IMG/VR virus record: IMGVR_UViG_3300020195_000009 | Coordinates: 1-64,000 of that record | Direction: 5' to 3' (one strand) | DNA: 64,000 nt | From: a virus | In this document: piece by piece, positions 1 to 64,000 of the stretch | How the letters are laid out: each line of letters begins with the position of its first letter | Position numbering within the stretch: position 1 is the first letter of the stretch | Made by a program: the position numbers and the translations under genes | Notes under the pieces: model-generated | Told to the model about the DNA's origin: nothing | Databases searched by the model: none | What the model saw: only the letters and a program-made list of their open reading frames with translations

Positions 1-644
1 GCTGCAACGACCTTCGGAGCTGCCGGGGGGGCTGCAACGACAGTCTTGCTGCTCTCCGGTGCCGGAGGGACCGCCGCTGCCACGGCCGGGGTGCTCTTGG
101 CTGCTGCGGGAGCCTTCGGCTTGGCGACGCCGTTCGCCTTCGCTGCCTTGCCCTTGCCGAGGTGGTAGTAGCCCCGCTGACCCTCGATGCGGAGGAAGAT
201 GTCCTTGTTCGCACTGAGCGTGTAACGGATGTACCCAAGCGGGTCATCCGACGACGGGAGCCAATGACGCTTCTTCAGCTCTCCGTGAACGTCGATCGCG
301 TTCATCGTACCTGATGCGATGACCGCCTGGATCGCATCGATGAGACGAGGCTTCCCTGATTTCTTGGTGGGCGCCGCCCCCTTCGGTCCCGGCTTCGCTT
401 GGACCTTCTTCGGCTTCTGAGCCGCCGCTGCCTTCTTCGTCTGACCCTTGGTCTTCCAGCCCTTCTTCGGACCCGGCTTCTTCTTCGGGGCTGCCGCTGC
501 CTGAACCTTCCGAGCGGCTGGCTTGGCCGCCACGGGCTTTGCCTGAAGAATGCGATCGTGTCGGAGGACCGACGATTGCAGCTCATCGAGGGCTTCCGAC
601 ACCTCGCTGGTACTCATGTTTGCGAATGACTTGGCCCTGGGCAT
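1..644 (-). CDS. AT-hook/H1-like basic DNA-binding protein with winged-helix core (3' end cut by window)
   Basis: The frame is open from an ATG at 644 to the window edge, about 214 residues with no stop seen, so the C-terminus is missing. The start has a good Shine-Dalgarno stretch (AGGAAAGGAA) upstream. Residues 1-35 are an ordinary helical N-terminus. Residues about 36-100 are Lys/Ala/Pro-rich with AT-hook-like KKKPGPKKG and KPGPKG motifs. Residues about 100-163 (RLIDAIQAVIA ... GYYHLG) read like a compact winged-helix or HARE-type domain. The tail is Ala/Pro/Lys-rich again. This resembles histone H1-like bacterial and phage proteins that coat or bend DNA. The role in nucleoid or virion DNA organisation is inferred. 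It is the first gene after the promoter-like element at 694-701. Confidence 0.7.
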   Translation of the reverse strand, partial: MPRAKSFANMSTSEVSEALDELQSSVLRHDRILQAKPVAAKPAARKVQAAAAPKKKPGPKKGWKTKGQTKKAAAAQKPKKVQAKPGPKGAAPTKKSGKPRLIDAIQAVIASGTMNAIDVHGELKKRHWLPSSDDPLGYIRYTLSANKDIFLRIEGQRGYYHLGKGKAAKANGVAKPKAPAAAKSTPAVAAAVPPAPESSKTVVAAPPAAPKVVA

Positions 645-797
645 CTTATCCGTTCCTTTCCTTATTCATCCAATTTGGAGGACTTTAGTGTTGTACACCG
701 GAACCAAATCCGTTTCAACACAAGTTTCAATTGTCCAGCTCGGAGAATATAAGGCCGCCCCAAGTGGGAATGCAAGGGGTATCAGGGCGGTCAAACT
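645..797 (-). promoter_or_regulatory. Intergenic region with promoter-like sequences, longest gene-free stretch
   Basis: At 153 bases this is the longest spacer in the window. On the minus strand it holds TTGAAA, 17 bases, then TACAAC (about 717 down to 690), a fair sigma-70-type arrangement driving the gene starting at 644. The recurrent CCGGTGTA element overlaps the -10 side. Further upstream, GGCCGCCC near 753-760 and GGGCGGTC near 785-792 can pair imperfectly and may end transcription from the gene stopping at 798. I see no open frame of note here. Confidence 0.45.
694..701 (-). promoter_or_regulatory. CCGGTGTA element upstream of the AT-hook protein gene
   Basis: CCGGTGTA reads on the minus strand about 50 bases before the ATG at 644. 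It is one of about twelve copies of (C)CGGTGTA found just upstream of genes and on the same strand. Here it lies next to a TTGAAA-17-TACAAC pair, which suggests a promoter. Confidence 0.5.
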
Positions 798-1097
798 TTA
801 CGGATCTCGGACCAGACCCCGAATGAGTTTCTGGTGAGTAGGGCTCTCTTGACCCTCTTTGATGTTCGCGTAATCACAACGTTTCACCTGGAAGCAGGTC
901 GCAATTACCCCTGGGCCTGCCCGTAACCCGTCGCAATTTTCACACACATTGGACCCAAAGTTCACCTTGAACCGAAGCTTGGAAGCCTCGCTCATCACCT
1001 CTCGGTAGGCCTCGGACAAGTCCTGAGCGGCCTTGTAGGCCGCCTCTGGGTCTCCGTCCAAGAAGGCCTGGTGAAGGGTCTCCGTAGGGTCGATCAG
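798..1097 (-). CDS. Hypothetical protein with Cys motif, possible CTG start
   Basis: No family recognised. The credible part is 99 residues beginning LIDPTETLHQAF, with a helical N-terminal half and a Cys cluster near the middle (CENCDGL, then CFQVKRC) that could bind zinc. The frame stays open upstream to an ATG at 1328. However, that 77-residue extension runs antisense-like through the neighbouring 75-residue gene and has shadow-like composition. A CTG at 1097-1095 overlaps the TGA of the upstream gene, and AGGGA lies about 12 bases before it, so a rare CTG start with translational coupling is the best guess. The true start could differ. Confidence 0.5.
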   Translation of the reverse strand: MIDPTETLHQAFLDGDPEAAYKAAQDLSEAYREVMSEASKLRFKVNFGSNVCENCDGLRAGPGVIATCFQVKRCDYANIKEGQESPTHQKLIRGLVRDP

Positions 1098-1321
1098 CCG
1101 TTGACCGGGAATTCCCTGTCGAGATCCACGTCCGACAGGATCCCTAGTTGGCGAAGGGCCTTTTCCGCTTTCCCGTCGCCCATCGCCTTGCGGAGCCCCG
1201 GTAGCCTCGGATCTCGGAGCTGCACTGCCCTCTGGATGACCTTCGACAGTAGAGTGTTCCATTGGGTTGGTCCCGCTGGAATGTTGCGGGTTGGGGTCGG
1301 AACGTGTTTTCGGGTGGCCAT
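1094..1321 (-). CDS. Small hypothetical protein
   Basis: This 75-residue frame has an ATG at 1321 (MATRKHVPTPTRN). Charged helical segments follow (LLSKVIQRAVQLRD; DGKAEKALRQLGIL). It begins four bases after the stop codon of the gene at 1325-1780, and its own TGA overlaps the next gene's probable start, as expected for a packed phage operon. There is no membrane segment and no Cys. I do not recognise the family. Confidence 0.6.
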   Translation of the reverse strand: MATRKHVPTPTRNIPAGPTQWNTLLSKVIQRAVQLRDPRLPGLRKAMGDGKAEKALRQLGILSDVDLDREFPVNG

Positions 1322-1324
1322 GGT

Positions 1325-1780
1325 TCATGGTCTCGTCACAAGGAGGACTAGAGCTTGGATGGCATCGTACTCAGCACGGAAGGAGTCTTCGAGACTCAAC
1401 AGCTCTTGCATGCGCTCTTCACGAGTCATCGAGCTGGACGTGTCGTAGTCACCGAAGAGTACGTGATAGTGGACTCGTAACGAGACGAACCGCTGCTTCG
1501 TCAGTTCGTACTCGAACCCGGCAAACTCCTCCAAGGCCCTAGCCGCCACCATCCGAGCTTCATCGATCTTGTGGACGACTTGCTCGACCCCTTGGAACTG
1601 ACGAGCGGCTTCCTGAACCTGCTCGGCTGCCTCCGTGAAGGTCTCGATCTGCCTCTTGAGGTCGACAAAAGGACCCATGGCGCCAGCCATCGAGAGCCCA
1701 GCTCGATGGCCCACAGCAACGGTTCCGTTACCGCTTTTCTTCTCTAGTCGTCGTTCTTTTCTCGCTGAGCTACTCGACAC
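1325..1780 (-). CDS. Hypothetical coiled-coil protein
   Basis: The product has 151 residues with a GTG start (GTG TCG AGT) preceded by AGAGG. The N-terminal 20 residues are basic. Residues about 40-100 are strongly helical (DLKRQIETFTEAAEQVQE and following) with coiled-coil character, and a second acidic helix lies near the C-terminus (REERMQELLSLEDSF). No catalytic motif is evident. It sits in a run of small overlapping minus-strand genes of unknown role. Confidence 0.6.
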   Translation of the reverse strand: MSSSSARKERRLEKKSGNGTVAVGHRAGLSMAGAMGPFVDLKRQIETFTEAAEQVQEAARQFQGVEQVVHKIDEARMVAARALEEFAGFEYELTKQRFVSLRVHYHVLFGDYDTSSSMTREERMQELLSLEDSFRAEYDAIQALVLLVTRP

Positions 1781-1788
1781 GGTGACCT

Positions 1789-2127
1789 CTACATGTTGTT
1801 CGTGTTGCCCCTGTAGACCGTATAGAACGGAAGACAGTCGGACTGGTTGAGCGCCTTCTGCTGAGCGTCATCCTCTTGCACCGTGCTCAGAAGCGGCACG
1901 AGCTTAAGGAGTTCGAGGATCTCTTCGCACGTAGTGATGCGGGCGAGGTCGTCACGGGCCTTCGGGTTGTGCTCGATCGTGTAGACGATCTGCGCCTTGC
2001 TCATCGTGTCGAGCAGGCAGACGTTGCCTTCCATCCAGACGTTGTTGGTCTTGTCTCCGTCGGCCAGTGTTGGAGGCGGACCCTCTCCCGTAATGCAGGG
2101 GTCGCAGCCGTTCGGATCATCGCTCAT
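1789..2127 (-). CDS. Hypothetical acidic protein with Cys
   Basis: The product has 112 residues. The ATG at 2127 (MSDDPNGCDPC) overlaps the upstream TGA as ATGA and is preferred over an ATG six codons upstream that lies inside the previous gene. Cysteines fall at about 8, 11, 37, 68 and 97. There is no recognisable domain. The middle (MSKAQIVYTIEHNPKARDDL) is helical. Confidence 0.6.
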   Translation of the reverse strand: MSDDPNGCDPCITGEGPPPTLADGDKTNNVWMEGNVCLLDTMSKAQIVYTIEHNPKARDDLARITTCEEILELLKLVPLLSTVQEDDAQQKALNQSDCLPFYTVYRGNTNNM

Positions 2128-2393
2128 GAGCCCCTCCTCAACCACTCGACACGAAAGATGCGTCGATGGCTTCCTACCAGGACACGGCAGTAAAAGATTC
2201 CAGCCTTGCAGCGGCGGTCGTAGTGAGGCTCTCCGCCTTCGACACTCTTCACAAACTCCGCAGCCGACCGAACGAACTCGTCCATCGAAGAGGTCTCGAT
2301 GGCCTCCGCAACCTCTTCGTCGGTGAGGTCAGGTGAGTCCTCCTCCAGATCGATCCCGAGGTCTTCGGGTACCAGTGCGGGCTGAAACTTCAC
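2124..2393 (-). CDS. Small hypothetical protein
   Basis: This 89-residue product starts at GTG 2393 (GTGAAGTTTCAG), four bases after the stop of the DUF1848 gene. It has an acidic centre (DLEEDSPDLTDEEVAEAIE) and a basic end (CRVLVGSHRRIFRVEW). It is translationally coupled to the next gene by ATGA. No family recognised. Confidence 0.6.
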   Translation of the reverse strand: MKFQPALVPEDLGIDLEEDSPDLTDEEVAEAIETSSMDEFVRSAAEFVKSVEGGEPHYDRRCKAGIFYCRVLVGSHRRIFRVEWLRRGS

Positions 2394-2396
2394 GCT

Positions 2397-3236
2397 TTAC
2401 CTTACCAGGGGGAGACGACGGGTCGTGTTGCGCTTCTTGTCCGTCAATGTCTTGTCCGCAGCATAGCAATATTTGCAGCCTAGTGAGCACGACTCGTTGA
2501 TCGTGAAGGGGTCAACCATCAAAACGCACCCACATCCCTCGGAAGGGGGGAGCGCCCGGCCAGCCAACGCAAAGTCCTCCGGGGGTGCGCAAACGCCGGA
2601 GCCAAGGTTGGGATGGTACCCAGGATGCTTGGCAAGAAGCCGATCTTCATTACAGAGAAGCACCTGAACCCCACGATTTTGACCCACCTCAGCCACCTGA
2701 GCCAAGACGTTGAGGCGTTCCTGCTCGCTTCTCGTCTCAGGTAGGAGGTCGTTTTCCTGTAGGAAGGAAAGGTAGACCCTCTTGAGGCCGGCGTGAGCCG
2801 CCATCGCCGAGATGGTGTCGAACCGCTGGACAACATCAGGGACGATAGGGACAGGAGAAAACCGCCAGGTGATGTTCTCCGGCCCGAAGACGCTGGCAGC
2901 CATCAACAGCGAGTTGGCCCCATCCCGAAGGCTTGGGGCGCCCTTTTCGACCTCTTCCCAGCCGGTAACGGTGATGTGGATCTTGGTGGGTCGATTCTGA
3001 AGCCGATCCTTGTCGAAGATGAGATTGGTGGGGTCCTTCGTCCAAAAGACGAGCCCAAGCACGTCATCGGGACGCAGCGACCATCGGCCTGGAATGGCCG
3101 TTGTAGGGTCGAATCCAATCATGTAGCCCCGCTCCAACTGCGACAAAAACCAAGGCCATTTGGCATGAGGCAAATCCGTCCACCGGGAGAGGGAGTAAGG
3201 GAAGCCTTCTTCTTTACCGCTTCGGATCTGGGCCAC
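2397..3236 (-). CDS. DUF1848 family protein with C-terminal CxxxCxxC cluster
   Basis: The product has 279 residues from a GTG at 3236. The N-terminal pattern SLSRWTDLPHAKWPWF ... GYMIGFDP fits the start of DUF1848 proteins (SxSRxTDIP... then NP), and the length fits the family. The C-terminus carries CGC followed by CSLGCKYCYA (about 255-264), the Cys arrangement conserved at the end of DUF1848. CxxxCxxC is also the spacing that binds the 4Fe-4S cluster of radical SAM enzymes, although here it is at the C-terminus of a TIM-barrel-like protein. The reaction is unknown, and a radical or metal-dependent enzyme is an inference. It faces away from the MazG-like gene, with CCGGTGTA elements on both strands between them. 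Confidence 0.75.
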   Translation of the reverse strand: MAQIRSGKEEGFPYSLSRWTDLPHAKWPWFLSQLERGYMIGFDPTTAIPGRWSLRPDDVLGLVFWTKDPTNLIFDKDRLQNRPTKIHITVTGWEEVEKGAPSLRDGANSLLMAASVFGPENITWRFSPVPIVPDVVQRFDTISAMAAHAGLKRVYLSFLQENDLLPETRSEQERLNVLAQVAEVGQNRGVQVLLCNEDRLLAKHPGYHPNLGSGVCAPPEDFALAGRALPPSEGCGCVLMVDPFTINESCSLGCKYCYAADKTLTDKKRNTTRRLPLVR

Positions 3237-3245
3237 GTTTTGATT

Positions 3246-3253
3246 TACACCGG
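3246..3253 (-). promoter_or_regulatory. CCGGTGTA element upstream of the DUF1848 gene
   Basis: Minus-strand CCGGTGTAAATC lies about 10 bases before the GTG at 3236, in the divergent spacer. No Shine-Dalgarno is obvious between it and the start, so the transcript may be nearly leaderless. Confidence 0.5.
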
Positions 3254-3296
3254 GTTGAAGGTTGAACTTGAATCAAAATTGCGGTCGGTCGAGGGT

Positions 3297-3304
3297 CCGG
3301 TGTA
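3297..3304 (+). promoter_or_regulatory. CCGGTGTA element upstream of the plus-strand island
   Basis: Plus-strand CCGGTGTATGCGGGGG lies 9 bases before the ATG at 3314. It is the only plus-strand copy noted, and it precedes the only plus-strand gene group, which supports a direction-specific role. Confidence 0.55.
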
Positions 3305-3313
3305 TGCGGGGGC

Positions 3314-3961
3314 ATGATCGACCTGAACCAACTCGCCCAAGTCTCGAACACCATTGCCTGCGAAAAGGGCTGGTGGGACGGCTCACCCCGTTCAGTAGCT
3401 GCCTTGACGCTCCTCATGCAATCGGAAAATGCCGAAGCTCTGGAGGACTACCGAGCCAACAAGGGCCTGAAAGACATCTGGTACGAGGTGAAGTATGAGC
3501 CGGATCCGGGAACCCTGTTGGCGAACCCTGTCAAGGCCAGCATGACCGAGGAAGAGATCCAGCGGATGATAGCTACGGCGCAAGCCAACAACTTGAGCGT
3601 CAAGATCCTCGATCAGAAGCCATGCGGAATCGCCGTGGAGTTAGCAGATACGATTATCCGAGTCGCTGATTTCGCGGCTCATCGAAGCCTAGACCTCAAC
3701 GTGGAGTACGATAAACTCCCTTCCGGGCGGCCCTCCTTGGACTTTGAGGAGGCATTGGCGGAGTCAAACTACTGGTTCTCCAAGGTTTGGCATAGCCACA
3801 AGCACCGGGACGAAGGCGGCATCGCCTTCCAGCTCGTCAAGTCCGTGGACTGCCTTCTCCTCATGTGCGCCAACAAGGGCATTGACATCGAGAAGGCGAT
3901 CGAGATCAAGACCGCTTTCAATAGAACGAGACCCGTTAGGCACGGTAACAAAAAGATATAG
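3314..3961 (+). CDS. MazG-like nucleotide pyrophosphohydrolase
   Basis: The product has 215 residues. The fold signature of all-alpha NTP pyrophosphatases is visible: IACEKGWWDG and SENAEALEDYR (ExxEA helix, about 38-48) and then VELADTIIRVADFA (ExxD, about 107-120). The end is the typical KTAFNRTRPVRHGNKKI. Such enzymes hydrolyse dNTPs or NTPs to NMP and pyrophosphate, and phage versions are thought to adjust nucleotide or ppGpp pools. About 80 extra residues separate the two motif blocks. It is first in the plus-strand island. Its TAG stop is followed in the same frame by the endonuclease VII-like sequence. Confidence 0.75.
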   Translation: MIDLNQLAQVSNTIACEKGWWDGSPRSVAALTLLMQSENAEALEDYRANKGLKDIWYEVKYEPDPGTLLANPVKASMTEEEIQRMIATAQANNLSVKILDQKPCGIAVELADTIIRVADFAAHRSLDLNVEYDKLPSGRPSLDFEEALAESNYWFSKVWHSHKHRDEGGIAFQLVKSVDCLLLMCANKGIDIEKAIEIKTAFNRTRPVRHGNKKI

Positions 3962-4045
3962 CTTTGGTGCCGGGAGTGCCGCCGCCTCGGAAGATACAAC
4001 CTCACCCCTCAACAATTCGCTGATTTACTAGAGAAACATCGGGGT

Positions 4046-4231
4046 ATGTGCCCCCTCTGCCTCACGAGAAAGGCCGACGTGATTGATCACGACCACAGTT
4101 GCTGCTCAGGTCAACGCTCGTGTGGGGAGTGCGTCCGAGGGGTTATCTGCAAGCAGTGCAACGCAGCGTTGGGGATTCTGACTGAACAAGGGGTGAGGCG
4201 AGCAATGCTCTACTTGAGGAAGCCCAAATGA
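4046..4231 (+). CDS. Endonuclease VII-like (HNH/beta-beta-alpha-Me) nuclease, N-terminus unclear
   Basis: From the ATG at 4046 the product is 61 residues with the T4 gp49-type core CPLC ... VIDHDH ... RGVICKQCNAALG (Zn Cys pairs and catalytic DH). In the same frame, codons 3962-4045 encode WCREC followed by RYNLTPQQFADLL, which is the usual N-terminal part of endonuclease VII proteins. There is no ATG, GTG or TTG in that stretch, and it is bounded only by the TAG that ends the MazG-like gene. The functional protein may be 89 residues made by TAG readthrough or an unusual start, or the gene may be a 5'-damaged remnant. The family resolves branched DNA before packaging. It overlaps rnhB by ATGA. 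Confidence 0.65.
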   Translation: MCPLCLTRKADVIDHDHSCCSGQRSCGECVRGVICKQCNAALGILTEQGVRRAMLYLRKPK

Positions 4232-4893
4232 ACTGGAGAGAGGAAGCCAAGACCCGAACCCACATCCTCGGAGCTGACGAGTCGGGTTTCGGGTCCTATG
4301 CGGGGCCGCTCGTCGTTTGTGCCGCCGTCGTACCCGTCAATTGGAGCCGACCGAGGGGGCTTAACGACTCCAAGAAGATTCGGAAGGCGGAGCACGAGCG
4401 GCTCTTCTACATCCTGAAAGACGTGATCCCGTATCAGGTCGAGATGGCCCAACCGGATGAGATCGACCGGGACGGGATCATGCTCGCCCTGAAGAGGTGC
4501 TACCGTGTGGTGGTGCGGGGCTTACTGGAGCGATTCCCAGACGCCCTGGTCATCCTGGACGGTGAGGTGACCCTCCGAGCCGATGGGATTCAACACCTGA
4601 ACTTCCCAAGAGCTGACGGTGAGGTCCCTGCGGTCATGGCCGCCAGCGTCCTGGGAAAGTTCACCCACGATCGCTACATGCTCAAACTCGCTGAGGAATA
4701 TCCTGGCTACGGATTCTCAAGACACTGCGGCTATGGCACCCCAGAGCACGAAGCGGCCATCGTAAAGAAGGGCATGTGTCCGGCTCATCGACGAAGCTAC
4801 GTCCCAATGGGTAAGCTCAAGACAGCCGAGGAGATGTCTCAAGCTCATGATGAAGGGATGGTAGTTGACGACGAAGGGACTACTCCCGAGTGA
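4228..4893 (+). CDS. rnhB: Ribonuclease HII
   Basis: The product has 221 residues. Key motifs are GADESGFGSYAGPLV (catalytic DE), GLNDSKKI, VILDGE (third acid), AASVLGKFTHDRYM (last Asp) and YGFSRHCGYGTPEHEAAI with PAHRRSY near the end. It cleaves the RNA strand of RNA-DNA hybrids, including single ribonucleotides in DNA and replication primers. The start ATG overlaps the upstream TGA. The last 45 residues are an acidic tail beyond the catalytic core. The gene converges on and overlaps by 14 bases the minus-strand gene ending at 4880. Confidence 0.88.
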   Translation: MNWREEAKTRTHILGADESGFGSYAGPLVVCAAVVPVNWSRPRGLNDSKKIRKAEHERLFYILKDVIPYQVEMAQPDEIDRDGIMLALKRCYRVVVRGLLERFPDALVILDGEVTLRADGIQHLNFPRADGEVPAVMAASVLGKFTHDRYMLKLAEEYPGYGFSRHCGYGTPEHEAAIVKKGMCPAHRRSYVPMGKLKTAEEMSQAHDEGMVVDDEGTTPE

Positions 4894-5317
4894 CGTAATC
4901 CAAAGCCTCGCCAGCGCTCTTTACCAGCTCTGAGAAGTTGGAGTGCTGCTCTTCGAGTTGGTCGAGGATCCACTCCATCGCAGGCTCCGTCCGAAGTTGA
5001 CGGGAGAACTGGACGGCTCGGTGCATCTTGGCTTCCGCCTCTTGCATCTCCTCCAACATCGACTTGGCGCTTCGGATGATGTTCGGTTCGATGGGCATCC
5101 GAGCGCTCATGTATCGGGCAACGACGCGGTTGACCATGGGACCCATCTCCGCCTTCTTCCCTTTGAGGTACTCATTCGTTGGCTTGTGGCAGGAGTCCGA
5201 GCCTGGGCTGACGTGCTTACAAAACACGGACCAGGCGGTTGCCCATGCCTGCTCGTCACTGTACGACGGGTTGGACTTCTTGATATCCTTGAACAGCTCA
5301 TCGACCTTAGCCGGCAT
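4880..5317 (-). CDS. Hypothetical protein with WATAWSVFCKH-type N-terminal motif
   Basis: The product has 145 residues. Residues about 5-50 (DELFKDIKKSNPSYSDEQ, then AWATAWSVFCKHVSP and CHK) form a pattern I know from many uncharacterised phage proteins. The middle carries NRVVARYMSAR, related to the RVxARF motif of genes further right. The rest is helical (SAKSMLEEMQEAEAKMHR). No enzymatic motif is visible. It starts inside the end of the 28-residue GIY-YIG-like micro-ORF. Confidence 0.65.
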   Translation of the reverse strand: MPAKVDELFKDIKKSNPSYSDEQAWATAWSVFCKHVSPGSDSCHKPTNEYLKGKKAEMGPMVNRVVARYMSARMPIEPNIIRSAKSMLEEMQEAEAKMHRAVQFSRQLRTEPAMEWILDQLEEQHSNFSELVKSAGEALDYVTRE

Positions 5318-5393
5318 CGTTGGTCACCCCTACATAGCGGATGATCCCCGCATCACGAGGGTCCGCTAGAGTGTAGATGTGCCACTGCATCAT
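5307..5393 (-). CDS. Micro-ORF resembling the N-terminus of a GIY-YIG nuclease
   Basis: This short frame is 28 codons long. From ATG 5393 it reads MMQWHIYTLADP ... IIRYVGVTNDAG and then TAA. The pattern IYTLxDPR ... IRYVG(K/V)T is the first beta-hairpin of GIY-YIG endonucleases (here IYT and YVG), but the frame ends where the Arg/Glu catalytic part should follow. It begins two bases after the upstream TGA and overlaps the next start, so it could still be translated. Most likely it is the truncated head of a homing endonuclease. A real micro-protein is less likely. Confidence 0.5.
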   Translation of the reverse strand: MMQWHIYTLADPRDAGIIRYVGVTNDAG

Positions 5394-5395
5394 GG

Positions 5396-5818
5396 TCAGG
5401 TCAGAAACTTGAGGATGGCCTCACCAACGTCCTTGTAACCAGGCTTCTTACCTGAGTCCTTCAAGGCCTTGGTCACCCCGTCGGTGAGCTTCTTGAGGTC
5501 CTTCTTGCCCTTGTCGGACTCCAGGTACTTGCGAGCCGCCTTACCCTTGTCGGTCTTGGGTTCGGGAGCCCCGTGGAACCAATCATCGAGAGCTTCTCGG
5601 ACGTCCTTCATCCCGAACTGACCCGCACCACCCTTCTTGGCCTCAGCGCTCATCCCGTGGGAGAGGTCGCTGATCGACTTGACGTTGTCTTGGAGGAACT
5701 TGGTTACAGGATCCGACTCGGCGGCGAACCGAGTGACAACACGGCGAACTAGCGCCTCCGGGGAGGACTTGGACTTGGCGAACCGAGCCGCTACCCGTAA
5801 CGCAAGAACATCGCTCAT
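5396..5818 (-). CDS. Hypothetical protein with N-terminal RVAARF / RVVTRF motifs
   Basis: The product has 140 residues. The ATG at 5818 overlaps the previous TGA (ATGA) and is chosen over an ATG at 5941 deep inside the neighbouring gene. The N-terminus has two copies of an Arg-Val-aromatic motif, ALRVAARFAKS and RRVVTRFAAES. The C-terminal half is Lys/Asp-rich and helical (DKGKAARKYLESDKGKKDLK). The family is unknown. The shared N-terminal motif suggests it belongs to a set of co-targeted or co-packaged proteins. Confidence 0.6.
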   Translation of the reverse strand: MSDVLALRVAARFAKSKSSPEALVRRVVTRFAAESDPVTKFLQDNVKSISDLSHGMSAEAKKGGAGQFGMKDVREALDDWFHGAPEPKTDKGKAARKYLESDKGKKDLKKLTDGVTKALKDSGKKPGYKDVGEAILKFLT

Positions 5819-7170
5819 GGGTTCACCCCATGCAACGCCTGGAAGAAGTCGTAGGGGCTCATCTCGGCGATCTTGGCGGCTTCCCTGAGGGTGTAGCGAT
5901 CCCGAAGATCCATGAGGGCTGCTGTCTTCGGCTCCTCCCACTCCTCAGCCGCCTTCTCCATGGCGATGTGGACCCAGGAGGGTTCCCCAGTCAGGCAGTT
6001 GGCAAGCTCTCGAATGGCCGTCGCTGCGTCAAACGTAAGCCGACCCCCGCCCCGCATACGGGTGAGGTTCTTGGGGGCCCCTTCCGAGATTTCCCACTTC
6101 AAGACCCACGGAATGAACACCCGCTCCATCTTGGTGATGGTGTCGTCCGAGAGCTGTTCCGTCTTACCGTTCACTCGGACGAAGAAGTCGTACTGATGGG
6201 CGTTGTTGATGTGCTTGAGTTTGCCTTCATCCCTCAGCTTCTTCATTCGGGTGAGGCGCTCTTTGCTGTACTTGGTGAAGACCTCGATTACGCTCTTCCG
6301 ACCGGCAACGGACGGGTCTTCATCATTGAGAAGTCCCGTGCCGACGAGGATCTCTTTGAGGCCAGCCCCACCCGACCGAGGCATCTTCTCGACGATGGCT
6401 TGGGTGGGCTTACCCCCCGGCCAAGCGAGGAACTTCTTCGGAGGCTTGGGGGAAATCCCGTCAGCCCAAGCCGTCCCAACGGTCTTCAGGTACTTCGGGG
6501 AAATCTTGGCGATGTTTTGAGCGAGGGGGACGTCCACCATGCTCGACTGCCAATCCTCTTCGACCTTGATGTACTTGCTCTCCGTATCTGTTTCTTCACG
6601 TTTCCAGTAGAAGCCCTCCCCTCGCTCCCGGAGAGCCACGAAGATGTGCTTCTGTTCCGTCTGTCCGTAGAGAACCCAAACCCTGTACCCAGGGTGGGTT
6701 GAGGAGAAGGATGACTTCGGCCAAACGAACTCAGGGATCGAGATAAACTTCCACTCCACGTTGGCAGGTGCCCCAGAGTCACCCCACGCCTTGTTGAAGT
6801 CCTGACCCTTATCCACCGCATCCGGCTCTCTCGCCTTCGGCTTCTCTCGCTTGGGAGCCGGCTCGGGGGTCGCTCGCCCCTTGCCCTCCAAGACATCCTT
6901 GGCCACGTTGATGTCGACCATCTTCTTGGGGTCACCCCCGCGATCAGGATGGTTCTCGAACGCCTTGGTTCGGTAAGCCTTCGTGACTTCCTCAGAGCTG
7001 GGGGAAGCAGTTGGAGGGAAGCCAAGAATGGTCTTGGCTTCCTGCATCGACATGGCGATGAGAAGACGAGCGTAGCGTTCCTCGAAGAACCTGGAGGCTA
7101 CCCTGTACTCGATTCGGTTGCGAAATCGAGCTACAACATGGCGTACGATTCGGATGTCGTCAGGCTGCAT
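5815..7170 (-). CDS. J-domain (DnaJ-like) protein
   Basis: The product has 451 residues. Residues 1-35 carry HVVARFRN and YRVASRFFEERY. A J-domain follows at about 40-95 (EAKTILGFPP ... VTKAYRTKAFENHPDRGGDP) with the HPD tripeptide needed to stimulate Hsp70. A Pro/Lys linker (about 98-120) leads to a large unassigned region with WPGGKPTQAIVEKMP and a helical C-terminus. It could recruit host DnaK or act inside the virion. The start lies directly after a hairpin (7172-7202) with no strong Shine-Dalgarno. MSMQEAKTILGF would be a later alternative start, but the N-terminal motif shared with neighbours supports the long form. Confidence 0.7.
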   Translation of the reverse strand: MQPDDIRIVRHVVARFRNRIEYRVASRFFEERYARLLIAMSMQEAKTILGFPPTASPSSEEVTKAYRTKAFENHPDRGGDPKKMVDINVAKDVLEGKGRATPEPAPKREKPKAREPDAVDKGQDFNKAWGDSGAPANVEWKFISIPEFVWPKSSFSSTHPGYRVWVLYGQTEQKHIFVALRERGEGFYWKREETDTESKYIKVEEDWQSSMVDVPLAQNIAKISPKYLKTVGTAWADGISPKPPKKFLAWPGGKPTQAIVEKMPRSGGAGLKEILVGTGLLNDEDPSVAGRKSVIEVFTKYSKERLTRMKKLRDEGKLKHINNAHQYDFFVRVNGKTEQLSDDTITKMERVFIPWVLKWEISEGAPKNLTRMRGGGRLTFDAATAIRELANCLTGEPSWVHIAMEKAAEEWEEPKTAALMDLRDRYTLREAAKIAEMSPYDFFQALHGVNP

Positions 7171-7171
7171 G

Positions 7172-7202
7172 GATAGGCGTCTCTGCTGTGGCAGCGCCTA
7201 TC
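7172..7202 (-). terminator. Hairpin between clpX and the J-domain gene
   Basis: GATAGGCG (7172-7179) pairs with CGCCTATC (7195-7202), and an inner CTGC/GCAG pair extends the stem. It lies downstream of the clpX stop and one base before the J-domain ATG at 7170. There is no long T-run on the minus strand, so it may instead gate translation of the next gene. Confidence 0.5.
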
Positions 7203-7214
7203 AAAAGATCCCTG

Positions 7215-8498
7215 TCAGGCCTGTTTGACTTCTTGCTCCGAATTCTCATCCCGAAGAGTGTGGACCGCCTGACCCGTCTTGAGGGTTTGCTCCGTGATGA
7301 GTACCCGCTCAATCCTCGTGTCCCCAGGGAGGTCGTAGGAGAGCTGGCGAAGTGTAGACTCCACGATGGATCGAAGAGCACGAGCCCCAGTCGGGCGGGT
7401 CTTGGCTTCTTTGGCGATAGCCCGCAAGGCTTCAGGCTCAAAGTCCAGGTTCACCCCATCCATTTGGAACAAGGCCTTGAATTGCTTGACGATAGAGTTG
7501 CGAGGGTCCGTGAGAACCCGGACCATGTCATCCTCGGTCAACTCCACCGTGGTCGTGAGAACCGCCAACCGACCCATCATTTCGGGGATGATCCCGAACT
7601 CCAAGAGATCCTCTTCGGTGGTGGAAAGGTAGGTCTTGGTCTGGTCGATCTTCTCACGGGCCGAGGCTCCGAAGCCGAGACGAGACCCCTTGTTGATCCG
7701 AGCTTCCACGATGGGCTCGATCCCCGCAAACGAGCCCGCACAGATGAACAGGATGTTCGTGGTGTCGATCGTATCGTAGGCCGTCATCATACCGGCCTTG
7801 CCGGCACGAGGTACGTTGACCTTCGACCCCTCCAAGAGCTTCAAGAGCGACTGCTGGACACCCTCTCCCGTGACGTCACGGTACCCGGCTCGGTCCCGAC
7901 CACCCTTCCGTGCGATCTTGTCGATCTCATCGAGGAAGATGATGCCCCACTCCGCCCGTTGGATGTCCCCTTGAGCTTCCTGAATGAGCCCCTGGAGCAA
8001 CGTCTCTACATCATTGCCAACGTAGCCAGCTTGGGTGAGCCCCGTCGCATCCCCGACGAAGAACGGAACGTTGAGCATCCTCGCAATAGTGCGGGAAATA
8101 TGAGTTTTACCCGTGCCCGATGGACCGAGGAGAAGGATGTTGCTCTTGTCGATCTCGACGTCCTCTTTCTTGCCGTCGACTTCGATCTCGGTCTTCCCCT
8201 CCTTCGACTTTCGGCGCTTGAAGTGGTTGTAGACCGCAATGGCGATGTCCATCTTGGCCTTGTCTTGGCCGATGACGAAGTCGCTGAGGTAGGCCCGGAT
8301 TTCCTTGGGGGTCTTGAGGGCCTCTTCCTTGGCCTTGGTCTCGAAGTTTCCCTTGCGGGACCCAGCCTCCATCTCTTTGGTGGCCATCTCGACGCAGCGG
8401 TTGCAGATGAACGGACCCTCCTCAGGGTCCGCAGCAATGAGGTTTTTCACCTCGTTCCTGGGCCTTTTGCAGAAACCGCAGCAAACCGGATTGCTCAT
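7215..8498 (-). CDS. clpX: ClpX-like AAA+ unfoldase subunit
   Basis: The product has 427 residues, full length for ClpX. In order: an N-terminal zinc-binding domain (Cys 7/10 and 32/35, CCGFC ... CNRC); Walker A GPSGTGKT (about 125-132); pore loop GYVG (158-161); Walker B IIFLDEID (186-193); the loop GSRLGFG (about 271-277) at the position of the ClpP-contacting IGF loop; an Arg finger in PEMMGR (310); and sensor-2 GAR (371-373). It unfolds tagged proteins and feeds them to ClpP. No clpP is in this window, so it probably pairs with the host protease and may redirect degradation. It is preceded by a CCGGTGTA element and sits beside a metallopeptidase and a J-domain protein. Confidence 0.88.
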   Translation of the reverse strand: MSNPVCCGFCKRPRNEVKNLIAADPEEGPFICNRCVEMATKEMEAGSRKGNFETKAKEEALKTPKEIRAYLSDFVIGQDKAKMDIAIAVYNHFKRRKSKEGKTEIEVDGKKEDVEIDKSNILLLGPSGTGKTHISRTIARMLNVPFFVGDATGLTQAGYVGNDVETLLQGLIQEAQGDIQRAEWGIIFLDEIDKIARKGGRDRAGYRDVTGEGVQQSLLKLLEGSKVNVPRAGKAGMMTAYDTIDTTNILFICAGSFAGIEPIVEARINKGSRLGFGASAREKIDQTKTYLSTTEEDLLEFGIIPEMMGRLAVLTTTVELTEDDMVRVLTDPRNSIVKQFKALFQMDGVNLDFEPEALRAIAKEAKTRPTGARALRSIVESTLRQLSYDLPGDTRIERVLITEQTLKTGQAVHTLRDENSEQEVKQA

Positions 8499-8508
8499 AC
8501 TTGATCCT

Positions 8509-8516
8509 TACACCGG
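8509..8516 (-). promoter_or_regulatory. CCGGTGTA element upstream of clpX
   Basis: The minus strand reads TGATCCGGTGTAAGGATCA just before the clpX ATG at 8498. The core is flanked by an inverted TGATCC/GGATCA repeat, which could also serve as an operator. Confidence 0.5.
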
Positions 8517-8517
8517 A

Positions 8518-9444
8518 TCAGGAGCCCATGAGGGCTTCAAATCGTTCGATGCGATCTTGGGCCCATTCCCCCTTGAGCCCGAAGTTTGAGATGGCGAAAA
8601 GCTCAGCAAAGGCCTCACCTTCCTTCCTACTATACTTCGAGGTCCACCACTCAGGGCGCTCAAAATCAACGGAAAGGCGGTTTTTTCGCTCATACCTATG
8701 CCCAAGCTCATGGATGAGGATGTAGTCCAGGGCTCCGTAGGTACCACTGGTTCGCTTGAGGACGTTGGGGGTGGCTCGGACGTACAGGGTATCCTCCCCC
8801 GACTTGTAGACCCCTCCTGCGGTACCTCGGAACTCCTTGGGACCTGCCAGGGCAACCTTGAGTCCCCCAAGGGCCTTCCGCCGCCACCCCTTCACTTCGT
8901 CGAAGACCGCCTCCATCGAGGTCACGTAATGGCCGATCTTCTTCTGGTCTAACCCTACAAGGTTTAGGTAGGTGTTGCCCCCTGCCTGGATTTCCTTGGG
9001 AACAATCTTGCCCCCCTCGTTCGAGAAGTACCGGACGAGGTCTCCAGCGAGGGGTTTGATCTCTGACTTCCAGAGGCGCTCCGCCTCCGCTCGGCTGTTC
9101 ACTTGAGGCATCTTGGCCCCCGAGTCTCGCAGGAACCAGTGGAATTTACTGGCTTTATCTTTGAGATCCTTCTGCCCCTGGGGGGTCTTCGGAGTCTCGA
9201 AACGGAAGTTGTCTTTGAACCACTCGGCTGTTTTAGCGGCCTCTTCGGGGATGAAGTCCGCGAAAAGGCGGTCCATCTTGGTGTTCAGCTCATCATTGAG
9301 CGTTGAACTGAACATGAACTTGGCTGCCACCCGGCGAGCCATCCGGTCCTGGTAGAAGAAGGCGACCCGCTCAACGATGTCCACGGGCTCTCGAAAGGGG
9401 GCTGATTCCGAATGACAACCCCAAGCTATTTCTAAGTCCGTCAT
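8518..9444 (-). CDS. Putative zinc metallopeptidase (HELGH)
   Basis: The product has 308 residues from the ATG at 9444, which overlaps the upstream TGA (TGATG). A longer frame to 9513 lies inside the neighbour and is not preferred. Residues about 25-45 contain RMARRVAAKF, related to the RVxARF motif. The zinc signature is YILIHELGHRYE (HExxH about 245-249), followed by EGEAFAELFA, which offers a downstream Glu ligand as in gluzincins. Before it, LYVRATPN and DYILI look like the edge strand and helix of the active site. It may process virion or host proteins. The substrate is unknown. Confidence 0.7.
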   Translation of the reverse strand: MTDLEIAWGCHSESAPFREPVDIVERVAFFYQDRMARRVAAKFMFSSTLNDELNTKMDRLFADFIPEEAAKTAEWFKDNFRFETPKTPQGQKDLKDKASKFHWFLRDSGAKMPQVNSRAEAERLWKSEIKPLAGDLVRYFSNEGGKIVPKEIQAGGNTYLNLVGLDQKKIGHYVTSMEAVFDEVKGWRRKALGGLKVALAGPKEFRGTAGGVYKSGEDTLYVRATPNVLKRTSGTYGALDYILIHELGHRYERKNRLSVDFERPEWWTSKYSRKEGEAFAELFAISNFGLKGEWAQDRIERFEALMGS

Positions 9445-10223
9445 CAACTCACTTCGGCATACACAATGCAATCCGTGCTCCACACGAGGCCTTTGCAGTG
9501 AACCTTCCCACAAGGTTCAACGACGCAAACCCCACCCCCACCGAACCGATTGGGCTTGTCACCTTCTTCGCCGTAACGGTTGGATACAACAAGGAAGACC
9601 TTGTTCTCCATAGCGAAGTCCATCCAAGCAGTGGCCGGGAAGCCCCCCTCACCCCAGTTGGATGAAAACGCTACGATGTCTGCATCCCCTGGGGAGTAGA
9701 GGTTCTTCCAATCGTCATTCACCTTGTCACGAACGTCTCGACAGATAAGAAGCCCCACCTTCTTTTCAACGCCGTCGATCGTGGCTTGAACGATAGGGGG
9801 GTTGGCCCGGCCGGACTCTGCCCATAGGAAGTCATTGGCCCAGCGGTTGATCTTCCGCATGCTTTCGAGGTAACCAAAGGGATCAACGTAGACCTGGCTG
9901 TTGTACAGCTTCCCGGTTCCCGCCTCTTCCTCGATCATCCCCCACACGAGGTGGACGTTGAACTTGGAGGCTAGGGCCGCCATGAGCCTCGTTGTAGGGA
10001 TTTCGTCGTTCGCTCGGATCGCCGGCTCCAACGTGATGATCTCAGCGTCAACCCGTGCCTCTTCCGGGCTCATGTATGAATACCCAGTAGTTGCAAGCTC
10101 CGGCATCACGATAAGCTTCGCCCCCGCCCCGGCAGCCTGCTCGATGAGCTTCACAAGCCGACGCTGATTCTCACGTTTCTGACGGAAGACAGGGGCGAAC
10201 TGGATGGCTGCTACGAGGGGCAT
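9444..10223 (-). CDS. Carbon-nitrogen hydrolase (nitrilase superfamily)
   Basis: The product has 259 residues beginning MPLVAAIQFAPVF at ATG 10223, five bases after the upstream gene. An ATG at 10310 would add 29 residues of out-of-frame-like sequence. The Glu-Lys-Cys triad is clear: VMPELATTGYS (E42), SMRKINRW (K124) and GLLICRDVRD (C161). Later strands IVAFSSNWG and FLVVSNRYG are typical of the fold. The length matches single-domain amidases. The superfamily hydrolyses or condenses amides (carbamoylputrescine, glutamine side chain of NAD synthetase, omega-amides). The substrate cannot be told from sequence. It is unusual in a phage. Confidence 0.8.
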   Translation of the reverse strand: MPLVAAIQFAPVFRQKRENQRRLVKLIEQAAGAGAKLIVMPELATTGYSYMSPEEARVDAEIITLEPAIRANDEIPTTRLMAALASKFNVHLVWGMIEEEAGTGKLYNSQVYVDPFGYLESMRKINRWANDFLWAESGRANPPIVQATIDGVEKKVGLLICRDVRDKVNDDWKNLYSPGDADIVAFSSNWGEGGFPATAWMDFAMENKVFLVVSNRYGEEGDKPNRFGGGGVCVVEPCGKVHCKGLVWSTDCIVYAEVS

Positions 10224-10228
10224 CGGGC

Positions 10229-10885
10229 TTACCAGTTGGAGAGTTCCTGAGCCTTGCTGCCGTCGAAGGGTACGAGGATCTTCTTCGTACGAAGCCGGTT
10301 GACACCCCACCGACGAGTCGCGACCTTGGCGGCGTCTTTGACGAGGCTAGCTTCAACCGAACTAGGGATCTTCACCCCAAACTTCGACTCGACCCAACGA
10401 AGCTCGTTTTTGACGGTATCTTGAACCGAAGGCTGACCCTTCGTGTACTTCGTCAAGATTTCAGCGACCTTCAACGAATGGTCCACGGTGTTCCCGCCCG
10501 TAGGATCGGAGCTTCCGGTCGGCTTCCAACTAGGATCAATCACAAGCCCCTCAAGCTGTTCACGCTCGGGGTTGGCCGGACGGTACGCCATCTTCTCCGC
10601 AAACATGGGGAGGATGCCGAACCGCCACGTATTGAGCCCCATGATGGCCGAGTTGATGACGTAGTTGCGTGGAGGATCCCACCACGCCCCCTGCTTGTCC
10701 TTTGCGAATCGGGACAAGTTGGCGTTGAGATAAGCCTCCATCGCTTGGTATGAAGACTCTTCCTCTTCGGCCTTAACCAGCCTCATCGCCTCGTTAGCGA
10801 GGAACAGACGCTCCGCCTGAACGAGGTGCCCGGCCTTCATGAAAGCTACAGCGAGGGAGCGGATCTCTTCGGCGGTCTTCTTCAT
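10229..10885 (-). CDS. Hypothetical protein
   Basis: The product has 218 residues. The ATG at 10885 has GGAAGGAACC just before it and is chosen over an ATG 12 codons upstream. The N-terminus is helical and mixed-charge (KKTAEEIRSLAVAFMK, then QAERLFLANEAMRLVKAEEE). The centre is Trp-rich (GAWWDPPRN, NTWRFG). The C-terminus is basic (ATRRWGVNRLRTKKI). No family is recognised. It lies directly upstream of the nitrilase-fold gene. Confidence 0.6.
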   Translation of the reverse strand: MKKTAEEIRSLAVAFMKAGHLVQAERLFLANEAMRLVKAEEEESSYQAMEAYLNANLSRFAKDKQGAWWDPPRNYVINSAIMGLNTWRFGILPMFAEKMAYRPANPEREQLEGLVIDPSWKPTGSSDPTGGNTVDHSLKVAEILTKYTKGQPSVQDTVKNELRWVESKFGVKIPSSVEASLVKDAAKVATRRWGVNRLRTKKILVPFDGSKAQELSNW

Positions 10886-10950
10886 GGTTCCTTCCAGCGC
10901 TCCTCGGGAGTTTTCACCCAAGGCTGCCTTACAAGAACCTTCTCACGCCT

Positions 10951-11313
10951 TTAGGGGAACTGGCGATCCCAATAAGGGTCCGACGGTCCACGATAGACCC
11001 GAGGGGGCCTCAGGGTCGTTTGCATCGTGGAGATCGGAACAACCCCCTTCCGCTCTCCGATGCGGAGAGTGAAGTTACCATTTTCGTGACCTATGACGGC
11101 ACGACCCTCTGCTAGGAGGGCATCGAGAAGAGGGGTCATACTCACAAAGGAAAGACCCGCATCCATCCGAAAGTAGCGGGCTGTCCCTATGCTCACGGGC
11201 TCAAGAACATCGAGCCTTTTGAATTGAAGGCCCATCTCGTGAGCCTTCCTGATGACAGCCTCCGCAACATGAAGGTCTGCCTCCCCAGGGTGCGCTTGGA
11301 CTCCGAACCTCAT
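10951..11313 (-). CDS. Small hypothetical protein
   Basis: The product has 120 residues. The ATG at 11313 overlaps the DHFR stop as ATGA, so the two are translationally coupled. It has mixed alpha/beta content (ADLHVAEAVIRKAHEMGLQF; TPLLDALLAEGRAVIGH) and a Pro/Arg-rich end. I do not recognise the family. Confidence 0.6.
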   Translation of the reverse strand: MRFGVQAHPGEADLHVAEAVIRKAHEMGLQFKRLDVLEPVSIGTARYFRMDAGLSFVSMTPLLDALLAEGRAVIGHENGNFTLRIGERKGVVPISTMQTTLRPPRVYRGPSDPYWDRQFP

Positions 11314-11825
11314 ACCCTAGTATACGTTCGATGGATCAGCGTCGGGTCGTCTGGGTTCTGCTCTTCGCTGGCGACTTTGAACCCTTCGACCTGCCCCTCC
11401 TTGAACCAGTTGAGGGTGGTGATCTTGTAGACTCCGTGCGGGTTGGGATGTTGGTACTCCTCGTTCACGAGCGTCACGTCAAGCTCATCGCAGAACTTGA
11501 GACCCTCTTCGTAGATCGAAGCGCCCCCAGCCAACCAGATCGGGGTGCCTTCCTTCCCTGCCACGAGGATGGCGTCCGCTAGCTCCGAGAAGACGGTCAC
11601 CCCATCCCAATGAGGGTGAGCATCATTCTTGGTGAGAACGAAGGTCTTGCGACCGGGTAACGGTCGGCCGATCGACTCCCATGTGACGCGACCCATGATG
11701 AGAACGCCACCCATCGTGGTCTTTTTGAATCGCTTGAGGTCCGCTGACTTCCGCCAGGGGAGTTGGCCGTCAACTCCGATGAGTCCATTGGAGCTTGTTG
11801 CCACGATGATCTTCGGTGTAGTCAT
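11310..11825 (-). CDS. folA: Dihydrofolate reductase
   Basis: The product has 171 residues, normal length. Motifs are IVATSSNGLIGVDGQLPW, then KSADLKRFK with the substrate-binding Asp, TMGGVLIMGRVTWESIG (NADPH-binding region), RPLPGRKTFVLT and WLAGGASIYEEG. It reduces dihydrofolate to tetrahydrofolate with NADPH and so regenerates the cofactor used up by thymidylate synthase, which is encoded nearby (13632-14678). Confidence 0.92.
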   Translation of the reverse strand: MTTPKIIVATSSNGLIGVDGQLPWRKSADLKRFKKTTMGGVLIMGRVTWESIGRPLPGRKTFVLTKNDAHPHWDGVTVFSELADAILVAGKEGTPIWLAGGASIYEEGLKFCDELDVTLVNEEYQHPNPHGVYKITTLNWFKEGQVEGFKVASEEQNPDDPTLIHRTYTRV

Positions 11826-11855
11826 TCAGGAGTTCCCCCAGTTTGCTGAAACGGC

Positions 11856-12404
11856 TTACTCATCATCAACCCTTTCAAGTCTCGTTCGAGGAGGTGGGTC
11901 AGGGACATAAGGGATCGTGCCTCGGTCCCACTCGTCCCCGGATTCTTGGACGATGTAGACCTCACCCATGAAACCCTTGAGCTGATCCTCAGCCTTCGAG
12001 AAGGCTCGAAACCGTAAATCCCCGCCACCTAACAAGAGAACCCGATCAGCGGTCTCCTGCTTGACCCTCACGTCAGGGATGGAGGCCCTTGCGGCTATCT
12101 TGAGGTCCTCAGCCGCTCGTTGATTGGTCGTCGTAACAAGGACCCGTTCACCAGAGAGAGCCTTTGTCACAGCCTCCTGAAGCATCTGGACTTGCTTCAT
12201 TGACCTTCGGGCCGACTGGAAGATCAGGGCTCCGCCCCCACGTAGCATGAGGACTCCCGACCGACGAGAGACGGGACCGAAGCTGAGGCGACTCTCGATA
12301 CCCGCTTGAACGTGCATAGCCTCGTCGTCGTTTTCGCATCGAATGACGACACGTTCCCCAGCTTCCGCTCGTCTCGCCAGTTCGATCATCTCCTCGTGAG
12401 TCAT
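11856..12404 (-). CDS. Hypothetical protein
   Basis: The product has 182 residues from the ATG at 12404 (MTHEEMIELARRAEAGE). The longer frame to 12524 overlaps the HU gene and is not favoured. The sequence alternates short strands and helices (ERVVIRCENDDEAMHV; GVLMLRGGGALIFQS; LSGERVLVTTTNQRAAEDL; DRVLLLGGGDLRFRAF), which suggests an alpha/beta or nucleotide-binding-like fold, but no P-loop is present. It lies between the HU and DHFR genes. Confidence 0.55.
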   Translation of the reverse strand: MTHEEMIELARRAEAGERVVIRCENDDEAMHVQAGIESRLSFGPVSRRSGVLMLRGGGALIFQSARRSMKQVQMLQEAVTKALSGERVLVTTTNQRAAEDLKIAARASIPDVRVKQETADRVLLLGGGDLRFRAFSKAEDQLKGFMGEVYIVQESGDEWDRGTIPYVPDPPPRTRLERVDDE

Positions 12405-12409
12405 CAGAG

Positions 12410-12703
12410 TTATGAAACGACGGCCTTTTTCAAAGGCGACACGGGCCGAACTTTCACCTTTTTTGAAGCGGGTTTCGCAGCAACCGTCGCCATCTGTTTG
12501 GTGAAGGGATTCATCCGCTGACACTCTGGTGTTGCAGGGGTGTCCTTGAGTGTGATCTTCACAAGACCGGGAAGTGTGATCTCCCCTTCCGCCTTGAGGG
12601 CCTCGACAACGGCCGCTGCGTAGTGGTCGACGTACTTGGCGGCATCACCCTTAGTGATGCCAAGACGGGTGGCGAGGGATTCAACGAACTGGGACTTGGA
12701 CAT
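12410..12703 (-). CDS. HU/IHF family DNA-bending protein
   Basis: The product has 97 residues. The N-terminal helix pair (MSKSQFVESLATRLGITK and GDAAKYVDHYAAAVVEAL) and the body GEITLPGLVKITLKDTPA match HU. The DNA-inserting beta-arm is recognisable by RMNPFTKQ (the R-NP motif). The C-terminus adds a basic KPASKKVKVRPVSPLKK extension. Family members bend DNA as dimers and assist replication, recombination or packaging. Confidence 0.85.
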   Translation of the reverse strand: MSKSQFVESLATRLGITKGDAAKYVDHYAAAVVEALKAEGEITLPGLVKITLKDTPATPECQRMNPFTKQMATVAAKPASKKVKVRPVSPLKKAVVS

Positions 12704-12713
12704 GGGAGTTTAC

Positions 12714-13592
12714 CTACACCAACTTGTAGTTTTTCTGGAAGTTACCTGCGAAGGATGGAGTCTGCTTGTGGCACGGGACGCATAGAGTCCGCCCGTTTGA
12801 GATGTCCCACATAGCTTCGCAACCGTAGGCGTCTTCGAGGGTTCGGATGTTGTACTCCACGAGGAGGACGGCGAATGGCTTGATGTGATCGGCGTGAAGT
12901 GGACCTCCAACCCGACCACACTCTTGGCACGTGAACTTGTCGCGGTTGAAGACAGCCTTCCTCCAGGTAACGGAGCGTTCGGTGTTGCGAATCAAGAGCG
13001 CAAGCGAAGTCTTGCCGCCCTGCCAGTTGGAACCGTTGGGGCCTTGAAAGCGACCTCGATTAGCTTGAGAGATCCGTTGTTTAGCTTCCGAACTGTGAGT
13101 ACGACCAAAGAAAGGGTTGAGAGGTCCCACCTTTTTGGACCCCGCTTCTGATAGAGCCTGGCGGACTTCGGGTCGGGCCATTGCCTCGCGATTAGCAGCC
13201 CTCCAAGTTTCCGTTTGAGTGATAGCCTTGAGTCTAACGCCTGCCGCCGCTTTAACCTCCTCCGAGTGGGTTCGACCAAACATCGGATTCCTTGACCCAG
13301 AGACCGCCACACTTCGACGAGCTTTGACCTCTGGTTTCAGGTTGGTCTCCCGAAGGGTTTCCGAAGTTCGTTTGCGTGCCTCTTCGGACTTGGGCTTCCC
13401 GAACATCGGGTTTCGGGGACCTGAGAGAGCTTCGGACTTGGACCTGGCGGGGATGCCTTGAATCTTCATCCACTTGCGGATCGAAAGCTCCGAAATCCCG
13501 TCCAAGCGGGCAATCTGTCGTATCGAGAGGCCCTCCACAACATAGCGCTGATACAGGTATTCTTTGGTGAGGTTGAGCGCTTTCACACTCAA
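12714..13592 (-). CDS. HNH homing endonuclease with HTH and NUMOD3 repeats
   Basis: The product has 292 residues from TTG 13592, or 290 from GTG 13586. The N-terminus has a resolvase-like HTH (GLSIRQIARLDGISELSIRK). Three NUMOD3-type DNA-binding repeats follow (NPMFGKPKSEEARKR; NPMFGRTHSEEVKA; NPFFGRTHSSEAKQR). The C-terminal HNH domain has CQECGRVGGPLHADHIKPF and NGRTLCVPCHK (zinc knuckles and catalytic His-Asn-His). It is a free-standing mobile gene inserted between thyA and the HU gene. No intron is evident in either flank. Confidence 0.88.
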   Translation of the reverse strand: MSVKALNLTKEYLYQRYVVEGLSIRQIARLDGISELSIRKWMKIQGIPARSKSEALSGPRNPMFGKPKSEEARKRTSETLRETNLKPEVKARRSVAVSGSRNPMFGRTHSEEVKAAAGVRLKAITQTETWRAANREAMARPEVRQALSEAGSKKVGPLNPFFGRTHSSEAKQRISQANRGRFQGPNGSNWQGGKTSLALLIRNTERSVTWRKAVFNRDKFTCQECGRVGGPLHADHIKPFAVLLVEYNIRTLEDAYGCEAMWDISNGRTLCVPCHKQTPSFAGNFQKNYKLV

Positions 13593-13631
13593 CCATCTGT
13601 ATCAAAGAACTAATGATCCTTCTCTGGGAGC

Positions 13632-14678
13632 TTAGACTGCCACCTTCATACTGAGAGCAGGCCAGGGGGTGTACCCTTCGAGAACGAAGTGCTTCATAAC
13701 CTCTTCGGTCGAAATCGTTGGGTCCATGAGCGCTTCGATGTCGGTGAGATCCTTGATTTGATCCGATATGATCAGCTTCGGGAGTGGGCGAGGCTCTCGG
13801 GTCAACTGCTCCTTGAGCGCAGGCACGTGGTCGTACTCGGCTTTTGAGCCATCTGGTTTCGCTGTGTATATGTGTGCATCGACGAGTGCGTGACCGAAGA
13901 TACCCGGCTCGATGCCGGAAAACCTTGAAAACAGGTGAATAAGCAAAGCATAGCTCGCGATGTTGTAACCGACACCTAATCCGACATCCGCGCTCCTCTG
14001 CGTCAGGTGGAGACAGAGGCGCCGCACAGCAGGGTAGTTCGGAACAGTCACCGAGAAGTGTCGATCCAGGTCGTCGCGGGAAGTCCTTGAGAGCACCTCA
14101 CCGACTGTTTCTTTAGATGCGGCCCGCTTGAGGTCTTCACCCACGAAGTGCTCCAGCGGACGTGGCTCGTTCTGCACGTTGAACATGAACAGGCAGTGGC
14201 ACGGCGGGAGCTTGCTCGTCTGAGCGTTTCCCGGAGCCCACGCTGAGACGATCATGCGCCGGGACATGGGGTTCTTCTTCAACTCGGCGAGAACCCACGC
14301 GATCTGGTCGTTGAACTTGCAGGCGTCCATACCGTCGATCGTGTGGTCCGACGAGTCGATGGTCCCGTGAACGGGGAACTGCCGCCAGAAGTTGCCGTAG
14401 GCGCTCGGGACCTTGCCGCTGGAATCCGCCCACGCGTCCCAGAACTTGCAGCCGTGCTGCTTGAGGATCGAGATGTCAGTCTGGCCGCTGAGGAACCATA
14501 ACATTTCAATGACGATGTTCTTCCAGCTCACCGACTTGGTGGTGAGGAGAGGGAAGCCGGTCCTCAAGTCGTGCTCGTAGTAGTACCCGAAGGTCGAGAG
14601 CGTATCCACGCCCGTTCGGTTTTCCTTGCGAGTCCCCGTCTCCAGCACGTGCTTCACGAGATCGATGTAGGCTTTCAC
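13632..14678 (-). CDS. thyA: Thymidylate synthase (ThyA type) with an insert
   Basis: The product has 348 residues from a GTG at 14678. Motifs are TRKENRTGVDTLSTFG, the active-site PPCHCLFMF (Cys 160), TQRSADVGLGVGYNIASYALL and DAHIYTA. It converts dUMP to dTMP with methylene-tetrahydrofolate. About 50 extra residues (about 169-219, EPRPLEHFVGEDLKR ... NYPAVRR) separate the catalytic Cys loop from the RSAD motif. The canonical enzyme has only a short hairpin there. It works with the DHFR encoded downstream. A GGGTGTA element lies 24 bases before the start. Confidence 0.9.
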   Translation of the reverse strand: MKAYIDLVKHVLETGTRKENRTGVDTLSTFGYYYEHDLRTGFPLLTTKSVSWKNIVIEMLWFLSGQTDISILKQHGCKFWDAWADSSGKVPSAYGNFWRQFPVHGTIDSSDHTIDGMDACKFNDQIAWVLAELKKNPMSRRMIVSAWAPGNAQTSKLPPCHCLFMFNVQNEPRPLEHFVGEDLKRAASKETVGEVLSRTSRDDLDRHFSVTVPNYPAVRRLCLHLTQRSADVGLGVGYNIASYALLIHLFSRFSGIEPGIFGHALVDAHIYTAKPDGSKAEYDHVPALKEQLTREPRPLPKLIISDQIKDLTDIEALMDPTISTEEVMKHFVLEGYTPWPALSMKVAV

Positions 14679-14701
14679 TTAAGCACCTCTCCGAGACTCA
14701 C

Positions 14702-14709
14702 TACACCCA
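14702..14709 (-). promoter_or_regulatory. GGGTGTA element upstream of thyA
   Basis: Minus-strand TGGGTGTAGTGAG lies in the 59-base spacer before the thyA GTG. It differs from the core by one base (G for C). Confidence 0.4.
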
Positions 14710-14715
14710 GGAGCC

Positions 14716-14741
14716 CTGAATAACCTGAGAATAATATTCAG
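14716..14741 (-). terminator. Weak hairpin after the RadA-like gene
   Basis: CTGAATA (14716-14722) can pair with TATTCAG (14735-14741) across a 12-base AT-rich loop, overlapping the stop of the upstream gene. The stem is short and A/T-rich, so a terminator role is only possible. Confidence 0.3.
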
Positions 14742-15463
14742 ACGGGGTCTTCTCTGTCGAATCGGGTTGGGATCTTCTTGCGGTTGATGGGTTCATGCCC
14801 CATCCGAAGGTCCTTAATCATCCATTTGTCCGTGAACTTGAGGATGCAACTAGGGTTATCCCCGACAAGCCCGAAGCGATCCTTCGTCACCGTAGCCTCG
14901 ATACCGTCCTCGTGGGGTTCGAGGCGCAAGCTGACGGCGCTTCCGTGTGCAATCGCTGTCGGAGTTCCAAAGTTGGCGGTCTTCATCTCTGCTCTCGTGG
15001 CCTGTTTTCTGAGCTGCCACGTCATGAGCAACGCTACTCCCGGTCTTTCCGCCAACGCCTTGCCAACTTTCGGCACCCAATTTGTGAACATACCGGCGAT
15101 GGAGACGTTGCGCCGATCCGTGGTGAGCATATTGGGTGAGTCTAGGACGACCAATCCGCATCCATCCGACGTTACCGAGCGAAGAGCTGCTGCGAGACAC
15201 TCCTCCAGGCTGGTCGGATTCATCGTGTTGAAGCTAAGGTTGGAGTTCAACCCCAAGGTGAAGAGACGATCAGAAGAGACCGACGCTTCGCAGTCGAAGT
15301 ACATCGTCTTGCGGTTTCGTCGTGCTGCCGCCGCCGCTACCGCAAGACCGAGAGTCGTTCGACCTGTCCCCGTTTCCCCCATGATCACGGAGAGACATCC
15401 CCCAGGAAACCCCCCTTGGAGGATCTTGTCGAGATTCTTGCTTCCGGTCCCGAACGAGATCAT
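14738..15463 (-). CDS. RecA/RadA-like ATPase with variant Walker A
   Basis: The product has 241 residues. The ATG at 15463 overlaps the upstream TGA (ATGA) and is preferred over one at 15502. The N-terminus FGTGSKNLDKILQGGFPGG is typical of RecA/KaiC/RadA proteins. The P-loop reads GETGTGRTT (about 29-37), with Arg in place of the invariant Lys. The catalytic Glu region DCEAS and Walker B LVVLDSP (about 104-110) are present. It is probably a UvsX/RadA-type strand-exchange or helicase-accessory ATPase. The K-to-R change would normally cripple hydrolysis but allow binding. Confidence 0.75.
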   Translation of the reverse strand: MISFGTGSKNLDKILQGGFPGGCLSVIMGETGTGRTTLGLAVAAAAARRNRKTMYFDCEASVSSDRLFTLGLNSNLSFNTMNPTSLEECLAAALRSVTSDGCGLVVLDSPNMLTTDRRNVSIAGMFTNWVPKVGKALAERPGVALLMTWQLRKQATRAEMKTANFGTPTAIAHGSAVSLRLEPHEDGIEATVTKDRFGLVGDNPSCILKFTDKWMIKDLRMGHEPINRKKIPTRFDREDPV

Positions 15464-16020
15464 GAGCGGCGAGCTTTCATCCTGGCGATGACCTCGGACC
15501 AAGACTTCACTCGAAGGTCATCTAGGCCAAGGTTCCGGGTGTTAGGGCACTGCCATAGCATGGCAGTGCCCTGAGGGTGACGTTCTGCCCAGCCCGACAC
15601 GTGAGAAGGATTGTCATCCAGGAGCCCGCCCCCTTGGACCATGTGTTTGCTCGACGTGTAGATGATATCCTTGGACGAGAAGGAGAAGTGTTCCTTGAGC
15701 CACTCCGTCCGCTCGTAGGTCCAGTTGCGGCTATGTTGGGGCGTCGTCACGGCCACCACGTGAACGAAGGTCCGAAGCTCCCGGATCGCTTCGAGGGCCT
15801 CCGGGTAGGCCTTGAGAGACTGGCAGAATCCGTGCTTCTCGAACAGGGTGAAGCACACCTTTTTCTGGTCTTCGGTCAGGACCGTGAAGATGTCCCACAC
15901 GTCGAAGTCGGCCGGTTGGTACCTTCGGCCCGTGATGACGGCCATGATGTCGAGAGCCGGAGTTTGGAAGTCACATAGAACTTCATCTACGTCTACGAGG
16001 AGAACCTCACTGTCAGTCAT
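15460..16020 (-). CDS. 5'(3')-deoxyribonucleotidase-like HAD phosphatase
   Basis: The product has 186 residues. HAD motif I is VDVDEVLCDF (nucleophile and acid Asp), motif II lies in VVAVTTPQ, and motif IV is LLDDNPSH. The cap region WDIFTVL ... FCQSLKAYPEA resembles NT5C-type enzymes. It removes the phosphate from dNMPs, perhaps trimming host pools or unwanted dUMP. It forms part of a nucleotide cluster with thyA and folA. The 3' third of the gene carries a perfect 13-bp inverted repeat (15544-15572). Confidence 0.8.
   Translation of the reverse strand: MTDSEVLLVDVDEVLCDFQTPALDIMAVITGRRYQPADFDVWDIFTVLTEDQKKVCFTLFEKHGFCQSLKAYPEALEAIRELRTFVHVVAVTTPQHSRNWTYERTEWLKEHFSFSSKDIIYTSSKHMVQGGGLLDDNPSHVSGWAERHPQGTAMLWQCPNTRNLGLDDLRVKSWSEVIARMKARRS
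15544..15572. repeat. Perfect 13-bp inverted repeat inside the deoxyribonucleotidase gene
   Basis: AGGGCACTGCCAT at 15544-15556 is followed by a 3-base loop and its exact complement ATGGCAGTGCCCT at 15560-15572. It lies in coding sequence (residues near QGTAMLWQCP), where such a strong hairpin is not required by the protein. It could be an RNA processing, pausing or protein-binding site. Confidence 0.75.
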
Positions 16021-16307
16021 CCCACCTGTACACCATGCTTAGCCAGCATGGCCTTCAAGGCGGGGTCGTCCTCTTCGTCTGGGTCCTCATGGGCCATCTG
16101 GAGAACCCTAGAAAAGCGGTCCGTCCCGGTCTTCCAGCCGTCGATGGCCTCGTGGACCACCTTGGTTACTTGGTCTTGCTCTTCCGGGGTCCGAGCCCTG
16201 GCGTACATGAGCCGGAAGGTCTCGACTTGCTCAGCATTCAGCTCTTTCCCGACGTGGCGAGCTTTGAGAGCGAGAATCAGCGTGTTTTTACGTTGCCTCA
16301 GACCCAT
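16017..16307 (-). CDS. Small hypothetical helical protein
   Basis: The product has 96 residues with ATG 16307, and its stop overlaps the next start (ATGA). It has a basic N-terminus (GLRQRKNTLILALKARHVGK), a helical middle and an acidic segment EDPDEEDDPALKAML. There are no Cys or membrane segments. No family recognised. The last codons contain GGTGTA, 9 bases upstream of the next ATG. Confidence 0.6.
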   Translation of the reverse strand: MGLRQRKNTLILALKARHVGKELNAEQVETFRLMYARARTPEEQDQVTKVVHEAIDGWKTGTDRFSRVLQMAHEDPDEEDDPALKAMLAKHGVQVG

Positions 16308-16334
16308 AACTTCGACCTGTATGGGAGATATAGC

Positions 16335-16532
16335 TCAGATTTCACGGCCACAGCCTCGGCAGATGAGGACGAGGAGGTAATCATCCTTGTCCAGAAACGA
16401 ACCCCTCCGCGACCCACAATGAGGGCACGGCTCTGGTCCCGTGTCAGGTCGGTCGGGCGGAAGCGCCACTTTACGGCCCGATGGAGCCTTCAAGTGGCTC
16501 AGGTCCCGCACGCCTTGCTTCGTGAGCTTCAT
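16335..16532 (-). CDS. Small zinc-ribbon protein
   Basis: The product has 65 residues. CPHCG (about 36-40) and CRGCG (about 58-62) make a four-Cys zinc ribbon at the C-terminal half. The N-terminus is a basic helix plus Pro-rich linker. Such small ribbons often bind RNA polymerase or nucleic acid, but nothing in the sequence decides the role. It is preceded by a CCGGTGTA element overlapping the end of the upstream gene. Confidence 0.6.
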   Translation of the reverse strand: MKLTKQGVRDLSHLKAPSGRKVALPPDRPDTGPEPCPHCGSRRGSFLDKDDYLLVLICRGCGREI

Positions 16533-16547
16533 TCGATCGTACCTACT

Positions 16548-16874
16548 TTACACCGGATCCCGAGCATCGGCTCGAAGACGAGCCTGGTCCGCCATCATAC
16601 GATCAAACTTCTTGCGGTTGGACTTGCCGGCCTTGACGATCAGGCTCAGTTCCGTCTGAAGGTTTGCCCGGACCTTGGGGTCGGAGGCGGTCTTGATAGC
16701 CCTGGAGGTGCGCACGAACTCCTGACGGGCTCGAACCAGCCAGTTGGACAGGCCCTTGATCTCGCCCGTCACGTCCTCGCCCGTCCCCCAGCAGCGGAAG
16801 CAGATGCCCCGGCAAACATGGGAAAAGCGGGAAAGTACCCCTTCACCCTTACAACGTTCGCATGTAGTTCCCAT
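16548..16874 (-). CDS. Protein with DnaJ-type CxxCxGxG zinc motif
   Basis: The product has 108 residues. Two repeats of the DnaJ zinc-centre type, CERCKGEG (about 5-12) and CFRCWGTG (about 25-32), flank CRG. The rest is a long basic helix pair (LVRARQEFVRTSRAIK; KSNRKKFDRMMADQARLR). The knuckles could bind unfolded protein or nucleic acid. The last codons GAT CCG GTG TAA contain the CCGGTGTA element used for the next gene. Confidence 0.6.
   Translation of the reverse strand: MGTTCERCKGEGVLSRFSHVCRGICFRCWGTGEDVTGEIKGLSNWLVRARQEFVRTSRAIKTASDPKVRANLQTELSLIVKAGKSNRKKFDRMMADQARLRADARDPV
16549..16556 (-). promoter_or_regulatory. CCGGTGTA element upstream of the zinc-ribbon gene
   Basis: CCGGTGTAAAGTAGG overlaps the stop codon of the 108-residue gene and lies 16 bases before the ATG at 16532. 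Confidence 0.45.
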
Positions 16875-16909
16875 GAGAGAGGAACACCTGGGATCCGTCG
16901 AGATTCAAC

Positions 16910-17137
16910 CTAAATCGGCGGGACACTACTGTAACAGTGCTTTACTCCGTGCTGGCGAGCTTCTTGGGCCGTCATCAGGCGAATGAGCCCCTCCCGCTCA
17001 AGGCTCATGAGGTACTTCTCTGCCTCAATCAACGAGCACTTCGCCATCATGGCCACTTGGCCGATGAGTACGTAGGGGCGTTCGGCAAAGTACTTCAGGA
17101 TTTCTTTGCGGTACTCCTCCGGCTTGTCGTACTTCAT
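16910..17137 (-). CDS. Small winged-helix-like protein
   Basis: The product has 75 residues. The pattern EEYRKEILKYFAERP, VLIGQVAMMAKCSLIEAEKY and LMSLEREGLIRLM reads as helix, HTH and wing, as in small MarR-like or replication-accessory domains. The short end holds HCYSSVPP. It is a possible transcription regulator, with no target evident. It overlaps the upstream gene by ATGA. Confidence 0.55.
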   Translation of the reverse strand: MKYDKPEEYRKEILKYFAERPYVLIGQVAMMAKCSLIEAEKYLMSLEREGLIRLMTAQEARQHGVKHCYSSVPPI

Positions 17138-17364
17138 TTGAGCAGTGGTGGGAGATTCTCCGTCAAAGTCGTCGGAGATACAGGGTCCAAACCGTCAAGT
17201 TGATGAACTTCAAGGATTTTGACCCCCTCGGCCTCCAGCTTGACTCGGAACGCATCGAGGTCGTCCACCCTAGCGTTGAAAATGTCGAGCCCCGACCCGA
17301 TGATCAAGAGGTGCTCAGGCAGCGGGACGTCACGCTCTGAGCGGACAACAAACGAGTAGTACAT
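17134..17364 (-). CDS. Small hypothetical protein
   Basis: The product has 76 residues. It begins MYYSFVVRSERDVPLPE with strands, followed by a helix (VDDLDAFRVKLEAEGVKIL) and a strand, an alpha/beta pattern. There is no motif I can assign. Its TGA overlaps the start of the winged-helix gene. Confidence 0.55.
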   Translation of the reverse strand: MYYSFVVRSERDVPLPEHLLIIGSGLDIFNARVDDLDAFRVKLEAEGVKILEVHQLDGLDPVSPTTLTENLPPLLK

Positions 17365-17389
17365 TCACCTTGACCATTGAATCAAAGGC

Positions 17390-18565
17390 TTAGATGACTT
17401 CGACGCTAGTACCCGTGACAGGAGCCTCAGCCACCTCGACCGCGTAGATTTTGCTCCAATCGACCCAAAGGTCGGCGCCAATCTCCGTCTCGATAGCCCA
17501 CCTATCGTGGATTTCTTGGGTCCGGCACCAAAAGCCCCCCTCATCCACATCAAGGTACCCGGCAGGTTCGGACAGATAGATCCCGATCTCCAGCTCTACG
17601 GACACGGGGAGAACCCGAGCCCTTCCCTGGAGGAGTTTGGCCACATTGGGAGTGGCAATCCAAAACCCACTCGTTCTACCTTCGATGACCTCTGGGAAGG
17701 GGGTCGCTGGCTTGGTTCTCCCCCCTTGGATAGCCGCCGAGGCCAACTGTCGAGCAAGGTCTCTCACCCAACCCGTTGCCGTAGCTCCAAGAATGGCCCG
17801 TCGAACGTCGAACCTAAGGTTCCGGGCAGTCGGGTCTTGGATGGGGTACTTCGAGGTCCCAAAGCCCTTGAGGCCTCGTATGCGGTCCAACCCACCTCCA
17901 GAGGGCTTACCTAGCGGGAAGAAGTCCTGGAAGGCTCTGGCCATCCCTGTTGAGGAAGCGAGAAGGGTCGGAAGAGCGCTTTGAACTTGGGAAGTAAGCA
18001 TCCGTCGTCCTGCTCTGGACGTGAACAGGAGCCGGCTGTCCCCATCGTCTCGGAGCAGGGCCGTTTGCGGTATCCGCTCCAGGAGGCGCTCTAAGACATC
18101 CCGCTCCCGCCCTTGGTCGAAGGCCCATTGGACGATGAAACCCTCTACCTCGGGCTTTAGGCGCTTCGCAGGGAGCACCATGTTGCCACTCTCCCTTGGG
18201 ACGGGAGCCGGCTGGTAGAGGTCGTCGTCCGTGATGCGAGCTAAAGCCCGGCCGGTCTCAGCAGACACGAGAAGGATTGAGTCCCCGATCTGCGTGTATT
18301 CATCTGCGAGGTACCCGGCTTCTTCTTGAACGTCATCGTGTGGGAAGGACTTTTTTAACTCCTGGATCAGACGCTCTTTGAGCCAGTCTGCCGGTCGCCC
18401 TTCCGTTCGAGCCTGCTTGAAAAGGTCAGATATTTCAGGGGTCTGTTGAACCACGACACGAGCAAGTCGAAGAAGCCCAGGGCTTGGGTTCGTGTGCGAG
18501 AGGACCTTCACGTCCACTCGTGACAAACCTACCTCAGGGGCAGGCTTCGTAAGCTCGTCGATCAT
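17390..18565 (-). CDS. Hypothetical protein of 391 residues
   Basis: No family recognised. The N-terminus includes SPGLLRLARVVVQQT, a faint relative of the RV-motif seen in the 5-10 kb genes. Residues about 50-80 are helical. The centre is Arg-rich (LLERIPQTALLRDD; SRAGRRMLTSQVQ). The region about 225-290 contains Gly-rich SGGGLDRIRGLKGFG. The C-terminus is beta-rich and acidic (EIGIYLSEPAGYLDV). There is no membrane segment or catalytic signature. Its ATG overlaps the upstream TGA. Confidence 0.6.
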   Translation of the reverse strand: MIDELTKPAPEVGLSRVDVKVLSHTNPSPGLLRLARVVVQQTPEISDLFKQARTEGRPADWLKERLIQELKKSFPHDDVQEEAGYLADEYTQIGDSILLVSAETGRALARITDDDLYQPAPVPRESGNMVLPAKRLKPEVEGFIVQWAFDQGRERDVLERLLERIPQTALLRDDGDSRLLFTSRAGRRMLTSQVQSALPTLLASSTGMARAFQDFFPLGKPSGGGLDRIRGLKGFGTSKYPIQDPTARNLRFDVRRAILGATATGWVRDLARQLASAAIQGGRTKPATPFPEVIEGRTSGFWIATPNVAKLLQGRARVLPVSVELEIGIYLSEPAGYLDVDEGGFWCRTQEIHDRWAIETEIGADLWVDWSKIYAVEVAEAPVTGTSVEVI

Positions 18566-18816
18566 AGCTTGGGGTAATGCCGGATGTAGCGACTACACGC
18601 AAGACAGTGCATGACCTGATCCCCGCGTTTGATGAGACCCCTGTTCCGGGTATCTACGTCTTGAGGAAGCGTTGCGATTTGGACGCTGGCATCTGGATGG
18701 GGGCAAGCCAGTTGGGACTCTTCCACAAGGTCAGCAAGGCGAGCCTCATCCTCGACTCGCCCTGCTTTTCGAGCGGTCTCATGATCCCGAATGAGCTGCC
18801 AGTTTCGAGTTCCCAC
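18562..18816 (-). CDS. Small hypothetical protein with Cys pairs
   Basis: The product has 84 residues. The N-terminus is helical and charged (WQLIRDHETARKAGRVEDE). ACPHPD and HCLACSRYIRHY provide four possible Cys/His zinc ligands, as in a degenerate zinc ribbon. It is coupled to the next gene by ATGA and follows the AAA ATPase by 40 bases. Confidence 0.55.
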   Translation of the reverse strand: MGTRNWQLIRDHETARKAGRVEDEARLADLVEESQLACPHPDASVQIATLPQDVDTRNRGLIKRGDQVMHCLACSRYIRHYPKL

Positions 18817-18856
18817 GGTTCAACCTTTGCGGAATCCAAGGTCAGGCGTCGCACGA

Positions 18857-20443
18857 TCAGGTACTTGAACCCCCACCTCTGATCATCTTGAACTGCTCGC
18901 TCCTGTGATTAGAGGCCAAACGAGCACGAATTCCGTCGTCTACGGTTTCGTCGTAACCGACCCACTCCAGGATCTCTTTGATCTCGTCCGTCATCGTCTT
19001 GATGATGCGAGGGCGACGGGACAGCTCGGTACCCAGAATCTCTTCATCGAGACCAGGCTTTCCTTGCGTGAACGACTCAACCATCGCCTCTTGGATCGAT
19101 TGCTCGATCTCACGACCAACGAGGTTTTTCCCCTTGTCTGCGAGGTCTGCGAGGTTGAAGCTGGACATGTCTTGCCCGGACTTTTTGGCGTGGATCTTCA
19201 GGATGTCGATCCGGTCTTCTTCGTTGGGAAGATCAAAGAAAAACCGTTGGGGCATCCGGTTGACCATCTCGACCGGGAGGGTCTTGAGACTGTTGGCCGT
19301 CATGGCAATGCACACAGGAGTCTTGGACTCCTGAGCCCACGTGGACAGGATGCCGAGAAGACGAGACGTGGTACCAGCATCCGACTGAGCCGACGACTGG
19401 CCACCCGCGAGAGACTTCTCCGCCTCATCGATCCACATGACGCAGGGGGAGACGGACTCCACGATGCGGAGGGCTCGGTAGAGGTTACCTTCCGAGTCTC
19501 CAACGCCCGAAGACCGGAGCTTTCCCATCTCGAATTGAACGAGGGGGAGGTCCCATTCCCGAGCCATGGCTTTGGCGCAGACACTCTTGCCGCACCCGTA
19601 GACGCCGACGAGGAGAACACCCCGAGGCGGCTTGAGGCCGAACTTTTGCCCCTTGTCGGACCAACACGCCTTGGACTTCTTAGCCCAAGCCTTGAATCGC
19701 TGGGCTCCGCCGATCGTGTCGAAGGTCTCTTCCGTCGTATCGACGAACGACACAAGGTCCGTTTTTTTGAGCTGGTTTCGCTTGTACTCCGCCACGAACT
19801 TGGGATCGACTCGACGGGGCTCAACAGGGTCCTTCTTGGTCCTCACGACCGACTGAGTGATCGCCTGCTCAACTTCGTACGAGGTCATCCCCTTGAAGAT
19901 GTTGGCGGAATCCTTCGGTACTGGCGACCGGAGTTGCTTGCAGAACGTCTCCACGAGCGAGTTGATTTCCTCGCCCGTCATCCCGGTGTCCTGAACGACC
20001 TCGATGTACCGCTGGAGCTTTTCCGGAATCACCTTCCGGGGACCCGCGAAGATCAAGCACTTGACGATGCGAAGGTCCTGATGGAGCTGGTGGATGATGT
20101 TGAGAACCCGGCGAACGACTTGCTCATCCTTGAGGAACCGATCCGGGTCCGTGATGATGTAGAAGTTCTCGTTGTCCTTCGGGTCATCCTGGTAAATCTT
20201 GATCAGGGCATCGTTGATGGTCGCCGCATCCGGCGAAACCGTATGCGAACGGCTAGACCAATCACGGATGATGTTCCCGATCGGCTGGAGCCCAAGGGCT
20301 CCGTTGTAAACCCAGGTCCGGTTCTCGTGCTTCTTCATTTGCTCGTGAAAGCGAACGATGAAGCGGTCTTCTTCGTCGGTCACGAAGTAGAGGGCGCGAG
20401 TTAGAGACCGAAGGTGGTGGATCAGTTCGGGGGTCATTTTCAA
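18857..20443 (-). CDS. Ycf46-like AAA+ ATPase
   Basis: The product has 528 residues. The N-terminal 200 residues form the alpha/beta region typical of Ycf46 proteins (RALYFVTDEEDRFI; NFYIITDPDRFL; LIFAGPRKVIPEKLQ). The AAA module has Walker A GVYGCGKS (about 280-287), Walker B CVMWIDEAEK (about 334-343), sensor 1 CIAMTANS and Arg-finger region MVNRMPQRFFFDLP. It ends with a helical lid and an Arg-rich tail. Chloroplast and cyanobacterial Ycf46 have no settled function. Here it follows DUF1257 and DUF2997 genes, a known association, and has its own terminator and promoter-like element in front. Confidence 0.82.
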   Translation of the reverse strand: MKMTPELIHHLRSLTRALYFVTDEEDRFIVRFHEQMKKHENRTWVYNGALGLQPIGNIIRDWSSRSHTVSPDAATINDALIKIYQDDPKDNENFYIITDPDRFLKDEQVVRRVLNIIHQLHQDLRIVKCLIFAGPRKVIPEKLQRYIEVVQDTGMTGEEINSLVETFCKQLRSPVPKDSANIFKGMTSYEVEQAITQSVVRTKKDPVEPRRVDPKFVAEYKRNQLKKTDLVSFVDTTEETFDTIGGAQRFKAWAKKSKACWSDKGQKFGLKPPRGVLLVGVYGCGKSVCAKAMAREWDLPLVQFEMGKLRSSGVGDSEGNLYRALRIVESVSPCVMWIDEAEKSLAGGQSSAQSDAGTTSRLLGILSTWAQESKTPVCIAMTANSLKTLPVEMVNRMPQRFFFDLPNEEDRIDILKIHAKKSGQDMSSFNLADLADKGKNLVGREIEQSIQEAMVESFTQGKPGLDEEILGTELSRRPRIIKTMTDEIKEILEWVGYDETVDDGIRARLASNHRSEQFKMIRGGGSST

Positions 20444-20460
20444 AGGCTCCGTGATTAATG

Positions 20461-20468
20461 TACACCGA
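20461..20468 (-). promoter_or_regulatory. TCGGTGTA element upstream of the Ycf46-like gene
   Basis: The minus strand reads CGTCGGTGTACATTAATC 18 bases before the ATG at 20443, and just downstream of the strong hairpin at 20478-20514. Terminator followed by element followed by gene is good evidence for a promoter. Confidence 0.6.
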
Positions 20469-20477
20469 CGAAAGCGA

Positions 20478-20514
20478 AGAGCCGCACCTTTCTAACTCAG
20501 AAAGGTGCGGCTCT
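20478..20514. terminator. Strong 16-bp stem terminator-like hairpin
   Basis: AGAGCCGCACCTTTCT (20478-20493) and AGAAAGGTGCGGCTCT (20499-20514) are exact complements around a 5-base loop. It lies between the DUF1257 stop (20534) and the next promoter-like element. There is no T-run, so it may act with Rho, stabilise the upstream mRNA, or be a processing site. Confidence 0.7.
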
Positions 20515-20533
20515 CACGCTAACCCTTCGGTGT

Positions 20534-20866
20534 TCACGCCATCCGGCAGAACTGGGTCACGTCCCCGTTCTTCTCGATGATGCGTTCCCCGAGGATGTGA
20601 CCCTCTTTGAAGGCCACGGCCCGGAACTTGGCCTCAGCATAGTCCTGACGGAGCAAGCCGAGCTTGCCCTGGTCGGCTCGGTAGTAGTCGACATCCCCGC
20701 TCCTGATCACCCCCGTCTTGAGGTTGATCTCGGCGCCGTTGAAGTCGCCGGAGAGCATGTGGATCGTGTCCCCCTGCTCTCGGAACTCGATGTTCTTGCC
20801 CTTGAGGGCCGTGATGAGGTGCTCGCGCTCCTTCATGTCCGACTGAACCGTAACTCGATGCGACAT
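20534..20866 (-). CDS. DUF1257 (Ycf35-like) protein
   Basis: The product has 110 residues, family length. MSHRVTVQSDMKEREHLI begins with the SH motif typical of DUF1257. The central GDFNGAEINLKTG and DYYRADQGKLGLLRQDYA match the conserved block. Its biochemical role is unknown. It lies between the DUF2997 gene and the Ycf46-like ATPase, the usual order of this conserved set. The start has a clear Shine-Dalgarno (AAGGAAAGGAAGAG). Confidence 0.82.
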   Translation of the reverse strand: MSHRVTVQSDMKEREHLITALKGKNIEFREQGDTIHMLSGDFNGAEINLKTGVIRSGDVDYYRADQGKLGLLRQDYAEAKFRAVAFKEGHILGERIIEKNGDVTQFCRMA

Positions 20867-20894
20867 GTTCTCTTCCTTTCCTTGAACTTGTGAG

Positions 20895-20920
20895 GGGTGA
20901 TAGGGTTTACCCTATCACCC
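20895..20920. repeat. 11-bp perfect palindrome between the DUF2997 and DUF1257 genes
   Basis: GGGTGATAGGG (20895-20905), loop TTTA, CCCTATCACCC (20910-20920). It overlaps the DUF2997 stop codon and lies 30 bases before the DUF1257 Shine-Dalgarno. It could be an operator or a transcription-attenuating hairpin. There is no T-run on the minus strand. Confidence 0.65.
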
Positions 20921-21100
20921 GCTGTTGACTTCGTGAACCGTCGGGCAGTTGCCGTCGGGGAGGTGCTCGTCCGAGACCAGCGTACCCATCTGCTGGGTCA
21001 CCTTGCTGATTTCGTTGCAGTCGTGATCCCGACGGTTGATGACCTCGTGGACCACCTTTCCGTCTGGCTTGAAGGTGACCTTGTATTCCATCGATTCCAT
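20915..21100 (-). CDS. DUF2997 family small protein
   Basis: The product has 61 residues. MESMEYKVTFKPDGKVVHEV is the two-strand pattern ExxVxxxPDGxVxxEV of DUF2997, followed by a Cys region (HDCNEISKVTQQMG; GNCPTVHEV). Members usually accompany DUF1257 and Ycf46-like proteins in cyanobacteria and phages, and their role is unknown. An ATG at residue 4 is a possible later start. Confidence 0.75.
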   Translation of the reverse strand: MESMEYKVTFKPDGKVVHEVINRRDHDCNEISKVTQQMGTLVSDEHLPDGNCPTVHEVNSG

Positions 21101-21140
21101 CAGAAATGCTCCTTATGGTCCCCCGAAGTCCAGGGCTCCC

Positions 21141-21776
21141 TTACTCTACACCGTTTCCCCCGAAACGAACAGTAGCTCCTCGTTTGACGACGACAACCCC
21201 TTCTTCGGGAGCTTCGGCGCCTTTCGGGCCAGCCCATGGGTCTTTGGGTGGCGTCGGAGAAGATCCTGACAACATTCTACCACTTTGGCTCGGAGTGTTC
21301 AGAGCTAGAAGTTGAGGCGTTAGCCTCACTGGCTCCTTTTTTTGTGGATCCTCGGTTGAAACATGAGCCTGAGGTTGGGGTTTTGGGGGACTCTCCGGTA
21401 CCATTTCGATCGGAGGTGGGGCTTCTTCCACCGGGAGACTCATGATCGGAATGGGAACCGAGACCGCAGGCTCCACGAGGTCTCGTGGGTCCATCCACGC
21501 AGATTGCCCTCTTACCGTAGGCAGGGGCCCAGGGTCAAACATCTTGAATTGTTTGCCTTGGATCTGCGAAAACCTTGGGTCAGAGGGATCCATTCGAGGG
21601 ACTTCCGAAAAGAGCCGCTTCTCCCAGGTCATCACCCGCTGGTCGAACTTGCTGGTACCATGCTGAGACCGGGTACATTCGGGTTGAACGCACCGATCAC
21701 AAAACTGCAACTTGAAGTCCTCGTAAGGGACCTGTTGATTGTTGCACTCCCCGAGCTGGTCCAGACGCCTGACCAT
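21141..21776 (-). CDS. Hypothetical Pro-rich protein with N-terminal Cys motif
   Basis: The product has 211 residues. The N-terminus has FCDRCVQPECTRS (C-x2-C-x4-C, about 25-37), a potential metal site. Residues about 100-170 are a Pro/Glu-rich low-complexity linker (EEAPPPIEMVPESPPKP). The C-terminus is Gly/Val-rich. It is directly downstream of the polymerase gene. No family is assigned. A disordered adaptor is plausible but unproved. Confidence 0.55.
   Translation of the reverse strand: MVRRLDQLGECNNQQVPYEDFKLQFCDRCVQPECTRSQHGTSKFDQRVMTWEKRLFSEVPRMDPSDPRFSQIQGKQFKMFDPGPLPTVRGQSAWMDPRDLVEPAVSVPIPIMSLPVEEAPPPIEMVPESPPKPQPQAHVSTEDPQKKEPVRLTPQLLALNTPSQSGRMLSGSSPTPPKDPWAGPKGAEAPEEGVVVVKRGATVRFGGNGVE
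21147..21154 (-). promoter_or_regulatory. ACGGTGTA element upstream of the DUF2997-DUF1257 pair
   Basis: Minus-strand AAACGGTGTAGAGTAAG overlaps the end of the Pro-rich gene and lies about 46 bases before the DUF2997 ATG at 21100. Confidence 0.45.
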
Positions 21777-21801
21777 CTATCTTACCGATCTCATAAAGAA
21801 A

Positions 21802-24800
21802 CTAGAGCCCATGGTCACGCAACCTACGGGCAAATTCTTCGGGATTGATACGAATCCCCAGGTTAGGGTCGATGAGGGTCTCGTTCGTCTGCCCACATAC
21901 AAGGTGAAGAATTTTGCAGCTCCCCACATCCAAAAGGTTGATGCAGACCCCTGCAACCTGTCGAATAGAGAGGAGGGTGGTGACAGGAAGCTGGTAGGTG
22001 AAGACCTCTAGTTTCCCGTTACCGTTCGTTTTCCCATTCACTTGAGGGGTTGGTGGGGCTGGAGTCGCTTGCACGGGAGCCGCAACCGCTGGGGTTGTAG
22101 GTAGAACCGGAGCCGGAGTCTCCGGTCCCTTTGGAGTGATTGAGGTTGAGACGGGGGCAGCTACGGGCACCGGAGGAAGAGGAGCTACGGCTTGAGACTC
22201 CTCGCCTTCAAGTTGGGGCATGTAGTCAGGGCGTAGGTGACCTTCGAGCCACTCAGGTACCTTCTGGTAAACCTTGTCCCCAATGCGAACCTCGGTGGCC
22301 TTGAGGGGCTTCTCACCCTCTTTCGGGGGCCGAAGCTCCCCCTTCATGATTTTCTTGTAGTCGTACTTGGCGTCCCATGTCGTGTCGATGAGGGCTTCTA
22401 CTTCCAGCTCAACCTCCCAACGAATCAACCGACCGGGGAGCGTCATCAACCTGTCGATGACAGGCATCGCCTTTTGAAGGATGTGGTGCTTGACCTCGAA
22501 CACGATTTCGTCGTGAACCGTCATGAGCATCCGAATGAGATCCTGTTGCATCCACCCAAGGCGGTAGAACTCCTTGTGTAGGAGAACTAGCGCCATTTTC
22601 ATGATGTCGGCGCCGGCCCCTTGAATCGGGTAGTTGATTGACCAACGCTCGGCTGCTCCAACGAGGGGCTTGTCCTCGCTGTCGATCTCTGGGATGTAAA
22701 TCCACCGACCGAAGGGGGTCTTGATGCCCTTTTTGGCGTGAACGTAAGCCTTTTGCTCTTTCACCCACTTGGTGAAGATGGGCATGGCTTTGTCGAAGTT
22801 GGCCTTCCTTCGAGCCCCTTCCTGCTGGCTGCACCCGGTTGCACGCATAATCGCCTGTGCTCCACCTCCGTACACGAGGGAGAAGTTGGCGATCTTGCCT
22901 TGCTGACGCTCTTGCTTGGTGATTTCAGCCTTGTTGAAGAAGGCTCGGGCCGTGATGCTGTGGAGGTCTCCGGTACCTTCCTTGAACTCCTTGATCCAAA
23001 CCGGCTCTTTTGAGAGGTTGGTGACGATGCGTAGCTCTTCGCCAGCAAAGTCCACCTTGACCATCGTGAAGCCTTCCCGAGCTTTGAAGGCTTGTCGGAG
23101 AGCGGTCGCTACCTTGGGCTTCTTCTCGTCGTATGTCCCAGGGATCCCGTGAGGAGGGAACCCGCAGAAGCCATGCTCAGGCTTACCGCCTGGCGCTGAG
23201 ATACGACCTGTAGCAGCTCCGTGCTGCTTGAACTGGAGCCTAGCTTCATTGTTCGAGTCGCAGTTCGCGACCATAGATTCAAGGTAGGTTCCGATGACCT
23301 TCTCGACCTGTCGGTACTTGACGATGACGAGGAGAACCGAGTTGACCTTGGCATCCCCCTCAACGAGCTTCTCCAGAGTGTCTGCGTCGGTCTTGAACCA
23401 TCCGGACTTCTCGTTTCGCTCCGGCTTGGGGGTGATGTTGAGACCGTTCGGGCTGTCGAAGAGGAACTCCGAAAGCTGCTGTGGGGACTGAGGGTCGAAC
23501 CCATGAAAGCCGTGCTGGTCGGCAAGAGCTACGATTTGCTCCCGATACCCATCCGCTTCCTTTCGGGCGGTCTCAAAGAGAGACTTAACGTAGGGAATGT
23601 CGAGGTAGACTCGGTTCCGTTCCATGCCTCGAAGGGCCTGAGCCGTCTGTTTCTCCAGACGGTAGGTGCTGGCGTAGAGCGGATCCCGAGCAAGAAGAAT
23701 AAGGGCTGGGTTGTCGCAGTGAAGGTACGTGCAGATGGCGTCCGAACAGGCGTAGCGAAGACCCTCTTCTGGGTGAAGGCTTGCGAACTGAATCTCCCGC
23801 CTTGCCCCACGTGAGGTGACAAACAGCTCTTTTAGCTCGATCATCTCGTAGGGGATCGACATACCCCGTTCATCTTTGATCGGCCCGTTGGGGCCTTGAA
23901 CGAACAACGTCTTCTCAGATTTGGTCTTGAGGCTCAGGTTCTTGTCGTTCGTGTACTTGCAATAGTAGAGAAGAAGCCCGTCCTCATGGGATTCTGGGTG
24001 CCAGAAGTCGATCCCTGTCACCGGATAGAGCATCTCCTGGTCGAACTTGGCGTTCCAGAAGAACAGTTTGACCTTGCCCTGCTCTTTGATGAGTGGGCTT
24101 CCAAGCGGGTCGTTCTTGAACCCCTCCTCCGTGAGAACAGGTTGCGCTGCCCTGCAAAGGCGCTGAATGGCCCTACCCGCACCCACGATGTCAACGTTGA
24201 CGGACTCTTCCGCTACGTGACGAACCGGGCAGTAGTACCCGGTTTTACCATCGGGGCTGAGGCAGTAGCCGACGATCTTGTGAACCGTTTGAGGGATCCG
24301 CTCAGGTCGAGCTGTACCCTCATCCCAATACTCCTCGAACACCTCACGGATGTCTTCGGGACGACGCCAGTAAACCCTGGTGTCGAGGCCCTGAGTTTCA
24401 AGATCGAGAGCGCACTTGCCGGATTTGAGAGCCGCATCCACGACTTCGTTGAGTTGCTCGACGCTCTTGATGAGGATGAACTCGTGGTACTTCATCCACG
24501 GCTTGATGATGTCTGGGACCTCGCGTTGCTGACGAAGCCCCATGTCGGCCATGTAGCTAGCCGCATCGGCACCCTCATCGCCTCCAGCCCCCCCGCCAAA
24601 CATGTCGTCATCTGAACTCTCTACGCTTGGAGCCGGAGAGAGTTGAATTGGGGCTTCATCATCAGACGGGTCCGGGGGCTCTTCCAAGACAACGGGAGCC
24701 AACCCCACCACGAGGTCGAGTGGTGAGTCTTCCTCCTCGGGTACCTCCTCGGAGGCCTCGAAGCGCTTGAGGATCTCTTCGATGGGTGTGGGGGTGATCT

Positions 24801-24870
24801 CTTCCTCTCCCGCCCAATCAGCGAGGCCCAGCACTTCCCCCAAGGGCTCGAAATCGCTATTGTTCGGCAT
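21802..24870 (-). CDS. polA: DNA polymerase I (family A) with 3'-5' exonuclease and C-terminal extension
   Basis: The product has 1022 residues from the ATG at 24870 (a TTG lies one codon earlier). Residues 1-120 are acidic and probably disordered. The 3'-5' exonuclease follows with ALDLETQGLD (about 154-163), NAKFD (273-277) and YACSD. The polymerase has motif A KVDFAGEELR (Asp 607), motif B RQQGKIANFSLVYGG (R655, K659, F663, Y667) and motif C VHDEIVFE (HDE 786-788). All catalytic residues are present. No 5' nuclease domain. About 130 residues after the core form a Pro/Ala linker and a small domain (LEVFTYQLPVTTLL ... GIRINPEEFARRL) that I do not recognise. A GGGTGTA lies 18 bases before the start. 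Confidence 0.93.
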   Translation of the reverse strand: MPNNSDFEPLGEVLGLADWAGEEEITPTPIEEILKRFEASEEVPEEEDSPLDLVVGLAPVVLEEPPDPSDDEAPIQLSPAPSVESSDDDMFGGGAGGDEGADAASYMADMGLRQQREVPDIIKPWMKYHEFILIKSVEQLNEVVDAALKSGKCALDLETQGLDTRVYWRRPEDIREVFEEYWDEGTARPERIPQTVHKIVGYCLSPDGKTGYYCPVRHVAEESVNVDIVGAGRAIQRLCRAAQPVLTEEGFKNDPLGSPLIKEQGKVKLFFWNAKFDQEMLYPVTGIDFWHPESHEDGLLLYYCKYTNDKNLSLKTKSEKTLFVQGPNGPIKDERGMSIPYEMIELKELFVTSRGARREIQFASLHPEEGLRYACSDAICTYLHCDNPALILLARDPLYASTYRLEKQTAQALRGMERNRVYLDIPYVKSLFETARKEADGYREQIVALADQHGFHGFDPQSPQQLSEFLFDSPNGLNITPKPERNEKSGWFKTDADTLEKLVEGDAKVNSVLLVIVKYRQVEKVIGTYLESMVANCDSNNEARLQFKQHGAATGRISAPGGKPEHGFCGFPPHGIPGTYDEKKPKVATALRQAFKAREGFTMVKVDFAGEELRIVTNLSKEPVWIKEFKEGTGDLHSITARAFFNKAEITKQERQQGKIANFSLVYGGGAQAIMRATGCSQQEGARRKANFDKAMPIFTKWVKEQKAYVHAKKGIKTPFGRWIYIPEIDSEDKPLVGAAERWSINYPIQGAGADIMKMALVLLHKEFYRLGWMQQDLIRMLMTVHDEIVFEVKHHILQKAMPVIDRLMTLPGRLIRWEVELEVEALIDTTWDAKYDYKKIMKGELRPPKEGEKPLKATEVRIGDKVYQKVPEWLEGHLRPDYMPQLEGEESQAVAPLPPVPVAAPVSTSITPKGPETPAPVLPTTPAVAAPVQATPAPPTPQVNGKTNGNGKLEVFTYQLPVTTLLSIRQVAGVCINLLDVGSCKILHLVCGQTNETLIDPNLGIRINPEEFARRLRDHGL

Positions 24871-25291
24871 CAATCACCACAACTGTATACACCCCCTGCC
24901 GCCAGAACTGGACCAGCTCCGCAACCAAACGTCGAGCATTTGGGTCTTCGATGCCAGAGGGCTCAAAGCACCATGGCATCTTAGTGGCCGTTGGGACGCA
25001 CTCCTTAGGTCGATAGAAAGGGCAGGGATCTCGTCTCTCACACACACGATTGTCAACAGGCAACTTTCGCAGAGCCCCATCGGGGGGGATCCCAAGAGCC
25101 TTCACAAGGGGTGAAGTCCACCCCGCCAGAGCATGATCCATGACCGCTTTCTGGACCTTTGTAAGCAAGCTCATTGCGGGGACCTCTTGGGCCGGAGCCC
25201 ACGTGTCTTCCCACCGATCCCCGTACTGGTAGATGAGGTACAACTCCAAGTCCCCCAGCTCAGAGGTCTTGATTTTTAGGCGTCTAGGCAC
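24857..25291 (-). CDS. Hypothetical protein with four-Cys cluster
   Basis: The product has 144 residues from GTG 25291, overlapping the previous stop. After a helical half comes VCERRDPCPFYRPKEC and PWCFEP (C-x5-C-x7-C-x9-C, about 90-115), a possible Zn or Fe-S site. The C-terminus LVAELVQFWRQGVYTVVVID is helix plus strand. It overlaps the polymerase start by 14 bases, so the two are probably co-translated. Confidence 0.6.
   Translation of the reverse strand: MPRRLKIKTSELGDLELYLIYQYGDRWEDTWAPAQEVPAMSLLTKVQKAVMDHALAGWTSPLVKALGIPPDGALRKLPVDNRVCERRDPCPFYRPKECVPTATKMPWCFEPSGIEDPNARRLVAELVQFWRQGVYTVVVIDAEQ
24888..24895 (-). promoter_or_regulatory. GGGTGTA element before the DNA polymerase gene
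   Basis: Minus-strand GGGGTGTATACAG, within the end of the upstream gene, lies 17 bases before the polymerase ATG. It is a one-mismatch copy of the CGGTGTA element. Confidence 0.35.
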
Positions 25292-25937
25292 CTCGGATCT
25301 TCTCGCCGATCTTGTCCAAGAGGAGCTGTGTTCGTTTGCGGGCCTCTCCTGTTGCGATCAGCCTATTTTGAACATCATGGTGAAGGTGGTCGAGAAGTTT
25401 GCCGACGACAAGAAATCCCTTCATCTCGAAGTGGGGCTTCGCTTGCCTCAGTCGGCTCTCACACACGGCAAGTAGATCGAGAAGATCGTGTTCCTCCTCC
25501 GTGGGCCCACTCTTCTTGGACTTCCAGTCCGGAGCCGGCCCCTCGGGGGTGATGATGCCGTACGCTTTCTCCAACCCGAGAAGAACTTGGGTGAACTTGG
25601 CGTCCGTCTCCCCCGTGTACTTCTTCCAAAGAGCGAAGATGTCCCATCTCTCTTGGCATACGAAACACCAGACGTGGGACGGGGATCTTGCGCTTTCTGG
25701 GTACACCCTAGCGGAAGGATCCGCGTCCTTACCATGAAAAGGACAGGAGACCTGCTCTTCGTTGGAAGACCCCGAATACCGTAGCGTGGCTCCAAACCGT
25801 CGAAGCAAATCGTGAGCTGATACACTTACCTTGAGGGTTTCGGCCCGTTGCTTGACCCACTCACGGTAGGCGTCGTTGCGTTCGGCATCCCGCAGGGCCT
25901 CCTTGTAGTTGTCTCCAAATCCGTCATCGCGAGCCAT
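25284..25937 (-). CDS. Stand-alone primase CHC2-type zinc-binding domain protein
   Basis: The product has 217 residues. The DnaG zinc-domain pattern is visible: SCPFHGKDADPSARVYP (Cys 65, His 68) and HVWCFVCQERWDIFALW (Cys 91, Cys 94). DnaG TOPRIM catalytic motifs are absent and the remainder is helical (HDLLDLLAVCESRLRQ). It probably recognises primer initiation sites together with a separate catalytic subunit not seen here, or acts as a helicase-associated factor. It overlaps the next upstream gene by TAATG and sits between the helicase and polymerase genes. Confidence 0.78.
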   Translation of the reverse strand: MARDDGFGDNYKEALRDAERNDAYREWVKQRAETLKVSVSAHDLLRRFGATLRYSGSSNEEQVSCPFHGKDADPSARVYPESARSPSHVWCFVCQERWDIFALWKKYTGETDAKFTQVLLGLEKAYGIITPEGPAPDWKSKKSGPTEEEHDLLDLLAVCESRLRQAKPHFEMKGFLVVGKLLDHLHHDVQNRLIATGEARKRTQLLLDKIGEKIRGA

Positions 25938-26155
25938 TACAGTTCATCCCAATCGTCTGGGAGTTCAGAGGGTACCCCAGCGATGATCTGGCTTCGGATG
26001 ATCATGCACTCACACGATGTGTAAAGAGTCGAAGCGTAGAACGTGCTGGCATATGGGTTTTGAAAGACTGAAACGAGGTCGCCCTGCTTGTGGACAACCC
26101 GCACCCCAGTCCCACCGCACGCAAAACACCCCGTTGAAAATGTCGTGGAGGACAT
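25937..26155 (-). CDS. Small protein with CxxCGGTG zinc half-motif
   Basis: The product has 72 residues. CFACGGTGVRVVHKQGD (about 10-26) and SCECMIIRS (about 47-55) give four Cys in the style of one DnaJ zinc centre. A closely similar arrangement (CPVCHGVG ... VHKGG ... CWC) opens the gene at 27639-28571. It probably binds helicase or DNA, but this is inferred from position only. It begins 3 bases after the helicase stop, and a CGGTGTA element spans that stop. Confidence 0.6.
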   Translation of the reverse strand: MSSTTFSTGCFACGGTGVRVVHKQGDLVSVFQNPYASTFYASTLYTSCECMIIRSQIIAGVPSELPDDWDEL

Positions 26156-26157
26156 GC

Positions 26158-27642
26158 TTACACCGAGAACATCCCCTCTACCGATTTCTCGATAGAGTGA
26201 GCCACGTTACGGTGATCTTCGAGACTCATACCCTTGTCACTACTCGTCCCAGCAAACTGGTCACGGTTGTAGATGCTCCTTGTCTTCCAGTCGACACCAG
26301 CCACGAAGGGGGCGAAGAACTGCCCATCTCTTCGTTTTAGGCAGTCGAAGAGTGTCGTCCCAGCAGTCCGGTGCTCATCATTCAGGTACGTCGTTGTAAC
26401 GACGTCAGCACTCCGCTCAGCCTCGTTGGCGTAGCTGAGGGCTCGGAGCTTGTAGCGACCTTCGGACTTGTCTGCATAATCCTTACCGTCACGGTTGATC
26501 TGGAAGAGCAGGAGAACAGCTACTTTCTCACCGTGGTTGAAGTGCAACGCAAGCTTCTTTGAGTCACGAATGACCGAGTTCAACTCGATCGTGTAGTCCT
26601 TGCCACGCTTCTTTCGACGGGGCTCTACGAGGCCACCGTGGTCGATGATGAGCAGGTGGATCTCGTTCTTCTGGTGAGCAAGCTCCGCTTGCATCTTGAT
26701 GTCGTCAGGGGTGACGTCATCATCGGGACTCCAAACGTCGAAGGACCCGTACTCAGGGTTGTTGACGAAGTCGTCGATCACAATCTTGTAGAACTGCTCT
26801 TCCGCCGCTGTCAGAGTGCCCGCACAAATCTTGTCGTACTCAAGAGGATCGTAACCCAGGGCCTTAAACCTTGGGTTCGCCGAGTGGAGGGCGTAGATCA
26901 TCTGCCGTAGTTGCTCGTACGGCATCTCCAGCGTTATGTAGTAGACGTTGGAGCGGTAGCGGGTAACCAGATTGTACGCCCAATTGAGGGCAAAGGTAGT
27001 TTTCAGCTCACCTGTGAATGCAGCATGCAACCAAAGTTCACCCTTCTTGACTCCTCGGATGATCTTGTCGATGTCGTTGAGCCCGCAGAACTTACCCCAG
27101 GCGAGCCCCTTGTTGGCCTTGGCCTCCTGGTACTGATCCCAAACGTCTTGCCCGTCTTCACGGAGGTTTCCTTGAAGGCGTGTGTTGTGCTGGTAGACCA
27201 GAAGCTTGTGGGCATTCTGGGAGAAGTGAAGGACGCCCTCACGAAGCCCCTGCTTCTTCTCCTTGTCAATGACAAGACCCTTGGCGATGATTTCTTGAGC
27301 TTCTTTTAGAAGCGTGATGGCCTTGATCTTGTTCTGCTCTTCGACCGTGGAAGAGAGCAGGTGGGAGTAATTTGTACGGATGTAAGGCTTCGCACCGTCG
27401 AAGTCCTTGATTCTTTCGGAAACCTCCTGGTCCCGACGGGTCTCGAAGTAGTCCGAGATGGTCTGCCGAGCTGGGATCTCCAACCGCTGCTGGAAGAAGT
27501 TGAGAATGAACTCGTAGATGCGTTGGTCGGCTGGCTGCGTCCACTCGACGTGGGCAGCAATGAGCTTTTGAAAATTGCCGATGAGGTTCTCTTGAGAGAC
27601 CCCACCATCCACATCGATGACCGAACGAAGAAGGCCTTTCAT
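26158..27642 (-). CDS. DnaB-like replicative helicase (RecA-fold) with unusual P-loop
   Basis: The product has 494 residues. The N-terminal 150 residues are helical as in DnaB N-domains. The motor begins with FCGLNDIDKIIRGVKKGE. The P-loop reads AAFTGELKTTFALNWAY (about 207-223), lacking the usual G before K. Then come YYITLEMPYEQLR (motif 1a), LLIIDHGGLV (Walker B, about 330-339), VAVLLLFQINRDG (motif 3) and SYANEAERSADVV (motif 4). It unwinds the fork. It overlaps the upstream gene by ATGA and groups with primase zinc-domain and polymerase genes. Confidence 0.82.
   Translation of the reverse strand: MKGLLRSVIDVDGGVSQENLIGNFQKLIAAHVEWTQPADQRIYEFILNFFQQRLEIPARQTISDYFETRRDQEVSERIKDFDGAKPYIRTNYSHLLSSTVEEQNKIKAITLLKEAQEIIAKGLVIDKEKKQGLREGVLHFSQNAHKLLVYQHNTRLQGNLREDGQDVWDQYQEAKANKGLAWGKFCGLNDIDKIIRGVKKGELWLHAAFTGELKTTFALNWAYNLVTRYRSNVYYITLEMPYEQLRQMIYALHSANPRFKALGYDPLEYDKICAGTLTAAEEQFYKIVIDDFVNNPEYGSFDVWSPDDDVTPDDIKMQAELAHQKNEIHLLIIDHGGLVEPRRKKRGKDYTIELNSVIRDSKKLALHFNHGEKVAVLLLFQINRDGKDYADKSEGRYKLRALSYANEAERSADVVTTTYLNDEHRTAGTTLFDCLKRRDGQFFAPFVAGVDWKTRSIYNRDQFAGTSSDKGMSLEDHRNVAHSIEKSVEGMFSV
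26159..26166 (-). promoter_or_regulatory. TCGGTGTA element at the helicase stop
   Basis: The helicase's last codons TTC TCG GTG TAA contain TCGGTGTA, and the next ATG (26155) follows 3 bases later. If this is a promoter, transcription would have to start within or next to the initiation codon. Confidence 0.3.
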
Positions 27643-28571
27643 CCGAGTGGCCCCCCGCCTTGTTTCTTCTTCCCGTACTTGTTCTTGGGGTAACCCGGCC
27701 CTGAAAGGACGGAATCACGCTCTGAAGGCTGGTGCGCATCGGAATCCACATGGGATGGTCGATCCGAAATGGGCGCACGGGGAGCTTTGCGGACTACAGC
27801 GACGGGCTCTTCGTCGTCCTTGTCAATGGTCATCCCTGGCTCTTCCCGAGGTCTTGCACCCACTACCCCTCGGTACTCAACCTGACCGGAACGTTCTTTC
27901 ACGAGATCGATAACTTCAAACTTGCCTTGAATGTAATCCCCGACGTCACGGCTCCACGTGTAGTGACCTTCACCAAATGGGCTGTCAGGCTCTTCTACGA
28001 GCCAGGTGGGCAGATTCAACGACTGCCGGACCATCAACGCCTCTTTGAGGATGCCCCCCATGGCCTGGTTCTTCCAACCAAGAAACCCGAGGCGAATGAT
28101 GGCAAGATGGTACGTTGAACCTATGAGATCCTCAACCGTGTTGTAGGTGGCGACCTCATCCCGTTGCTTTCGGGTACGTGATGTCACGGACTCTCTACCA
28201 AACCAGACGTTCTTGAGTTTCTCGTCGGTGATAATTTGAAAGTTGAACCCCTCCACCTTCACCGTGCCCCACTTGGCGATGAACGTCCACTTGAAGTGGC
28301 AGAGTAGGTCTGTCCACCAACCCTTCAAAAGAAGGTTGATCCTGGTCTTGTCGACGACCGGGGGGCCCCCATGTTCGACGTGGGGTATATAGAGCGGGCT
28401 ATCATCACGGGCCGGCTTGGCTTGCGCAAGTTCAGGCCCAAGCTTGGCGATCACCCTCTTGTTGTAGAGGCACCAGCACTCCTGCATCTTGGCCTCACCG
28501 CCCTTATGGACGATGATGTTCCCAACCCCGTGGCACACGGGGCAGTCCTTGTTGGCTGCGACAGGTCCCAT
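27639..28571 (-). CDS. Hypothetical replication-region protein with zinc motif
   Basis: The product has 310 residues from ATG 28571 (MGPVAANKDCPVCHGVG). The frame stays open to 28808, but the upstream part overlaps the SNF2 gene. The zinc motif CPVCHGVG ... ECWCL lies at about 10-35. The next 200 residues contain KWTFIAKWGTVKVEGF, then NVWFGRESVTSRTRKQRDE and DLIGSTYHLAIIRLGFL, which look like an alpha/beta domain. The C-terminus is Lys/Pro-rich. Position directly before the helicase suggests a loader or SSB-like partner, without sequence proof. Confidence 0.6.
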   Translation of the reverse strand: MGPVAANKDCPVCHGVGNIIVHKGGEAKMQECWCLYNKRVIAKLGPELAQAKPARDDSPLYIPHVEHGGPPVVDKTRINLLLKGWWTDLLCHFKWTFIAKWGTVKVEGFNFQIITDEKLKNVWFGRESVTSRTRKQRDEVATYNTVEDLIGSTYHLAIIRLGFLGWKNQAMGGILKEALMVRQSLNLPTWLVEEPDSPFGEGHYTWSRDVGDYIQGKFEVIDLVKERSGQVEYRGVVGARPREEPGMTIDKDDEEPVAVVRKAPRAPISDRPSHVDSDAHQPSERDSVLSGPGYPKNKYGKKKQGGGPLG

Positions 28572-28583
28572 CCCGAGGGGATC

Positions 28584-28591
28584 TACACCGG
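28584..28591 (-). promoter_or_regulatory. CCGGTGTA element between the SNF2 helicase and zinc-motif genes
   Basis: Minus-strand GAGCCGGTGTAGATC lies 8 bases after the SNF2 stop at 28600 and 12 bases before the ATG at 28571. Confidence 0.45.
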
Positions 28592-28599
28592 CTCCTAAG

Positions 28600-30318
28600 T
28601 CACGCAGTTTCCTTTTCCCGAAGGGCAGCGACAAGGTCTCGAAGTTCCCCTTCCCCACGCTCGAATTTGAGCGCCCCGACGGCTGCCTCCCCGATGACTT
28701 GGTCAATGAGGCCTTTCTTCTTCCGAAGCTTTTGAACGACCTTGTGATCGATCGTCTCTCTCTTCTTACCTTCCCTATTGGGGCGTTCGGCGATGAGATG
28801 TACCGCAAGGACCTTTTGGTGAGGGGAGCCGATGCGGATCATACGACCGAGAAGTTGGACGTACTGACCCCAGCTCCAGGGGGAGTCGAAGAAGACCATC
28901 CCGACGGCCGCCTGGAGGTTGATGGCCTCTGAACCGGCATCCGTGATGAAGATGACCTTCGTGTCACTGCTGAGGTCCTGGAAGAGGTCCTGGGCCTTCT
29001 TGCGGTCCGTGTCCTTCTCCTTGCCCGTGATGCGGACGCTCTTGATGCGCTCTACTGCAAGAAGCTTTTGAAGCCTTCCCACAAGCTTCTCGAACCGGGT
29101 GTAGACGATGACCTTCTCGTCCCCTAGCTCCTCGGAGAGAAGGTCGATGAGGGCCGATTCCTTGGCGCTCTTCCCCTCGAAGTGCTCACCTTCCTCGAAC
29201 TTGAGAAGGGCGAGGGAATCCACTACCTCTTGGGCGTAGATGAGGCTCGTCAGCTCTTTGGTGTCCCGGTAATCCTTCAGGTCACCGTCACCCATTTCCA
29301 GCATCCCAGCGAGGGCTTCCGCGTACTTCTTGTCCTCGGCTGAGGATAGCTCGCAGATGATCTCACGGGTCGTCAGGGAGGGTAGCTCGTCGCTCACCAC
29401 GTGTTTTGGTCTTCCGTAGAAGTAGGGATCGATAGTCGACCGAAACTGACCGAGATTCTTGTAGCCAACGATGATCGGGATCTTCACCCCACCCTTTACC
29501 CGCTGCAATTCCGTGACGCAGTAGGTGTTCATGAAGGAGGTTTTTGACGCGAAAGTCTCCGACCGTATGACCTTGTAGACCCCGAATCCTTCGATCAAGT
29601 TGTTCTTCAAGAGAGTTGCCGTAAGCCCCCAGCATCGAATCGAGCGTTCGGATAGGAATTTACACGTTTGATGGGTCTTTGTGCTGGGGTTCTTGAAGGC
29701 CGTGGCTTCATCGAAGATGGTGAGGATCTTCGGAACTCGAAGGGTCAGTTCATCGAGGTACCCCCGGCCCGCCGTGGGTTGGGTTCCGGGTTTTGCATCG
29801 GACCCTGGGGCTACCTTCTGGATGCCTTGATCCCAGTCTCGGACAAGCACGTGGTAATTTGTGACAAGGATTGCTCGGGGTTGGCCGGGATCCGAGGAAG
29901 CCTTTGCCCAAGCCAAGTAGGCAGCCTTCCTTTGGTCCAACGTTCCTGTGGCCACGTAGGTCTTGATACCCACCGTGAACTTCTCGACTTCGGACGCCCA
30001 CTGCCGGATGGCCGACTTCGGGCAAATGACGATGGCTTTGATCGCCGGATCTCTCTCCCAAAGGTAGCAAAGAGCGCCAATTGCCTGAATGGTCTTACCT
30101 AAGCCCGTGCCGTCACCGAGCACCATTCGGTTGATCATGAGCAGGTGGTAGATCCCCTGCGCTTGGTAGTACCGAAGACGGAAAGGCTGAGGTGTCCCGT
30201 CGAGCCCCATGAACTCGGTCCGAAACATCGACGTCGGCTTCAACTCCAACGTCTTGGACGCTCGAACCTGCTTGATCTGTTCGTAGACCGGGTTCGGATT
30301 TGAAACAGCAGCCGTCAT
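28600..30318 (-). CDS. SNF2/DEAD-type superfamily 2 helicase
   Basis: The product has 572 residues from ATG 30318 (MTAAVSNPNPVYEQ). The frame is open further to 30744, but that part is a shadow of the next gene. Motifs: LRYYQAQGIYHL (Q-motif), LGDGTGLGKTIQAIG (Walker A about 69-76), AIVICPKSAIRQW (Ia), IFDEATAFKN (II, DEAT), GLTATLLKN (III), KVIVYTRFEKL (IV), INLQAAVGMVFFD (V) and QLLGRMIRIGSPH (VI). It is a double-stranded-DNA translocase of the phage UvsW/SNF2-like type, probably for fork remodelling or recombination. Confidence 0.85.
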   Translation of the reverse strand: MTAAVSNPNPVYEQIKQVRASKTLELKPTSMFRTEFMGLDGTPQPFRLRYYQAQGIYHLLMINRMVLGDGTGLGKTIQAIGALCYLWERDPAIKAIVICPKSAIRQWASEVEKFTVGIKTYVATGTLDQRKAAYLAWAKASSDPGQPRAILVTNYHVLVRDWDQGIQKVAPGSDAKPGTQPTAGRGYLDELTLRVPKILTIFDEATAFKNPSTKTHQTCKFLSERSIRCWGLTATLLKNNLIEGFGVYKVIRSETFASKTSFMNTYCVTELQRVKGGVKIPIIVGYKNLGQFRSTIDPYFYGRPKHVVSDELPSLTTREIICELSSAEDKKYAEALAGMLEMGDGDLKDYRDTKELTSLIYAQEVVDSLALLKFEEGEHFEGKSAKESALIDLLSEELGDEKVIVYTRFEKLVGRLQKLLAVERIKSVRITGKEKDTDRKKAQDLFQDLSSDTKVIFITDAGSEAINLQAAVGMVFFDSPWSWGQYVQLLGRMIRIGSPHQKVLAVHLIAERPNREGKKRETIDHKVVQKLRKKKGLIDQVIGEAAVGALKFERGEGELRDLVAALREKETA

Positions 30319-30319
30319 G

Positions 30320-30907
30320 TCAGTCCTTGGTGGGCCAGAGGTCGACCGAGATCGGAGGCAAGCGTTCGCCCGCCTCGATGGCATGACGCCGCTCTTCGTC
30401 CATCTGGGCTTCCATCTCCCGCATCCGTTGGTGGTCCGCTTCCGTTGGCATGGGCTCCTCAAAGCGGCCATTTGAAGCTGACCTTGCCATCTTGACGTGA
30501 TCGATGAACTCTTTCGGGGGTCGAACGTTGTGGGCCTCGACGTAGTGTGCGAACCCCTGTGGCCAAACGAAGACGGAGTCCCCGAGGCACATCGAGCCGT
30601 TGTGAATCTTGCAGAGACGGCACCCCGAATAGCCCCTCCACTGCATGAGGGACTTCCCGCCTTTGAGGAAGGACGCGACCAGGCGTCTCTCTTCTTCACT
30701 CCACGTGTTGTCGATGAAGTCCTTGGGGTCCGGAAGCGAGGCATACTTCGCCACGTAGTCCTTTTGCCAGGCGGACATCGCCGGATTCGAGTCCGGCTCC
30801 CCCGCGTAGACCTTCCAGTACCCGATGCCCTTGAGCCCTTGAATTTCCGAGTAGAACCTCCCGGAGGACCCGTCGATGAGGAACGTCGGATGGGCAGTAA
30901 GGATCAT
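30320..30907 (-). CDS. Hypothetical protein with CRLC and WPQGFAHYVEAH motif
   Basis: The product has 195 residues. The ATG at 30907 has GAGGGC before it. CRLCKIHNGSMCLGD (about 96-110) and FVWPQGFAHYVEAHNVRPP form a pattern I recognise from small uncharacterised bacterial and phage proteins, possibly a C2H2-type zinc site. The C-terminus is a charged helix (MREMEAQMDEERRHAIE). Its stop is one base before the SNF2 ATG. Confidence 0.6.
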   Translation of the reverse strand: MILTAHPTFLIDGSSGRFYSEIQGLKGIGYWKVYAGEPDSNPAMSAWQKDYVAKYASLPDPKDFIDNTWSEEERRLVASFLKGGKSLMQWRGYSGCRLCKIHNGSMCLGDSVFVWPQGFAHYVEAHNVRPPKEFIDHVKMARSASNGRFEEPMPTEADHQRMREMEAQMDEERRHAIEAGERLPPISVDLWPTKD

Positions 30908-30915
30908 GCCCTCGT

Positions 30916-30923
30916 TACACCGA
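30916..30923 (-). promoter_or_regulatory. TCGGTGTA element at the head of the replication block
   Basis: Minus-strand CCTCGGTGTAACGAGGGC lies 8 bases before the ATG at 30907, in the 22-base spacer after the secreted-protein gene. This is a plausible start for transcription of the replication genes. Confidence 0.5.
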
Positions 30924-30929
30924 GGTAGG

Positions 30930-31535
30930 TCACCAAAACGAGAAGTAGAGCCCCGCTTGCGGGTTGTGAAGGAGCGTCCACCATGAAAAGGCGTACCCGG
31001 CGTAAACGCCGAAGTTCTTGGTGACGTCCATCCCAAGCCCGGCCCCAACAGAACGGAACCCCGTGGCCACGTTCAAGTTGAACGAGCGGTAGTAGGCGAG
31101 GTCCCAAAGGATCCCGACATCAACGGCTTCACCTGCGGAAGACTGCTTGAAGGCGTCAACGAAAAGGAAACTGCCCGCAAACTTTGGCCTGAAACGGAAC
31201 CCCCAGACGGGAGGCTCTCGTTTGGCAACCGTGACTTCGAGCTTGCCTTGTCCAACCACCTCGTAGTTGCACCACTTCATCGTGACGGAGTACGGAACTG
31301 GCTGAGACCCCGAGTAGTAGACCCGACCCTCTACGTCGGTGATGATAACGATCGGATCAAGCTGAAACTTGGGCTTCTCCTCTTGAAGACACTTCTTTTC
31401 GCGAAGTGCTCCCACAAAAACATCTAGATCCTCTTTCGGAACACATCGACCTGAGAGGGAGCATTCCTCTGCTAAGGCTGACCTAGCGATGAGTAAACAC
31501 CCAAGTGTACAAATAGCGGTAGGGTAACAGCTCAT
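30930..31535 (-). CDS. Secreted protein, possible outer-membrane beta-barrel
   Basis: The product has 201 residues. Residues 1-22 are a signal peptide (hydrophobic ICTLGCLLIARSALA, predicted cut ALA-EE). The mature part has four Cys early on, then alternating beta strands (VWGFRFRPKFAGSFLFVDAF; VDVGILWDLAYYRSFNLNV) with Gly/aromatic turns, and it ends in QAGLYFSFW, like the aromatic C-terminal signal read by the BAM complex. It may modify the host surface or block superinfection. This is inferred from signal peptide and strand pattern only. No homologue is recognised. Confidence 0.6.
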   Translation of the reverse strand: MSCYPTAICTLGCLLIARSALAEECSLSGRCVPKEDLDVFVGALREKKCLQEEKPKFQLDPIVIITDVEGRVYYSGSQPVPYSVTMKWCNYEVVGQGKLEVTVAKREPPVWGFRFRPKFAGSFLFVDAFKQSSAGEAVDVGILWDLAYYRSFNLNVATGFRSVGAGLGMDVTKNFGVYAGYAFSWWTLLHNPQAGLYFSFW

Positions 31536-32107
31536 ACCTCCGCCTCCTGATTGGCCTTACTTGCCTCTAAGGCCCGTCTTGCCTGTTGAGCGGCGGTCAT
31601 TCTCGCTACGGCCTCAGGAGACCTCTTACGGCCTCGATTTGAAGAGGCTCTTTTTTCAACCACCTCGGGGGTCGGCTTCTTCCCCCTCAACGCAGCGGAC
31701 ATCTTGGCCCGTGCTTCAGGCGTTTGACCTTGCTCAACCCACCAGGCCCGTGACGCTGCGATTTTTGCGATCACTTCAGGTGGACGCTTTTTACCACGAT
31801 TCCCGGCTGCTGTTTTCGCACATGCTTCAGGTGATCGTTTTTTACCCCTTTGGGATGCCGCCATTCTCGCTCTAGTTTCGAGGGAAGGTCTCTTACCAAG
31901 ACGGGCTGCCGACATTTTCTTGCGTGTGGATTCGGTCACGGTCTTACCCCCAAGCCCCCCGACTTCGAGGTTGTAACCAACCCCAGACCTATTCGACCCA
32001 AGGTGTTGAATCCACCAAGTCTCCCGTTTATAGGCTTCTTCTTCACTTGAAAGTGTTTCTATTACCTCAAAGCGGAAGTTATTGGCCCCGTACTTTCGGA
32101 TAGCCAA
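31532..32107 (-). pseudogene. 5'-truncated GIY-YIG homing endonuclease with NUMOD3 repeats
   Basis: The frame reads from 32197, but recognisable sequence begins only near 32107 (TTG: LAIRKYGANNFRFEVIE). It continues with WWIQHLGSN and YNLEVGGLGG, the C-terminal half of a GIY-YIG domain. The N-terminal GIY and YIG strands are missing. About six NUMOD3-like DNA-binding repeats follow (RKKMSAARLGKRPS; ARMAASQRGKKRSPEA; AKTAAGNRGKKRPPEV and so on). It is a decayed homing endonuclease whose head was lost, perhaps when the 52-residue ORF was joined in front. Translation is still possible, and it overlaps the next gene by ATGA. Confidence 0.65.
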
Positions 32108-32237
32108 CGAAACTCTGCTCTGCCTTCTTGAGGTCCCGAGCTGCGGAGGTGACGAACTGACGGGTGTTCCGAACCCGGTTCGATGCCGTGTCACCAAGGC
32201 GTTCGTCGCTAGCTGTTCGATCGTAGTCGTGGCTCAT
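32079..32237 (-). CDS. Small hypothetical protein
   Basis: The product has 52 residues from ATG 32237 (MSHDYDRTASDERLGDTASN). It is hydrophilic and helical (NTRQFVTSAARDLKKAEQSF). It starts two bases after the preceding micro-ORF's TGA and overlaps the beginning of the broken GIY-YIG frame. No family recognised. Confidence 0.45.
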   Translation of the reverse strand: MSHDYDRTASDERLGDTASNRVRNTRQFVTSAARDLKKAEQSFVGYPKVRGQ

Positions 32238-32239
32238 TT

Positions 32240-32302
32240 TCAAAGCCCGTGGTCGACCCCAAGCCCCAACCGCTTGCACTCTTCGTAGGCGGCCTTCGCC
32301 AT
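32240..32302 (-). CDS. Possible 20-residue micro-ORF
   Basis: ATG 32302 to TGA reads MAKAAYEECKRLGLGVDHGL. It starts two bases after the stop of the single-pass membrane protein gene and ends two bases before the next ATG, so the spacing fits a translated leader or a gene remnant. It is too short for any family call. Confidence 0.3.
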   Translation of the reverse strand: MAKAAYEECKRLGLGVDHGL

Positions 32303-32304
32303 GG

Positions 32305-32880
32305 TTACTTCCCGTACTTCAAAAGTAGGTCATCGACGGTCTTCGCCGGGATCCCCGACTTGTCTTTCACCGTCACGACCATGACATCAGGTCGCACGAC
32401 TACGACCTGATCGACGTCCTTGTTGGTCACCCCATCGGGCAGGATGATCTCCGTGGGTTTGTCTTTCCCAGGCTCCGTGAAGACCACCTTCTTGGGGTCC
32501 GAGAAGAAACCAGGCTCCTTGATGGGAACCACAACGGCCTGAGTCATCCCCTTGGAGTCCGGGTCCCCCGGTTGAATGAGCTTGCCATCAGGGCCGATAC
32601 GGTCAGGGTCGACCGTGTTCGCAAGATCGACCGTGCTGCCTTCACCCTTAGGGTCCTTCTTGCCGAGGAGCTTGCCCAGCAGACCGCCGATCTGAAGGTC
32701 TTTGAAACCCATCGAGACGAGCACCACGGCCACGATGATGACGACCCCCGCCAGGATAGGACCAAGCCCTTTGGCCCCTATCCAACCCATCGTCGCCTTG
32801 AAGCCAGCCCAAACCCGAGCCCCAAACGAAGGGGTCTCAGGTTCTACGGGCTTCTTTTCTACTTCGGACGTGTCACCCAT
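32305..32880 (-). CDS. Single-pass membrane protein
   Basis: The product has 191 residues. One transmembrane helix lies at about 39-60 (GPILAGVVIIVAVVLVSMGF) after an amphipathic N-terminus. The rest is soluble with Gly/Pro/Asp-rich linkers and strands (QVVVVRPDVMVVTVKDKSG). It lies directly downstream of the holin-like gene, so a lysis-accessory or spanin-like function is possible, but no lipobox or coiled coil is visible. Confidence 0.6.
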   Translation of the reverse strand: MGDTSEVEKKPVEPETPSFGARVWAGFKATMGWIGAKGLGPILAGVVIIVAVVLVSMGFKDLQIGGLLGKLLGKKDPKGEGSTVDLANTVDPDRIGPDGKLIQPGDPDSKGMTQAVVVPIKEPGFFSDPKKVVFTEPGKDKPTEIILPDGVTNKDVDQVVVVRPDVMVVTVKDKSGIPAKTVDDLLLKYGK

Positions 32881-32883
32881 GAC

Positions 32884-33357
32884 TCACCCACGGCCAGTGG
32901 GGGGTTTCGGAGGATCTTCGCCTTGAGCTGCCCCGTCCGCAGGGGGGTCTGAGGGCATCTCAGCCGGAGGCTCTGACGCCCCAGGCAGAATAGCTGGGCC
33001 AGCAGGACCAAGGGGCTTACCACCCTTCTTGGCAGGTGCGCTCTGGAGCCAGGACCGGATACGGCTGTACAAGAGAGCCGAGAAGACTCCGCAGATGGCT
33101 CCGTACATGATTCGACCGGACATGGAGGTCCCGATGGCCGTTGGCCAGACGAACTGCTTGGCAAAGACGCCAAGAGCGCCGCCGTTCACGATTGGCCCGA
33201 TCGGCAACCACACTTCACGCCAGATGCGGTTTTCCTTGGCACCCTTCCAGAAACCCTCCACGACCTTGCGGATCATGTAGGTCATCAAATAGATGCCTAG
33301 ACACAAGATCACGGTCTGTGCATTTATGAAGGCCTCGAAAATCTTGTCTAAGTCCAT
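32884..33357 (-). CDS. Holin-like membrane protein
   Basis: The product has 157 residues from the ATG at 33357, which has GGGAG seven bases before it. An ATG ten codons upstream lacks a good site. Three hydrophobic segments lie at about 11-33 (TVILCLGIYLMTYMI), 50-75 (PIGPIVNGGALGVFAKQF) and 85-105 (IMYGAICGVFSALLY). A Pro/Ala-rich charged C-terminus of about 50 residues follows. Size, segments and position next to tail genes fit a holin. No endolysin is identified here. Confidence 0.55.
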   Translation of the reverse strand: MDLDKIFEAFINAQTVILCLGIYLMTYMIRKVVEGFWKGAKENRIWREVWLPIGPIVNGGALGVFAKQFVWPTAIGTSMSGRIMYGAICGVFSALLYSRIRSWLQSAPAKKGGKPLGPAGPAILPGASEPPAEMPSDPPADGAAQGEDPPKPPTGRG

Positions 33358-33403
33358 TGCGGGGCTCCCTTCAATGGGCCGGCTCATAAAACAAACCGTA
33401 GAA

Positions 33404-33703
33404 CTACACGTCTGCTTCTTTGACGGTCAGGGTCTCGGTCAGTTCCACGGTGTGATTTTGAGGCTCCCGTGCGGGCGGGGGCGGCGGAGCCTCTGGTGGT
33501 GGAGCCGGTCTGGGGACGATCTCTTCCACATTTGCCGACTCCCACTTGGAAATCCAAGCAAGACGCTCCAAGAGGTCTTTCTTCTGACGCGCCGTAAGGT
33601 GCGGATTGGATAGGAGCATGTGGAGTTGCTGCCTAGCCTGAGCCGCCCCTTTGGCGCGAACTTCAGGCGGAACATCGTAGATGGTCAAGGTTCCACGGGC
33701 CAT
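33404..33703 (-). CDS. Small hypothetical Pro-rich protein
   Basis: The product has 99 residues. The ATG at 33703 overlaps the upstream TGA (TGATG). The N-terminal half is helical (PPEVRAKGAAQARQQLHMLL; TARQKKDLLERLAWISKW). The second half is a poly-Pro linker. It ends with TVELTETLTVKEADV, which echoes the LTLxE repeat of tail proteins. Function unknown. It sits between the giant tail protein and the holin-like gene. Confidence 0.55.
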   Translation of the reverse strand: MARGTLTIYDVPPEVRAKGAAQARQQLHMLLSNPHLTARQKKDLLERLAWISKWESANVEEIVPRPAPPPEAPPPPPAREPQNHTVELTETLTVKEADV

Positions 33704-36700
33704 CACAGACTCCCAGGCGGCAACTTGTTCGGCAACTGAATCGTCGTCGGATCGACTTCGTAGCGAACGTGATTCGCGATGAGGGGGTGCCCTTCGATAC
33801 GGTACAGCTCGGCTGCGGACAACCCTTCGCCGGTTCCGTTCGTTCCGATGAAGAGGGAGCCCCCTTTGGGTACTCCACTCTCAAGGGTTTGGGTCGTGGT
33901 CACAATCGCCAGCATCAACTCATCACCTGCGGAGGCTTCATTTCCGCCTACGTTGGTGACGCTGTTCCGAACGAGGAAGGCTCGCCCTACAAGAACACGG
34001 GACGATTTGTTGAGAACCATCAGGTTGTCGTAGACAACGAAGACTTCACCTCCAGGACGATCTCCGCTGGCCGTAAAGGCCGAGCCTCCTCGGAACGTTC
34101 GGAAGTTGGTGAGGAGAGTGTAGTTCCCGGATTCACCGTCGACTTCAACGACCACTTCACCCGCTTGACCCGCCGCAATAGACGCAGGAAGAAGGTTGAT
34201 TTCGTCTTGTTCGAGGAGCTTAGTTTTGGCAAGGCTGGCCGCTCCAAACCCGACCCCTGTTTTATCCAGGTAGGCAAGCGGGGAGAGGTTCGCGTTCGTG
34301 AAGTAACCCCCTCGGAAGTCCTTGTCCTTCCAAAATCCCCCAAGAGGCAGACGCTCCGAACACCCTAGGTACTCGGGGTTTACCTCAGGGGCCGTTAGGT
34401 CCGAGATAGCCCCCATGAGGATCTTTGGGCGAGGGGCTACGCCACTGGTAGGCGGGTAGACCGTCTGGTCCTCGAAGCCGACGTTCCTGAAATCGTAGAC
34501 GTTGCCGGGGACCACATCCCCAGAGAACCGACCGGACCCCAGCGTTGTGATGAACCCAATGGAGGCTAGGATCTCCAAAGCCTTCTGATTGGGTCTTGTC
34601 AGAGACGCCTCATCAAGCTGCGAAGAAGCGAGCTGATAGGCCGTTGTCGTCTGGAACGGACCAGGACTGTGGCCGAGGTCGAGGTAGTTTGACTGACTCC
34701 CCCACGGATCCCCTAGGTAAGGGGTCCGAGAATAGTTGAGGAGCGCCGTATCCGACGCCGACATCGGACCTGGAAGGATGGATACCGGGCCGAAAATAGC
34801 AACGTCCGTGTTGGTAGAGCGAACTCCCGTGTTTGCCGCTGATCGGTCCCTAGAGAGAACCATCTTGAAAGGTTTGTTCAGGTCGAACGCGCCTCGGTCA
34901 AACCCAAAGATCGACGCCTCCACAACATAGTGTTTTGAGGTGAAGCTCGGGATGGGTACGGGAGACTTCGACAGGTCCAAAGTCTCAGCGTTTAGGATGA
35001 ACGTCGAGTCCCCATCATCGTCGATCTCGATCCAGAAGGTAGGACCGTTAAAGTTCTGACGAAGAAGGTTCACAGCTCCGACGCCCGTTGACTCACGCGT
35101 AGAGGGGTTGACCCCAGACCCATTGGCCTTGTAGTCACTGGCCTCATAGACCGCCCAAATACGAGCGATTCCGTAGAACGGGGGGAGTTCAATACCTTGC
35201 CGCCCAAGACCTCGTGAGTCGGTGAAGAACCGAGACCCGGCATGGGTGATACCCCCAAACGAGAACGTCGAGTTGTACGTCGCTGGAACGATCGTCAGAC
35301 CCGTGAAGTTGCCGGTCGAGATCGAAGCGTAGGACAACGGAACGTTGGTCGTGTAGTTGATGTACTGCTTGCAGTGGTCCGAGTCCGTAACCGACGTATT
35401 CAATCCCTCACGGGATTGAAGCATGAAGTTGACGCCTCGATGGAAGATGGTCCCATTGGCCGGGAGGACCGGCGCATGAACCGCCCCAAACCCTGGGACA
35501 AGATGCCTCGGGAGCTGGACGTAGAAGTTCTTTCTGTTCGCATCCGAATCCGTTGAACCAGAGAAGAGACCGAGCGGGTCCGTTGTCGTCCACTTGGCCG
35601 TCGTCCCGTCAAGCTTGTTGACCGGCATGAGACCTTGCGTGTGGTACACGGAGTACGTGATTCCCGTATCCGTGGGGATGTTTCGGTCCACCGTGAGGGT
35701 CGTAACCCCAACTACCGTTACACGGTAGTGACCCTGCCCAAGACCAGAGGGGATGAACAGAAGGTCGTCCACGACCGCACCAGACGCTCCGAAGTTGGCC
35801 GAACCATCCGTGAAAACGGTGGATCCTGAGGTAAAACCTGTCGTCCCCGTTGCAAACGAGGCCATATGCCGGTTGGTATTTGCCCCATCTTGGGTGCGAA
35901 TACCCGTGGGTGTCGCTGGGTAAGCGATACGACGGAAGGGGGTAAGGATGACCGTCTTGCTCCCAAGGTCGGCGTAGGCTTCTGCTGTGACCGGGAGGAG
36001 CCCTTTGTACTGGTCGCTCCGGTACTTGCTCCAAAGCAAGGCCCATGATGTCCGAAGTGGGTAGTTGGTCGCCGGTACAGCCGAGGGTTGGATCAGCAAG
36101 TCCGAGTTTGGGTTGAACAACGAGATGCTGTGAAGCGAGTCCGGTCGACGAGAGATCCCTCTCCCCGGTCCGTACTGGAGGTGCATCGTGATGTAGACTG
36201 TCTTCGCAAACGGGAACGGGACGCCAGCACCCTTGAACTCGATGACCATGTCATCGACCGGCATTGGGTTGGAAGGAGTGATCGTGAAACGCTCTTGTGG
36301 GATGGGGTCTTCCACCCCATCCACGCGAATTTCAACAGCCCCACGACCTTTACGGATGACGTAGGTGCTCGTTGCAGTCGGTACGGGGCGGTCGGTCGTG
36401 AGAGAGGTCTCTGATTCAACGGAGACGATGCCGTAGGTCCCCTTTGCGGCACCCGTGAAGATGACGAGAAGGTCCCCAGGCTCAACCCCAGGTTGGAGGA
36501 AGTTGATCGTTGTGTCCGTGAACGTTGTGGTGTTTGTAGAGGCACCATTGGCGCTCTCTGCTGGAACTTCGTTCAAGTATCGGACCTGATCCGAATCCGC
36601 ACCGGGGACCGTGTTCTTGAACTGAGCGACCGTAATTTTGATACGGTCTCCAAGCCCATCGTTGTCGGCCAGCTCCGTGTCCCACTGGTTCGCCGCCCGC

Positions 36701-38268
36701 TGACGTGTCGTCAGGGCGTTTATCGTGAGCGACCACGATGCCCCTACCGGCTGCTGAGCTGGAATGATGACGGGGGCCGTGAAGGGGGTGCAGAGAACTT
36801 CCACCTTCTGCTGGGCAGCCGCATCCGAGAAGATCATTCGGATGTTGTCGGGGGAGTCCAGCTTCGTGATACCAAGACCAGCCGCAGAGGAGCTGATCTT
36901 GTCCTCGTAGAAGACAAACGGCCCCTGCGGTCCACCACCCGAACGCTTCCAGTTGGCTCGAAGCTGACCCTTCAGAAGCTTGTCGAGGTTGGCAGCCAGA
37001 AGCGTGTTGTAGTTGAACCCATTGGGGTTCACGATGTGACGGAGATCGAGGATGTCCGTTCCCGCGATCTGGTCCGAGAAGACCCCGTCCGGGCGACCCG
37101 AGAGGATCTTGATGGGAGACCCTGCGTTGTGAGGCTCGGCCTTTGAGCCGTTAGCTCCACGAACAAGGCCGCTCACCGTGGTTCCGGTGATGGCCGTGTA
37201 GGTCAGGTACTCATCCCCAATTTGAACGAGAACCGCTGATGCAGGGGTAGCGGGAAGAGGGATGTCAGCCGCCGAAACCAGAGAGATCGTTGTAGAACTC
37301 TCGGTGATGGCGTTGAGTAGGGTGGGGATCGTAGAGAACGTCTTGATTCCCGTACGATCCGTAGCCGTGGGGTTACGGTTGAAACCACCGTTGAGGTTTT
37401 GGCTTGGATCACCCGCCCAAACGACGGAGTTGCGTCGGAAAACAACGCTGAGGGGGATGGCGTAAGTGTAGCCGTCAACGGTACCTAGAGAGTTGGCCGT
37501 CCCGTCACCTGCACGCCAGAGACCGGGATCTCCAAGCTCTTGCCGCATGTTGGTGAAGGTGAACGCGGTATCTACCGTCGCAGCTCCACGAGCCTTCACA
37601 ATGGTCGGGTCAAACCCAGAGGGGTAGGTTGCAAGACCGATGAGCCCCTTGACGACTCGGACCCGATATTGAACCTGAACTCGTTGGGTCGTCTCGACCC
37701 CAATGGCCGGGTCTTGGATATCGTCCGCAAGGAACGAGTAACCACCCTCAACGTTGCCGTAGCGATAGACGGCTGAGGCGCTGGGTTTGTTGAGGCTTGA
37801 TGGTCCGGGAGGCACCCTCGCCAACCAAACCTCAAGGAACACAAAGTCCGCTCGGAAGTCACCGCTGTTGGATGGGGGTGGGTCGAGCGTGATCTTGTTC
37901 CAGGTGTCCGCGTTGTTGGGAGACCCTGGAGGCGTCCCGGTCTTGGTTCCCGTTACGGGAATAAGCCATCCGTTAACGGCAGCCCACATGATCGACTTGG
38001 TCTCGCCCGTTCGCTGACGGCCGAATCGGAACCAGTTGGACCAGTTGGCGTTCGTGAGGAAGTCTTTGGACGGGTTCGTCTCGTTCCCAAGGAAGCCAGA
38101 GGGTGATCCTCGAAGCACGAGCTGTTGGCGCCAGTCTTGGGAAAGCTGCTGGAGAAGATTCAACTCCGCATCAAGCGGGGGCTTTCCTTGCTGCCACAAG
38201 ACGAGCGAAAAGCCCGTCTGCTTCGGGTCAAGGACCCGCGATACCCCCGTTCCGAGATTGTCAACCAT
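33703..38268 (-). CDS. Giant tail/adhesin structural protein (1521 residues), paralogue of the 881-residue protein
   Basis: Residues 1-430 are alignable with the product of 45134-47779: both have QxGKPxLDxELNL, an FLEVW/ILEVW strand, ETTxRVQxQYRxRV, GDPGLWRAGDG and DGYxYAIPLxxVFRRN. The N-terminal motif resembles that of phage and contractile-injection adhesins (DUF4815/DUF6519-like, not certain). The remainder is beta-rich with repeated LTVDRxxPT segments (SLTTDRPVPTATSTY; LTVDRNIPTDTGITY). No enzymatic motif is seen. It is probably a baseplate-anchored fibre or its adaptor. The start is ATG 38268. Confidence 0.7.
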   Translation of the reverse strand: MVDNLGTGVSRVLDPKQTGFSLVLWQQGKPPLDAELNLLQQLSQDWRQQLVLRGSPSGFLGNETNPSKDFLTNANWSNWFRFGRQRTGETKSIMWAAVNGWLIPVTGTKTGTPPGSPNNADTWNKITLDPPPSNSGDFRADFVFLEVWLARVPPGPSSLNKPSASAVYRYGNVEGGYSFLADDIQDPAIGVETTQRVQVQYRVRVVKGLIGLATYPSGFDPTIVKARGAATVDTAFTFTNMRQELGDPGLWRAGDGTANSLGTVDGYTYAIPLSVVFRRNSVVWAGDPSQNLNGGFNRNPTATDRTGIKTFSTIPTLLNAITESSTTISLVSAADIPLPATPASAVLVQIGDEYLTYTAITGTTVSGLVRGANGSKAEPHNAGSPIKILSGRPDGVFSDQIAGTDILDLRHIVNPNGFNYNTLLAANLDKLLKGQLRANWKRSGGGPQGPFVFYEDKISSSAAGLGITKLDSPDNIRMIFSDAAAQQKVEVLCTPFTAPVIIPAQQPVGASWSLTINALTTRQRAANQWDTELADNDGLGDRIKITVAQFKNTVPGADSDQVRYLNEVPAESANGASTNTTTFTDTTINFLQPGVEPGDLLVIFTGAAKGTYGIVSVESETSLTTDRPVPTATSTYVIRKGRGAVEIRVDGVEDPIPQERFTITPSNPMPVDDMVIEFKGAGVPFPFAKTVYITMHLQYGPGRGISRRPDSLHSISLFNPNSDLLIQPSAVPATNYPLRTSWALLWSKYRSDQYKGLLPVTAEAYADLGSKTVILTPFRRIAYPATPTGIRTQDGANTNRHMASFATGTTGFTSGSTVFTDGSANFGASGAVVDDLLFIPSGLGQGHYRVTVVGVTTLTVDRNIPTDTGITYSVYHTQGLMPVNKLDGTTAKWTTTDPLGLFSGSTDSDANRKNFYVQLPRHLVPGFGAVHAPVLPANGTIFHRGVNFMLQSREGLNTSVTDSDHCKQYINYTTNVPLSYASISTGNFTGLTIVPATYNSTFSFGGITHAGSRFFTDSRGLGRQGIELPPFYGIARIWAVYEASDYKANGSGVNPSTRESTGVGAVNLLRQNFNGPTFWIEIDDDGDSTFILNAETLDLSKSPVPIPSFTSKHYVVEASIFGFDRGAFDLNKPFKMVLSRDRSAANTGVRSTNTDVAIFGPVSILPGPMSASDTALLNYSRTPYLGDPWGSQSNYLDLGHSPGPFQTTTAYQLASSQLDEASLTRPNQKALEILASIGFITTLGSGRFSGDVVPGNVYDFRNVGFEDQTVYPPTSGVAPRPKILMGAISDLTAPEVNPEYLGCSERLPLGGFWKDKDFRGGYFTNANLSPLAYLDKTGVGFGAASLAKTKLLEQDEINLLPASIAAGQAGEVVVEVDGESGNYTLLTNFRTFRGGSAFTASGDRPGGEVFVVYDNLMVLNKSSRVLVGRAFLVRNSVTNVGGNEASAGDELMLAIVTTTQTLESGVPKGGSLFIGTNGTGEGLSAAELYRIEGHPLIANHVRYEVDPTTIQLPNKLPPGSL

Positions 38269-38328
38269 GGACGTTCATCTCCATCTCTTCTAGCCGAGGC
38301 TGGTTCATTAGAAGAGAACCGCGTCCTC

Positions 38329-38994
38329 TCAAAACAGGACCGCCCACGACCCTATGAGCACTCGATCAGGTACGCCAGTCCCGTGTGCCGTCAATCGAGT
38401 GAACCTCAAAACGATTGAAGTCCCTTGATCCGGGAGAGTCAACGAGACAAGTGACTTGTCAGTCGTGGCCACAAACGTAACACCCCCGTTGAAACTAACC
38501 TCTACGGAGACGTCAAGATCCGGGACCAGCTCCTTATAAGTTCGGACGAACACCTCATCCTTGTCGTCCGTGTCCACGTAGGTAAACAACTCGTAGGTCA
38601 CGAGCCCTTGAGGCGGGCCGGGGGGTGGACCACCCCAAATGATCGCCTGAGGGGTCGTTTGAAGAACTGGAGTATGGGCGGCTGCCAGATTCGTATGGTA
38701 AAGCCCTACGGTACCCTTGTCCCCAAGGGTAACCCCAGTCGTAAGTCCAGTATTTACCCCTGTGGCGTCGAGCATGTCGTCAAAGACGATCTGCGTGAAT
38801 AAACCATGCGACCCAAGGATACCCGTGTACTTCTTTGTGAGTAGATCCGAGAGGTTGGTTGGGTTCCTTACTGCAACGTCATCAGGAACCCGAACAACAT
38901 AGTTCCCAGTGACCGGAGTTAAGGCAGCCCCAGATGCGGAGACGACACCGTTGATAGCATCGTCAAACAAGCTGACTAGGTATTGCGTGGACAT
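38329..38994 (-). CDS. Tail-associated structural protein
   Basis: The product has 221 residues, beta-rich and poor in Lys. It begins MSTQYLVSLFDDAINGVVS. The N-terminal half has TNLSDLLTKKYTGILG. The C-terminal half is fibronectin-like (YELFTYVDTDDKDEVFVR; DVSVEVSFNGGVTFV; VVLRF-type strands) and ends SWAVLF. It lies among adhesin genes, so a virion role is inferred. No family named. Confidence 0.5.
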   Translation of the reverse strand: MSTQYLVSLFDDAINGVVSASGAALTPVTGNYVVRVPDDVAVRNPTNLSDLLTKKYTGILGSHGLFTQIVFDDMLDATGVNTGLTTGVTLGDKGTVGLYHTNLAAAHTPVLQTTPQAIIWGGPPPGPPQGLVTYELFTYVDTDDKDEVFVRTYKELVPDLDVSVEVSFNGGVTFVATTDKSLVSLTLPDQGTSIVLRFTRLTAHGTGVPDRVLIGSWAVLF

Positions 38995-39000
38995 GCTTTG

Positions 39001-39318
39001 TCACCCCCCCATAGACCGCACGACGCACTGCCGACAGGCTTTGATTGAGGCGTTGAGTTGATCAGCGAGCCCCTCCGTAGGTAAGCCGTGGACCTCACAT
39101 TGGACCGGAACGTCATAACGCCCTGGCGCTTGAAACGTCGAGAGGAACGTCTCGATGACAGACCTTTCGTCCTCTCGGGTGGATTCACTAGAGAACCCCC
39201 ATGTCCCATCAGGAGCTTGGTCCGCGAAGACGGTGAGCCCCTCGTAGCTAATCAGGACCCTCGACTCGCCGAAGCTGTGAACGACCTCGTACTCCGTGCT
39301 GGCGATCAGGATGTTCAT
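39001..39318 (-). CDS. Small hypothetical protein
   Basis: The product has 105 residues. The first part is beta strands (NILIASTEYEVVHSF; RVLISYEGLTVFAD). The end has Cys at PVQCEVHG and ACRQCVVRS, a possible metal site. It lies between the tail spike and a structural gene. Family not recognised. Confidence 0.5.
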   Translation of the reverse strand: MNILIASTEYEVVHSFGESRVLISYEGLTVFADQAPDGTWGFSSESTREDERSVIETFLSTFQAPGRYDVPVQCEVHGLPTEGLADQLNASIKACRQCVVRSMGG

Positions 39319-39319
39319 A

Positions 39320-42300
39320 CTAGGGGGTCTTCAATGAAGCGTTGTTATGAACCATGAGGGAGGTAGTTAGGAATTTGTAAGCTACGGAGCTTGCGGTGGA
39401 ATGGCCCGTCTCAGCATTTGTGTAGTAGGCGCCACCATTTAGGGTGTCATTTGTTAGAGCCGTACCATTACCGATCTGCAACTGAATGTAATTGAGAATG
39501 TTGTCGAACCCCCCGAACTTACCCCCACAGAAGTTGCCGGAGATGTGAAAAGCCGGCGTACTGGCGACATTCCCACTGATGACGGCAATCCCCGCACCCA
39601 AGGCGCCAATGAATCCAGCGCCGTAGTCTGTATAGACGTAGTTATCGTGAACCACACACTCCATTTTCCGCTGCCAGGTCGTACCTTGGAAATGGATCCC
39701 AATGAAGTTCGATGTGTCTTTTTGAGAAGTGAGGGATTGACAGTTTTTCACAACCAGACGGTTGAAATCGATGCTCGTGGAGACGAGACGGATCCCATAT
39801 TGCGGATCGTAGTTGTTGGGCCAAGTGCCGCCAACGCAACGATACCGCAACCCATCGATGATGATTGGGCCCATCGGACCACCGCTAACAAGCCCGCCGT
39901 TGTGGTCGATGGCAAGCCAGCAATTCTCGATTTTCGGCCGTAGAATTTGAAGGGGGCCGAGGTCCATCGCGAGACCAGTACCGCTTGAACCTCCTCCTGG
40001 ACCCCACGGGAACTTGATGCCGATACCATTGCTCGTGTTGGGGTCAGTGCCTCCAACAAGAGCGGGGTGAATAACCGGGTCCTCGACGACGAGACGTCCC
40101 TCTGGCTGAAGCACGAGGAAGCTTCCCGCAACCCACTGATCGGGGTTAGCTCCCGTAGGGCTCGACGAGGTGTTGTTAACCGTGATGGTGATCCCCCGGA
40201 AGGAGCCGTTAGTTCCTCGATTTACCGTAGACGACCCCAAGCCCCCAGTGATGATGAAAATCCAATGCAGAGGGACGTTCGTGTTGTTAGCACTCCCGGC
40301 TGCACGCGGACTATGGATGTAAATACCATCCACATCTGCCGGACCGCCTTGTGAGTTAGGACCGACAAGGACCAGGTATCCTGCCCGCCCAGCCTTTCGG
40401 TGGAATCGGGTAAAGGAGATGTCGCGAATTACGAGCCCAGAGTCTATATTCGCGGCGCCGGTCGTGTTCTCGATCGAGGTACCGGAAGCGGCGATTGTCG
40501 CCCACCCGTGGTGAATCAAGTTGTCCGTGACCGAGATGTAGTCCGTGCTGCTAAGAGACACTCGCTGGGCTACGGAATAGAAACCGTTACCTCTAAACCC
40601 AGGGGAGGTGTTGAACGCGAGTGTTTCCTGGCCACCACCTACGAACGCTACGTTCTTGACTATTGGCTTGAAGCACTGGAGGAAGAAGGGTACGAAGTCC
40701 GTTCCACGATCGAGCGGAACGGACCATACACCACCCGAGATTTCGACCGTGCCGATGATTGCCCGTTCGGTTGTCGCATTCGCTGCATTGAAGGGGAGCG
40801 GCATCAGATGCAGCAACACGGTGTTGTTGCGGGTATTATCCACGACACTGACCGTACAGTCGAGGAAGCGTACCTTGTCCACGGTTAGTACATCAACCGT
40901 GAGTTCAGGATCAACCGCGAGTACTCCTGCGGAAGTGGCGATAGCCGTGGCCGAAGTAGTGTCAACCGCAGGGAGGTCGATCACACAGTTCTCGAACGCG
41001 ACGTCGCTGACCGTAGCAGCGAGCGAACCCGCACCGAACGTCGTGACGTAAACCACCACTCCACCAGCGGTAGCACTACGCATGTAGCAGTTACGGAACA
41101 CGAAACCCTTCATGCTCGTACCGCTCGCGTAGATCGAGATCGCAGATCGAGGTGCCCCCGCAAAGGGGTGGCTGAGGTCGTTGTTGAACTCGCAGTCCGT
41201 AAAGATCGAAAGAAACGGATTCGGTCCAGTCGTCGATGCCTTGTAGGGCGTCGCGTTGGAGTACGAAATGCTGATCTCCTCAAACAGGCAGCGGTCTGCG
41301 CTGACGGAGCCCTGTGCAGAGAGGTAACCACCCGCCCCATATCTGATCGCGAGATCAGCGAGATGGAGACGCGATCCAGCATTAACACCGATGCAGGTAG
41401 TGATGGAGGAGCCGCCATCAAAAAGGATGTGGGTGGCTTCACGCCCCTCGCCTTGGATAATGACCTCTTTACCCGCTGGGACATTGAAGTTGCTGTTACC
41501 CAGCGTATAATCCCCACCCTTCAAGAAGATCGTCAGCGAATCGTTGAGAGGGGCGGTACCAATCCAGTACGCTATCACCTGTTCGAGAGCGGTCGCTCCG
41601 TTAAAGTCCCCGAACGACTTCACACCGTCACCACACGTGACACCTTGCGCGTTAAGCTTCTTAGTGATGGACTGGGTGCTGTCATCCACCCCCAACGTGT
41701 GAATGTTACGATCGCCTACGGCATTGCCGCTGAGTTGAATCTGCGGCTGACCAACCCCTGTAATCCACTGGTTGACGAACACCCACGAGATACCGTTGTT
41801 GCGTAGAGCCGCAAAGGCGGTGGGGGTCGTTCCGTTCTCGTTCGGGACGTAGAGTCCACGTGCAGTCGAATTCGTGTAAGTGTCCGCGTACCCGGCGGAT
41901 CTCTTGTCGATCGCCCAGAAGACCGCGTACAGATTGAGCCGCCCAGTGGTACCATTAACGCCACCAGCGACCTTGATTTGACCGCTGAGGGTTGGGGCAC
42001 ACGAGAATCGTACTGTACCTGCTGCGTAGTCGATCGTCATCCGCTGATCGTCAGCGGGGATCGCCGGGTCAATGACCGGGTTCAGCGACGTGATCGGACT
42101 CGACAGATCCGGGGCCGTACCCGAGCCGTCGTCGGGGTAGAGAACGACACGATACCCGAGGCCCGATAGCGTTGTGTGAGGGGCCGGAGAAACGTAGACG
42201 GCATCCGCTCGATCGACGGTGGTGTCGAGCGCGTAGCGGGGCGATACGATGTTCCGCACGCGATCGAGGTTGACGGCGTCTGTTGTCGGACCAACCGTGT

Positions 42301-42955
42301 TGTGCAACGTCGAACCAGGAATGACGAACAGGAACGTCTGTTCTTGTCCGACAGGGCCTGAGCCCGGTACGGCAAAAAGTTGGACCGCGTTGGGACGAAC
42401 AATTTGGTACCAGTTGACGGTATTGGCTGCCCAAGAGCCGCCTGTAATGTCCGTGACGGTGAGCGTGGAAAGATTGTCAACGACAGAGACGACAGCCACC
42501 TTGTTACCTTGCGCAGGCATCTCAATGAGGATCAGATCCCCGGCTTGAACTCCATCAGTGATGAAGTCAGCAGCCAAGTCCTGAAACTGAGAGGCCGTCG
42601 GGAAGGCGGTCATTGCGGTGGGACTATCGAACTCCGCGCCGAACGAAATCTCTGTAGGACCGTACCACTCCGCGCTCTCCGAGCCGTTCGGGTAGATGTT
42701 GAGATTCTTTTGGAGGAAATCCCCGGGCTTGCTCGGCGGGAGAACGCTGAGCACCTCCTTTAGCATTATCGAGGCGTTAGAGTAGAACGACTCGGAATTG
42801 ACGTTACCCTTGCCGACGATCCCCTCAGGCAAGAGGGCAGAGTCCCCGATCGTTAGGGCCTTACCCCCGGCCGTGAAGTCTCCACGCCGAAGCTGCTCCA
42901 GCTCCAGTCGCGTGATATTCGAGTAGGCGCCTGTTGAGGTGAAGGTTCCAGCCAT
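39320..42955 (-). CDS. Tail spike with pectin-lyase-like beta-helix
   Basis: The product has 1211 residues. The first 110 residues (GAYSNITRLELEQLRRGDF; LNIYPNGSESAEWYG) look like the virion-attachment part. Residues about 430-1100 have the rung pattern of parallel beta-helices (LTIFLKGGDYTLGNSNFNV; VIIQGEGREATHILFDGG; RLHLADLAIRYG; VAFENCVIDL; KVRFLDCTVSVVD; PIIIDGLRYRC; NRLVVKNCQSL). Such spikes bind and often cleave surface polysaccharide. Catalytic acids cannot be chosen by eye. It is likely the main receptor-binding or depolymerase protein. Confidence 0.75.
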   Translation of the reverse strand: MAGTFTSTGAYSNITRLELEQLRRGDFTAGGKALTIGDSALLPEGIVGKGNVNSESFYSNASIMLKEVLSVLPPSKPGDFLQKNLNIYPNGSESAEWYGPTEISFGAEFDSPTAMTAFPTASQFQDLAADFITDGVQAGDLILIEMPAQGNKVAVVSVVDNLSTLTVTDITGGSWAANTVNWYQIVRPNAVQLFAVPGSGPVGQEQTFLFVIPGSTLHNTVGPTTDAVNLDRVRNIVSPRYALDTTVDRADAVYVSPAPHTTLSGLGYRVVLYPDDGSGTAPDLSSPITSLNPVIDPAIPADDQRMTIDYAAGTVRFSCAPTLSGQIKVAGGVNGTTGRLNLYAVFWAIDKRSAGYADTYTNSTARGLYVPNENGTTPTAFAALRNNGISWVFVNQWITGVGQPQIQLSGNAVGDRNIHTLGVDDSTQSITKKLNAQGVTCGDGVKSFGDFNGATALEQVIAYWIGTAPLNDSLTIFLKGGDYTLGNSNFNVPAGKEVIIQGEGREATHILFDGGSSITTCIGVNAGSRLHLADLAIRYGAGGYLSAQGSVSADRCLFEEISISYSNATPYKASTTGPNPFLSIFTDCEFNNDLSHPFAGAPRSAISIYASGTSMKGFVFRNCYMRSATAGGVVVYVTTFGAGSLAATVSDVAFENCVIDLPAVDTTSATAIATSAGVLAVDPELTVDVLTVDKVRFLDCTVSVVDNTRNNTVLLHLMPLPFNAANATTERAIIGTVEISGGVWSVPLDRGTDFVPFFLQCFKPIVKNVAFVGGGQETLAFNTSPGFRGNGFYSVAQRVSLSSTDYISVTDNLIHHGWATIAASGTSIENTTGAANIDSGLVIRDISFTRFHRKAGRAGYLVLVGPNSQGGPADVDGIYIHSPRAAGSANNTNVPLHWIFIITGGLGSSTVNRGTNGSFRGITITVNNTSSSPTGANPDQWVAGSFLVLQPEGRLVVEDPVIHPALVGGTDPNTSNGIGIKFPWGPGGGSSGTGLAMDLGPLQILRPKIENCWLAIDHNGGLVSGGPMGPIIIDGLRYRCVGGTWPNNYDPQYGIRLVSTSIDFNRLVVKNCQSLTSQKDTSNFIGIHFQGTTWQRKMECVVHDNYVYTDYGAGFIGALGAGIAVISGNVASTPAFHISGNFCGGKFGGFDNILNYIQLQIGNGTALTNDTLNGGAYYTNAETGHSTASSVAYKFLTTSLMVHNNASLKTP

Positions 42956-43002
42956 GTGTCCTGTTCGAGCTAAAGGATAAAAAGCCTAGCGACTTTTAGG
43001 GC

Positions 43003-45132
43003 TCACGGCGGAAGCCACTCAACTTCTTGAAGATCGAGAGTCTCTCCTGTTCCGTTTTTGATGAACGACACCCGGACGAAGATGAGGAAGTCACCGAAGC
43101 CATTATCCACAGTGAATGCTGTGGTGTCGTAGGAAACCGTAACATCAGGACCCGACGTACCCGTAGCGCAACCCCGGAAGTCCGTCGTCGCAAGGTCTGG
43201 GTCACCTTTGGAGCGACCCAGATCCAACCAACCCGTCGATCCAGGGACCTTGACTTGGACGATCGCCCCACCAGTGTGATCGTTAACCTCGCTACCCGTG
43301 AAGGCCCCGGTCGAGGCAAACGCTACCGAAGCAAGACCCTTAAGGCGGATCTTGCCCGTGTTACGAGCGATGCCCGTATTGAACGCTCGAACATGCCGAC
43401 GAATGTGGTTCGCGAAATCTCCGGCCAGAACGGCTGCATAATCCCCTCCAGGGGTGGTTGGGTTATACGGAGCCACGGTGAAGTTCGTAGAGGGGTAGAT
43501 GAGCCTCCCCGAATGGACCTGAAGGTTACCGTCCCCCGATGCAAGCAAAGTTGCGGAAACTAAGACGTTAACTCCCGCAGGAAGGATGGGTGTCGCCGGA
43601 CTACCCGCCGCAAACGACGAGATGTGCCTGTACGACTCATCGTTGAGAGGTTCGTAGGTGTTCGTCGTGAGGCTACCCGCAACAGGATTATAAATGTAGC
43701 GTTCCGTGCTTGCCTGCGTAGCAAGACCCCCAAAGGGACTACGCCACTCGACCCCAACCTGACCGTAAGGCCATGGAATCGTAGAAGCAGCCCCACCGAT
43801 GGCTTGCGAGGGGTTTTGAGCCCTCGCCACATCGAGAATTTGAGGAGGTGAACCAAGCGTGAACGCCAAACCCGTTCCGTCATCCACGAAGAGGAGCCCG
43901 TTGTCGTACAAACGATACGGATGAACCAGACCCCCAAATGCGGTCAAATCGATTTTAGCAGGGGTTTCCGTAGACTCAAAACCAGCAGGCACGCTTCCAG
44001 TTGCGACTTGGTTGGTGAGGTACGAGTTCTTGAAGACATCGGTTGCCGTCGCCGTGAAGTTGAAGGTCAACCCCGTTGAGTTGTAATGCTCGATGCCCGA
44101 ATAGGGGGTGGAGGTTATCGTACCCGCTGGTGCCGTTGTCATCGATCCAACCGTAGGACCCGATGCGGAATCCGTGTCCAGGAAGATGTTCTTCCTGTTG
44201 ACGGTCTCGAATTCGATAGGCAACGAGGGTACAGCCGAGTAGCAATTCCCTGCTACTAACGTGAGAGCCGTCAAGGCCGCCGGCTGAATCGCAGCAAGTG
44301 AGGCCGCATAGCCCTCCTTCCAGTGGCCAATCAGGTAGCTATCGTTGTCCCCTGCAACCAACGTGATTGAGAAGTTGTACTTCGCAAGTTGGTACGACGA
44401 GAAATTCGTGGAGTAGGCGGTATACTCCAACCCAGGGTAGCTGGAGAGATAGGGTAGGCGATCGATCAAGCTGATCTTGTCAAGGCCCGCAAGCGACGCA
44501 ACGTAATCCGACTGGCTTACGGGGCGGGTAGCCTCAACGAAAGCAGCCCCAGGGATGCCCGCAGGGGGAGGATTCGCCCCTAACCAAAGGGCCATCACAA
44601 GTGTAGTTTGTCCCGAATTGAAGAAATCCGCATCGGTCGTCTTGTAGACAGCAAGAACCCCCCGATCGGCCGGGTAGACGATACCCGTAATCGCATGGGC
44701 TCCTAAGCTACCGTTCGGGGTGAGGTACTTCGTGACGATACCCGTCGCGTCGGTCCAACCTCCGTGTTCGGCCAAACCCCCAACGGTCAGAGCCGAAGTC
44801 CAATCGGGAAGCCCAGAGTTTGGGACGACATTGTTGAAGCCGATAGCATCCGGTCTCACCGGAAGAAGATCAGCTAGAGCCGCGAGTGCATCGAGAACGG
44901 ACTCCCCATCGTAAGGCCCACCTGCCGTTGAAAGGAGTGGTTGTCCCGTCGTAGGGTTGAATTCCGGGATACCAACCGCCCCGCTCATGTGGGCGTCGAT
45001 CGGGTCAGTGATGTGAGAGGAAAGGTCCCCCGACCCAGAAAAGGGGAATGCAAGAGCACTCGCAGGAACTTGACCCCCCGCTAGCTTTCCGGGGCCGGGT
45101 TGTACGACAGAGGGATCCTTGTTGGACGGCAT
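43003..45132 (-). CDS. Tail fibre/adhesin protein (709 residues)
   Basis: It begins MPSNKDPSVVQPGPGKLAGG, followed by ASALAFPFSGSGDLSSHI and TDPIDAHMSGAVGIPE, an N-terminal signature I have seen in phage fibre proteins. The rest is beta-rich with Gly/Thr/Ser and few charged residues. The middle repeats short strands (FSITLVAGDNDSYLIGHW; LTLVAGNCYSAVPSL). The C-terminus (GSTGWLDLGRSKGDPD; FGDFLIFVRVSFIKNG) is jelly-roll-like. It follows the paralogue gene by two bases. Probably part of the same fibre. Confidence 0.6.
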   Translation of the reverse strand: MPSNKDPSVVQPGPGKLAGGQVPASALAFPFSGSGDLSSHITDPIDAHMSGAVGIPEFNPTTGQPLLSTAGGPYDGESVLDALAALADLLPVRPDAIGFNNVVPNSGLPDWTSALTVGGLAEHGGWTDATGIVTKYLTPNGSLGAHAITGIVYPADRGVLAVYKTTDADFFNSGQTTLVMALWLGANPPPAGIPGAAFVEATRPVSQSDYVASLAGLDKISLIDRLPYLSSYPGLEYTAYSTNFSSYQLAKYNFSITLVAGDNDSYLIGHWKEGYAASLAAIQPAALTALTLVAGNCYSAVPSLPIEFETVNRKNIFLDTDSASGPTVGSMTTAPAGTITSTPYSGIEHYNSTGLTFNFTATATDVFKNSYLTNQVATGSVPAGFESTETPAKIDLTAFGGLVHPYRLYDNGLLFVDDGTGLAFTLGSPPQILDVARAQNPSQAIGGAASTIPWPYGQVGVEWRSPFGGLATQASTERYIYNPVAGSLTTNTYEPLNDESYRHISSFAAGSPATPILPAGVNVLVSATLLASGDGNLQVHSGRLIYPSTNFTVAPYNPTTPGGDYAAVLAGDFANHIRRHVRAFNTGIARNTGKIRLKGLASVAFASTGAFTGSEVNDHTGGAIVQVKVPGSTGWLDLGRSKGDPDLATTDFRGCATGTSGPDVTVSYDTTAFTVDNGFGDFLIFVRVSFIKNGTGETLDLQEVEWLPP

Positions 45133-45133
45133 C

Positions 45134-47779
45134 TTAGCTTCTCCGGTTCAGGAGGTTCCCGGACAGTCGGAAGACGCTCGCTATGGTCGTGTTGTTTGCC
45201 GCCAAGAATTTGACGCTGTTCTCAGCGTCAAATTCCGCCCATCGAACGAAGAGAACCATGAACAAGGTCCCCTTCTTACCAAGGACCGAGTCCGAAGTCG
45301 TCTCCATGACGGTCGGCATGACCACCTTGTGGATACGTTCGTCGGATAGAGGCTGACCAAAGGCGTTCGGCTTGTAAGAAGTCGGAACCGAAGGAAAGTA
45401 GGTTCGATTCTCAATGTCCGCGTCGATCAAAGCCCGAGTGAACGTCACCGACTCCGGATTCGGGACATACGGAATGACCGAGTGGGTCCGCAAGAAGCCG
45501 GTTGAGGCGTTGAACTCCGCTACGAAGATGCCGAGATCCCCATCCAGCTCGTGCTCCCCTGACCACCCACCACCATCCTTAATGACCCCGCCCGTCTGAA
45601 CGTAAGCGAAGGGGTAGGGGTAGCCTTCTCCTTGAGAACCAGATCCGGTCGTGATCGAATAGAGGAAAGGCGAGATCCATCTGGGAACCATCGTGAGGCT
45701 CGTACCAAGGAGCGCGGAGCGGACCGTCTGCGAAGCTCTAGCCTCATAGTAAACCGTCATCTGAACGCTGGATTGAGGCATCGGCCGGATGGCCTGATAA
45801 TCCACGTCGATGATGTCACCAGGGGCAGCCGTCCCACCACTGAGGGTGAGAAGACGACCTTTCGCATCGAGCGATCCACCTGCACCCGGAAGGGGGCCTC
45901 CGTTGATCCTTACTTGAATGAGCGTCTCAACTCGCTCAGGGAGCACGTACTTCGTTGACGTAGCCACACCCGAATCAGCCGACAGCGTATGCGTGATGGT
46001 GCTTGTCTTGTACTGAAGCTGAACCTCTCGATGAGGGGCATCGATCGCCTGCGTCTGCATCGCACTGAAGCTGACAGGAGCGGTTGCAGGTAGAGCCGGA
46101 GGTCCTGGGTTGTTGATGTAGAAACTAGGGGTCCCGAAGTCATCAGTCGGCGTCTTGGTCAGACCCACTCCAGGGGGGTAACCAATGAGAAGATCGATGT
46201 ACATCGGTTCGGTGGTCAACCCACCGATCGGAGGAGTCCCAAGGGTGATAAAAACGTTTCCAGGTGGGTACTGACCTAGCCCGGAAATACTCGTAACAGG
46301 AAACGGAACATAGAGAGGGATGGCCGTAGGGGAGGCTTGAGCGAAACCTACTTCAATCCCCTTTTCAAGGGCAGTCGTCCCGTGGATCCTAGCCCCCACA
46401 ACATCCACAATTCGAGTCCCCGAGGGAGCACGACTGATGAACCCGATCGCCCCAGAAAAAGGGTACTGCGCCATCGCCGCAGGATTGATCGTTACGACTG
46501 TTCCCGTGGTCCACGTAGCCGTGGAGACGTTGGGATCTCCAGGGGAAATTTGGAATGTCAGCACTTCGTAGACCACACGGTCAGAAAAGAACCGGCGGGT
46601 GCAGTCAAACTGACCTATGAAATCAGCTCCGGGGGTGTCCCCAGTGAGGACACCATCACCTGGTAGGGTTCCGATTTCATCGGCCCAAAAGAGGGTATGA
46701 CCGGCAACGCCGCCCCCAAGGGCCGTGACTTCCCACTCCGTCTTGAGCGAGTTGTCGAGGAGGTAGTTGAAGTTTTTCTCCCCCACCTCCAAATAGCTGC
46801 CCCAACCCGTGATGGAGGTAGCTTGACGAAGATCAGCCACATCGTTGGCTACAAAGATGTCGTAGAGCAAACCATCAGGACGATCCGACGGTCCAGGTGA
46901 TGCAACCCCACCGTTATGGTTAAGGTTACGCTCGAAGGCTGTTGTATTTCTACGGAAAACAGCCACGAGGGGGATGGCGTACATGTACCCATCAACTGAA
47001 TCAATCGTGTTTGTGGGAAGGCCATCCCCTGCCCTCCAAAGTCCAGGGTCGCCGTTAGCGCTCTGGTTTTGGTATACGAAGGCTGTAACCACCCCGTTGG
47101 GTGCCCCCGCACTAGGAGGAACCGAGTTGGCCAAGACTACGGGATCATCGATTCCGTTGGGGTACGCGAAAATGTCGACGCCTGGGATGACCCGGATTCG
47201 GTATTGAATCTGAACCCGTTTGGTCGTCTCAGAGGCGACGATGGCATCCAGGATGTCATCCGCAAAGTTGAGGACCGCATCATCCGCTGCTTGAATCTTG
47301 ACGTTGCCGTTCCGCCAGATCCGACCCGTAGGGCTCTTGCCGTCCGTGCTGGGGGAAGCCGAGATGAGCTTCCTCCACACTTCGAGAATCACGATGTCGG
47401 TACGCTTGGCTCCGTTACCAGCAGGACCGGCTCCCAAGTCCAACGTGTTCGTAGAAGCACTTCCAGTGTAGGCGAGAAGGATGGGCCAGCCGTTGACGAG
47501 GGCCGTGAGGTTGTTTGCTAGGACCAGGGTGTTCGCGATGACCGACGGGACGAAGAGCGAGGCGGTTGGGTCCGACTTGTTGAGGTGGTCGTTCGTGAGC
47601 CACCCAGAAGGCGCCAGCCTTCTGACCAGCCCCAAGGCTGCCCCGAAGTCCAAGTCCTCGGAGAGGTTGAGTTCCTTGTCGAGAACAGGCTTGCCAGCCT
47701 GGAACGCAACAGACTCAAAACTCCGGCCATCCGGGTCGAGGTACCCACTGACTGCCGGGCCTAAATTCTTGGTCCCCAT
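45134..47779 (-). CDS. Tail/adhesin structural protein (881 residues), paralogue of the 1521-residue protein
   Basis: The N-terminal 430 residues match the 33703-38268 product motif for motif (FQAGKPVLDKELNLSEDL; DIVILEVWR; RVQIQYRIRVIPG; GDPGLWRAGDG; DGYMYAIPLVAVFRRN). The C-terminal half diverges (FEVLTFQISPGDPNV; LIQVRINGGPLPGAGGS). It is beta-rich with no membrane segment. The ATG at 47779 overlaps the stop of a micro-ORF. Probably an adaptor or fibre subunit that arose by duplication. Confidence 0.65.
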   Translation of the reverse strand: MGTKNLGPAVSGYLDPDGRSFESVAFQAGKPVLDKELNLSEDLDFGAALGLVRRLAPSGWLTNDHLNKSDPTASLFVPSVIANTLVLANNLTALVNGWPILLAYTGSASTNTLDLGAGPAGNGAKRTDIVILEVWRKLISASPSTDGKSPTGRIWRNGNVKIQAADDAVLNFADDILDAIVASETTKRVQIQYRIRVIPGVDIFAYPNGIDDPVVLANSVPPSAGAPNGVVTAFVYQNQSANGDPGLWRAGDGLPTNTIDSVDGYMYAIPLVAVFRRNTTAFERNLNHNGGVASPGPSDRPDGLLYDIFVANDVADLRQATSITGWGSYLEVGEKNFNYLLDNSLKTEWEVTALGGGVAGHTLFWADEIGTLPGDGVLTGDTPGADFIGQFDCTRRFFSDRVVYEVLTFQISPGDPNVSTATWTTGTVVTINPAAMAQYPFSGAIGFISRAPSGTRIVDVVGARIHGTTALEKGIEVGFAQASPTAIPLYVPFPVTSISGLGQYPPGNVFITLGTPPIGGLTTEPMYIDLLIGYPPGVGLTKTPTDDFGTPSFYINNPGPPALPATAPVSFSAMQTQAIDAPHREVQLQYKTSTITHTLSADSGVATSTKYVLPERVETLIQVRINGGPLPGAGGSLDAKGRLLTLSGGTAAPGDIIDVDYQAIRPMPQSSVQMTVYYEARASQTVRSALLGTSLTMVPRWISPFLYSITTGSGSQGEGYPYPFAYVQTGGVIKDGGGWSGEHELDGDLGIFVAEFNASTGFLRTHSVIPYVPNPESVTFTRALIDADIENRTYFPSVPTSYKPNAFGQPLSDERIHKVVMPTVMETTSDSVLGKKGTLFMVLFVRWAEFDAENSVKFLAANNTTIASVFRLSGNLLNRRS

Positions 47780-47835
47780 CAGTGGATCTCCACGATTGAA
47801 CGATTACCTACAGATTTGGTGCGGAGCTTATCCAT
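47779..47835 (-). CDS. Possible 18-residue coupling micro-ORF
   Basis: ATG 47835 to TGA reads MDKLRTKSVGNRSIVEIH. It begins three bases after the upstream stop, and its TGA overlaps the next ATG (TGATG). The arrangement fits a leader peptide that couples translation, but there is no other support. Confidence 0.3.
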   Translation of the reverse strand: MDKLRTKSVGNRSIVEIH

Positions 47836-47838
47836 GGC

Positions 47839-48483
47839 TCAGAAGCTCAAACGCCAGACGATCTCCAGCGTGGAAGTCGCTGGTTTCGAGATTATTGGGA
47901 ACGTTAAATAGTTCACCATCGTCTCTTTTGTGGTCAAATCGACCAACGGGTTGTAGGGCCCGTTTGGGGGAAGCACGGGGTTGCGAATGGACAGGTTCGT
48001 CGAGATGTTGCCCCCAAGGAGGCCCATCTCGACAAGAGGTCCGACCGCTTCAGACTCCGTGTAGATGGTCGAGAAGTCGACCACGTTTGTCGGGATGGCC
48101 GTTGGGACACCTGCGGCGTCGATGAACTGTGTCGTTGAGAACGTCTTGCGAGTCAACTCCGAGTAGAGAGACCTCTGCGTGTTCGTTGGAGCTGGCGGAG
48201 CCAGTGGATTCCAGCCGATGTCACCCGTCCCGACTGCAAGGACAAAGCACCCCTTCGTGGGCTCTGCGTTGTCCTTCATCAGACGAGCCACAAGGATAGA
48301 GGCATCCTTGACAATGATGTTCTTGATCTCCCGTCGGTCTTGCTCAACCCCGGAGGCCCCATCCCGAAGGATGAGGGAAACATCACCTCGAATGCCCGGC
48401 GCTTTCTCCTCGTAGCGAGACTTCAAGGCTCCGAAGAACCGAGAGCCTACGCGGGAGAACACCTCATCCAATTTCATGTGCAT
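47839..48483 (-). CDS. Virion structural protein
   Basis: The product has 214 residues. The N-terminus is basic and helical (KLDEVFSRVGSRFFGALK). Then NIIVKDASILVARLM, CFVLAVGTGDIGW and QRSLYSELTRKTF show the same order of features as the 58468-59001 product (NIVTNAGRVQIHTYL; YIALTNDSAAP; DTVLTGEI), so the two may be distant relatives. The end is a strand (TSTLEIVWRLSF). A TCGGTGTG element lies about 47 bases upstream. Tail role by context. Confidence 0.55.
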   Translation of the reverse strand: MHMKLDEVFSRVGSRFFGALKSRYEEKAPGIRGDVSLILRDGASGVEQDRREIKNIIVKDASILVARLMKDNAEPTKGCFVLAVGTGDIGWNPLAPPAPTNTQRSLYSELTRKTFSTTQFIDAAGVPTAIPTNVVDFSTIYTESEAVGPLVEMGLLGGNISTNLSIRNPVLPPNGPYNPLVDLTTKETMVNYLTFPIISKPATSTLEIVWRLSF

Positions 48484-48529
48484 CTTCTCCGGTCTGGAAA
48501 GCTCGCCTGCTGGGACGAACGAGCTTCAA

Positions 48530-48537
48530 CACACCGA
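48530..48537 (-). promoter_or_regulatory. TCGGTGTG variant element upstream of a structural gene
   Basis: Minus-strand CGTCGGTGTGTTGAAG lies in the 74-base spacer upstream of the ATG at 48483. The last base differs from the core, so this is a weaker call. Confidence 0.3.
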
Positions 48538-48557
48538 CGAAGCTATAAGAACAACCG

Positions 48558-50306
48558 TCAGAGGGTTGATAGACTCTCACCAAGGGTCAGAGTCTCAAAG
48601 AGATTCACACCAAGCTTGGTCTCGATAGCTTCCGAAAGCGTCAGGCTATCGAAAACGTTGACTTGAACAACGTTCTCCCCCGGTACCAAGTCGAAGTTCT
48701 CGGTGATCCCAAAGGTCTCCCCGACCAAGATGCTCGTCGCAGCCGAGGTGAAGAGACCTTCCCCAAGGGACAGGACCTCGGCTGGGTTCACGAAGTAGCG
48801 CCTCTCGTTCACCACGGGAGCGGGCAGCGGGGAGAGGTTGTCGACCGTCACGAAAACATACGGAGGCGGGACCGTGTTGTTGAACAGAGCCCAGGTAGGG
48901 CTGTTCAATAGAGCGACGTCGGACGGTGTGACGGTCGTTGTGAGAGTGAACACCGCTCCGATGTCCACCAAAGGGGTGACTACCTCCGAGCGCTTGTCGC
49001 CAAGGTTGTGCTTTGCTTCTCCAAGTAGATAGAAGCCAGCAAAGAGAACGCCGGAGTTCAGGAAAGAGGCGACAGGAGTTGGTACAACACCCCCACCATG
49101 CGTAAAGAGAGGAGGAGGGTCAACGGGTCGAGGGAACTCGTAGCGCTCGAAGGCCTGCGTACAAGCTTTGACGTCATCGACTTGAATCGAAGAGGAAGGG
49201 GCACCTCCAGACTTGAGAGCTGGGGAAAAGAACACGAGCCCGTTGGGGTTACCGAAAAGGTCTCGAACTCCTGGGTCGATACCGGACTGAACCGGAGGCA
49301 GTACCGTAAGCGACTCCAGGAAGCTCAAGGTCTCAGCGAGACTCATCTCGACCGTAGACCGGCTGTCAGGTTGCTTAGATACCGCAGATTTCTCCTCGAA
49401 TTGAATGGTCTCGGAAAGTTGAATGGCATGCCGAACGGCCGTATCCACCCCACTCCCAGAGACCTGGAGACGTTCTGAAAGCGTTAGAGTCTCAGGTAGA
49501 GCGTCAGCAAAGGCTGGGCCAAAGCGAAGCGGGTCCAGCACCACAGAGAGCGCTTCATTGAGCGATAGGACCTCTTCGAGACTTGGCCCTGCCGACTTCT
49601 TCGCTCGCACCTCCCCAGTGAACTTAGAGAGGGGGACGGACGTTCGGAGCTGCGTCTTCGACCATACCAAGATGGCCGTGTTGGGGAGAACGACCCGACC
49701 ATCGGCTGCTTTGACGTTGGGGGAAATCGTTAGAACGTAAGGGATCCCAGAGGTGAGGGAGATGACGGTCAGAATAACACGGGTAGCATTAGCGACCAGG
49801 TTGGGGGTAGCAGCCGTGACCGGCAACGGGGAACCGTCGATCGTTTGCAGCGTATAGTTCGCTGGATCCGATAGCTCAGAGTCCACCAACATGGGCTGGT
49901 GGAAGACAAGGTTGATGGCGGTTGCGCTTTGAGTCCGAGCCGCAAAACGGTTGGAAGAGGGGAATCCTGTGAAGGTCGCTTCATCTGCATCCGGGTCGAT
50001 AGTAGACCCGTCATAGCTCTCAACGTCCTCTGAAACCGTAACCGTGAAGAGCTGGTAGTCTTGCTCCGTCGTGATGACTCGAAGCGAATTGACGTCGGAG
50101 GGATCAGCTACGACCTGAAGCGCTTGAAGATTGGGTCCAAATGTGTAGCTCGACGTATCTATCGTCGCCGGGACCGACAGGTCCGGCCCTTCCGAAAAGG
50201 TGATGCGGACAGTGAACGGGTTGAGAGCCGTAGCACTGACCACTTGGAAGAGGCTTCCGCCCCCTCCAAACGGTGTTCCTCCGTACGACCCTCCTCCAAA
50301 CGACAT
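48558..50306 (-). CDS. Tail protein with LTLxE repeats (582 residues)
   Basis: It starts MSFGGGSYGGTPFGGGGS, a Gly-rich head like that of the next upstream gene. Residues about 20-215 are two or three Ig-like or big-domain repeats (NPFTVRITFSEGPDLSV; TAINLVFHQPMLVDSEL). From about 235 on there are eight or nine copies of a short repeat with consensus E-x-L-T-L-x-E-x-L (EVLSLNEALSV; ETLTLSERLQV; MSLAETLSFLESLTV; DSLTLSEAIET; ETLTLGESLSTL). Probably an extended fibre or baseplate spoke. No enzymatic motif. Confidence 0.6.
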   Translation of the reverse strand: MSFGGGSYGGTPFGGGGSLFQVVSATALNPFTVRITFSEGPDLSVPATIDTSSYTFGPNLQALQVVADPSDVNSLRVITTEQDYQLFTVTVSEDVESYDGSTIDPDADEATFTGFPSSNRFAARTQSATAINLVFHQPMLVDSELSDPANYTLQTIDGSPLPVTAATPNLVANATRVILTVISLTSGIPYVLTISPNVKAADGRVVLPNTAILVWSKTQLRTSVPLSKFTGEVRAKKSAGPSLEEVLSLNEALSVVLDPLRFGPAFADALPETLTLSERLQVSGSGVDTAVRHAIQLSETIQFEEKSAVSKQPDSRSTVEMSLAETLSFLESLTVLPPVQSGIDPGVRDLFGNPNGLVFFSPALKSGGAPSSSIQVDDVKACTQAFERYEFPRPVDPPPLFTHGGGVVPTPVASFLNSGVLFAGFYLLGEAKHNLGDKRSEVVTPLVDIGAVFTLTTTVTPSDVALLNSPTWALFNNTVPPPYVFVTVDNLSPLPAPVVNERRYFVNPAEVLSLGEGLFTSAATSILVGETFGITENFDLVPGENVVQVNVFDSLTLSEAIETKLGVNLFETLTLGESLSTL

Positions 50307-50316
50307 CAGATTCCTT

Positions 50317-53300
50317 TCAAGGATCGATCAGGAAGTCGAGGGTACCATTCCCAACGTTCTTGACGAGAGAGTACACATGATAAGATCCATCGAGGAAGTC
50401 GAACGGGATGGCTCCCAAAGTCGTGTTCGAGAGCAAGTCGAGGAGCCGGACCTCCCGGTCCCCCAAAGGCGTACTAACGAAGGCTAGAGCTGCCGTGAGC
50501 CCGAAAGCATTGAACCCGAACCGGACTCCCGTGTCTCCAGTTCCAGAGGTCGCGTCATTCAATAACTTCAACTTGAAGCTCACCGTCGTCTGGAGCCCCG
50601 CCGGGTCCGTTAGAGGAGTGGGATTACGATAGATCGTGTTTGTAGGGGAGGCTAAGGTCGAATAGGTGAGAACTCCAGCGAAGGCGGTGGCGGTCACTTG
50701 CCCAGGATCGTCGGACTCCAGGACCCACTGCGTCTTGAAGTCCGGGTCGTTCTCTGGAAGGACATCCCCCGAGTAGACAGCACAGACGTCCTTGGTCCAG
50801 TTGAGCTTCTTGAGGGCGATGGGGTTGTACTCATCCGAAAACGGAGCAATATGCTCCGCTTCTCCGGTTGATTGCTCGATGATCTTGAGGTCGTTGTAGA
50901 GTACGTCCTTGGGGACGAGGAGACGGACCCTCAGCGTTGCATCGTTGGTAACGAAGTCCCCGTCGTTGTTAAGTACATCCTCGGGTCGGTTCAAACCTGA
51001 GACGAACTCAAAGACCGGGGAGGGCCGGCGAACTTCATACGTCTGCGTCGAAGGGACCAGGGGAGTGCCCTCATTGAGTCGCGTGAAGGCGATCACGGCT
51101 GGATTCTCGGCAAATTCCTCCCAAGGGTACGGGATACCCGTAGAAGAGGAAGAGAATTGAGTATGGTTGTGCGCGACCGTTGTAAAAAGGTGCTCCGGGG
51201 AGGACATGACGTTCCGCTGATTCAAGAACTGGTGGTGCGGAACAATTCGGATCTCTGTGGGGGATCTCGTGATGCCGTAGCGCACGAAGTCCCACGAGGT
51301 CTGAGAGATATTGGTGGGATCGAAGGCCCCCCATGTGATCGAAGCCAACCCCTGGTTGATGATCGAGGAGATTCCCAAAGAACTCGCAGGAAGGACCACC
51401 TCGCTGTAGTCGAGCCGAATGACGGGCGACGGGATCGCATCGAGCAAGAGCGAAACGGACCCTCCAGGGTCTCGTACGAGACGGTACTTGTGAGCCACAG
51501 TCCAATCCGTCTCGGTGGGGATCCGGTAATCGGCCTCACTAGGCGTAAAGGGAAACGTGCTCAGGATCGTCAAGACCGTGGGGGCCACCGTAGCAATCGA
51601 GTAAACCCCCTTGTTTGGGCCTATATCAATCACAAGATCGCCCCCTACGGCAACCCCAGCGGCCACGAAGTTTGCCGATAGATCCGTCAAAACGTTACCG
51701 GCAAGCGCCGCATGCCCGGAGGTCTTCAACTGGAAGTAGTAACCCGTCAGGGATGTAGGATCCGTTCCCTTCCAGATCCCGACGTACTTCCGCACACCAC
51801 TTGTCGGCTGAGCCCGCCAAACGTTGACGTAGATCCAATCCACCACGGAGGTGGAGGACACGCTTCCTGCCGTCGCAGACCCGAATGAAATCGTTGGGTT
51901 CCCCCCACTGACGAGGAAGGACGAGTAGGGGTATGTCCCGATCAGCGTATTATCGATGAAGAGGGTGACGAGATCCCCTCCCGTACTCTTGGTGATTCGG
52001 TAGGTGTGGGTCAGCCCATCGTTCCAGTTGAAGTTGAACTGCGACCCGATCCCTAGAAGGGTGCCGTCCGAGTGGAAAGCCACCTGAGGGACTCCCACCG
52101 ACTCCCGCAGCATCACTCCAATAGACCGGGTGCCGTCAAACACATCCACCGTAGCGCCGCAGAAACCAACGGGGGTGCCGTCGTTGAGGAACGAAACGAC
52201 CTGAAACCGGAACTCCGCGAAGTAATCGATCAAGGCTTCGATGATGCGATCTGGAGACGCCATCGGAGCGAGGTCTTCAATGAAGTAGACCAGCCCATCA
52301 AGAAGGGTGTCGTCTTCGATTCGTAACGTCCGACCCACCATCCTGGCGGTGGCCGAGCCAAGAGCCCCCCAGGGGGATGGGGTGGCATCTTCCGGCAAAG
52401 ACCGGCCGGGGTAGCTCACCTTCGGCTGCGATTGAGTTGGGAAAAAGCAAAGCTGAATCAGGCGAGAGCCGTCATCGACCGCAGCCATAACGGCGTTGGG
52501 GGTGATCCCGTGGGTGAACGTCCGAAGCTGGACGTTCACATCAAGAACAACATCTGCGGAGACGAGCAGCAAGGGCTCGATTCTCGTGAACCCTCGGAAA
52601 TCCCCCCCTACGAGCCCAACCTCTTCTGAGGTAGCCTGCGTCGTGGCAGATGTTGAATCGAGGATGAGTGAACCCCCAAGGAGAGACTCCGTTCCATGGT
52701 AACCAACCAACGTCCACGGAGCGGGGGAGTTCTCTGGAAGAAGATCCCCTTCATACGAGGCAAAGATGGACGGGGCCGTCTGAGACGGATTAGTCGGGAG
52801 CACCAAGTAGCGGACGACATCCCACGTGCTCAGACTCTCAGCCTGTCGATCCAAAGATCCGAAGAAGATACCCTGGAGTTGATCGAAGGGATCCCCCAAT
52901 TCCTCCAGGTAGGGGAGGTCTTCTTCAAGCACACGAAGGCTTTCTACGACTTCCCCGTCAACGAAGAGGCGAACAATCTCATCTCGACCCCGAAAGAAGC
53001 GGTAGCTGTGGGAGATCGACCAGTCAAAGTTAAAGGGTAGACCGGACGGATCGTTGCTTGGAAGAATACCCCCAACCCAAGCTGAAAGAGTCGACGGATC
53101 GTTACCAAATCCCTTCTTCAAGAAGCCTAGCTTCCGTACCCCTCCGTCGAGCAAGTAGCCCATCACGATAGCCCGGCGATCGTTCGACCAACCGACGGCT
53201 ACGCCAGTGAAGATTCCGTTCGGCGTAGTCGAATTGATCTCCATGCGCCACGTAGCAGCAAATACGTGAGGGAAGGTCAGATCCACGGAGCGGGACCAAA

Positions 53301-55737
53301 AGAGTGGGTTCCCCGTGGGAAACGGCCCAGGGGTGTTGCTTTGTACGGTCAGTAGACCGCTGCCGACGCTGGCAATACCGAGACCCTTGCGCTCCCAGGG
53401 GACCAGGTCGTTTTCGGGGAGCACATCCGCCGTATAAGAAACTGACGTAGATTCAATCGATCTTGATAGAGGCGGATACGCGATCTTGTGGATCGGCGTA
53501 TTGAGGACCAGAAGGTTGGGATCGTTCAACGCAACCGAGTAGGCTCTCTCAAACGCCCGGTAATGCAGCTCTCGAAACAAGGGTTGGATGAGATCCGCCC
53601 GAATATCATCCGGCATAAACGTCGCCGGTTGAATCGTAACGTTCCGGTATCGGTACGCATGTTGAGTCGGATTTTGGCGGCCTACGTCGTTGTTCCAGTT
53701 GTTGAGCCGGAACTCCTTTGAATTCAACCGTCTAAACTCGATGGTCGGATCCTTGATCCAAGAATAATCGACCTTCACGTCGTCCGTGGGGGCCGGAGCG
53801 ACAGGAAGGACGACTTGACCAAGCAACCCGACGACTGCTTGAACCGCTGTGATGGTGTTGTTGATCTTAACAACTACATCCGCCGGATCGTCAGCGATCT
53901 CCCCCGTTCTTGGATCCACGAGCTTCCAAGTCATCGAACCGTTGTTAGGGTCAGGCAAACTGAAGCTCGCCTGGAGTCTCAGACGGGTGGCGTTGACCTG
54001 CCCCGTGATGAGGAACGAGCCGCTATTTAGGGTTGTCCCCCCAAGCTCAATCCGAAGCCCTACGTGACTCGATGTAAACGAACCCCCAGGAAGCACAACA
54101 TCATTGGAGGTGAACTGTGTTGCCCCAAAGGCGCTCGTTGTGTAGGTCTGGATCTCCCCGTCCACTCCGGTTTGTATGGTTAGCGGAGGTTTGACAATGG
54201 GCCCCTTGTCCGTGAACACGGACCGACTAACGAGGGGGGTGGCCGCCGAGAAGATGGCCATGTTGAAGATGGGATCAATCGGGTTACCCGCAGCGTCTTT
54301 AGGGGTCCCCGTTGCATTCACGATGAGCGTGTAGTTGCCGGAGCTGAACCCAACGGTCTCAAGAGCTACGGTTCGCTCATCGAGTGCCCTGACGGAACGG
54401 ATAGCTACCGGAGTAGGGCCTGTAAACGAGTACTCCCCAACCGAGAGAAGTGCCTCATCTATACGCATCAACTCATCGAATGACACCAAGAGCGTCCCAT
54501 CTTCGGGGAAGAATTGGACACTTACGACTTGGGGTTTCGAGGCGTTAGCCGTGAAGACACGTTGCCCAGAGAGGAAAGAACCGTGTATGGTCTTGAGCCT
54601 TATGACCGCTCCAACGTAGACCTTGCCGTTCGTTGACTTCGTTGTGTGCAGAAGGGCTCCTGTTGCCCCTCGGGTGAATTTCCACTGGAGCAGCCCCGTT
54701 CCAGGAGTGTATCCAGAACCAGGGACATACGTTCCGTTTGACGGATCATTGCCAGGAAGGTCTCGATCCACCGTGACCTTCGATCCATCAAAGTCGATGA
54801 CCCGGTAAGGCTCACCGGGTTCAAATGCGAAGGACGTTCCAGGGGACCCCGTGATGTAGAGGTACTGACCCACCTGAGAAGGGAGGAAGCTGCCTATGAC
54901 TGTATCGAATACTCTGGAATGAAAGGTCCCAGGATTCGTTTCAACGACCTGACCCGTCGTGCCCGTCTGAAGGGTCTCGATGACCAACTCAACCGTGTTT
55001 ATTGTGACCGGGTAGGCCTCTGCCTCGTTCGCAGTTACGGAGTAACGGTTCACATCGGAGGCCTCATCCAGATCCATTTCCTCAGGGAAATCAACGCTAA
55101 CCGTCAACCCATCCACACTTACAAAGTTCAGAGCCCCAACTTGCAAACCCTCATCTAGGGAAAGGACTTCAACCGTGGAGGGGTTGGCGTTGTATGCTTG
55201 CGTACCTCCTTCGGAAAGAAGGAGTGTGTCTACAGCTATCGCCACGAACGGCGACATACCTTCCACGAAGGTGAGGGTTTCTCCAACCTCAACCTGAAAC
55301 CCTATACTGAGGGTTTCTAGGAGGGTGAGGGTCTCTGCTCCAGCAAACGCTGCCTCATCCACATTGAACAAATAGGAGACGGTTTGGAGATCACCGTGGA
55401 GATCCACGATCTCGATGTCCACAGTGACTGGGTTGCCGTCTGCAAAAGCCGGGTGGGAGCTGATCGTGACGATAAGGTCAGGCCCGTCAAAGACGATCGT
55501 ACCCCCGAAGGATACGAGAAACTCGGAGTTTAGGATGACTTGTACGCCGTTGAGCTGCACCTTTAGGCTCAGGTCGTCGAACTCTGCGGAGGCATTGACC
55601 TGAAACTGTACCGGAGCCGCGATCGAGACTCCGGTTCCGTTCGGAATAGGTGACGCCGAAACAAGTGCGAACCCACCGGAGATCAGGGCCGAGCCGCCGT
55701 ATGGGGTCGTACCGTATGGGCTTCTCGCGAAGGACAT
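50317..55737 (-). CDS. Giant tail/adhesin protein with four LPEN plus jelly-roll modules (1806 residues)
   Basis: The head MSFARSPYGTTPYGGSA matches the 582-residue protein. Next come Ig-like domains and four LTLxE-type repeats (ETLTLLETLSIG; EVLSLDEGLQVG). From about 780 on, four large modules each open with a motif like ADVLPENDLVPW, GDLLPENSPAPW, GRSLPEDATPSPW or GDVLPENDPDFKTQW and close with a concanavalin/LamG-like strand pair (HSYRFFRGRDEIVRLFVDGE; HTYRITKSTGGDLVTLFIDN; HKYRLVRDPGGSVSLLLDA; HVYSLVKNVGNGTLDFLIDP). The fourth stops right at that strand. Probably a carbohydrate-binding adhesin. Confidence 0.65.
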   Translation of the reverse strand: MSFARSPYGTTPYGGSALISGGFALVSASPIPNGTGVSIAAPVQFQVNASAEFDDLSLKVQLNGVQVILNSEFLVSFGGTIVFDGPDLIVTISSHPAFADGNPVTVDIEIVDLHGDLQTVSYLFNVDEAAFAGAETLTLLETLSIGFQVEVGETLTFVEGMSPFVAIAVDTLLLSEGGTQAYNANPSTVEVLSLDEGLQVGALNFVSVDGLTVSVDFPEEMDLDEASDVNRYSVTANEAEAYPVTINTVELVIETLQTGTTGQVVETNPGTFHSRVFDTVIGSFLPSQVGQYLYITGSPGTSFAFEPGEPYRVIDFDGSKVTVDRDLPGNDPSNGTYVPGSGYTPGTGLLQWKFTRGATGALLHTTKSTNGKVYVGAVIRLKTIHGSFLSGQRVFTANASKPQVVSVQFFPEDGTLLVSFDELMRIDEALLSVGEYSFTGPTPVAIRSVRALDERTVALETVGFSSGNYTLIVNATGTPKDAAGNPIDPIFNMAIFSAATPLVSRSVFTDKGPIVKPPLTIQTGVDGEIQTYTTSAFGATQFTSNDVVLPGGSFTSSHVGLRIELGGTTLNSGSFLITGQVNATRLRLQASFSLPDPNNGSMTWKLVDPRTGEIADDPADVVVKINNTITAVQAVVGLLGQVVLPVAPAPTDDVKVDYSWIKDPTIEFRRLNSKEFRLNNWNNDVGRQNPTQHAYRYRNVTIQPATFMPDDIRADLIQPLFRELHYRAFERAYSVALNDPNLLVLNTPIHKIAYPPLSRSIESTSVSYTADVLPENDLVPWERKGLGIASVGSGLLTVQSNTPGPFPTGNPLFWSRSVDLTFPHVFAATWRMEINSTTPNGIFTGVAVGWSNDRRAIVMGYLLDGGVRKLGFLKKGFGNDPSTLSAWVGGILPSNDPSGLPFNFDWSISHSYRFFRGRDEIVRLFVDGEVVESLRVLEEDLPYLEELGDPFDQLQGIFFGSLDRQAESLSTWDVVRYLVLPTNPSQTAPSIFASYEGDLLPENSPAPWTLVGYHGTESLLGGSLILDSTSATTQATSEEVGLVGGDFRGFTRIEPLLLVSADVVLDVNVQLRTFTHGITPNAVMAAVDDGSRLIQLCFFPTQSQPKVSYPGRSLPEDATPSPWGALGSATARMVGRTLRIEDDTLLDGLVYFIEDLAPMASPDRIIEALIDYFAEFRFQVVSFLNDGTPVGFCGATVDVFDGTRSIGVMLRESVGVPQVAFHSDGTLLGIGSQFNFNWNDGLTHTYRITKSTGGDLVTLFIDNTLIGTYPYSSFLVSGGNPTISFGSATAGSVSSTSVVDWIYVNVWRAQPTSGVRKYVGIWKGTDPTSLTGYYFQLKTSGHAALAGNVLTDLSANFVAAGVAVGGDLVIDIGPNKGVYSIATVAPTVLTILSTFPFTPSEADYRIPTETDWTVAHKYRLVRDPGGSVSLLLDAIPSPVIRLDYSEVVLPASSLGISSIINQGLASITWGAFDPTNISQTSWDFVRYGITRSPTEIRIVPHHQFLNQRNVMSSPEHLFTTVAHNHTQFSSSSTGIPYPWEEFAENPAVIAFTRLNEGTPLVPSTQTYEVRRPSPVFEFVSGLNRPEDVLNNDGDFVTNDATLRVRLLVPKDVLYNDLKIIEQSTGEAEHIAPFSDEYNPIALKKLNWTKDVCAVYSGDVLPENDPDFKTQWVLESDDPGQVTATAFAGVLTYSTLASPTNTIYRNPTPLTDPAGLQTTVSFKLKLLNDATSGTGDTGVRFGFNAFGLTAALAFVSTPLGDREVRLLDLLSNTTLGAIPFDFLDGSYHVYSLVKNVGNGTLDFLIDP

Positions 55738-55772
55738 CGCTCAGACTGTTTTATAGGAAGACCCGTGGGTGC

Positions 55773-56099
55773 TTAGACGGTCTTGATGCTCAAGACCGCA
55801 AGCTCGACCAAAGGACCCCCACACGGCAAAACTCCTGGGTAGCTAGCCACCGTGAGCGGAAACGTGGTCGTCTCCCACTCGACGTATTTGTTGGGGTTAC
55901 TCAGCACGCACGCCGAGTCACGAGCCCGGAGTTTGTAGTAGGTGATAGTAGCGGCACCACCGCCCGAACTGAACAGCTCGCCGGTCCCGTGCTGCCCCCC
56001 GTCCGGCGTGAACGGCGAAGTGAAGACACCTCCGGCCCCGTCTTGGCCTCCGTCCGGCGTGAACGGCGAAGTGAAGCTCTCTCCGGTGAAGTTCGCCAT
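55773..56099 (-). CDS. Small structural protein with tandem repeat
   Basis: The product has 108 residues. The ATG at 56099 overlaps the upstream TGA (TGATG). Two 17-residue copies of FTSPFTPDGGQxGxG open the protein, encoded by a 51-base tandem repeat. The rest is a beta-rich domain (ATITYYKLRARDSACVL; YVEWETTTFPLTVASYPG). It lies between fibre genes. Function unknown. The repeat resembles a flexible linker. Confidence 0.55.
   Translation of the reverse strand: MANFTGESFTSPFTPDGGQDGAGGVFTSPFTPDGGQHGTGELFSSGGGAATITYYKLRARDSACVLSNPNKYVEWETTTFPLTVASYPGVLPCGGPLVELAVLSIKTV
56000..56076. repeat. 51-base tandem duplication (two copies)
   Basis: A 26-base stretch beginning CGTCCGGCGTGAACGGCGAA occurs identically at 56000-56025 and 56051-56076, a period of 51 bases (17 codons), inside the gene at 55773-56099. 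Identity at DNA level suggests a recent duplication. Confidence 0.8.
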
Positions 56100-57142
56100 C
56101 AGATTGTCGGCGACACGCCGGCCCAGACCGCCCAGACCTGTTGTGCCGTGGAAATCGCGCCTGGTCCGCCGATGTAAATCTTGTCCTTGGTGCCCACGGT
56201 ATCCGCCGTGTCTAGGTTCGTACGAAGGACGCTTCCGAAGCGGAAGAGAGTCGAAGCTCCCTTGCAGCCCGTCGCTATCGCCGACGCACCGGGTCGTATC
56301 CACCAGGCAGGAAGGAGGCTGTCTTTGCTCGTGAACGGGTTGGTGCCGGCAGTTGTGGTACCCCCCTCGATCGATCCGTTTGTACCTCCGTACGGAGCCA
56401 GACCGATGCGTTGGCTATTGCTCGTCGTAGATGCTTGAGCCAGGCTTGTGGCGCCAAGCCAGGCACGTGCATGTGCCGGATTTGTCGTGGTAGGGATGGC
56501 ACCGCCGACATGCCCGAAGGTAACCTGTTGCCCCCACGCGTTGAGGGGCGCTGCCGTCTCCGAAACGAACATGACTGCTGGATCGACGTCGGCGGACGGG
56601 AAGCTTCCAGCCGCCATGACGTCAAGGAAGAGACCGTTCTGGTAGCTCGTTGCTCCGATGAGCACGCCGAACGCGTAGAAGGAGTAGAACTCTGCTGAGC
56701 CGCCGCAGGCGATGTGCCACCGATAGGTGGCCTCGGTGTTGAACCACGACGCCAGAGGAGTAGCGGCGGTTCCAGCGCCGATCATGTAGACTTCGTCGGT
56801 CGCAGTCGGCGTCACGGTCGCAGCAGGAGAGCCACCAATGAACCCTGCCGAAGCAGAGTATTTGATCTGCCATCCGCGATTATCGGTCGTTCCGCGTTGG
56901 AAGATCAGCTCACGTGTTTGACCGCTAACGGCTGGAGCCCGCATCCGAACCCAAGCACTGCTGTTGCCGAGTCCGTTCGTACCTGAGGCACCACTCGTTA
57001 CCTGCGTGCCGCCAGCGCTGTAAGTAGTGCCGTCGCTGTCGTTCACCTTCGTCCATCCCGCCGTCATAAGGGTGGAGATGAGGAGGTACATGGCGACGGC
57101 GCCAGTAGCGGGGGTGTTGTTAACAGAGAACGAGTAGGCCAT
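56099..57142 (-). CDS. Tail fibre/structural protein (347 residues)
   Basis: It begins MAYSFSVNNTPATGAVAMYL. It is beta-rich, neutral and rich in Ala/Gly/Thr/Ser (WVRMRAPAVSGQTRELIF; YRWHIACGGSAEFYSFYAFG). The C-terminal part FTSKDSLLPAWWIRPG and DKIYIGGPGAIS reads like virion capsid or fibre decoration proteins. No hydrolase motif. Structural role from context. Confidence 0.55.
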   Translation of the reverse strand: MAYSFSVNNTPATGAVAMYLLISTLMTAGWTKVNDSDGTTYSAGGTQVTSGASGTNGLGNSSAWVRMRAPAVSGQTRELIFQRGTTDNRGWQIKYSASAGFIGGSPAATVTPTATDEVYMIGAGTAATPLASWFNTEATYRWHIACGGSAEFYSFYAFGVLIGATSYQNGLFLDVMAAGSFPSADVDPAVMFVSETAAPLNAWGQQVTFGHVGGAIPTTTNPAHARAWLGATSLAQASTTSNSQRIGLAPYGGTNGSIEGGTTTAGTNPFTSKDSLLPAWWIRPGASAIATGCKGASTLFRFGSVLRTNLDTADTVGTKDKIYIGGPGAISTAQQVWAVWAGVSPTI

Positions 57143-57164
57143 TTATTTCTTCGCTCCTATACCT

Positions 57165-58346
57165 TCAACCCCACGTGAGAATAACTTTCGCACTTGTACA
57201 CTCGACGTGATCCGTTGGCGCTCCGCTGTCCATGAAAAGCTGGACCTCGTAGTCCTTCAGGGCCGAAGGTAACGTCAGGGCTCCCGAAGTGAGGAATGCT
57301 GTAGTCGTAGACGTAGACGTCAACACAGAGCCGGCAACGATACCGCTGTCCGTGAGGTTGTAGAGCTGCACGGTCAGTTGAGGGGCCGTCGTATCCACCG
57401 CCACCTGGAACGTGATCTGTGCGTTGGCGGGGAACTTCGATGGGTCTAGTCGAAAGGACCCGATGCGCGTGGCAACCGTCTGACTCGTCGATTGAAGCCC
57501 AGAAACGCCGTTGAACTCTTTGAACTTGGGGAGGCCCAGAGGATCTGGAGTACCCACGCGGAGCACCTGCCAGTTGGTGCCATCAAAGGCCGTTTCGACT
57601 TCATAGGAGACCGTCCCATTAGGCGGGGCAACAAGAGCCAAAATGGTGGGACCAGCAATGCCGTTGAGTAGAGCGAACCCACCAGAGCCAGTTGTGAGGT
57701 TGATCTTGTACTTGAACCGCTTGCCGGTCGGAACGCCGGTCGAGTCGATCTGCTCGCTGTAGAGCCCGGTTCCCGTCAAGTTCAGGGTGCGCCAAGGCTT
57801 GTCCACGTCGTCCGTGATCGTGACCGTGCTTGGACTTGAAGATGTGAAGTTGACGGTCTGCTCCAACCCTATGAAGCGGCCGACACGGGAACGTAGGAAC
57901 CGGAACAAGAAGTCGAGGAACACATTGGCCCCTCCGTCTGCGCCCCCTTCCCATCCGGTTCGCTGAGCAGCGGCCGAACCTCCGATGTTGGTCATCGCGC
58001 CAGTCATGCCGGCACTCGGAAGGACGATGCCGTAATCCGTGTCCCCGATGCCGAAGAACCTCGTATCTGTCGTGACGACAGGCCCCGGATCCGTACGGAT
58101 CAAATGAACGAGGTAGACGCCATCGAGCGTCGGTGTCGCGTTTGCAACCTGCAAAGAGCTGTTATTGACTGTAGGTGGCGATGAAAGGGGGGCGGGCCAA
58201 GAGATGATCGTCCAAGCCCACGAGGTCGCACCACCTCCGGCGGCATCGGTAAGAATCACCGATACCCCGGTCACAAGCCCCAAGACCGACTGGCCGTCGC
58301 CGCCGATGTTGAGTCCTTGAGTGATTTGGATGGTCGCCTGGGGCAT
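57165..58346 (-). CDS. Virion structural protein with Ig-like N-terminus (393 residues)
   Basis: Residues 1-115 (PQATIQITQGLNIGGDGQSV; ATSWAWTIISWPAPL; LDGVYLVHLIRTDPG) fit an Ig/PKD-like fold with a Trp core. A helical stretch (ANVFLDFLFRFLRSRVGRFI) follows, then beta-sheets (FKYKINLTTGSGGFALLNG; PQLTVQLYNLTDSG; KDYEVQLFMDSG). Probably a fibre or baseplate decoration protein. It starts just after the 32-residue micro-gene. Confidence 0.55.
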   Translation of the reverse strand: MPQATIQITQGLNIGGDGQSVLGLVTGVSVILTDAAGGGATSWAWTIISWPAPLSSPPTVNNSSLQVANATPTLDGVYLVHLIRTDPGPVVTTDTRFFGIGDTDYGIVLPSAGMTGAMTNIGGSAAAQRTGWEGGADGGANVFLDFLFRFLRSRVGRFIGLEQTVNFTSSSPSTVTITDDVDKPWRTLNLTGTGLYSEQIDSTGVPTGKRFKYKINLTTGSGGFALLNGIAGPTILALVAPPNGTVSYEVETAFDGTNWQVLRVGTPDPLGLPKFKEFNGVSGLQSTSQTVATRIGSFRLDPSKFPANAQITFQVAVDTTAPQLTVQLYNLTDSGIVAGSVLTSTSTTTAFLTSGALTLPSALKDYEVQLFMDSGAPTDHVECTSAKVILTWG

Positions 58347-58349
58347 GGG

Positions 58350-58448
58350 TTAGGCTGCCTTCCTTAGCCGCCTGGCAATCGTGATCCGAAGCTCCCCGGT
58401 AATCGGATCGTACAGTCCGTAGACGATTCCATACTTAACCTTAGACAT
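58350..58448 (-). CDS. Micro-gene of 32 residues, GIY-YIG-like or unknown
   Basis: ATG 58448 to TAA reads MSKVKYGIVYGLYDP ... GELRITIARRLRKAA. VYGLYDPITGELR resembles the first strand and turn of GIY-YIG nucleases, but the YIG strand is not present, and a short basic tail follows. It stands alone between two structural genes with 3 bases to the next ATG, so it is probably translated. It may be a nuclease remnant or a small basic virion or regulatory peptide. Confidence 0.5.
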   Translation of the reverse strand: MSKVKYGIVYGLYDPITGELRITIARRLRKAA

Positions 58449-58467
58449 GAGACCTTAGCCTCTAAAT

Positions 58468-59001
58468 CTATGATAACGTTATGGAAAACGTCACGGTAAG
58501 TGTGTCATTGGTGAACAAAGTGCGAGGCGAGAACTGGATCTCGTGGGCCATGACTCCGACGGTGGCGTCGTCGAACAGGGCCGTCTTCTGGACGGTCTGA
58601 GGACCGGGGACGCCCGTGTACGTGAAAATCTTCTGGAGGACGGTCTGCGTTCCAACGCCCGTTGGGAGCGTGACGGTCGACAGAGCCCTTTGAAGACCGG
58701 CCGTGCTGGGAGTGTTCGTGATCTCCCCTGTCAGGACGGTGTCCGTCTGGGCCGGAGCGGCCGAGTCGTTGGTCAGGGCGATGTAGTTGAGACCGCCTCC
58801 AAGACCCGTACGCTGCCCGGCGGCACCGTAGAGGTAGGTGTGGATCTGAACTCGACCCGCGTTGGTGACGATGTTGTGAGCCTCTTGCTCATCGATCACA
58901 CGGCGAAGCCACAGGCCCGTCTTGTCATCGAAGTCATAAGCCCGCTCGTGACGGATGACAGCCCGTGCTCGGGGTCCGCGCATGGATTCTTGGATGAGCA
59001 T
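58468..59001 (-). CDS. Virion structural protein (177 residues)
   Basis: The ATG at 59001 has an excellent GAGGAGGAACTTC before it. A TTG at 59052 overlaps the upstream stop and would add 17 residues but has no such site. ARAVIRHERAYDFDDKTGLW and EAHNIVTNAGRVQIHTYLYG lead into beta-rich GLNYIALTNDSAAPAQ, QRALSTVTLPTGVGTQT and LTVTFSITLS. The layout resembles the 47839-48483 product. A baseplate or tail role is inferred from the neighbours. Confidence 0.6.
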   Translation of the reverse strand: MLIQESMRGPRARAVIRHERAYDFDDKTGLWLRRVIDEQEAHNIVTNAGRVQIHTYLYGAAGQRTGLGGGLNYIALTNDSAAPAQTDTVLTGEITNTPSTAGLQRALSTVTLPTGVGTQTVLQKIFTYTGVPGPQTVQKTALFDDATVGVMAHEIQFSPRTLFTNDTLTVTFSITLS

Positions 59002-59048
59002 GAAGTTCCTCCTCTCGGGGCTGCGGATAAAAGGTTCCGCGAAGACCC

Positions 59049-59864
59049 TCAAAAGTCCATCGAATGATCTTCATCGGAGACGGTTTGGTTTTCCTTGACG
59101 CCAAGCCGGTCACGGTCCTTCAAGCCTTGAGGGAAGACCCGAAAGTCCTCGTAGTAGTAGTTCGCCAATCGCCAGCGATGGGAATCAAGAATCTTCCCCC
59201 CTTGGTCCTCGTTGGGCTTGTACGTGTCTCGGAAGAGGTAGCGGATCCGAAAGAGCGTGTGAGCCGGACGGATGATGTCGAGGATCAACCGGATGTTGGA
59301 ATCCAGGGTGAACACGTCCGGGGGGAAGCCACCTCCGATCGCTTCAATGTCAATTTGGAACCCGAACTGATCACTGATGTCGAGACCTGAAGCCCCGGCC
59401 CGGACCAAGAGGAAGTTTTCCGTGACGGTCACCCCCTCAGAGACGAAGAGGGTCACCCCGTCCCGCATGCTTGAAGGGACCGAGCCTTGGAAGTAGATGC
59501 GGATGACGTTCAGAAGGAACTGCTTGAATTCAACATCATCGAAGGTGGTCGTAGGTAGCCGCCCATTCAAGAAGACCAAGTACCCGATGAGACTGTAGAG
59601 GAAGTCTGAGCGAGTGTTCTGGAAGTTGGAGTCGAAGTCCACGTCCTCCAGGGCCAGCTCCAAACGAGCCAACTCGACGGCAACAGCCTTGATCTCGTTC
59701 GTGTAATTTGGCCCTTGAACCGTCGAGATCCAGTTGGACGGGAGCAGGTTCAAGAGGGTCGTGAAGACCGCTTGAGACCTCTGGGCGAGGCGGAAGTTGT
59801 ATTCTTTGCCCCGCTGTTGGATGGTAAAATTTACGCGATCAGGATCCCTATTGAAGCGAGCCAT
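59049..59864 (-). CDS. Baseplate protein, tail protein I-like position
   Basis: The product has 271 residues. It lies directly downstream of the J-like gene, where tail protein I (gpI/DUF2313-like) is expected. RLILDIIRPAHTLFRIRYL fits the conserved end of that family, where a Pro-Ala-His segment is typical. The middle has GVTLFVSEGVTVTENFLLV, related to the LTLxE repeat. gpI bridges the baseplate wedge and fibres in P2/Mu-type tails. A gp25-related fold is not excluded. Confidence 0.55.
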   Translation of the reverse strand: MARFNRDPDRVNFTIQQRGKEYNFRLAQRSQAVFTTLLNLLPSNWISTVQGPNYTNEIKAVAVELARLELALEDVDFDSNFQNTRSDFLYSLIGYLVFLNGRLPTTTFDDVEFKQFLLNVIRIYFQGSVPSSMRDGVTLFVSEGVTVTENFLLVRAGASGLDISDQFGFQIDIEAIGGGFPPDVFTLDSNIRLILDIIRPAHTLFRIRYLFRDTYKPNEDQGGKILDSHRWRLANYYYEDFRVFPQGLKDRDRLGVKENQTVSDEDHSMDF

Positions 59865-59867
59865 GAT

Positions 59868-62800
59868 TCACCTTGCCGTTGCTTCGCGGAAGGTAATCGT
59901 AAAATTGCCCAGGTCCACGAACTCCACCCCGGAGGACGTGATGTCCTTGGTCCCCGAGTCCCCTCGAATCACGTAGCTGGCAGCATAGACGTGGTTCGTA
60001 GGTTCATCTGGAGGGAGATCCGTACCTGAGAGAGAGATCACGATGTGGTTAGCGGTCCTCCGAAGAAGTTCTGCTTCTTGGGATGCCAGCGTAACGAAGC
60101 CATCCGCAACAAGCGTAGGGGTGTCCGTGTACCCGATGATCGAGGCACCTCCAGAACCAATGATGAAGGCTTGGTTAGGTCCTGTGGCAACCGCCGTGAG
60201 AGATTCAGCGAGGGTGAGAGGCTCATCATCTTGGAACACCCCCTTGTGTTCCGTGATGAGCCCACCTCCGTCCGTGGTGGGGAACCTCAACGCACTCGTC
60301 AAAAGGAATACTTGATTACCGCCGATGTCCAGGGAGGAGGTATGAACGTTGGCTGTAGACAAGCTCTCGCGAAGTTTCCTAGACCCGTCGGCGTAAGCCA
60401 TGCGGGCCAGAGGGATGACCTGGAAGTCAACGCCCCCCGTCGAATCGACGGTGTTGATCAGGTCCGACTGTGCAATCCCTTGCCCAATGAGTCGCCGGTT
60501 CAACTCGATGCTCACGTTGGATCGGATGTCCGGGTCGGCTTTATCTCGGGTTGCACCGGGAAGAAGCTGAACCGTGGTTTCAACCTCGACCGAGTTCTGA
60601 ACAGATTGCTTGACGATTACGTCAGCCGTGGTGTGCCGTCGCGCGTTGATCGTTCGCTGGAGCTGCTGGAGCAAGTCGTTGATGACGTAGTTGACCGTGA
60701 AGTTCTCATCATGGACGTAGTCGATCGAGACAGTCGCTCCGTTCGGGATGTCGCTACTGCTGGTACGAACGAGCCGCACTGGGGTCGTGGAGGTCCCGTC
60801 GATGATCTCGTAGTCTGGGACCGTGGTGTCCGGGCTATCGTACTCAATAGAACGATCCGCATTGAAAACTCGGATCGTCTTCGTGTTGATGCCAATGCTG
60901 AGAAGCGGCTCCTCGATGAAACCGATGAGGACGTGCTGCTCATCGTTGACCGTGATGCTGTCTCCAGAGGGGATGCCTCCGACTTGGTTGATTGACAGGA
61001 AGTCTCCAGCGATGGTGCTCTCACCCTCCAGGAGAGGGTCCTCAATCTTGTAGAGGTCGTACCCTAGCGTTGAGTTGAGTGTGCCCGAGATTTCACCTAC
61101 AACCGACACGACACGGCGAACCGGCTGAAAAGTGAACTTGAATTGATTGAGCGTTCGGAACCGATAATCCGCAGTGATGACGTCATCGATCCCCGTAACG
61201 GGTTGACCAGAGAGCAACGGGTTCAACTTGAACGTCTGGTAGTCCACGAGGGTGACGCCCGTGAGATCGTAGTCGAGCCCTTGAGTCACATTTCGGACGC
61301 CAAGGCTCTGACCTATGTTGTCTAGGATCTCCGTGATCGGGGTCGTGGGGCTGACGCGGCTGTCTTGGACTCGGAAGATGAGGTTTGTCAGATCGAGGAT
61401 TTGGCATTGGATGTCTCTAGCCACCTCGAACGTGAAAGCGAACTTCTCGGTTACCTGACGCTCCCGAAGACCCTGGACCCAGATGTCTACCTTCCCACCA
61501 ATGTGCTTTCGTCGCACATCATCGTAATCACGCATCATCAGAGCATCGCCGGACTTGATGACCTTGGCTTTGAGAACCCCGATTTGCTCTGCCGTGGTTG
61601 AGGCGTAGCCGCCTTCCGTTCCAGTATCAACGGAGATGAATCCCAACATAGCCCGAACAGCAAGGTCGGCATTTGATTCACGGTCATTACCAAAGACAGT
61701 CGCTTCCGTGTTCGTTACCAGGAGCCCTGAAACTCCTTGGGCGCTCTTGATCTGACCCGCCGGACGGTTACCTGCGTCCCCGATGGTCTCAGCAACGATA
61801 TCGACGACAAGTTCATAACGCTTCGTGTCGAAATTGAAGAAGGCGTCAGCGTTGGCAGCCGAGAGGATAAAGGTCCCGCCGACTCTGAAACGGACTGAAG
61901 GAACGCCTAGTGTGGCATCAGCATCGGTTGCCAGGAGAGTTCCTGAGGGGACGGGAACGTCAAAGAGGGGCTTCGAGGTCGTGTAGAAGACCGCCTGACC
62001 AACGGCGGGGCGACCTGGAAGCCTCTTCTTGCTGGCGTTACCCGCCAGCTTGTCAAAGGCAGAGTCGATGAGGCCCTGAACGGCCGTGTTGCTGGTGAAC
62101 CCAAGAGCTGCCCGAAGAGCTGTCTTGTAAGCGCTCGCTTCAACCGGATCCGACACCCCATCATTGTTGGTGTCATCGATCTGAATGAGAGTGAGGAAAC
62201 TCTGAGCCCGGTGAACGAAGTCGAGCAAGAAGTACAATCGCTCAGCTTCGGATGAGAACGGGTCTACAGACACGTCACGTGTCGTAGAGCCTGGAACCAA
62301 GCTGATTTCTTGGTTCACCCGCTGGATGGCCGTGATGAAATCAGCCGTGACGTTGAACTGGGTTCGACCAGGGAGGTCGCGGATAGCCGTGTCAATGGTG
62401 AGTGGAGCCCCAAGAACCTCTTGGGAGAAGGGGCTCTCAATCTCGATACTCGTTGAGCTATCAAAGTAGACGCCAGTTACAACGTAGAAGATGGGGTCTG
62501 CGTCCGAGACGTTGTTAAATTGATCCTCATTCAAGATCCCAGCCCCACCCGATCGGATATGCCGGAAGGTGATGAACTTGGTGAGAGTCCTGTCTTGAAG
62601 AGTCGCGCTGAACTTGAGGTCGTTAGTGAATTCGATCGCGGAGTATTTCCGGTCCAGTCGAACCCCTAACTCATTCCCGAAAGAGTCTTCCTCACTAACG
62701 CGAACACGAACGAAATCCCTGCTTTCAGTCGCCCATACAACCGAGTCAGCTCCAATTTCAAAGAGGTCTTCCTCGAATACATCGGAGGAGGCGGTAACGA

Positions 62801-63326
62801 TATTCTCGTTGATCCTGTAATACCCGCTCGTACCCCCAGGGGTAACAGAGGCGTAAAAGTTAAATCCAACAAAGTTGTTCCCGGTGGGCCCACCCGCCGA
62901 CCCAAGCACATCGCGAGGGATCGCCGCAAGAATGTCCACAGCATCACGGCGACGATGTACTCGAATCCCAGATGGTGGGTCGACCGTAGCGATGTCCGCC
63001 GCTCGAACCTTGGTGACTTTGACGGATGATGCCCCGCTCACTCCTCCAATGATGTCGATCGTTCGGATGAGGATGGTGTTGACGCCAGGCTCCAGAATGA
63101 GCCCCGTCGGGTAGCTGTCTGGGTTCGGGATCGTAAAGGCTGGGAGATCAAATTTCACCAACGTGGGGTCAGAGACGAACGCACCCCCGTTGACCGAAAT
63201 TTGAATGTCCGCCGTGCTGACGTCTACCAGACCCTCGATGAAGATGGCCTCCTGGTTCGTTGTGAACGTCAATGTCTGAGTGAACCCAGACCCATCTCTC
63301 AGTGCTATTTGCGGTGCGAAGGCCAT
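59868..63326 (-). CDS. Baseplate J-like protein (1152 residues)
   Basis: The gpJ core is visible in the middle: FYTTSKPLFDVPVPSGTLLA, then FILSAANADAF, ETIGDAGNRPAGQIKS, VTNTEATVFGNDRESNADL and VRAMLGFISV (the G-N-x-P-x-G-x-I ... N ... G-x-D-x-E-S pattern). The N-terminal 300 residues are Ig-like (TADIQISVNGGAFVSDPT). The last third includes DEPLTLAESLTAVA, a copy of the LTLxE repeat. It is much longer than P2 gpJ. It forms the baseplate wedge that links the sheath to the fibres, which points to a contractile tail. Confidence 0.8.
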   Translation of the reverse strand: MAFAPQIALRDGSGFTQTLTFTTNQEAIFIEGLVDVSTADIQISVNGGAFVSDPTLVKFDLPAFTIPNPDSYPTGLILEPGVNTILIRTIDIIGGVSGASSVKVTKVRAADIATVDPPSGIRVHRRRDAVDILAAIPRDVLGSAGGPTGNNFVGFNFYASVTPGGTSGYYRINENIVTASSDVFEEDLFEIGADSVVWATESRDFVRVRVSEEDSFGNELGVRLDRKYSAIEFTNDLKFSATLQDRTLTKFITFRHIRSGGAGILNEDQFNNVSDADPIFYVVTGVYFDSSTSIEIESPFSQEVLGAPLTIDTAIRDLPGRTQFNVTADFITAIQRVNQEISLVPGSTTRDVSVDPFSSEAERLYFLLDFVHRAQSFLTLIQIDDTNNDGVSDPVEASAYKTALRAALGFTSNTAVQGLIDSAFDKLAGNASKKRLPGRPAVGQAVFYTTSKPLFDVPVPSGTLLATDADATLGVPSVRFRVGGTFILSAANADAFFNFDTKRYELVVDIVAETIGDAGNRPAGQIKSAQGVSGLLVTNTEATVFGNDRESNADLAVRAMLGFISVDTGTEGGYASTTAEQIGVLKAKVIKSGDALMMRDYDDVRRKHIGGKVDIWVQGLRERQVTEKFAFTFEVARDIQCQILDLTNLIFRVQDSRVSPTTPITEILDNIGQSLGVRNVTQGLDYDLTGVTLVDYQTFKLNPLLSGQPVTGIDDVITADYRFRTLNQFKFTFQPVRRVVSVVGEISGTLNSTLGYDLYKIEDPLLEGESTIAGDFLSINQVGGIPSGDSITVNDEQHVLIGFIEEPLLSIGINTKTIRVFNADRSIEYDSPDTTVPDYEIIDGTSTTPVRLVRTSSSDIPNGATVSIDYVHDENFTVNYVINDLLQQLQRTINARRHTTADVIVKQSVQNSVEVETTVQLLPGATRDKADPDIRSNVSIELNRRLIGQGIAQSDLINTVDSTGGVDFQVIPLARMAYADGSRKLRESLSTANVHTSSLDIGGNQVFLLTSALRFPTTDGGGLITEHKGVFQDDEPLTLAESLTAVATGPNQAFIIGSGGASIIGYTDTPTLVADGFVTLASQEAELLRRTANHIVISLSGTDLPPDEPTNHVYAASYVIRGDSGTKDITSSGVEFVDLGNFTITFREATAR

Positions 63327-63327
63327 G

Positions 63328-63999
63328 TCAGCTCACTAGAGTGAAGTCACGGAGGGTTTGCCGGAACACGCCCTCTAGCTGCGTGGAACCAAGAAGGTCT
63401 TCAGGTTGGGGCAAACGGATCCCTCTTGTTAGTTGAAGAGCCTGTAGAGAACGGCTCTGCACCTCTAGGTTGACGAAGATCACGGTCGGGTCTTGCTGGC
63501 TCTGGTCCAGCGTCACTGAGACCAACCTAAAGGGAAATTCTCCATCCTCCACGAACTGGCCGACTGCTTCTTCTTGTTGCCGCTTGATCGATTGCCAGCG
63601 ACCAAAGGTCGTGTAGATGTCCGAAGTGATGGCGTTCTGGACGATCCCCCTAGCAGACAACTTCTGCCCGATCTGTTCCACAATGGTGGCCCCGTACCAC
63701 GGATGAAAAGGGTTGGACCCTCGAACTGTATAGAAGACCTTCTGGAGTTCCTGGATGAGGAGAGCTTCTTGTCGGACCTCAGCTACCGACCCGTTCGTCC
63801 CATAACGCCAGTCGTTCTCCACCCCAACCCCACCGCACCGTCGGCACTCCTGCCGGACGGTCGTGTAGTTGATCTCTGCGTAATCATTGAAACCACGGAG
63901 GGGGGAGTCGAAGATAATCTGACGGACGGGACGATCCAGCTCCGTGTTGGGATCGTTCACAAGCGTCCAACCTGGAGCAACCTCCTGCCCTCGAAACAC
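63328..63999 (-). CDS. Baseplate protein, W/gp25-like position (may continue beyond window)
   Basis: The visible product is 223 residues from a GTG at 63999, and the frame may extend past the window, so the N-terminus is uncertain. HPWYGATIVEQIGQKLSARG and FRLVSVTLDQSQQDPTVI fit the wedge protein that precedes gpJ (gp25/W-like). CRRCGGVGVEN near residue 52 is a zinc knuckle of CxxCxGxG type. It ends one base before the J-like ATG. Confidence 0.55.
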   Translation of the reverse strand: MFRGQEVAPGWTLVNDPNTELDRPVRQIIFDSPLRGFNDYAEINYTTVRQECRRCGGVGVENDWRYGTNGSVAEVRQEALLIQELQKVFYTVRGSNPFHPWYGATIVEQIGQKLSARGIVQNAITSDIYTTFGRWQSIKRQQEEAVGQFVEDGEFPFRLVSVTLDQSQQDPTVIFVNLEVQSRSLQALQLTRGIRLPQPEDLLGSTQLEGVFRQTLRDFTLVS

Positions 64000-64000
64000 A

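Follow-up and report, generated by a model that had tools for sequence, protein, structure and literature searches.

The window described here is the whole analysed stretch of 64,000 nucleotides from the record of a huge phage. Its genes include those for a DUF1848 protein, a ClpX-like protein, an NT5C nucleotidase, an AAA+ ATPase, a DNA polymerase and a DnaB-like protein, and RNase HII (4228-4893) belongs to the plus-strand group behind the copy at 3298. Copies of a short element, CGGTGTA or its core GGTGTA, are found next to these and several other genes (Table 1).

Table 1. Copies of the element, and one adjoining hairpin, in the window (distances run from element to start codon; L011 and L012 are loci with orthologous genes)
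Feature	Position	Strand	Surroundings
CGGTGTA	694..700	-	leader of ~50 nt with AAGGA-type ribosome site, then ATG of ORF 302-643
CGGTGTA	3246..3252	-	GTG of DUF1848 gene 2397-3236 at 9 nt; divergent partner is the 3298 copy
CGGTGTA	3298..3304	+	ATG of gene 3314-3961 at 9 nt; heads the plus-strand group
CGGTGTA	8509..8515	-	ATG of ClpX-like gene 7215-8498 at 10 nt
GGTGTA	12715..12720	-	ATG of gene 12410-12703 at 11 nt; 10 nt in the L011 orthologue
GGTGTA	14702..14707	-	23-nt leader with GGAGAGG, then GTG of gene 13632-14678; also present in L011
GGTGTA	16029..16034	-	ATG of NT5C nucleotidase gene 15460-16020 at 8 nt; within the end of the upstream gene
CGGTGTA	16549..16555	-	ATG of ORF 16335-16532 at 16 nt; overlaps stop codon of ORF 16548-16874
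CGGTGTA	20461..20467	-	23-nt leader with GGAG, then ATG of AAA+ ATPase gene 18857-20437; also present in L011 and L012
Intrinsic-terminator-like hairpin	20477..20515	-	adjoins the 20461 copy on its upstream side; equivalent in both orthologues
CGGTGTA	21147..21153	-	46-nt leader with AAGGAG, then ATG of gene 20915-21100; also present in L011 and L012, where leaders are shorter
GGTGTA	24888..24893	-	ATG of DNA polymerase gene 21802-24870 at 17 nt
CGGTGTA	26159..26165	-	ATG of ORF 25937-26155 at just 3 nt; overlaps stop of DnaB-like gene
CGGTGTA	28584..28590	-	ATG at 28571 (gene ending 27639) at 12 nt; kept in L011 and L012
CGGTGTA	30916..30922	-	ATG of gene 30320-30907 at 8 nt

CGGTGTA occurs 11 times in the 64-kb window, compared with 4.4 ± 2.0 times in shuffled sequences, and at least 11 copies were reached in 0/100 shuffles. 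The excess over chance that a sequence-only reading of this DNA had assumed is thus real. That reading had listed ten copies, all of which are present at the given places and on the given strands, and its claim of a start codon 3-50 nt downstream on the same strand holds for 10 of the 11. The eleventh, which it had missed (11814-11820, plus strand), lies inside a gene in antisense orientation and looks like chance; the core copy TTGGTGTA at 12715-12720 on the minus strand was also absent from its list. The count over the whole record that it had proposed gave 41 copies of CGGTGTA in 286 kb and 21 of the reversed control. These copies are clustered, with 34 of the 41 in 139 kb (contiguous if the genome is circular) and 7 in the other 147 kb (permutation P = 0.0004).

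The core of the element is the hexamer GGTGTA, usually preceded by a pyrimidine (YGGTGTA). Over six related huge phages an ATG or GTG follows 8-10 nt downstream in 40 of 123 copies, where 2.8 are expected, and for an ORF start at this distance GGTGTA ranks first among all 4096 hexamers. The spacing peak is sharp, and the reverse complement has a start 8-10 nt downstream in 1/123 copies only. None of the one-base variants is enriched upstream of starts in the six phages, apart from a weak signal of GGTGTC, and one-mismatch forms were therefore rejected as functional. From this it follows that, among the one-mismatch copies of the sequence-only reading, the one at 48530 (CGGTGTG) is probably due to chance, whereas the true core is present in those at 14702, 24888 and 16029. 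No significant column was found in the -35 region upstream of GGTGTA; the columns on its 3' side are unbiased and form no A+T-rich stretch, and a strict hexamer of this kind is unusual for a melting element.

In whole records GGTGTA-N8-10-ATG was counted against a reversed control, with 21/1 in the phage under study (G000), 65/11 in G002, 8/1 in G003, 10/1 in G004, 7/1 in G005, 21/5 in G006 and 66/0 in G007. The last of these is a distant relative with 64% GC, and there GGTGTA again ranks first (20/58, z 13.9). The motif played no part in the choice of four of these records: G004 and G005 were reached via the first protein of a gene pair described below, G006 and G007 via the second. At loci picked solely by the first gene of this pair GGTGTA ranks first in L023 and L025 and is tied in L024. 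LR745208, in which the pair has no detectable match, was at first look taken as a clean negative; this was dropped since larger samples revealed a weaker, shifted related signal, GTGTAA. A literature text search for GGTGTA as a phage promoter returned, among the matches listed, only unrelated titles. Leaderless geometry, strictness of the hexamer and conservation in other phages had not been part of the sequence-only reading.

Orthologous genes keep the hexamer despite differing flanks and leader lengths, the latter being 23/23/35 and 46/29/28 nt in two orthologue sets. Conservation imposed by the upstream protein is excluded for the copies of the AAA+, methyltransferase and clpX genes, where flanks and frames differ. 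It does apply to the DNA polymerase copy (24888), which lies within conserved coding sequence and is therefore weak evidence, and possibly to the copy at 16029. The copy of the ClpX-like gene is kept in three relatives with spacings of 9, 10 and 13 nt. The inverted TGATCC/GGATCA reported to flank it does exist but is missing from the clpX orthologues and is therefore incidental. As a guide to the host the ClpX-like gene was uninformative, its matches being ordinary bacterial ClpX with 44-48% identity.

A role of GGTGTA in transcription is the most likely reading, with transcript start points and timing inferred from it. A promoter would account for the fixed spacing, the lack of a -35 element, the presence of phage sigma-like genes and the genomic surroundings of the copies. 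At the AAA+ gene the copy sits just after a terminator-like hairpin in three phages, although an upstream hairpin was dropped as a general rule since the test over all copies was not significant (7/87 vs 9/215). Other copies lie within 0-6 nt of tRNA 3' ends, and divergent gene pairs carry one copy per direction, as at 3246/3298 in the window and in G007, where 8 bp separate the two. Divergent genes carry GGTGTA in 16/46 cases and tightly packed genes in 20/115, but this also means that about one in six genes lying ≤30 nt from the preceding gene bears the element, which counts against a promoter. The 3-nt gap between the copy at 26159 and its ATG does not fit leaderless geometry either. An Rfam search of the window gave no match.

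A conserved gene pair is the candidate for reading GGTGTA; it encodes a divergent sigma-like protein and the protein of the adjacent gene. In the first protein sigma region 2 is split by an HNH-like insert, and a conserved block KLYLARxVHNIYANWCRTR is found. Its N-terminal part matches PF04542 above its curated cut-off of 24 in three homologues (25.1, 25.0 and 25.0 bits), which identifies sigma region 2, and below it in G000 (20.8), G006 and G007; its C-terminal part matches the sigma factor family phrog_1740. The AlphaFold model of this protein is poor (pLDDT 48) and no bacterial homologues of it were found. The second protein is sigma-like by weak matches only, and a Foldseek search with it gave no significant match. 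Of the phage sigma factor or RNA polymerase suggested by the sequence-only reading, sigma-like genes were found in the phage under study and five relatives (G002, G004, G005, G006 and G007), while no phage RNA polymerase came to light. A multisubunit beta homologue (PF00562) was detected in none of G000, G001, G002 and G003 with 14/14 controls positive, although the records may be incomplete and a highly divergent phage beta subunit could escape; a multisubunit phage polymerase was thus not found as reader. The T7-type profile PF00940 matched neither phages nor controls, which makes this search uninformative. Probably, judged from the sequences, the sigma-like pair reads GGTGTA. That this promoter is read by the host instead, through one of its sigma factors or its housekeeping holoenzyme, would agree with the GTGTAA signal of LR745208, but we regard it as unlikely, since pair and motif occur together in phages of 48-64% GC, four of them reached via the pair alone, and the pair's own promoter-like sequence is different: it is sigma70-type, with a perfect TTGACA upstream of the sigma-like gene in 4/4 examined.

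Leaders of 8-10 nt contain a Shine-Dalgarno 4-mer in only 2/40 cases, so the corresponding genes show what is typical of leaderless genes, a -10-like signal roughly 10 bp ahead of the start without a Shine-Dalgarno sequence, and are predicted to be leaderless; several conserved longer leaders do contain one. The same spacing is typical of ribosome-binding sites, and GGTGTA might be a translation-initiation signal, pairing with 16S rRNA in an unusual manner or read by a phage translation factor. We consider this quite improbable. Complementarity to the 16S 3' end does not set the enrichment: GGTGAT, the true anti-Shine-Dalgarno complement, has a start at 7-12 nt in 5/109 copies vs 22/64 for GGTGTA, and GGTGTG upstream of starts (1/78) is not enriched, for which reason base pairing to the anti-Shine-Dalgarno, or to some other site on 16S rRNA, was rejected. 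Moreover, orthologues retain GGTGTA 23-46 nt ahead of the start, a distinct Shine-Dalgarno sequence lying between the two, and the copy behind the hairpin in three phages argues in the same direction. Very improbable is an mRNA processing site, where an endonuclease somewhat like T4 RegB would cut longer transcripts at GGUGUA to short-leader or leaderless mRNAs, because a short, strict and strand-specific element, often located where an upstream gene ends or immediately behind a tRNA, would suit it but copies just 3' of terminator-like hairpins do not, and divergent pairs would force any other promoter into the opposite gene. Of the promoter or processing site proposed by the sequence-only reading, the former is therefore well supported and the latter disfavoured.

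We consider it likely that GGTGTA is a minimal -10-like phage promoter that often gives leaderless mRNAs, with the phage sigma pair as its likely reader. The pair would be expressed first, by the host polymerase from its sigma70-type TTGACA promoter. RNA polymerase together with the phage specificity factor, i.e. the sigma-like protein acting with the protein encoded directly after it, would then bind GGTGTA, placed where a -10 element would lie and with no -35 present, and initiate 9-11 nt downstream. In the commonest case the start codon would lie at the initiation point and the mRNA be leaderless or nearly so; a start codon further downstream would result in a short leader that contains a Shine-Dalgarno sequence. 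The element would serve early or middle genes (DNA replication, recombination, nucleotide metabolism, ClpX-like, coding sequences within the tRNA array) and not the block of tail and baseplate genes in the window. More tentatively, a huge-phage lineage (records of 233-513 kb, 48-64% GC) may run its early/middle programme from this strict six-base leaderless promoter lacking a -35, with a new two-protein sigma whose main subunit has an HNH-like insertion in region 2, and may thereby take over transcription and at the same time sidestep Shine-Dalgarno-dependent initiation. GGTGTA would thus represent a readable promoter code for uncultured huge phages known from sequence alone, and so permit transcript starts and operons to be predicted gene by gene. 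Additionally, a candidate phage sigma pair is pinpointed that is open to in vitro study. If leaders are absent as predicted, a phage promoter class would here be coupled to leaderless translation, which would be unusual.

Among known systems, group 3 sigma factors (FliA/sigma28) are represented by two additional FliA-like proteins encoded in G002, but none was found in G000 and they were therefore rejected as GGTGTA readers; sigma28 promoters require a -35 element. In Actinobacteria and Deinococcus-Thermus, leaderless TA-led genes are marked by a -10-like signal some 10 bp ahead of the start codon (PMC3160421), which is the degenerate sigma70 TANNNT in contrast with the strict GGTGTA. Very short phage-specific words are also known as promoters of the non-virion RNA polymerases of the jumbo phages phiKZ (TATG) and AR9 (AACA-6N-TA/G) (PMC5312081). 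Their reader is a multisubunit polymerase encoded by the phage, of which G000-G003 contain no detected beta-subunit homologue, and AR9 leaders span 26-491 nt. The closest parallel is the T4 late promoter, in which a short element occupies the -10 position, the -35 region is not conserved, and a split sigma is made up of gp55, a divergent sigma region-2 protein, and its partner gp33 (PMC2988020). T4 late promoters have the consensus TATAAATA and an A+T-rich downstream segment, whereas YGGTGTA is G-rich without A+T bias; they serve late genes and involve the sliding clamp, whereas GGTGTA is found at replication and metabolism genes, often without leader. No match to the gp55 and gp33 families was seen among the sigma-like proteins of the pair. 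Like the T4 late promoter, GGTGTA would occupy the -10 position with no conserved -35, and the candidate sigma-like protein (PF04542, phrog_1740) with its conserved neighbour may be the counterpart of gp55/gp33.

The window comprises the first 64 kb of the 286 kb virus record G000 and carries a tailed-phage gene set including DNA polymerase, helicases, tail and baseplate proteins. The sequence-only reading had described the heptamer CGGTGTA as a recurrent element shortly before genes, and this observation is confirmed. All copies that it named are present, ten of them 3-50 nt upstream of a start codon on the coding strand, and the window contains 11 copies versus 4.4±2.0 expected, a number reached by none of 100 shuffles. 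One additional, previously unnamed copy at 11814 (+) is antisense within a gene. G000 was read in stretches, ORFs were called mechanically with predicted start codons, and the records may be incomplete. The count over the whole record yielded 41 copies versus 21 of the reversed word. These are clustered, with 34 in 139 kb (178-286 kb together with 0-31 kb) and 7 in the remaining 147 kb (permutation P = 0.0004); in the window they end at 31 kb, where the tail/baseplate gene block starts. The motif-bearing half encodes a replicative helicase, DNA polymerase, UvsX-like recombinase, nucleotidase, AAA+ ATPases and a ClpX-like protein.

Related huge-phage records were obtained via the ClpX-like and AAA+ proteins (G001, 87 kb; G002, 513 kb; G003, 110 kb), and all 4096 hexamers were ranked by the presence of an ATG/GTG ORF start 8-10 nt downstream. 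GGTGTA ranks first in each of G000, G002 and G003 taken separately and second in G001, behind the overlapping CGGTGT. With six phages pooled, 40 of 123 GGTGTA copies have a start at this distance versus 2.8 expected (z 22.7) and 1 of 123 for the reverse complement, and none of the 18 one-base variants is enriched above z 2.6. The spacing peak comprises 6, 16 and 18 copies at 8, 9 and 10 nt, respectively, over a background near one. C or T precedes 38 of the 40; no other upstream column of the pooled copies exceeds the strict threshold, so a -35 element is absent. With 3 nt to its ATG, the 26159 copy is a misfit to the proposed geometry. At about 16038-16047 in locus L028 the palindromic overlap GGTGTACACC holds two opposite-direction copies with common bases, one of which may be incidental.

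The element is conserved gene by gene. It precedes the ClpX-like gene of four phages by 10, 10, 9 and 13 nt, the AAA+ gene of three phages by 23, 23 and 35 nt, and the gene next upstream of AAA+ by 46, about 29 and 28 nt with a Shine-Dalgarno-like stretch in the leader. Each of the three AAA+ copies has a terminator-like hairpin directly before it and a Shine-Dalgarno sequence after it. In four phages GGTGTA lies 9-10 nt before the GTG of a DNA methyltransferase gene located behind the sigma-like pair discussed below; two of these copies fall within the final part of the reading frame upstream and two lie outside it. As the flanks of conserved copies differ, selection acts on the hexamer itself. 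The ClpX-like gene of G002 (L010 about 8550-10873) contains an apparent intein that has an AGLIDTDGS motif and interrupts the gene in its Walker A (GTGKT) region.

A signal read in translation is disfavoured because a ribosome site would not stay conserved at 23-46 nt. Pairing with 16S rRNA was rejected: the better-pairing words GGTGAT and GGTGTG show no enrichment. A Shine-Dalgarno 4-mer is present in only 2 of the 40 leaders of 8-10 nt but in the conserved longer ones, as expected if transcripts began at a fixed point 9-11 nt after the hexamer. Besides the AAA+ copies, one at L025 549 follows a terminator-like hairpin; a test for upstream hairpins across all copies was not significant. Divergent genes can have one copy per direction, as at 3246/3298 in the window and in G007 with 8 bp between the two, and GGTGTA is commoner at divergent genes (16/46) than at genes no more than 30 nt from the previous one (20/115). 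Copies in the tRNA array at 178-197 kb lie 0-6 nt from tRNA 3' ends, a setting in which no -35 could stay conserved. This array (L027 of G000) has 21 tRNA genes with small CDSs between them; several of these CDSs follow a tRNA directly, are preceded by GGTGTA and have a start of the leaderless type. GGTGTA is thus most likely a transcription rather than a translation signal, and the promoter proposed by the sequence-only reading is well supported computationally; its output would be leaderless at the short spacings. Concerning the protein recognising it, a phage sigma factor, as proposed, is the probable candidate, and no phage multisubunit polymerase was found in G000, G001, G002 or G003.

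A search for sigma region 2 in G000 revealed a partial match in the protein encoded at 208451-209752 (-). In its relatives from G002, G004 and G005 the N-terminal part matches PF04542 above the cut-off, and in those from G005 and G004 the C-terminal part is matched by the phage sigma family phrog_1740 (E 2.5e-4 and 0.006, respectively). The block KLYLARxVHNIYANWCRTR is almost invariant across these four phages. Between both parts, placed between sigma regions 2.2 and 2.3, weak matches indicate an HNH-like cysteine domain that is largely absent in G007, where the insert is much shorter, as if the insertion were mobile. Directly downstream a second conserved protein with weak resemblance to ECF-type region 2 is encoded; a fold search with its model (pLDDT 77) gave no significant match. 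The two genes adjoin in G000, G002, G004, G005, G006 and G007, and the pair was not found in G001 and G003, both fragments. In loci reached only via the first protein (L023/L025 and L024) GGTGTA tops or ties the top of the ranking. G006 and G007 were reached via the second protein. G007 is a 435 kb contig of 64% GC, in which this protein is only 27% identical, and GGTGTA is first-ranked in 78 kb of it as well (20/58, z 13.9). Upstream of the first gene of the pair a sigma70-type promoter-like sequence is found rather than GGTGTA, with a perfect TTGACA and a -10-like hexamer 16-18 nt further in the four phages examined. This suggests a cascade in which the host polymerase would make the pair, and the pair would then open the GGTGTA promoters. 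We infer that the sigma-like pair is the GGTGTA reader. G002 has two FliA-like sigma factors, of which one has only 188 aa; neither is present in G000.

Coordinates of sigma-like and methyltransferase genes
Feature	Location	Strand	Also found in
Sigma-like protein	L014:439-1746	-	L024, L025, L026, L035, L036
DNA methyltransferase gene	L030:461-2080	-	L024, L025, L026 (counterparts)
FliA-like sigma factor (G002)	L013:1192-1758	-	
FliA-like sigma factor (G002)	L015:1210-2019	+	

Whole-record counts of GGTGTA-N8-10-ATG and of its reversed control
Record	Motif	Control
G000	21	1
G001	4	1
G002	65	11
G003	8	1
G004	10	1
G005	7	1
G006	21	5
G007	66	0
Tunturi_5	5	3
LR745208	25	10

LR745208.1 (L017, L047, L048), with a helicase 42% identical, shows a weaker and shifted element, GTGTAA, located 6-8 nt before ORF starts (9/37), and has no detectable sigma-like pair. 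Either its reader diverged past detection, or the element predates the pair or does not depend on it.

Among the titles listed in a literature search, none concerned GGTGTA as a phage promoter. Very short promoter words are shared with phiKZ and AR9 (TATG; AACA-6N-TA/G), which use phage multisubunit polymerases (PMC5312081) of a kind not found in G000, G001, G002 or G003. A -10-like signal some 10 bp upstream of the start codon has served as the mark of leaderless genes in cellular genomes (PMC3160421). The proposed architecture is that of T4 late promoters, whose element sits at the -10 position and which lack a -35 and use a split phage sigma (PMC2988020), the putative counterpart of the latter here being the candidate pair. 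The GGTGTA system differs from them in sequence, gene class, the absence of an A+T bias and its putative leaderless geometry.

Follow-up and report, generated by a model that had tools for sequence, protein, structure and literature searches.

The genes of a Ycf46-type AAA ATPase, a DUF1257 (Ycf35-type) protein and a DUF2997 protein constitute a real, widely conserved and uncharacterised gene set. In the phage analyzed here the set is divergent, with a gene order of its own, a position-conserved hairpin and no p123 gene that could be recognised. Our survey ties the Ycf35 and Ycf46 families and DUF2997 into one recurrent set with a natural fusion, and turns two orphan-family questions into one testable complex. 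As the best-supported interpretation we infer an adaptor-plus-motor mechanism, in which the DUF1257–DUF2997 pair would act as the adaptor of an AAA remodelling motor within one ATP-driven machine, a reading to which we give about an even chance of being correct.

Gene identity and order at the phage locus

The window analyzed in this study is 64 kb long and opens a virus record of 286,005 bases. ORFs and family profiles bore out the three genes on the minus strand in the order given by the initial annotation; transcription runs p211 – DUF2997 – DUF1257 – AAA – 84 aa – 391 aa, with intergenic gaps of 40 (p211–DUF2997), 48 (DUF2997–DUF1257) and 96 bases (DUF1257–AAA). The same gene order is found in two IMG/VR contigs, one of 110 kb (entered as both L006 and L009, with L006 omitted from the ORF pools) and one of 513 kb (L007), whose AAA proteins are 78% and about 62% identical, respectively, to that of the window. 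The upstream neighbour p211 (21141-21776, minus strand), with a CxxCxxxC-type N-terminus, occupies the same place in L009 and L007; downstream and also on the minus strand, the 84-aa neighbour (18562-18816) is kept in L006/L009 and the 391-aa neighbour (p391; 17390-18565) in L009 and L007. Neither p211 nor p391 has a family match among Pfam and phrog profiles.

DNA polymerase A lies directly upstream of the set, with a primase-type zinc-finger protein and a DnaB-like helicase further upstream, and the genes that follow the set encode a 5'-nucleotidase, a RecA-like protein, thymidylate synthase, HU and DHFR. Such a position, together with the replication-protein-O-like gene that adjoins the set in other phages, would suit a replication accessory, with the AAA protein serving the phage replisome much as a helicase or clamp loader does and the small proteins acting as its specificity factors. 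We consider this role unlikely, as the bacterial copies listed in detail mostly lack a neighbouring replication gene and the best fold and profile matches of the AAA protein are to Cdc48/p97, not to clamp or helicase loaders.

The AAA protein and its predicted structure

Judged by sequence, the AAA family label of the 526-aa product of 18857-20437 (minus strand) is clear (Pfam AAA, E 1.4e-20; phrog_8638, 2e-83). Its ATG start at 20437, with a CGGAG-type ribosome site ahead of it, is a better choice than the TTG at 20443 given in the ORF list. The second domain carries Walker A (GVYGCGKS at 278), Walker B (DE at 337-338) and the invariant sensor N382, and the AAA-like first domain (about residues 1-200) is without a P-loop, there being no GK[ST] in residues 1-220. 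In the AlphaFold model (pLDDT 88.8), residues 1-504 align to the D1–D2 part of p97 (212-763) with Z 24.8 over 461 aligned residues and an rmsd of 9.9, the latter because the two domains are placed differently. From this model the protein is predicted to be a p97/Cdc48-like tandem AAA, with the N-domain absent and the first domain P-loop-less; it scores 67.9 bits against the NCBIfam model CDC48 (TIGR01243), below the cut-off of 802.65.

Plastid and cyanobacterial Ycf46 is of the same AAA type and, in some cyanobacteria, has DUF1257 directly after it; it was reportedly linked to CO2 utilisation in a 2015 study cited in PMC12172450. The phage AAA protein differs from its Ycf46 relatives by a long branch in the tree, by NRMPQRF in place of the RKGR region and by Gly at the pore-loop position. 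This position holds Gly or Ala in the window's clade and mostly Leu or an aromatic residue elsewhere, so that the pore may thread a chain only weakly. In L007 the AAA gene contains an inserted stretch reading as an intein directly before Walker B, a location that fits a catalytically needed ATPase.

The AAA domain also scores 8.4e-16 against models of the anti-phage ATPase IetA, which, along with the fact that phages keep the set, could point to counter-defence or host take-over, the motor disarming a host protein with help from the pair. However, the IetA score covers only the common AAA domain, the NCBIfam IteA cut-off is far off (53.7 of 510 bits) and the same set is present in many bacterial genomes; we regard this explanation as very unlikely.

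The small partners DUF1257 and DUF2997

The 110-aa DUF1257-like protein (20534-20866, minus strand) gave no Pfam match to PF06868 at E 0.1 and stays below the gathering score of 22.2 bits. It was found by a profile seeded with two annotated members from phages, both above the Pfam cut-off, with the window clade held out (E 3.4e-8, 33.6 bits), and by hhalign (E 7e-12), and it has the MSH start and the Q-x-Y motif in common with the family, in which near-invariant positions are few (Met1, Ser2, His3, Gln74, Tyr76 and Gly89). Its AlphaFold model has a pLDDT of 85.5. Fold assignments for this model (best Foldseek E 0.25; best Z 6.0, to KA1-like/BamC-like folds) were not trusted.

The DUF2997-like protein of this phage (20915-21100, minus strand; 61 aa) appears to be a divergent one. 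It scores 15.8 bits against Pfam PF11211 (E 0.013), below the 24.1-bit gathering score, and matches phrog_23133 with E 1.2e-6; hhalign gives E 5.5e-4 at a probability of 30, and the held-out profile does not list it when run by hmmsearch. With profile support weak, the label is given because the protein lies beside DUF1257 and has the invariant GxxC-type cysteine (Cys28), which is present in 34 of 34 aligned rows, the window's row included.

Control elements around the set

The 16-bp hairpin reported ahead of the AAA gene (20478-20514, minus strand; 16-nt arms, 5-nt loop) exists as described. This terminator-like element between DUF1257 and AAA splits the pair from the motor at a conserved position: the site is kept in L006/L009 and in L007, the stem sequences differ, and each is far stabler than its shuffles. 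Six inverted repeats (arms of at least 10, loops of at most 8) occur in the window vs. 0, 2, 0, 1 and 0 in five dinucleotide shuffles, and RNA folding z-scores are -7.8 for the hairpin and -5.8 for the palindrome described below. The hairpin is not in the terminator-scan list (rule: at least 5 T in the 8 positions after the stem), its T-tail being weak; with a tail too T-poor for the scan, read-through is likely. The earlier proposal of unequal expression of pair and motor gains support from the retention of this terminator-like hairpin in both relatives checked.

The palindrome of 26 bp (20895-20920, no strand assigned), which runs over the DUF2997 stop codon, does exist between the first two genes, but it is perfect only in its 12-nt arms around a 2-nt centre, and it is particular to this phage. 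It has one copy in 286 kb and no counterpart in L006/L009 or L007, which rules it out as a shared operator.

Of the promoter-like elements proposed for the two transcription units, GGTGTA does stand before both, upstream of the AAA gene (20461-20466, minus strand) and upstream of DUF2997 (21147-21152, minus strand; overlapping the final codons of the gene upstream, intergenic in L007), but it proved to be lineage-general and not private, and the sigma-70-type scan lists no site directly before AAA. The one listed site nearby (21301-21274) falls within the upstream gene, and with 8 sites in total vs. 5.5 expected in shuffles the scan as a whole is near chance. In the window, CGGTGTA precedes both units, and GGTGTA is found before both in the window, L009 and L007 (6/6 junctions). 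Among hexamers upstream of gene starts, GGTGTA shows the strongest enrichment in the window (ranked first, p 4e-7 before correction for 4096 hexamers) and in both relatives. On the minus strand of the window 8 of its 15 copies lie at most 60 bases upstream of a gene start, and the copies near gene starts amount to 5/10 in L009, 4/5 in L007 and 1/5 in the plus-strand control, counts that are not fully independent because the three viruses share orthologous genes. Its enrichment across all three viruses makes it a lineage-wide upstream signal and a candidate promoter. The longer pattern GGTGTANANTAA has only two exact copies in 286 kb; it was rejected as a private regulatory pair, since with up to 2 mismatches it occurs 7 times in the window vs. 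6.6 expected, at chance level, and its core GGTGTA is lineage-general.

Distribution of the set in viruses

A wider scan yielded 80 viral loci; custom profiles assigned 31 ORFs to DUF1257, 30 to DUF2997 and 21 to a further small family, p123. Rhizobium, Aeromonas and related viruses arrange these genes as AAA – p212 – DUF1257 – DUF2997 – p123 – RepO-like. Rhizobium phage RHph_I4 and Aeromonas phage HJ05 have AAA, DUF1257 and DUF2997 together, as in this phage, whereas their sets differ in having AAA first, p123 and p212 present, and p211 and p391 absent. Equating p211 with p212, or p391 with the RepO-like protein, was rejected as there is no profile similarity. The fourth partner, p123, was not found in this phage by BLAST and profile, both run without a positive control.

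Named phages with the set infect Rhizobium, Pseudomonas, Aeromonas and Rhodobacter, and the fourth gene is often present. AAA and DUF1257 lie a few kb apart in all 14 named phages with AAA coordinates among the matches listed, these being drawn from 21 named phage records with DUF1257. Both viral contigs picked by DUF2997 alone carry AAA, DUF1257 and p123; the two DUF2997 viral scans returned mostly loci already found, with one new contig each. The window's two small proteins gave no match in named phages by tblastn or in viral contigs by pattern scans. PF06868 had no match in 20 viral records, L009 and L007 included, a search that is too blunt, because our own profile finds DUF1257 in these two.

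Distribution of the set in bacteria

Among Ycf46-type loci chosen by their AAA gene, five from cyanobacteria have DUF1257 directly after AAA. Planctomycetes, Verrucomicrobia, Clostridia and an actinobacterium show other layouts that include DUF1257, DUF2997 or p123. Pair-linked rows make up 9 of the 42 bacterial tree rows chosen by AAA (the DUF2997-chosen L203-L222 left out). The tree left out L059-L064 and L066-L088 (FtsH-like or other AAAs), L132-L168 except L135 and L136, the second AAA in L135, the near-duplicates L030, L033 and L034, and AAAs of less than 300 bits or 400 aa. Many AAAs of Ycf46 type do occur without the pair (33 bacterial and 24 viral of the 114 tree rows, the 'unlinked' label also covering contigs that end close to AAA), as would be expected if three unrelated genes adjoined by chance in this phage. 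Such passenger neighbours are highly improbable, since the genes recur side by side in unrelated phages and in at least three bacterial phyla and a natural fusion exists, and the neighbourhood survey contradicts them. Relatives did not show the three genes far apart, the outcome that the initial annotation had named as refuting its own proposal. An aromatic pore-loop residue was found in 10/57 pair-linked vs. 39/55 unlinked AAAs (those with a residue there); the idea that non-aromatic pore loops characterise pair-linked motors received no support from the tree, with only 5 independent pairs on starred branches.

DUF2997 is present in 4/245 Clostridia and 31/199 Planctomycete genomes. The 20 regions picked by DUF2997 that were fetched (three of the four Clostridia matches and 17 Planctomycete places; the fourth Clostridia match is the genome of L109) contain AAA in 19 cases (exception L207) and DUF1257 also in 19 (exception L203). 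In the Clostridia regions L204 and L205, DUF1257 and DUF2997 are fused as one 184-aa protein adjoining AAA, with both domains of the L204 fusion passing the Pfam cut-offs. This natural fusion is an argument for the two small partners functioning as a unit.

In cyanobacteria, where 68 of 117 genomes have DUF2997, 20 places were fetched, 6 of them top-ranked and 14 second or weaker copies. All six best matches fetched show the arrangement DUF2997 – DUF1257 – CxxCxxC ORF (one of them, L237, with a weak AAA match of 121 bits several kb away), and a Ycf46-type AAA is found in the 11-kb region of 11 of the 14 weaker or second copies. These arrangements point to DUF1257–DUF2997 as a fixed core whose third gene is either AAA or a ferredoxin, and the best-scoring cyanobacterial pairs without AAA imply that the pair can work apart from it. 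Thus the initial claim that the three families travel together in cyanobacteria and phages holds for both, and also for Planctomycetes and Clostridia, except that the best-scoring cyanobacterial pairs sit with a ferredoxin-like gene, not AAA. A cyanobacterial cluster DUF2997–ycf35 (DUF1257)–fed7 is in print (available text of PMC4284462); as given there, the two small genes are adjacent and ordered as in this phage, the third gene is a ferredoxin in place of the AAA, and no phage version is mentioned.

NrdG-like radical-SAM genes adjoin AAA in L203, L096 and L109, and a MiaB/RimO-like one adjoins the fusion in L204. Together with the ferredoxin neighbours in bacteria, they give a hint that the client chemistry may be Fe–S or thiol. 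Near the phage set, no radical-SAM or ferredoxin gene was recognised among the proteins searched. L096 also has, nearby and on the opposite strand, an ORF reading like DnaG primase, an exception to the general lack of replication genes beside the bacterial copies listed in detail.

The same neighbours bear on another reading, in which the pair would itself be the client, a small protein handling thiol/redox or Fe–S chemistry, and the AAA an activase that resets it with ATP, by analogy to Rubisco activase and MoxR-type ATPases, which reset their targets using ATP. The six best cyanobacterial matches fetched, all with the pair beside a ferredoxin-like gene and without AAA, as well as the invariant DUF2997 cysteine and the radical-SAM neighbours, would agree with it; the small size of the proteins, with few other invariant residues and few near-invariant positions in DUF1257, speaks against it, and we see it as a possible, minority explanation.

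A proposed adaptor-plus-motor mechanism

Returning to the preferred adaptor reading, it is based on co-localisation, the fusion, the Cdc48-like model, the invariant cysteine, the intein site, the hairpin and the Fe–S neighbours. The N-domain of p97 holds its adaptors. The phage AAA model has a tandem AAA fold in common with p97/Cdc48, which works with Ufd1–Npl4, and small adaptors are our working idea; the phage protein differs in having no N-domain, a P-loop-less first ring and unrelated small proteins. We suggest that the AAA protein would form a Cdc48/p97-like double ring, presumably hexameric, in which the second domain would burn ATP and the P-loop-less first domain would be a scaffold. 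A tight DUF1257–DUF2997 pair would take the role of the N-domain, docking on the ring and bringing or positioning a client. The invariant DUF2997 cysteine may belong to the pair's functional part, where it would most likely contact a thiol- or Fe–S-bearing client. The 'inhibitor-like' complex that the initial annotation had offered alongside a chaperone-like one is not supported.

With regard to expression, the pair would be transcribed with the DNA polymerase operon as far as the terminator-like hairpin, and read-through or a separate GGTGTA start would supply the motor, so that the pair would probably outnumber the ring. A phage replication or nucleotide enzyme is the probable client of the machine; class I/II ribonucleotide reductase, a candidate client, was not found in the 286-kb record. 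A more general extension, which we offer tentatively and hold to be rather doubtful, is a prokaryote and phage Cdc48-like system in which a DUF1257–DUF2997 dimer would replace both the N-domain and Ufd1–Npl4, making Ycf35 and Ycf46 partner families; it would repair or recycle thiol- or Fe–S-dependent enzymes and would be carried by phages so that replication or nucleotide enzymes stay functional during infection.

The open-access literature, with subscription papers and bioRxiv mostly beyond its scope, contained no description of the AAA–DUF1257–DUF2997 set that we could find. Both ycf35 and ycf46 are kept in many red-algal plastid genomes and belong to four plastid genes with a common pattern of presence and loss, the available text of the source naming no function for the ycf genes (PMC5940233). 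Further plastid, soil or proteome mentions appear in the accessible parts of PMC8141849, PMC12172450, PMC13131479 and PMC12016546. Cultured phages that carry the set include Rhizobium phage RHph_I4, Pseudomonas phages SM1 and PA_L9, Aeromonas phage HJ05 and Rhodobacter phage RcKickapoo.

Genomic arrangements of the DUF1257 and DUF2997 genes

In two Clostridia loci (L204 and L205), DUF1257 and DUF2997 are fused in a single protein, and the neighbours of this fusion are an AAA gene and a MiaB/RimO-like radical-SAM gene. The cyanobacterial DUF2997/DUF1257 loci (L235-L252) are of two kinds, one with a ferredoxin-like gene and the other with a Ycf46-type AAA gene. Both in bacteria and in phages, DUF2997 or DUF1257 is adjoined by, or lies close to, a member of the small protein family p123 (loci L002, L004, L005, L039, L044, L048, L049, L120, L210 and others); these proteins are 80-150 aa long with a RASxVE motif, and the members tested had no family match.

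Upstream motif and inverted repeats

The hexamer GGTGTA (consensus C-GGTGTA-n-R) marks gene starts across the whole window as well as those of the two viral relatives, with examples on the window's minus strand at 3246-3251, 8509-8514, 14702-14707, 16549-16554 and 24888-24893, and is a candidate lineage-specific promoter. Further strong inverted repeats (arms of 11-13) are intragenic, at 45206-45235, 15544-15572 and 7017-7042.

Gene insertions and other window genes

The window thymidylate synthase (13632-14678) is 348 aa long vs. 277 aa for its counterpart in the 110-kb relative (L009), its Pfam match is split over two stretches, and it may carry an insertion. In the 513-kb virus contig (L007), the AAA gene (5995-8940) is interrupted by an intein-like insert, whose C-terminal end, LITHNC, is immediately followed by Walker B; the DNA polymerase gene of this contig (328-4578) also contains an apparent insertion, of similar size. 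Other window genes encode a DnaJ-domain protein (5815-7170) and a ClpX-like ATPase (7215-8498), the latter also matching a zinc finger.
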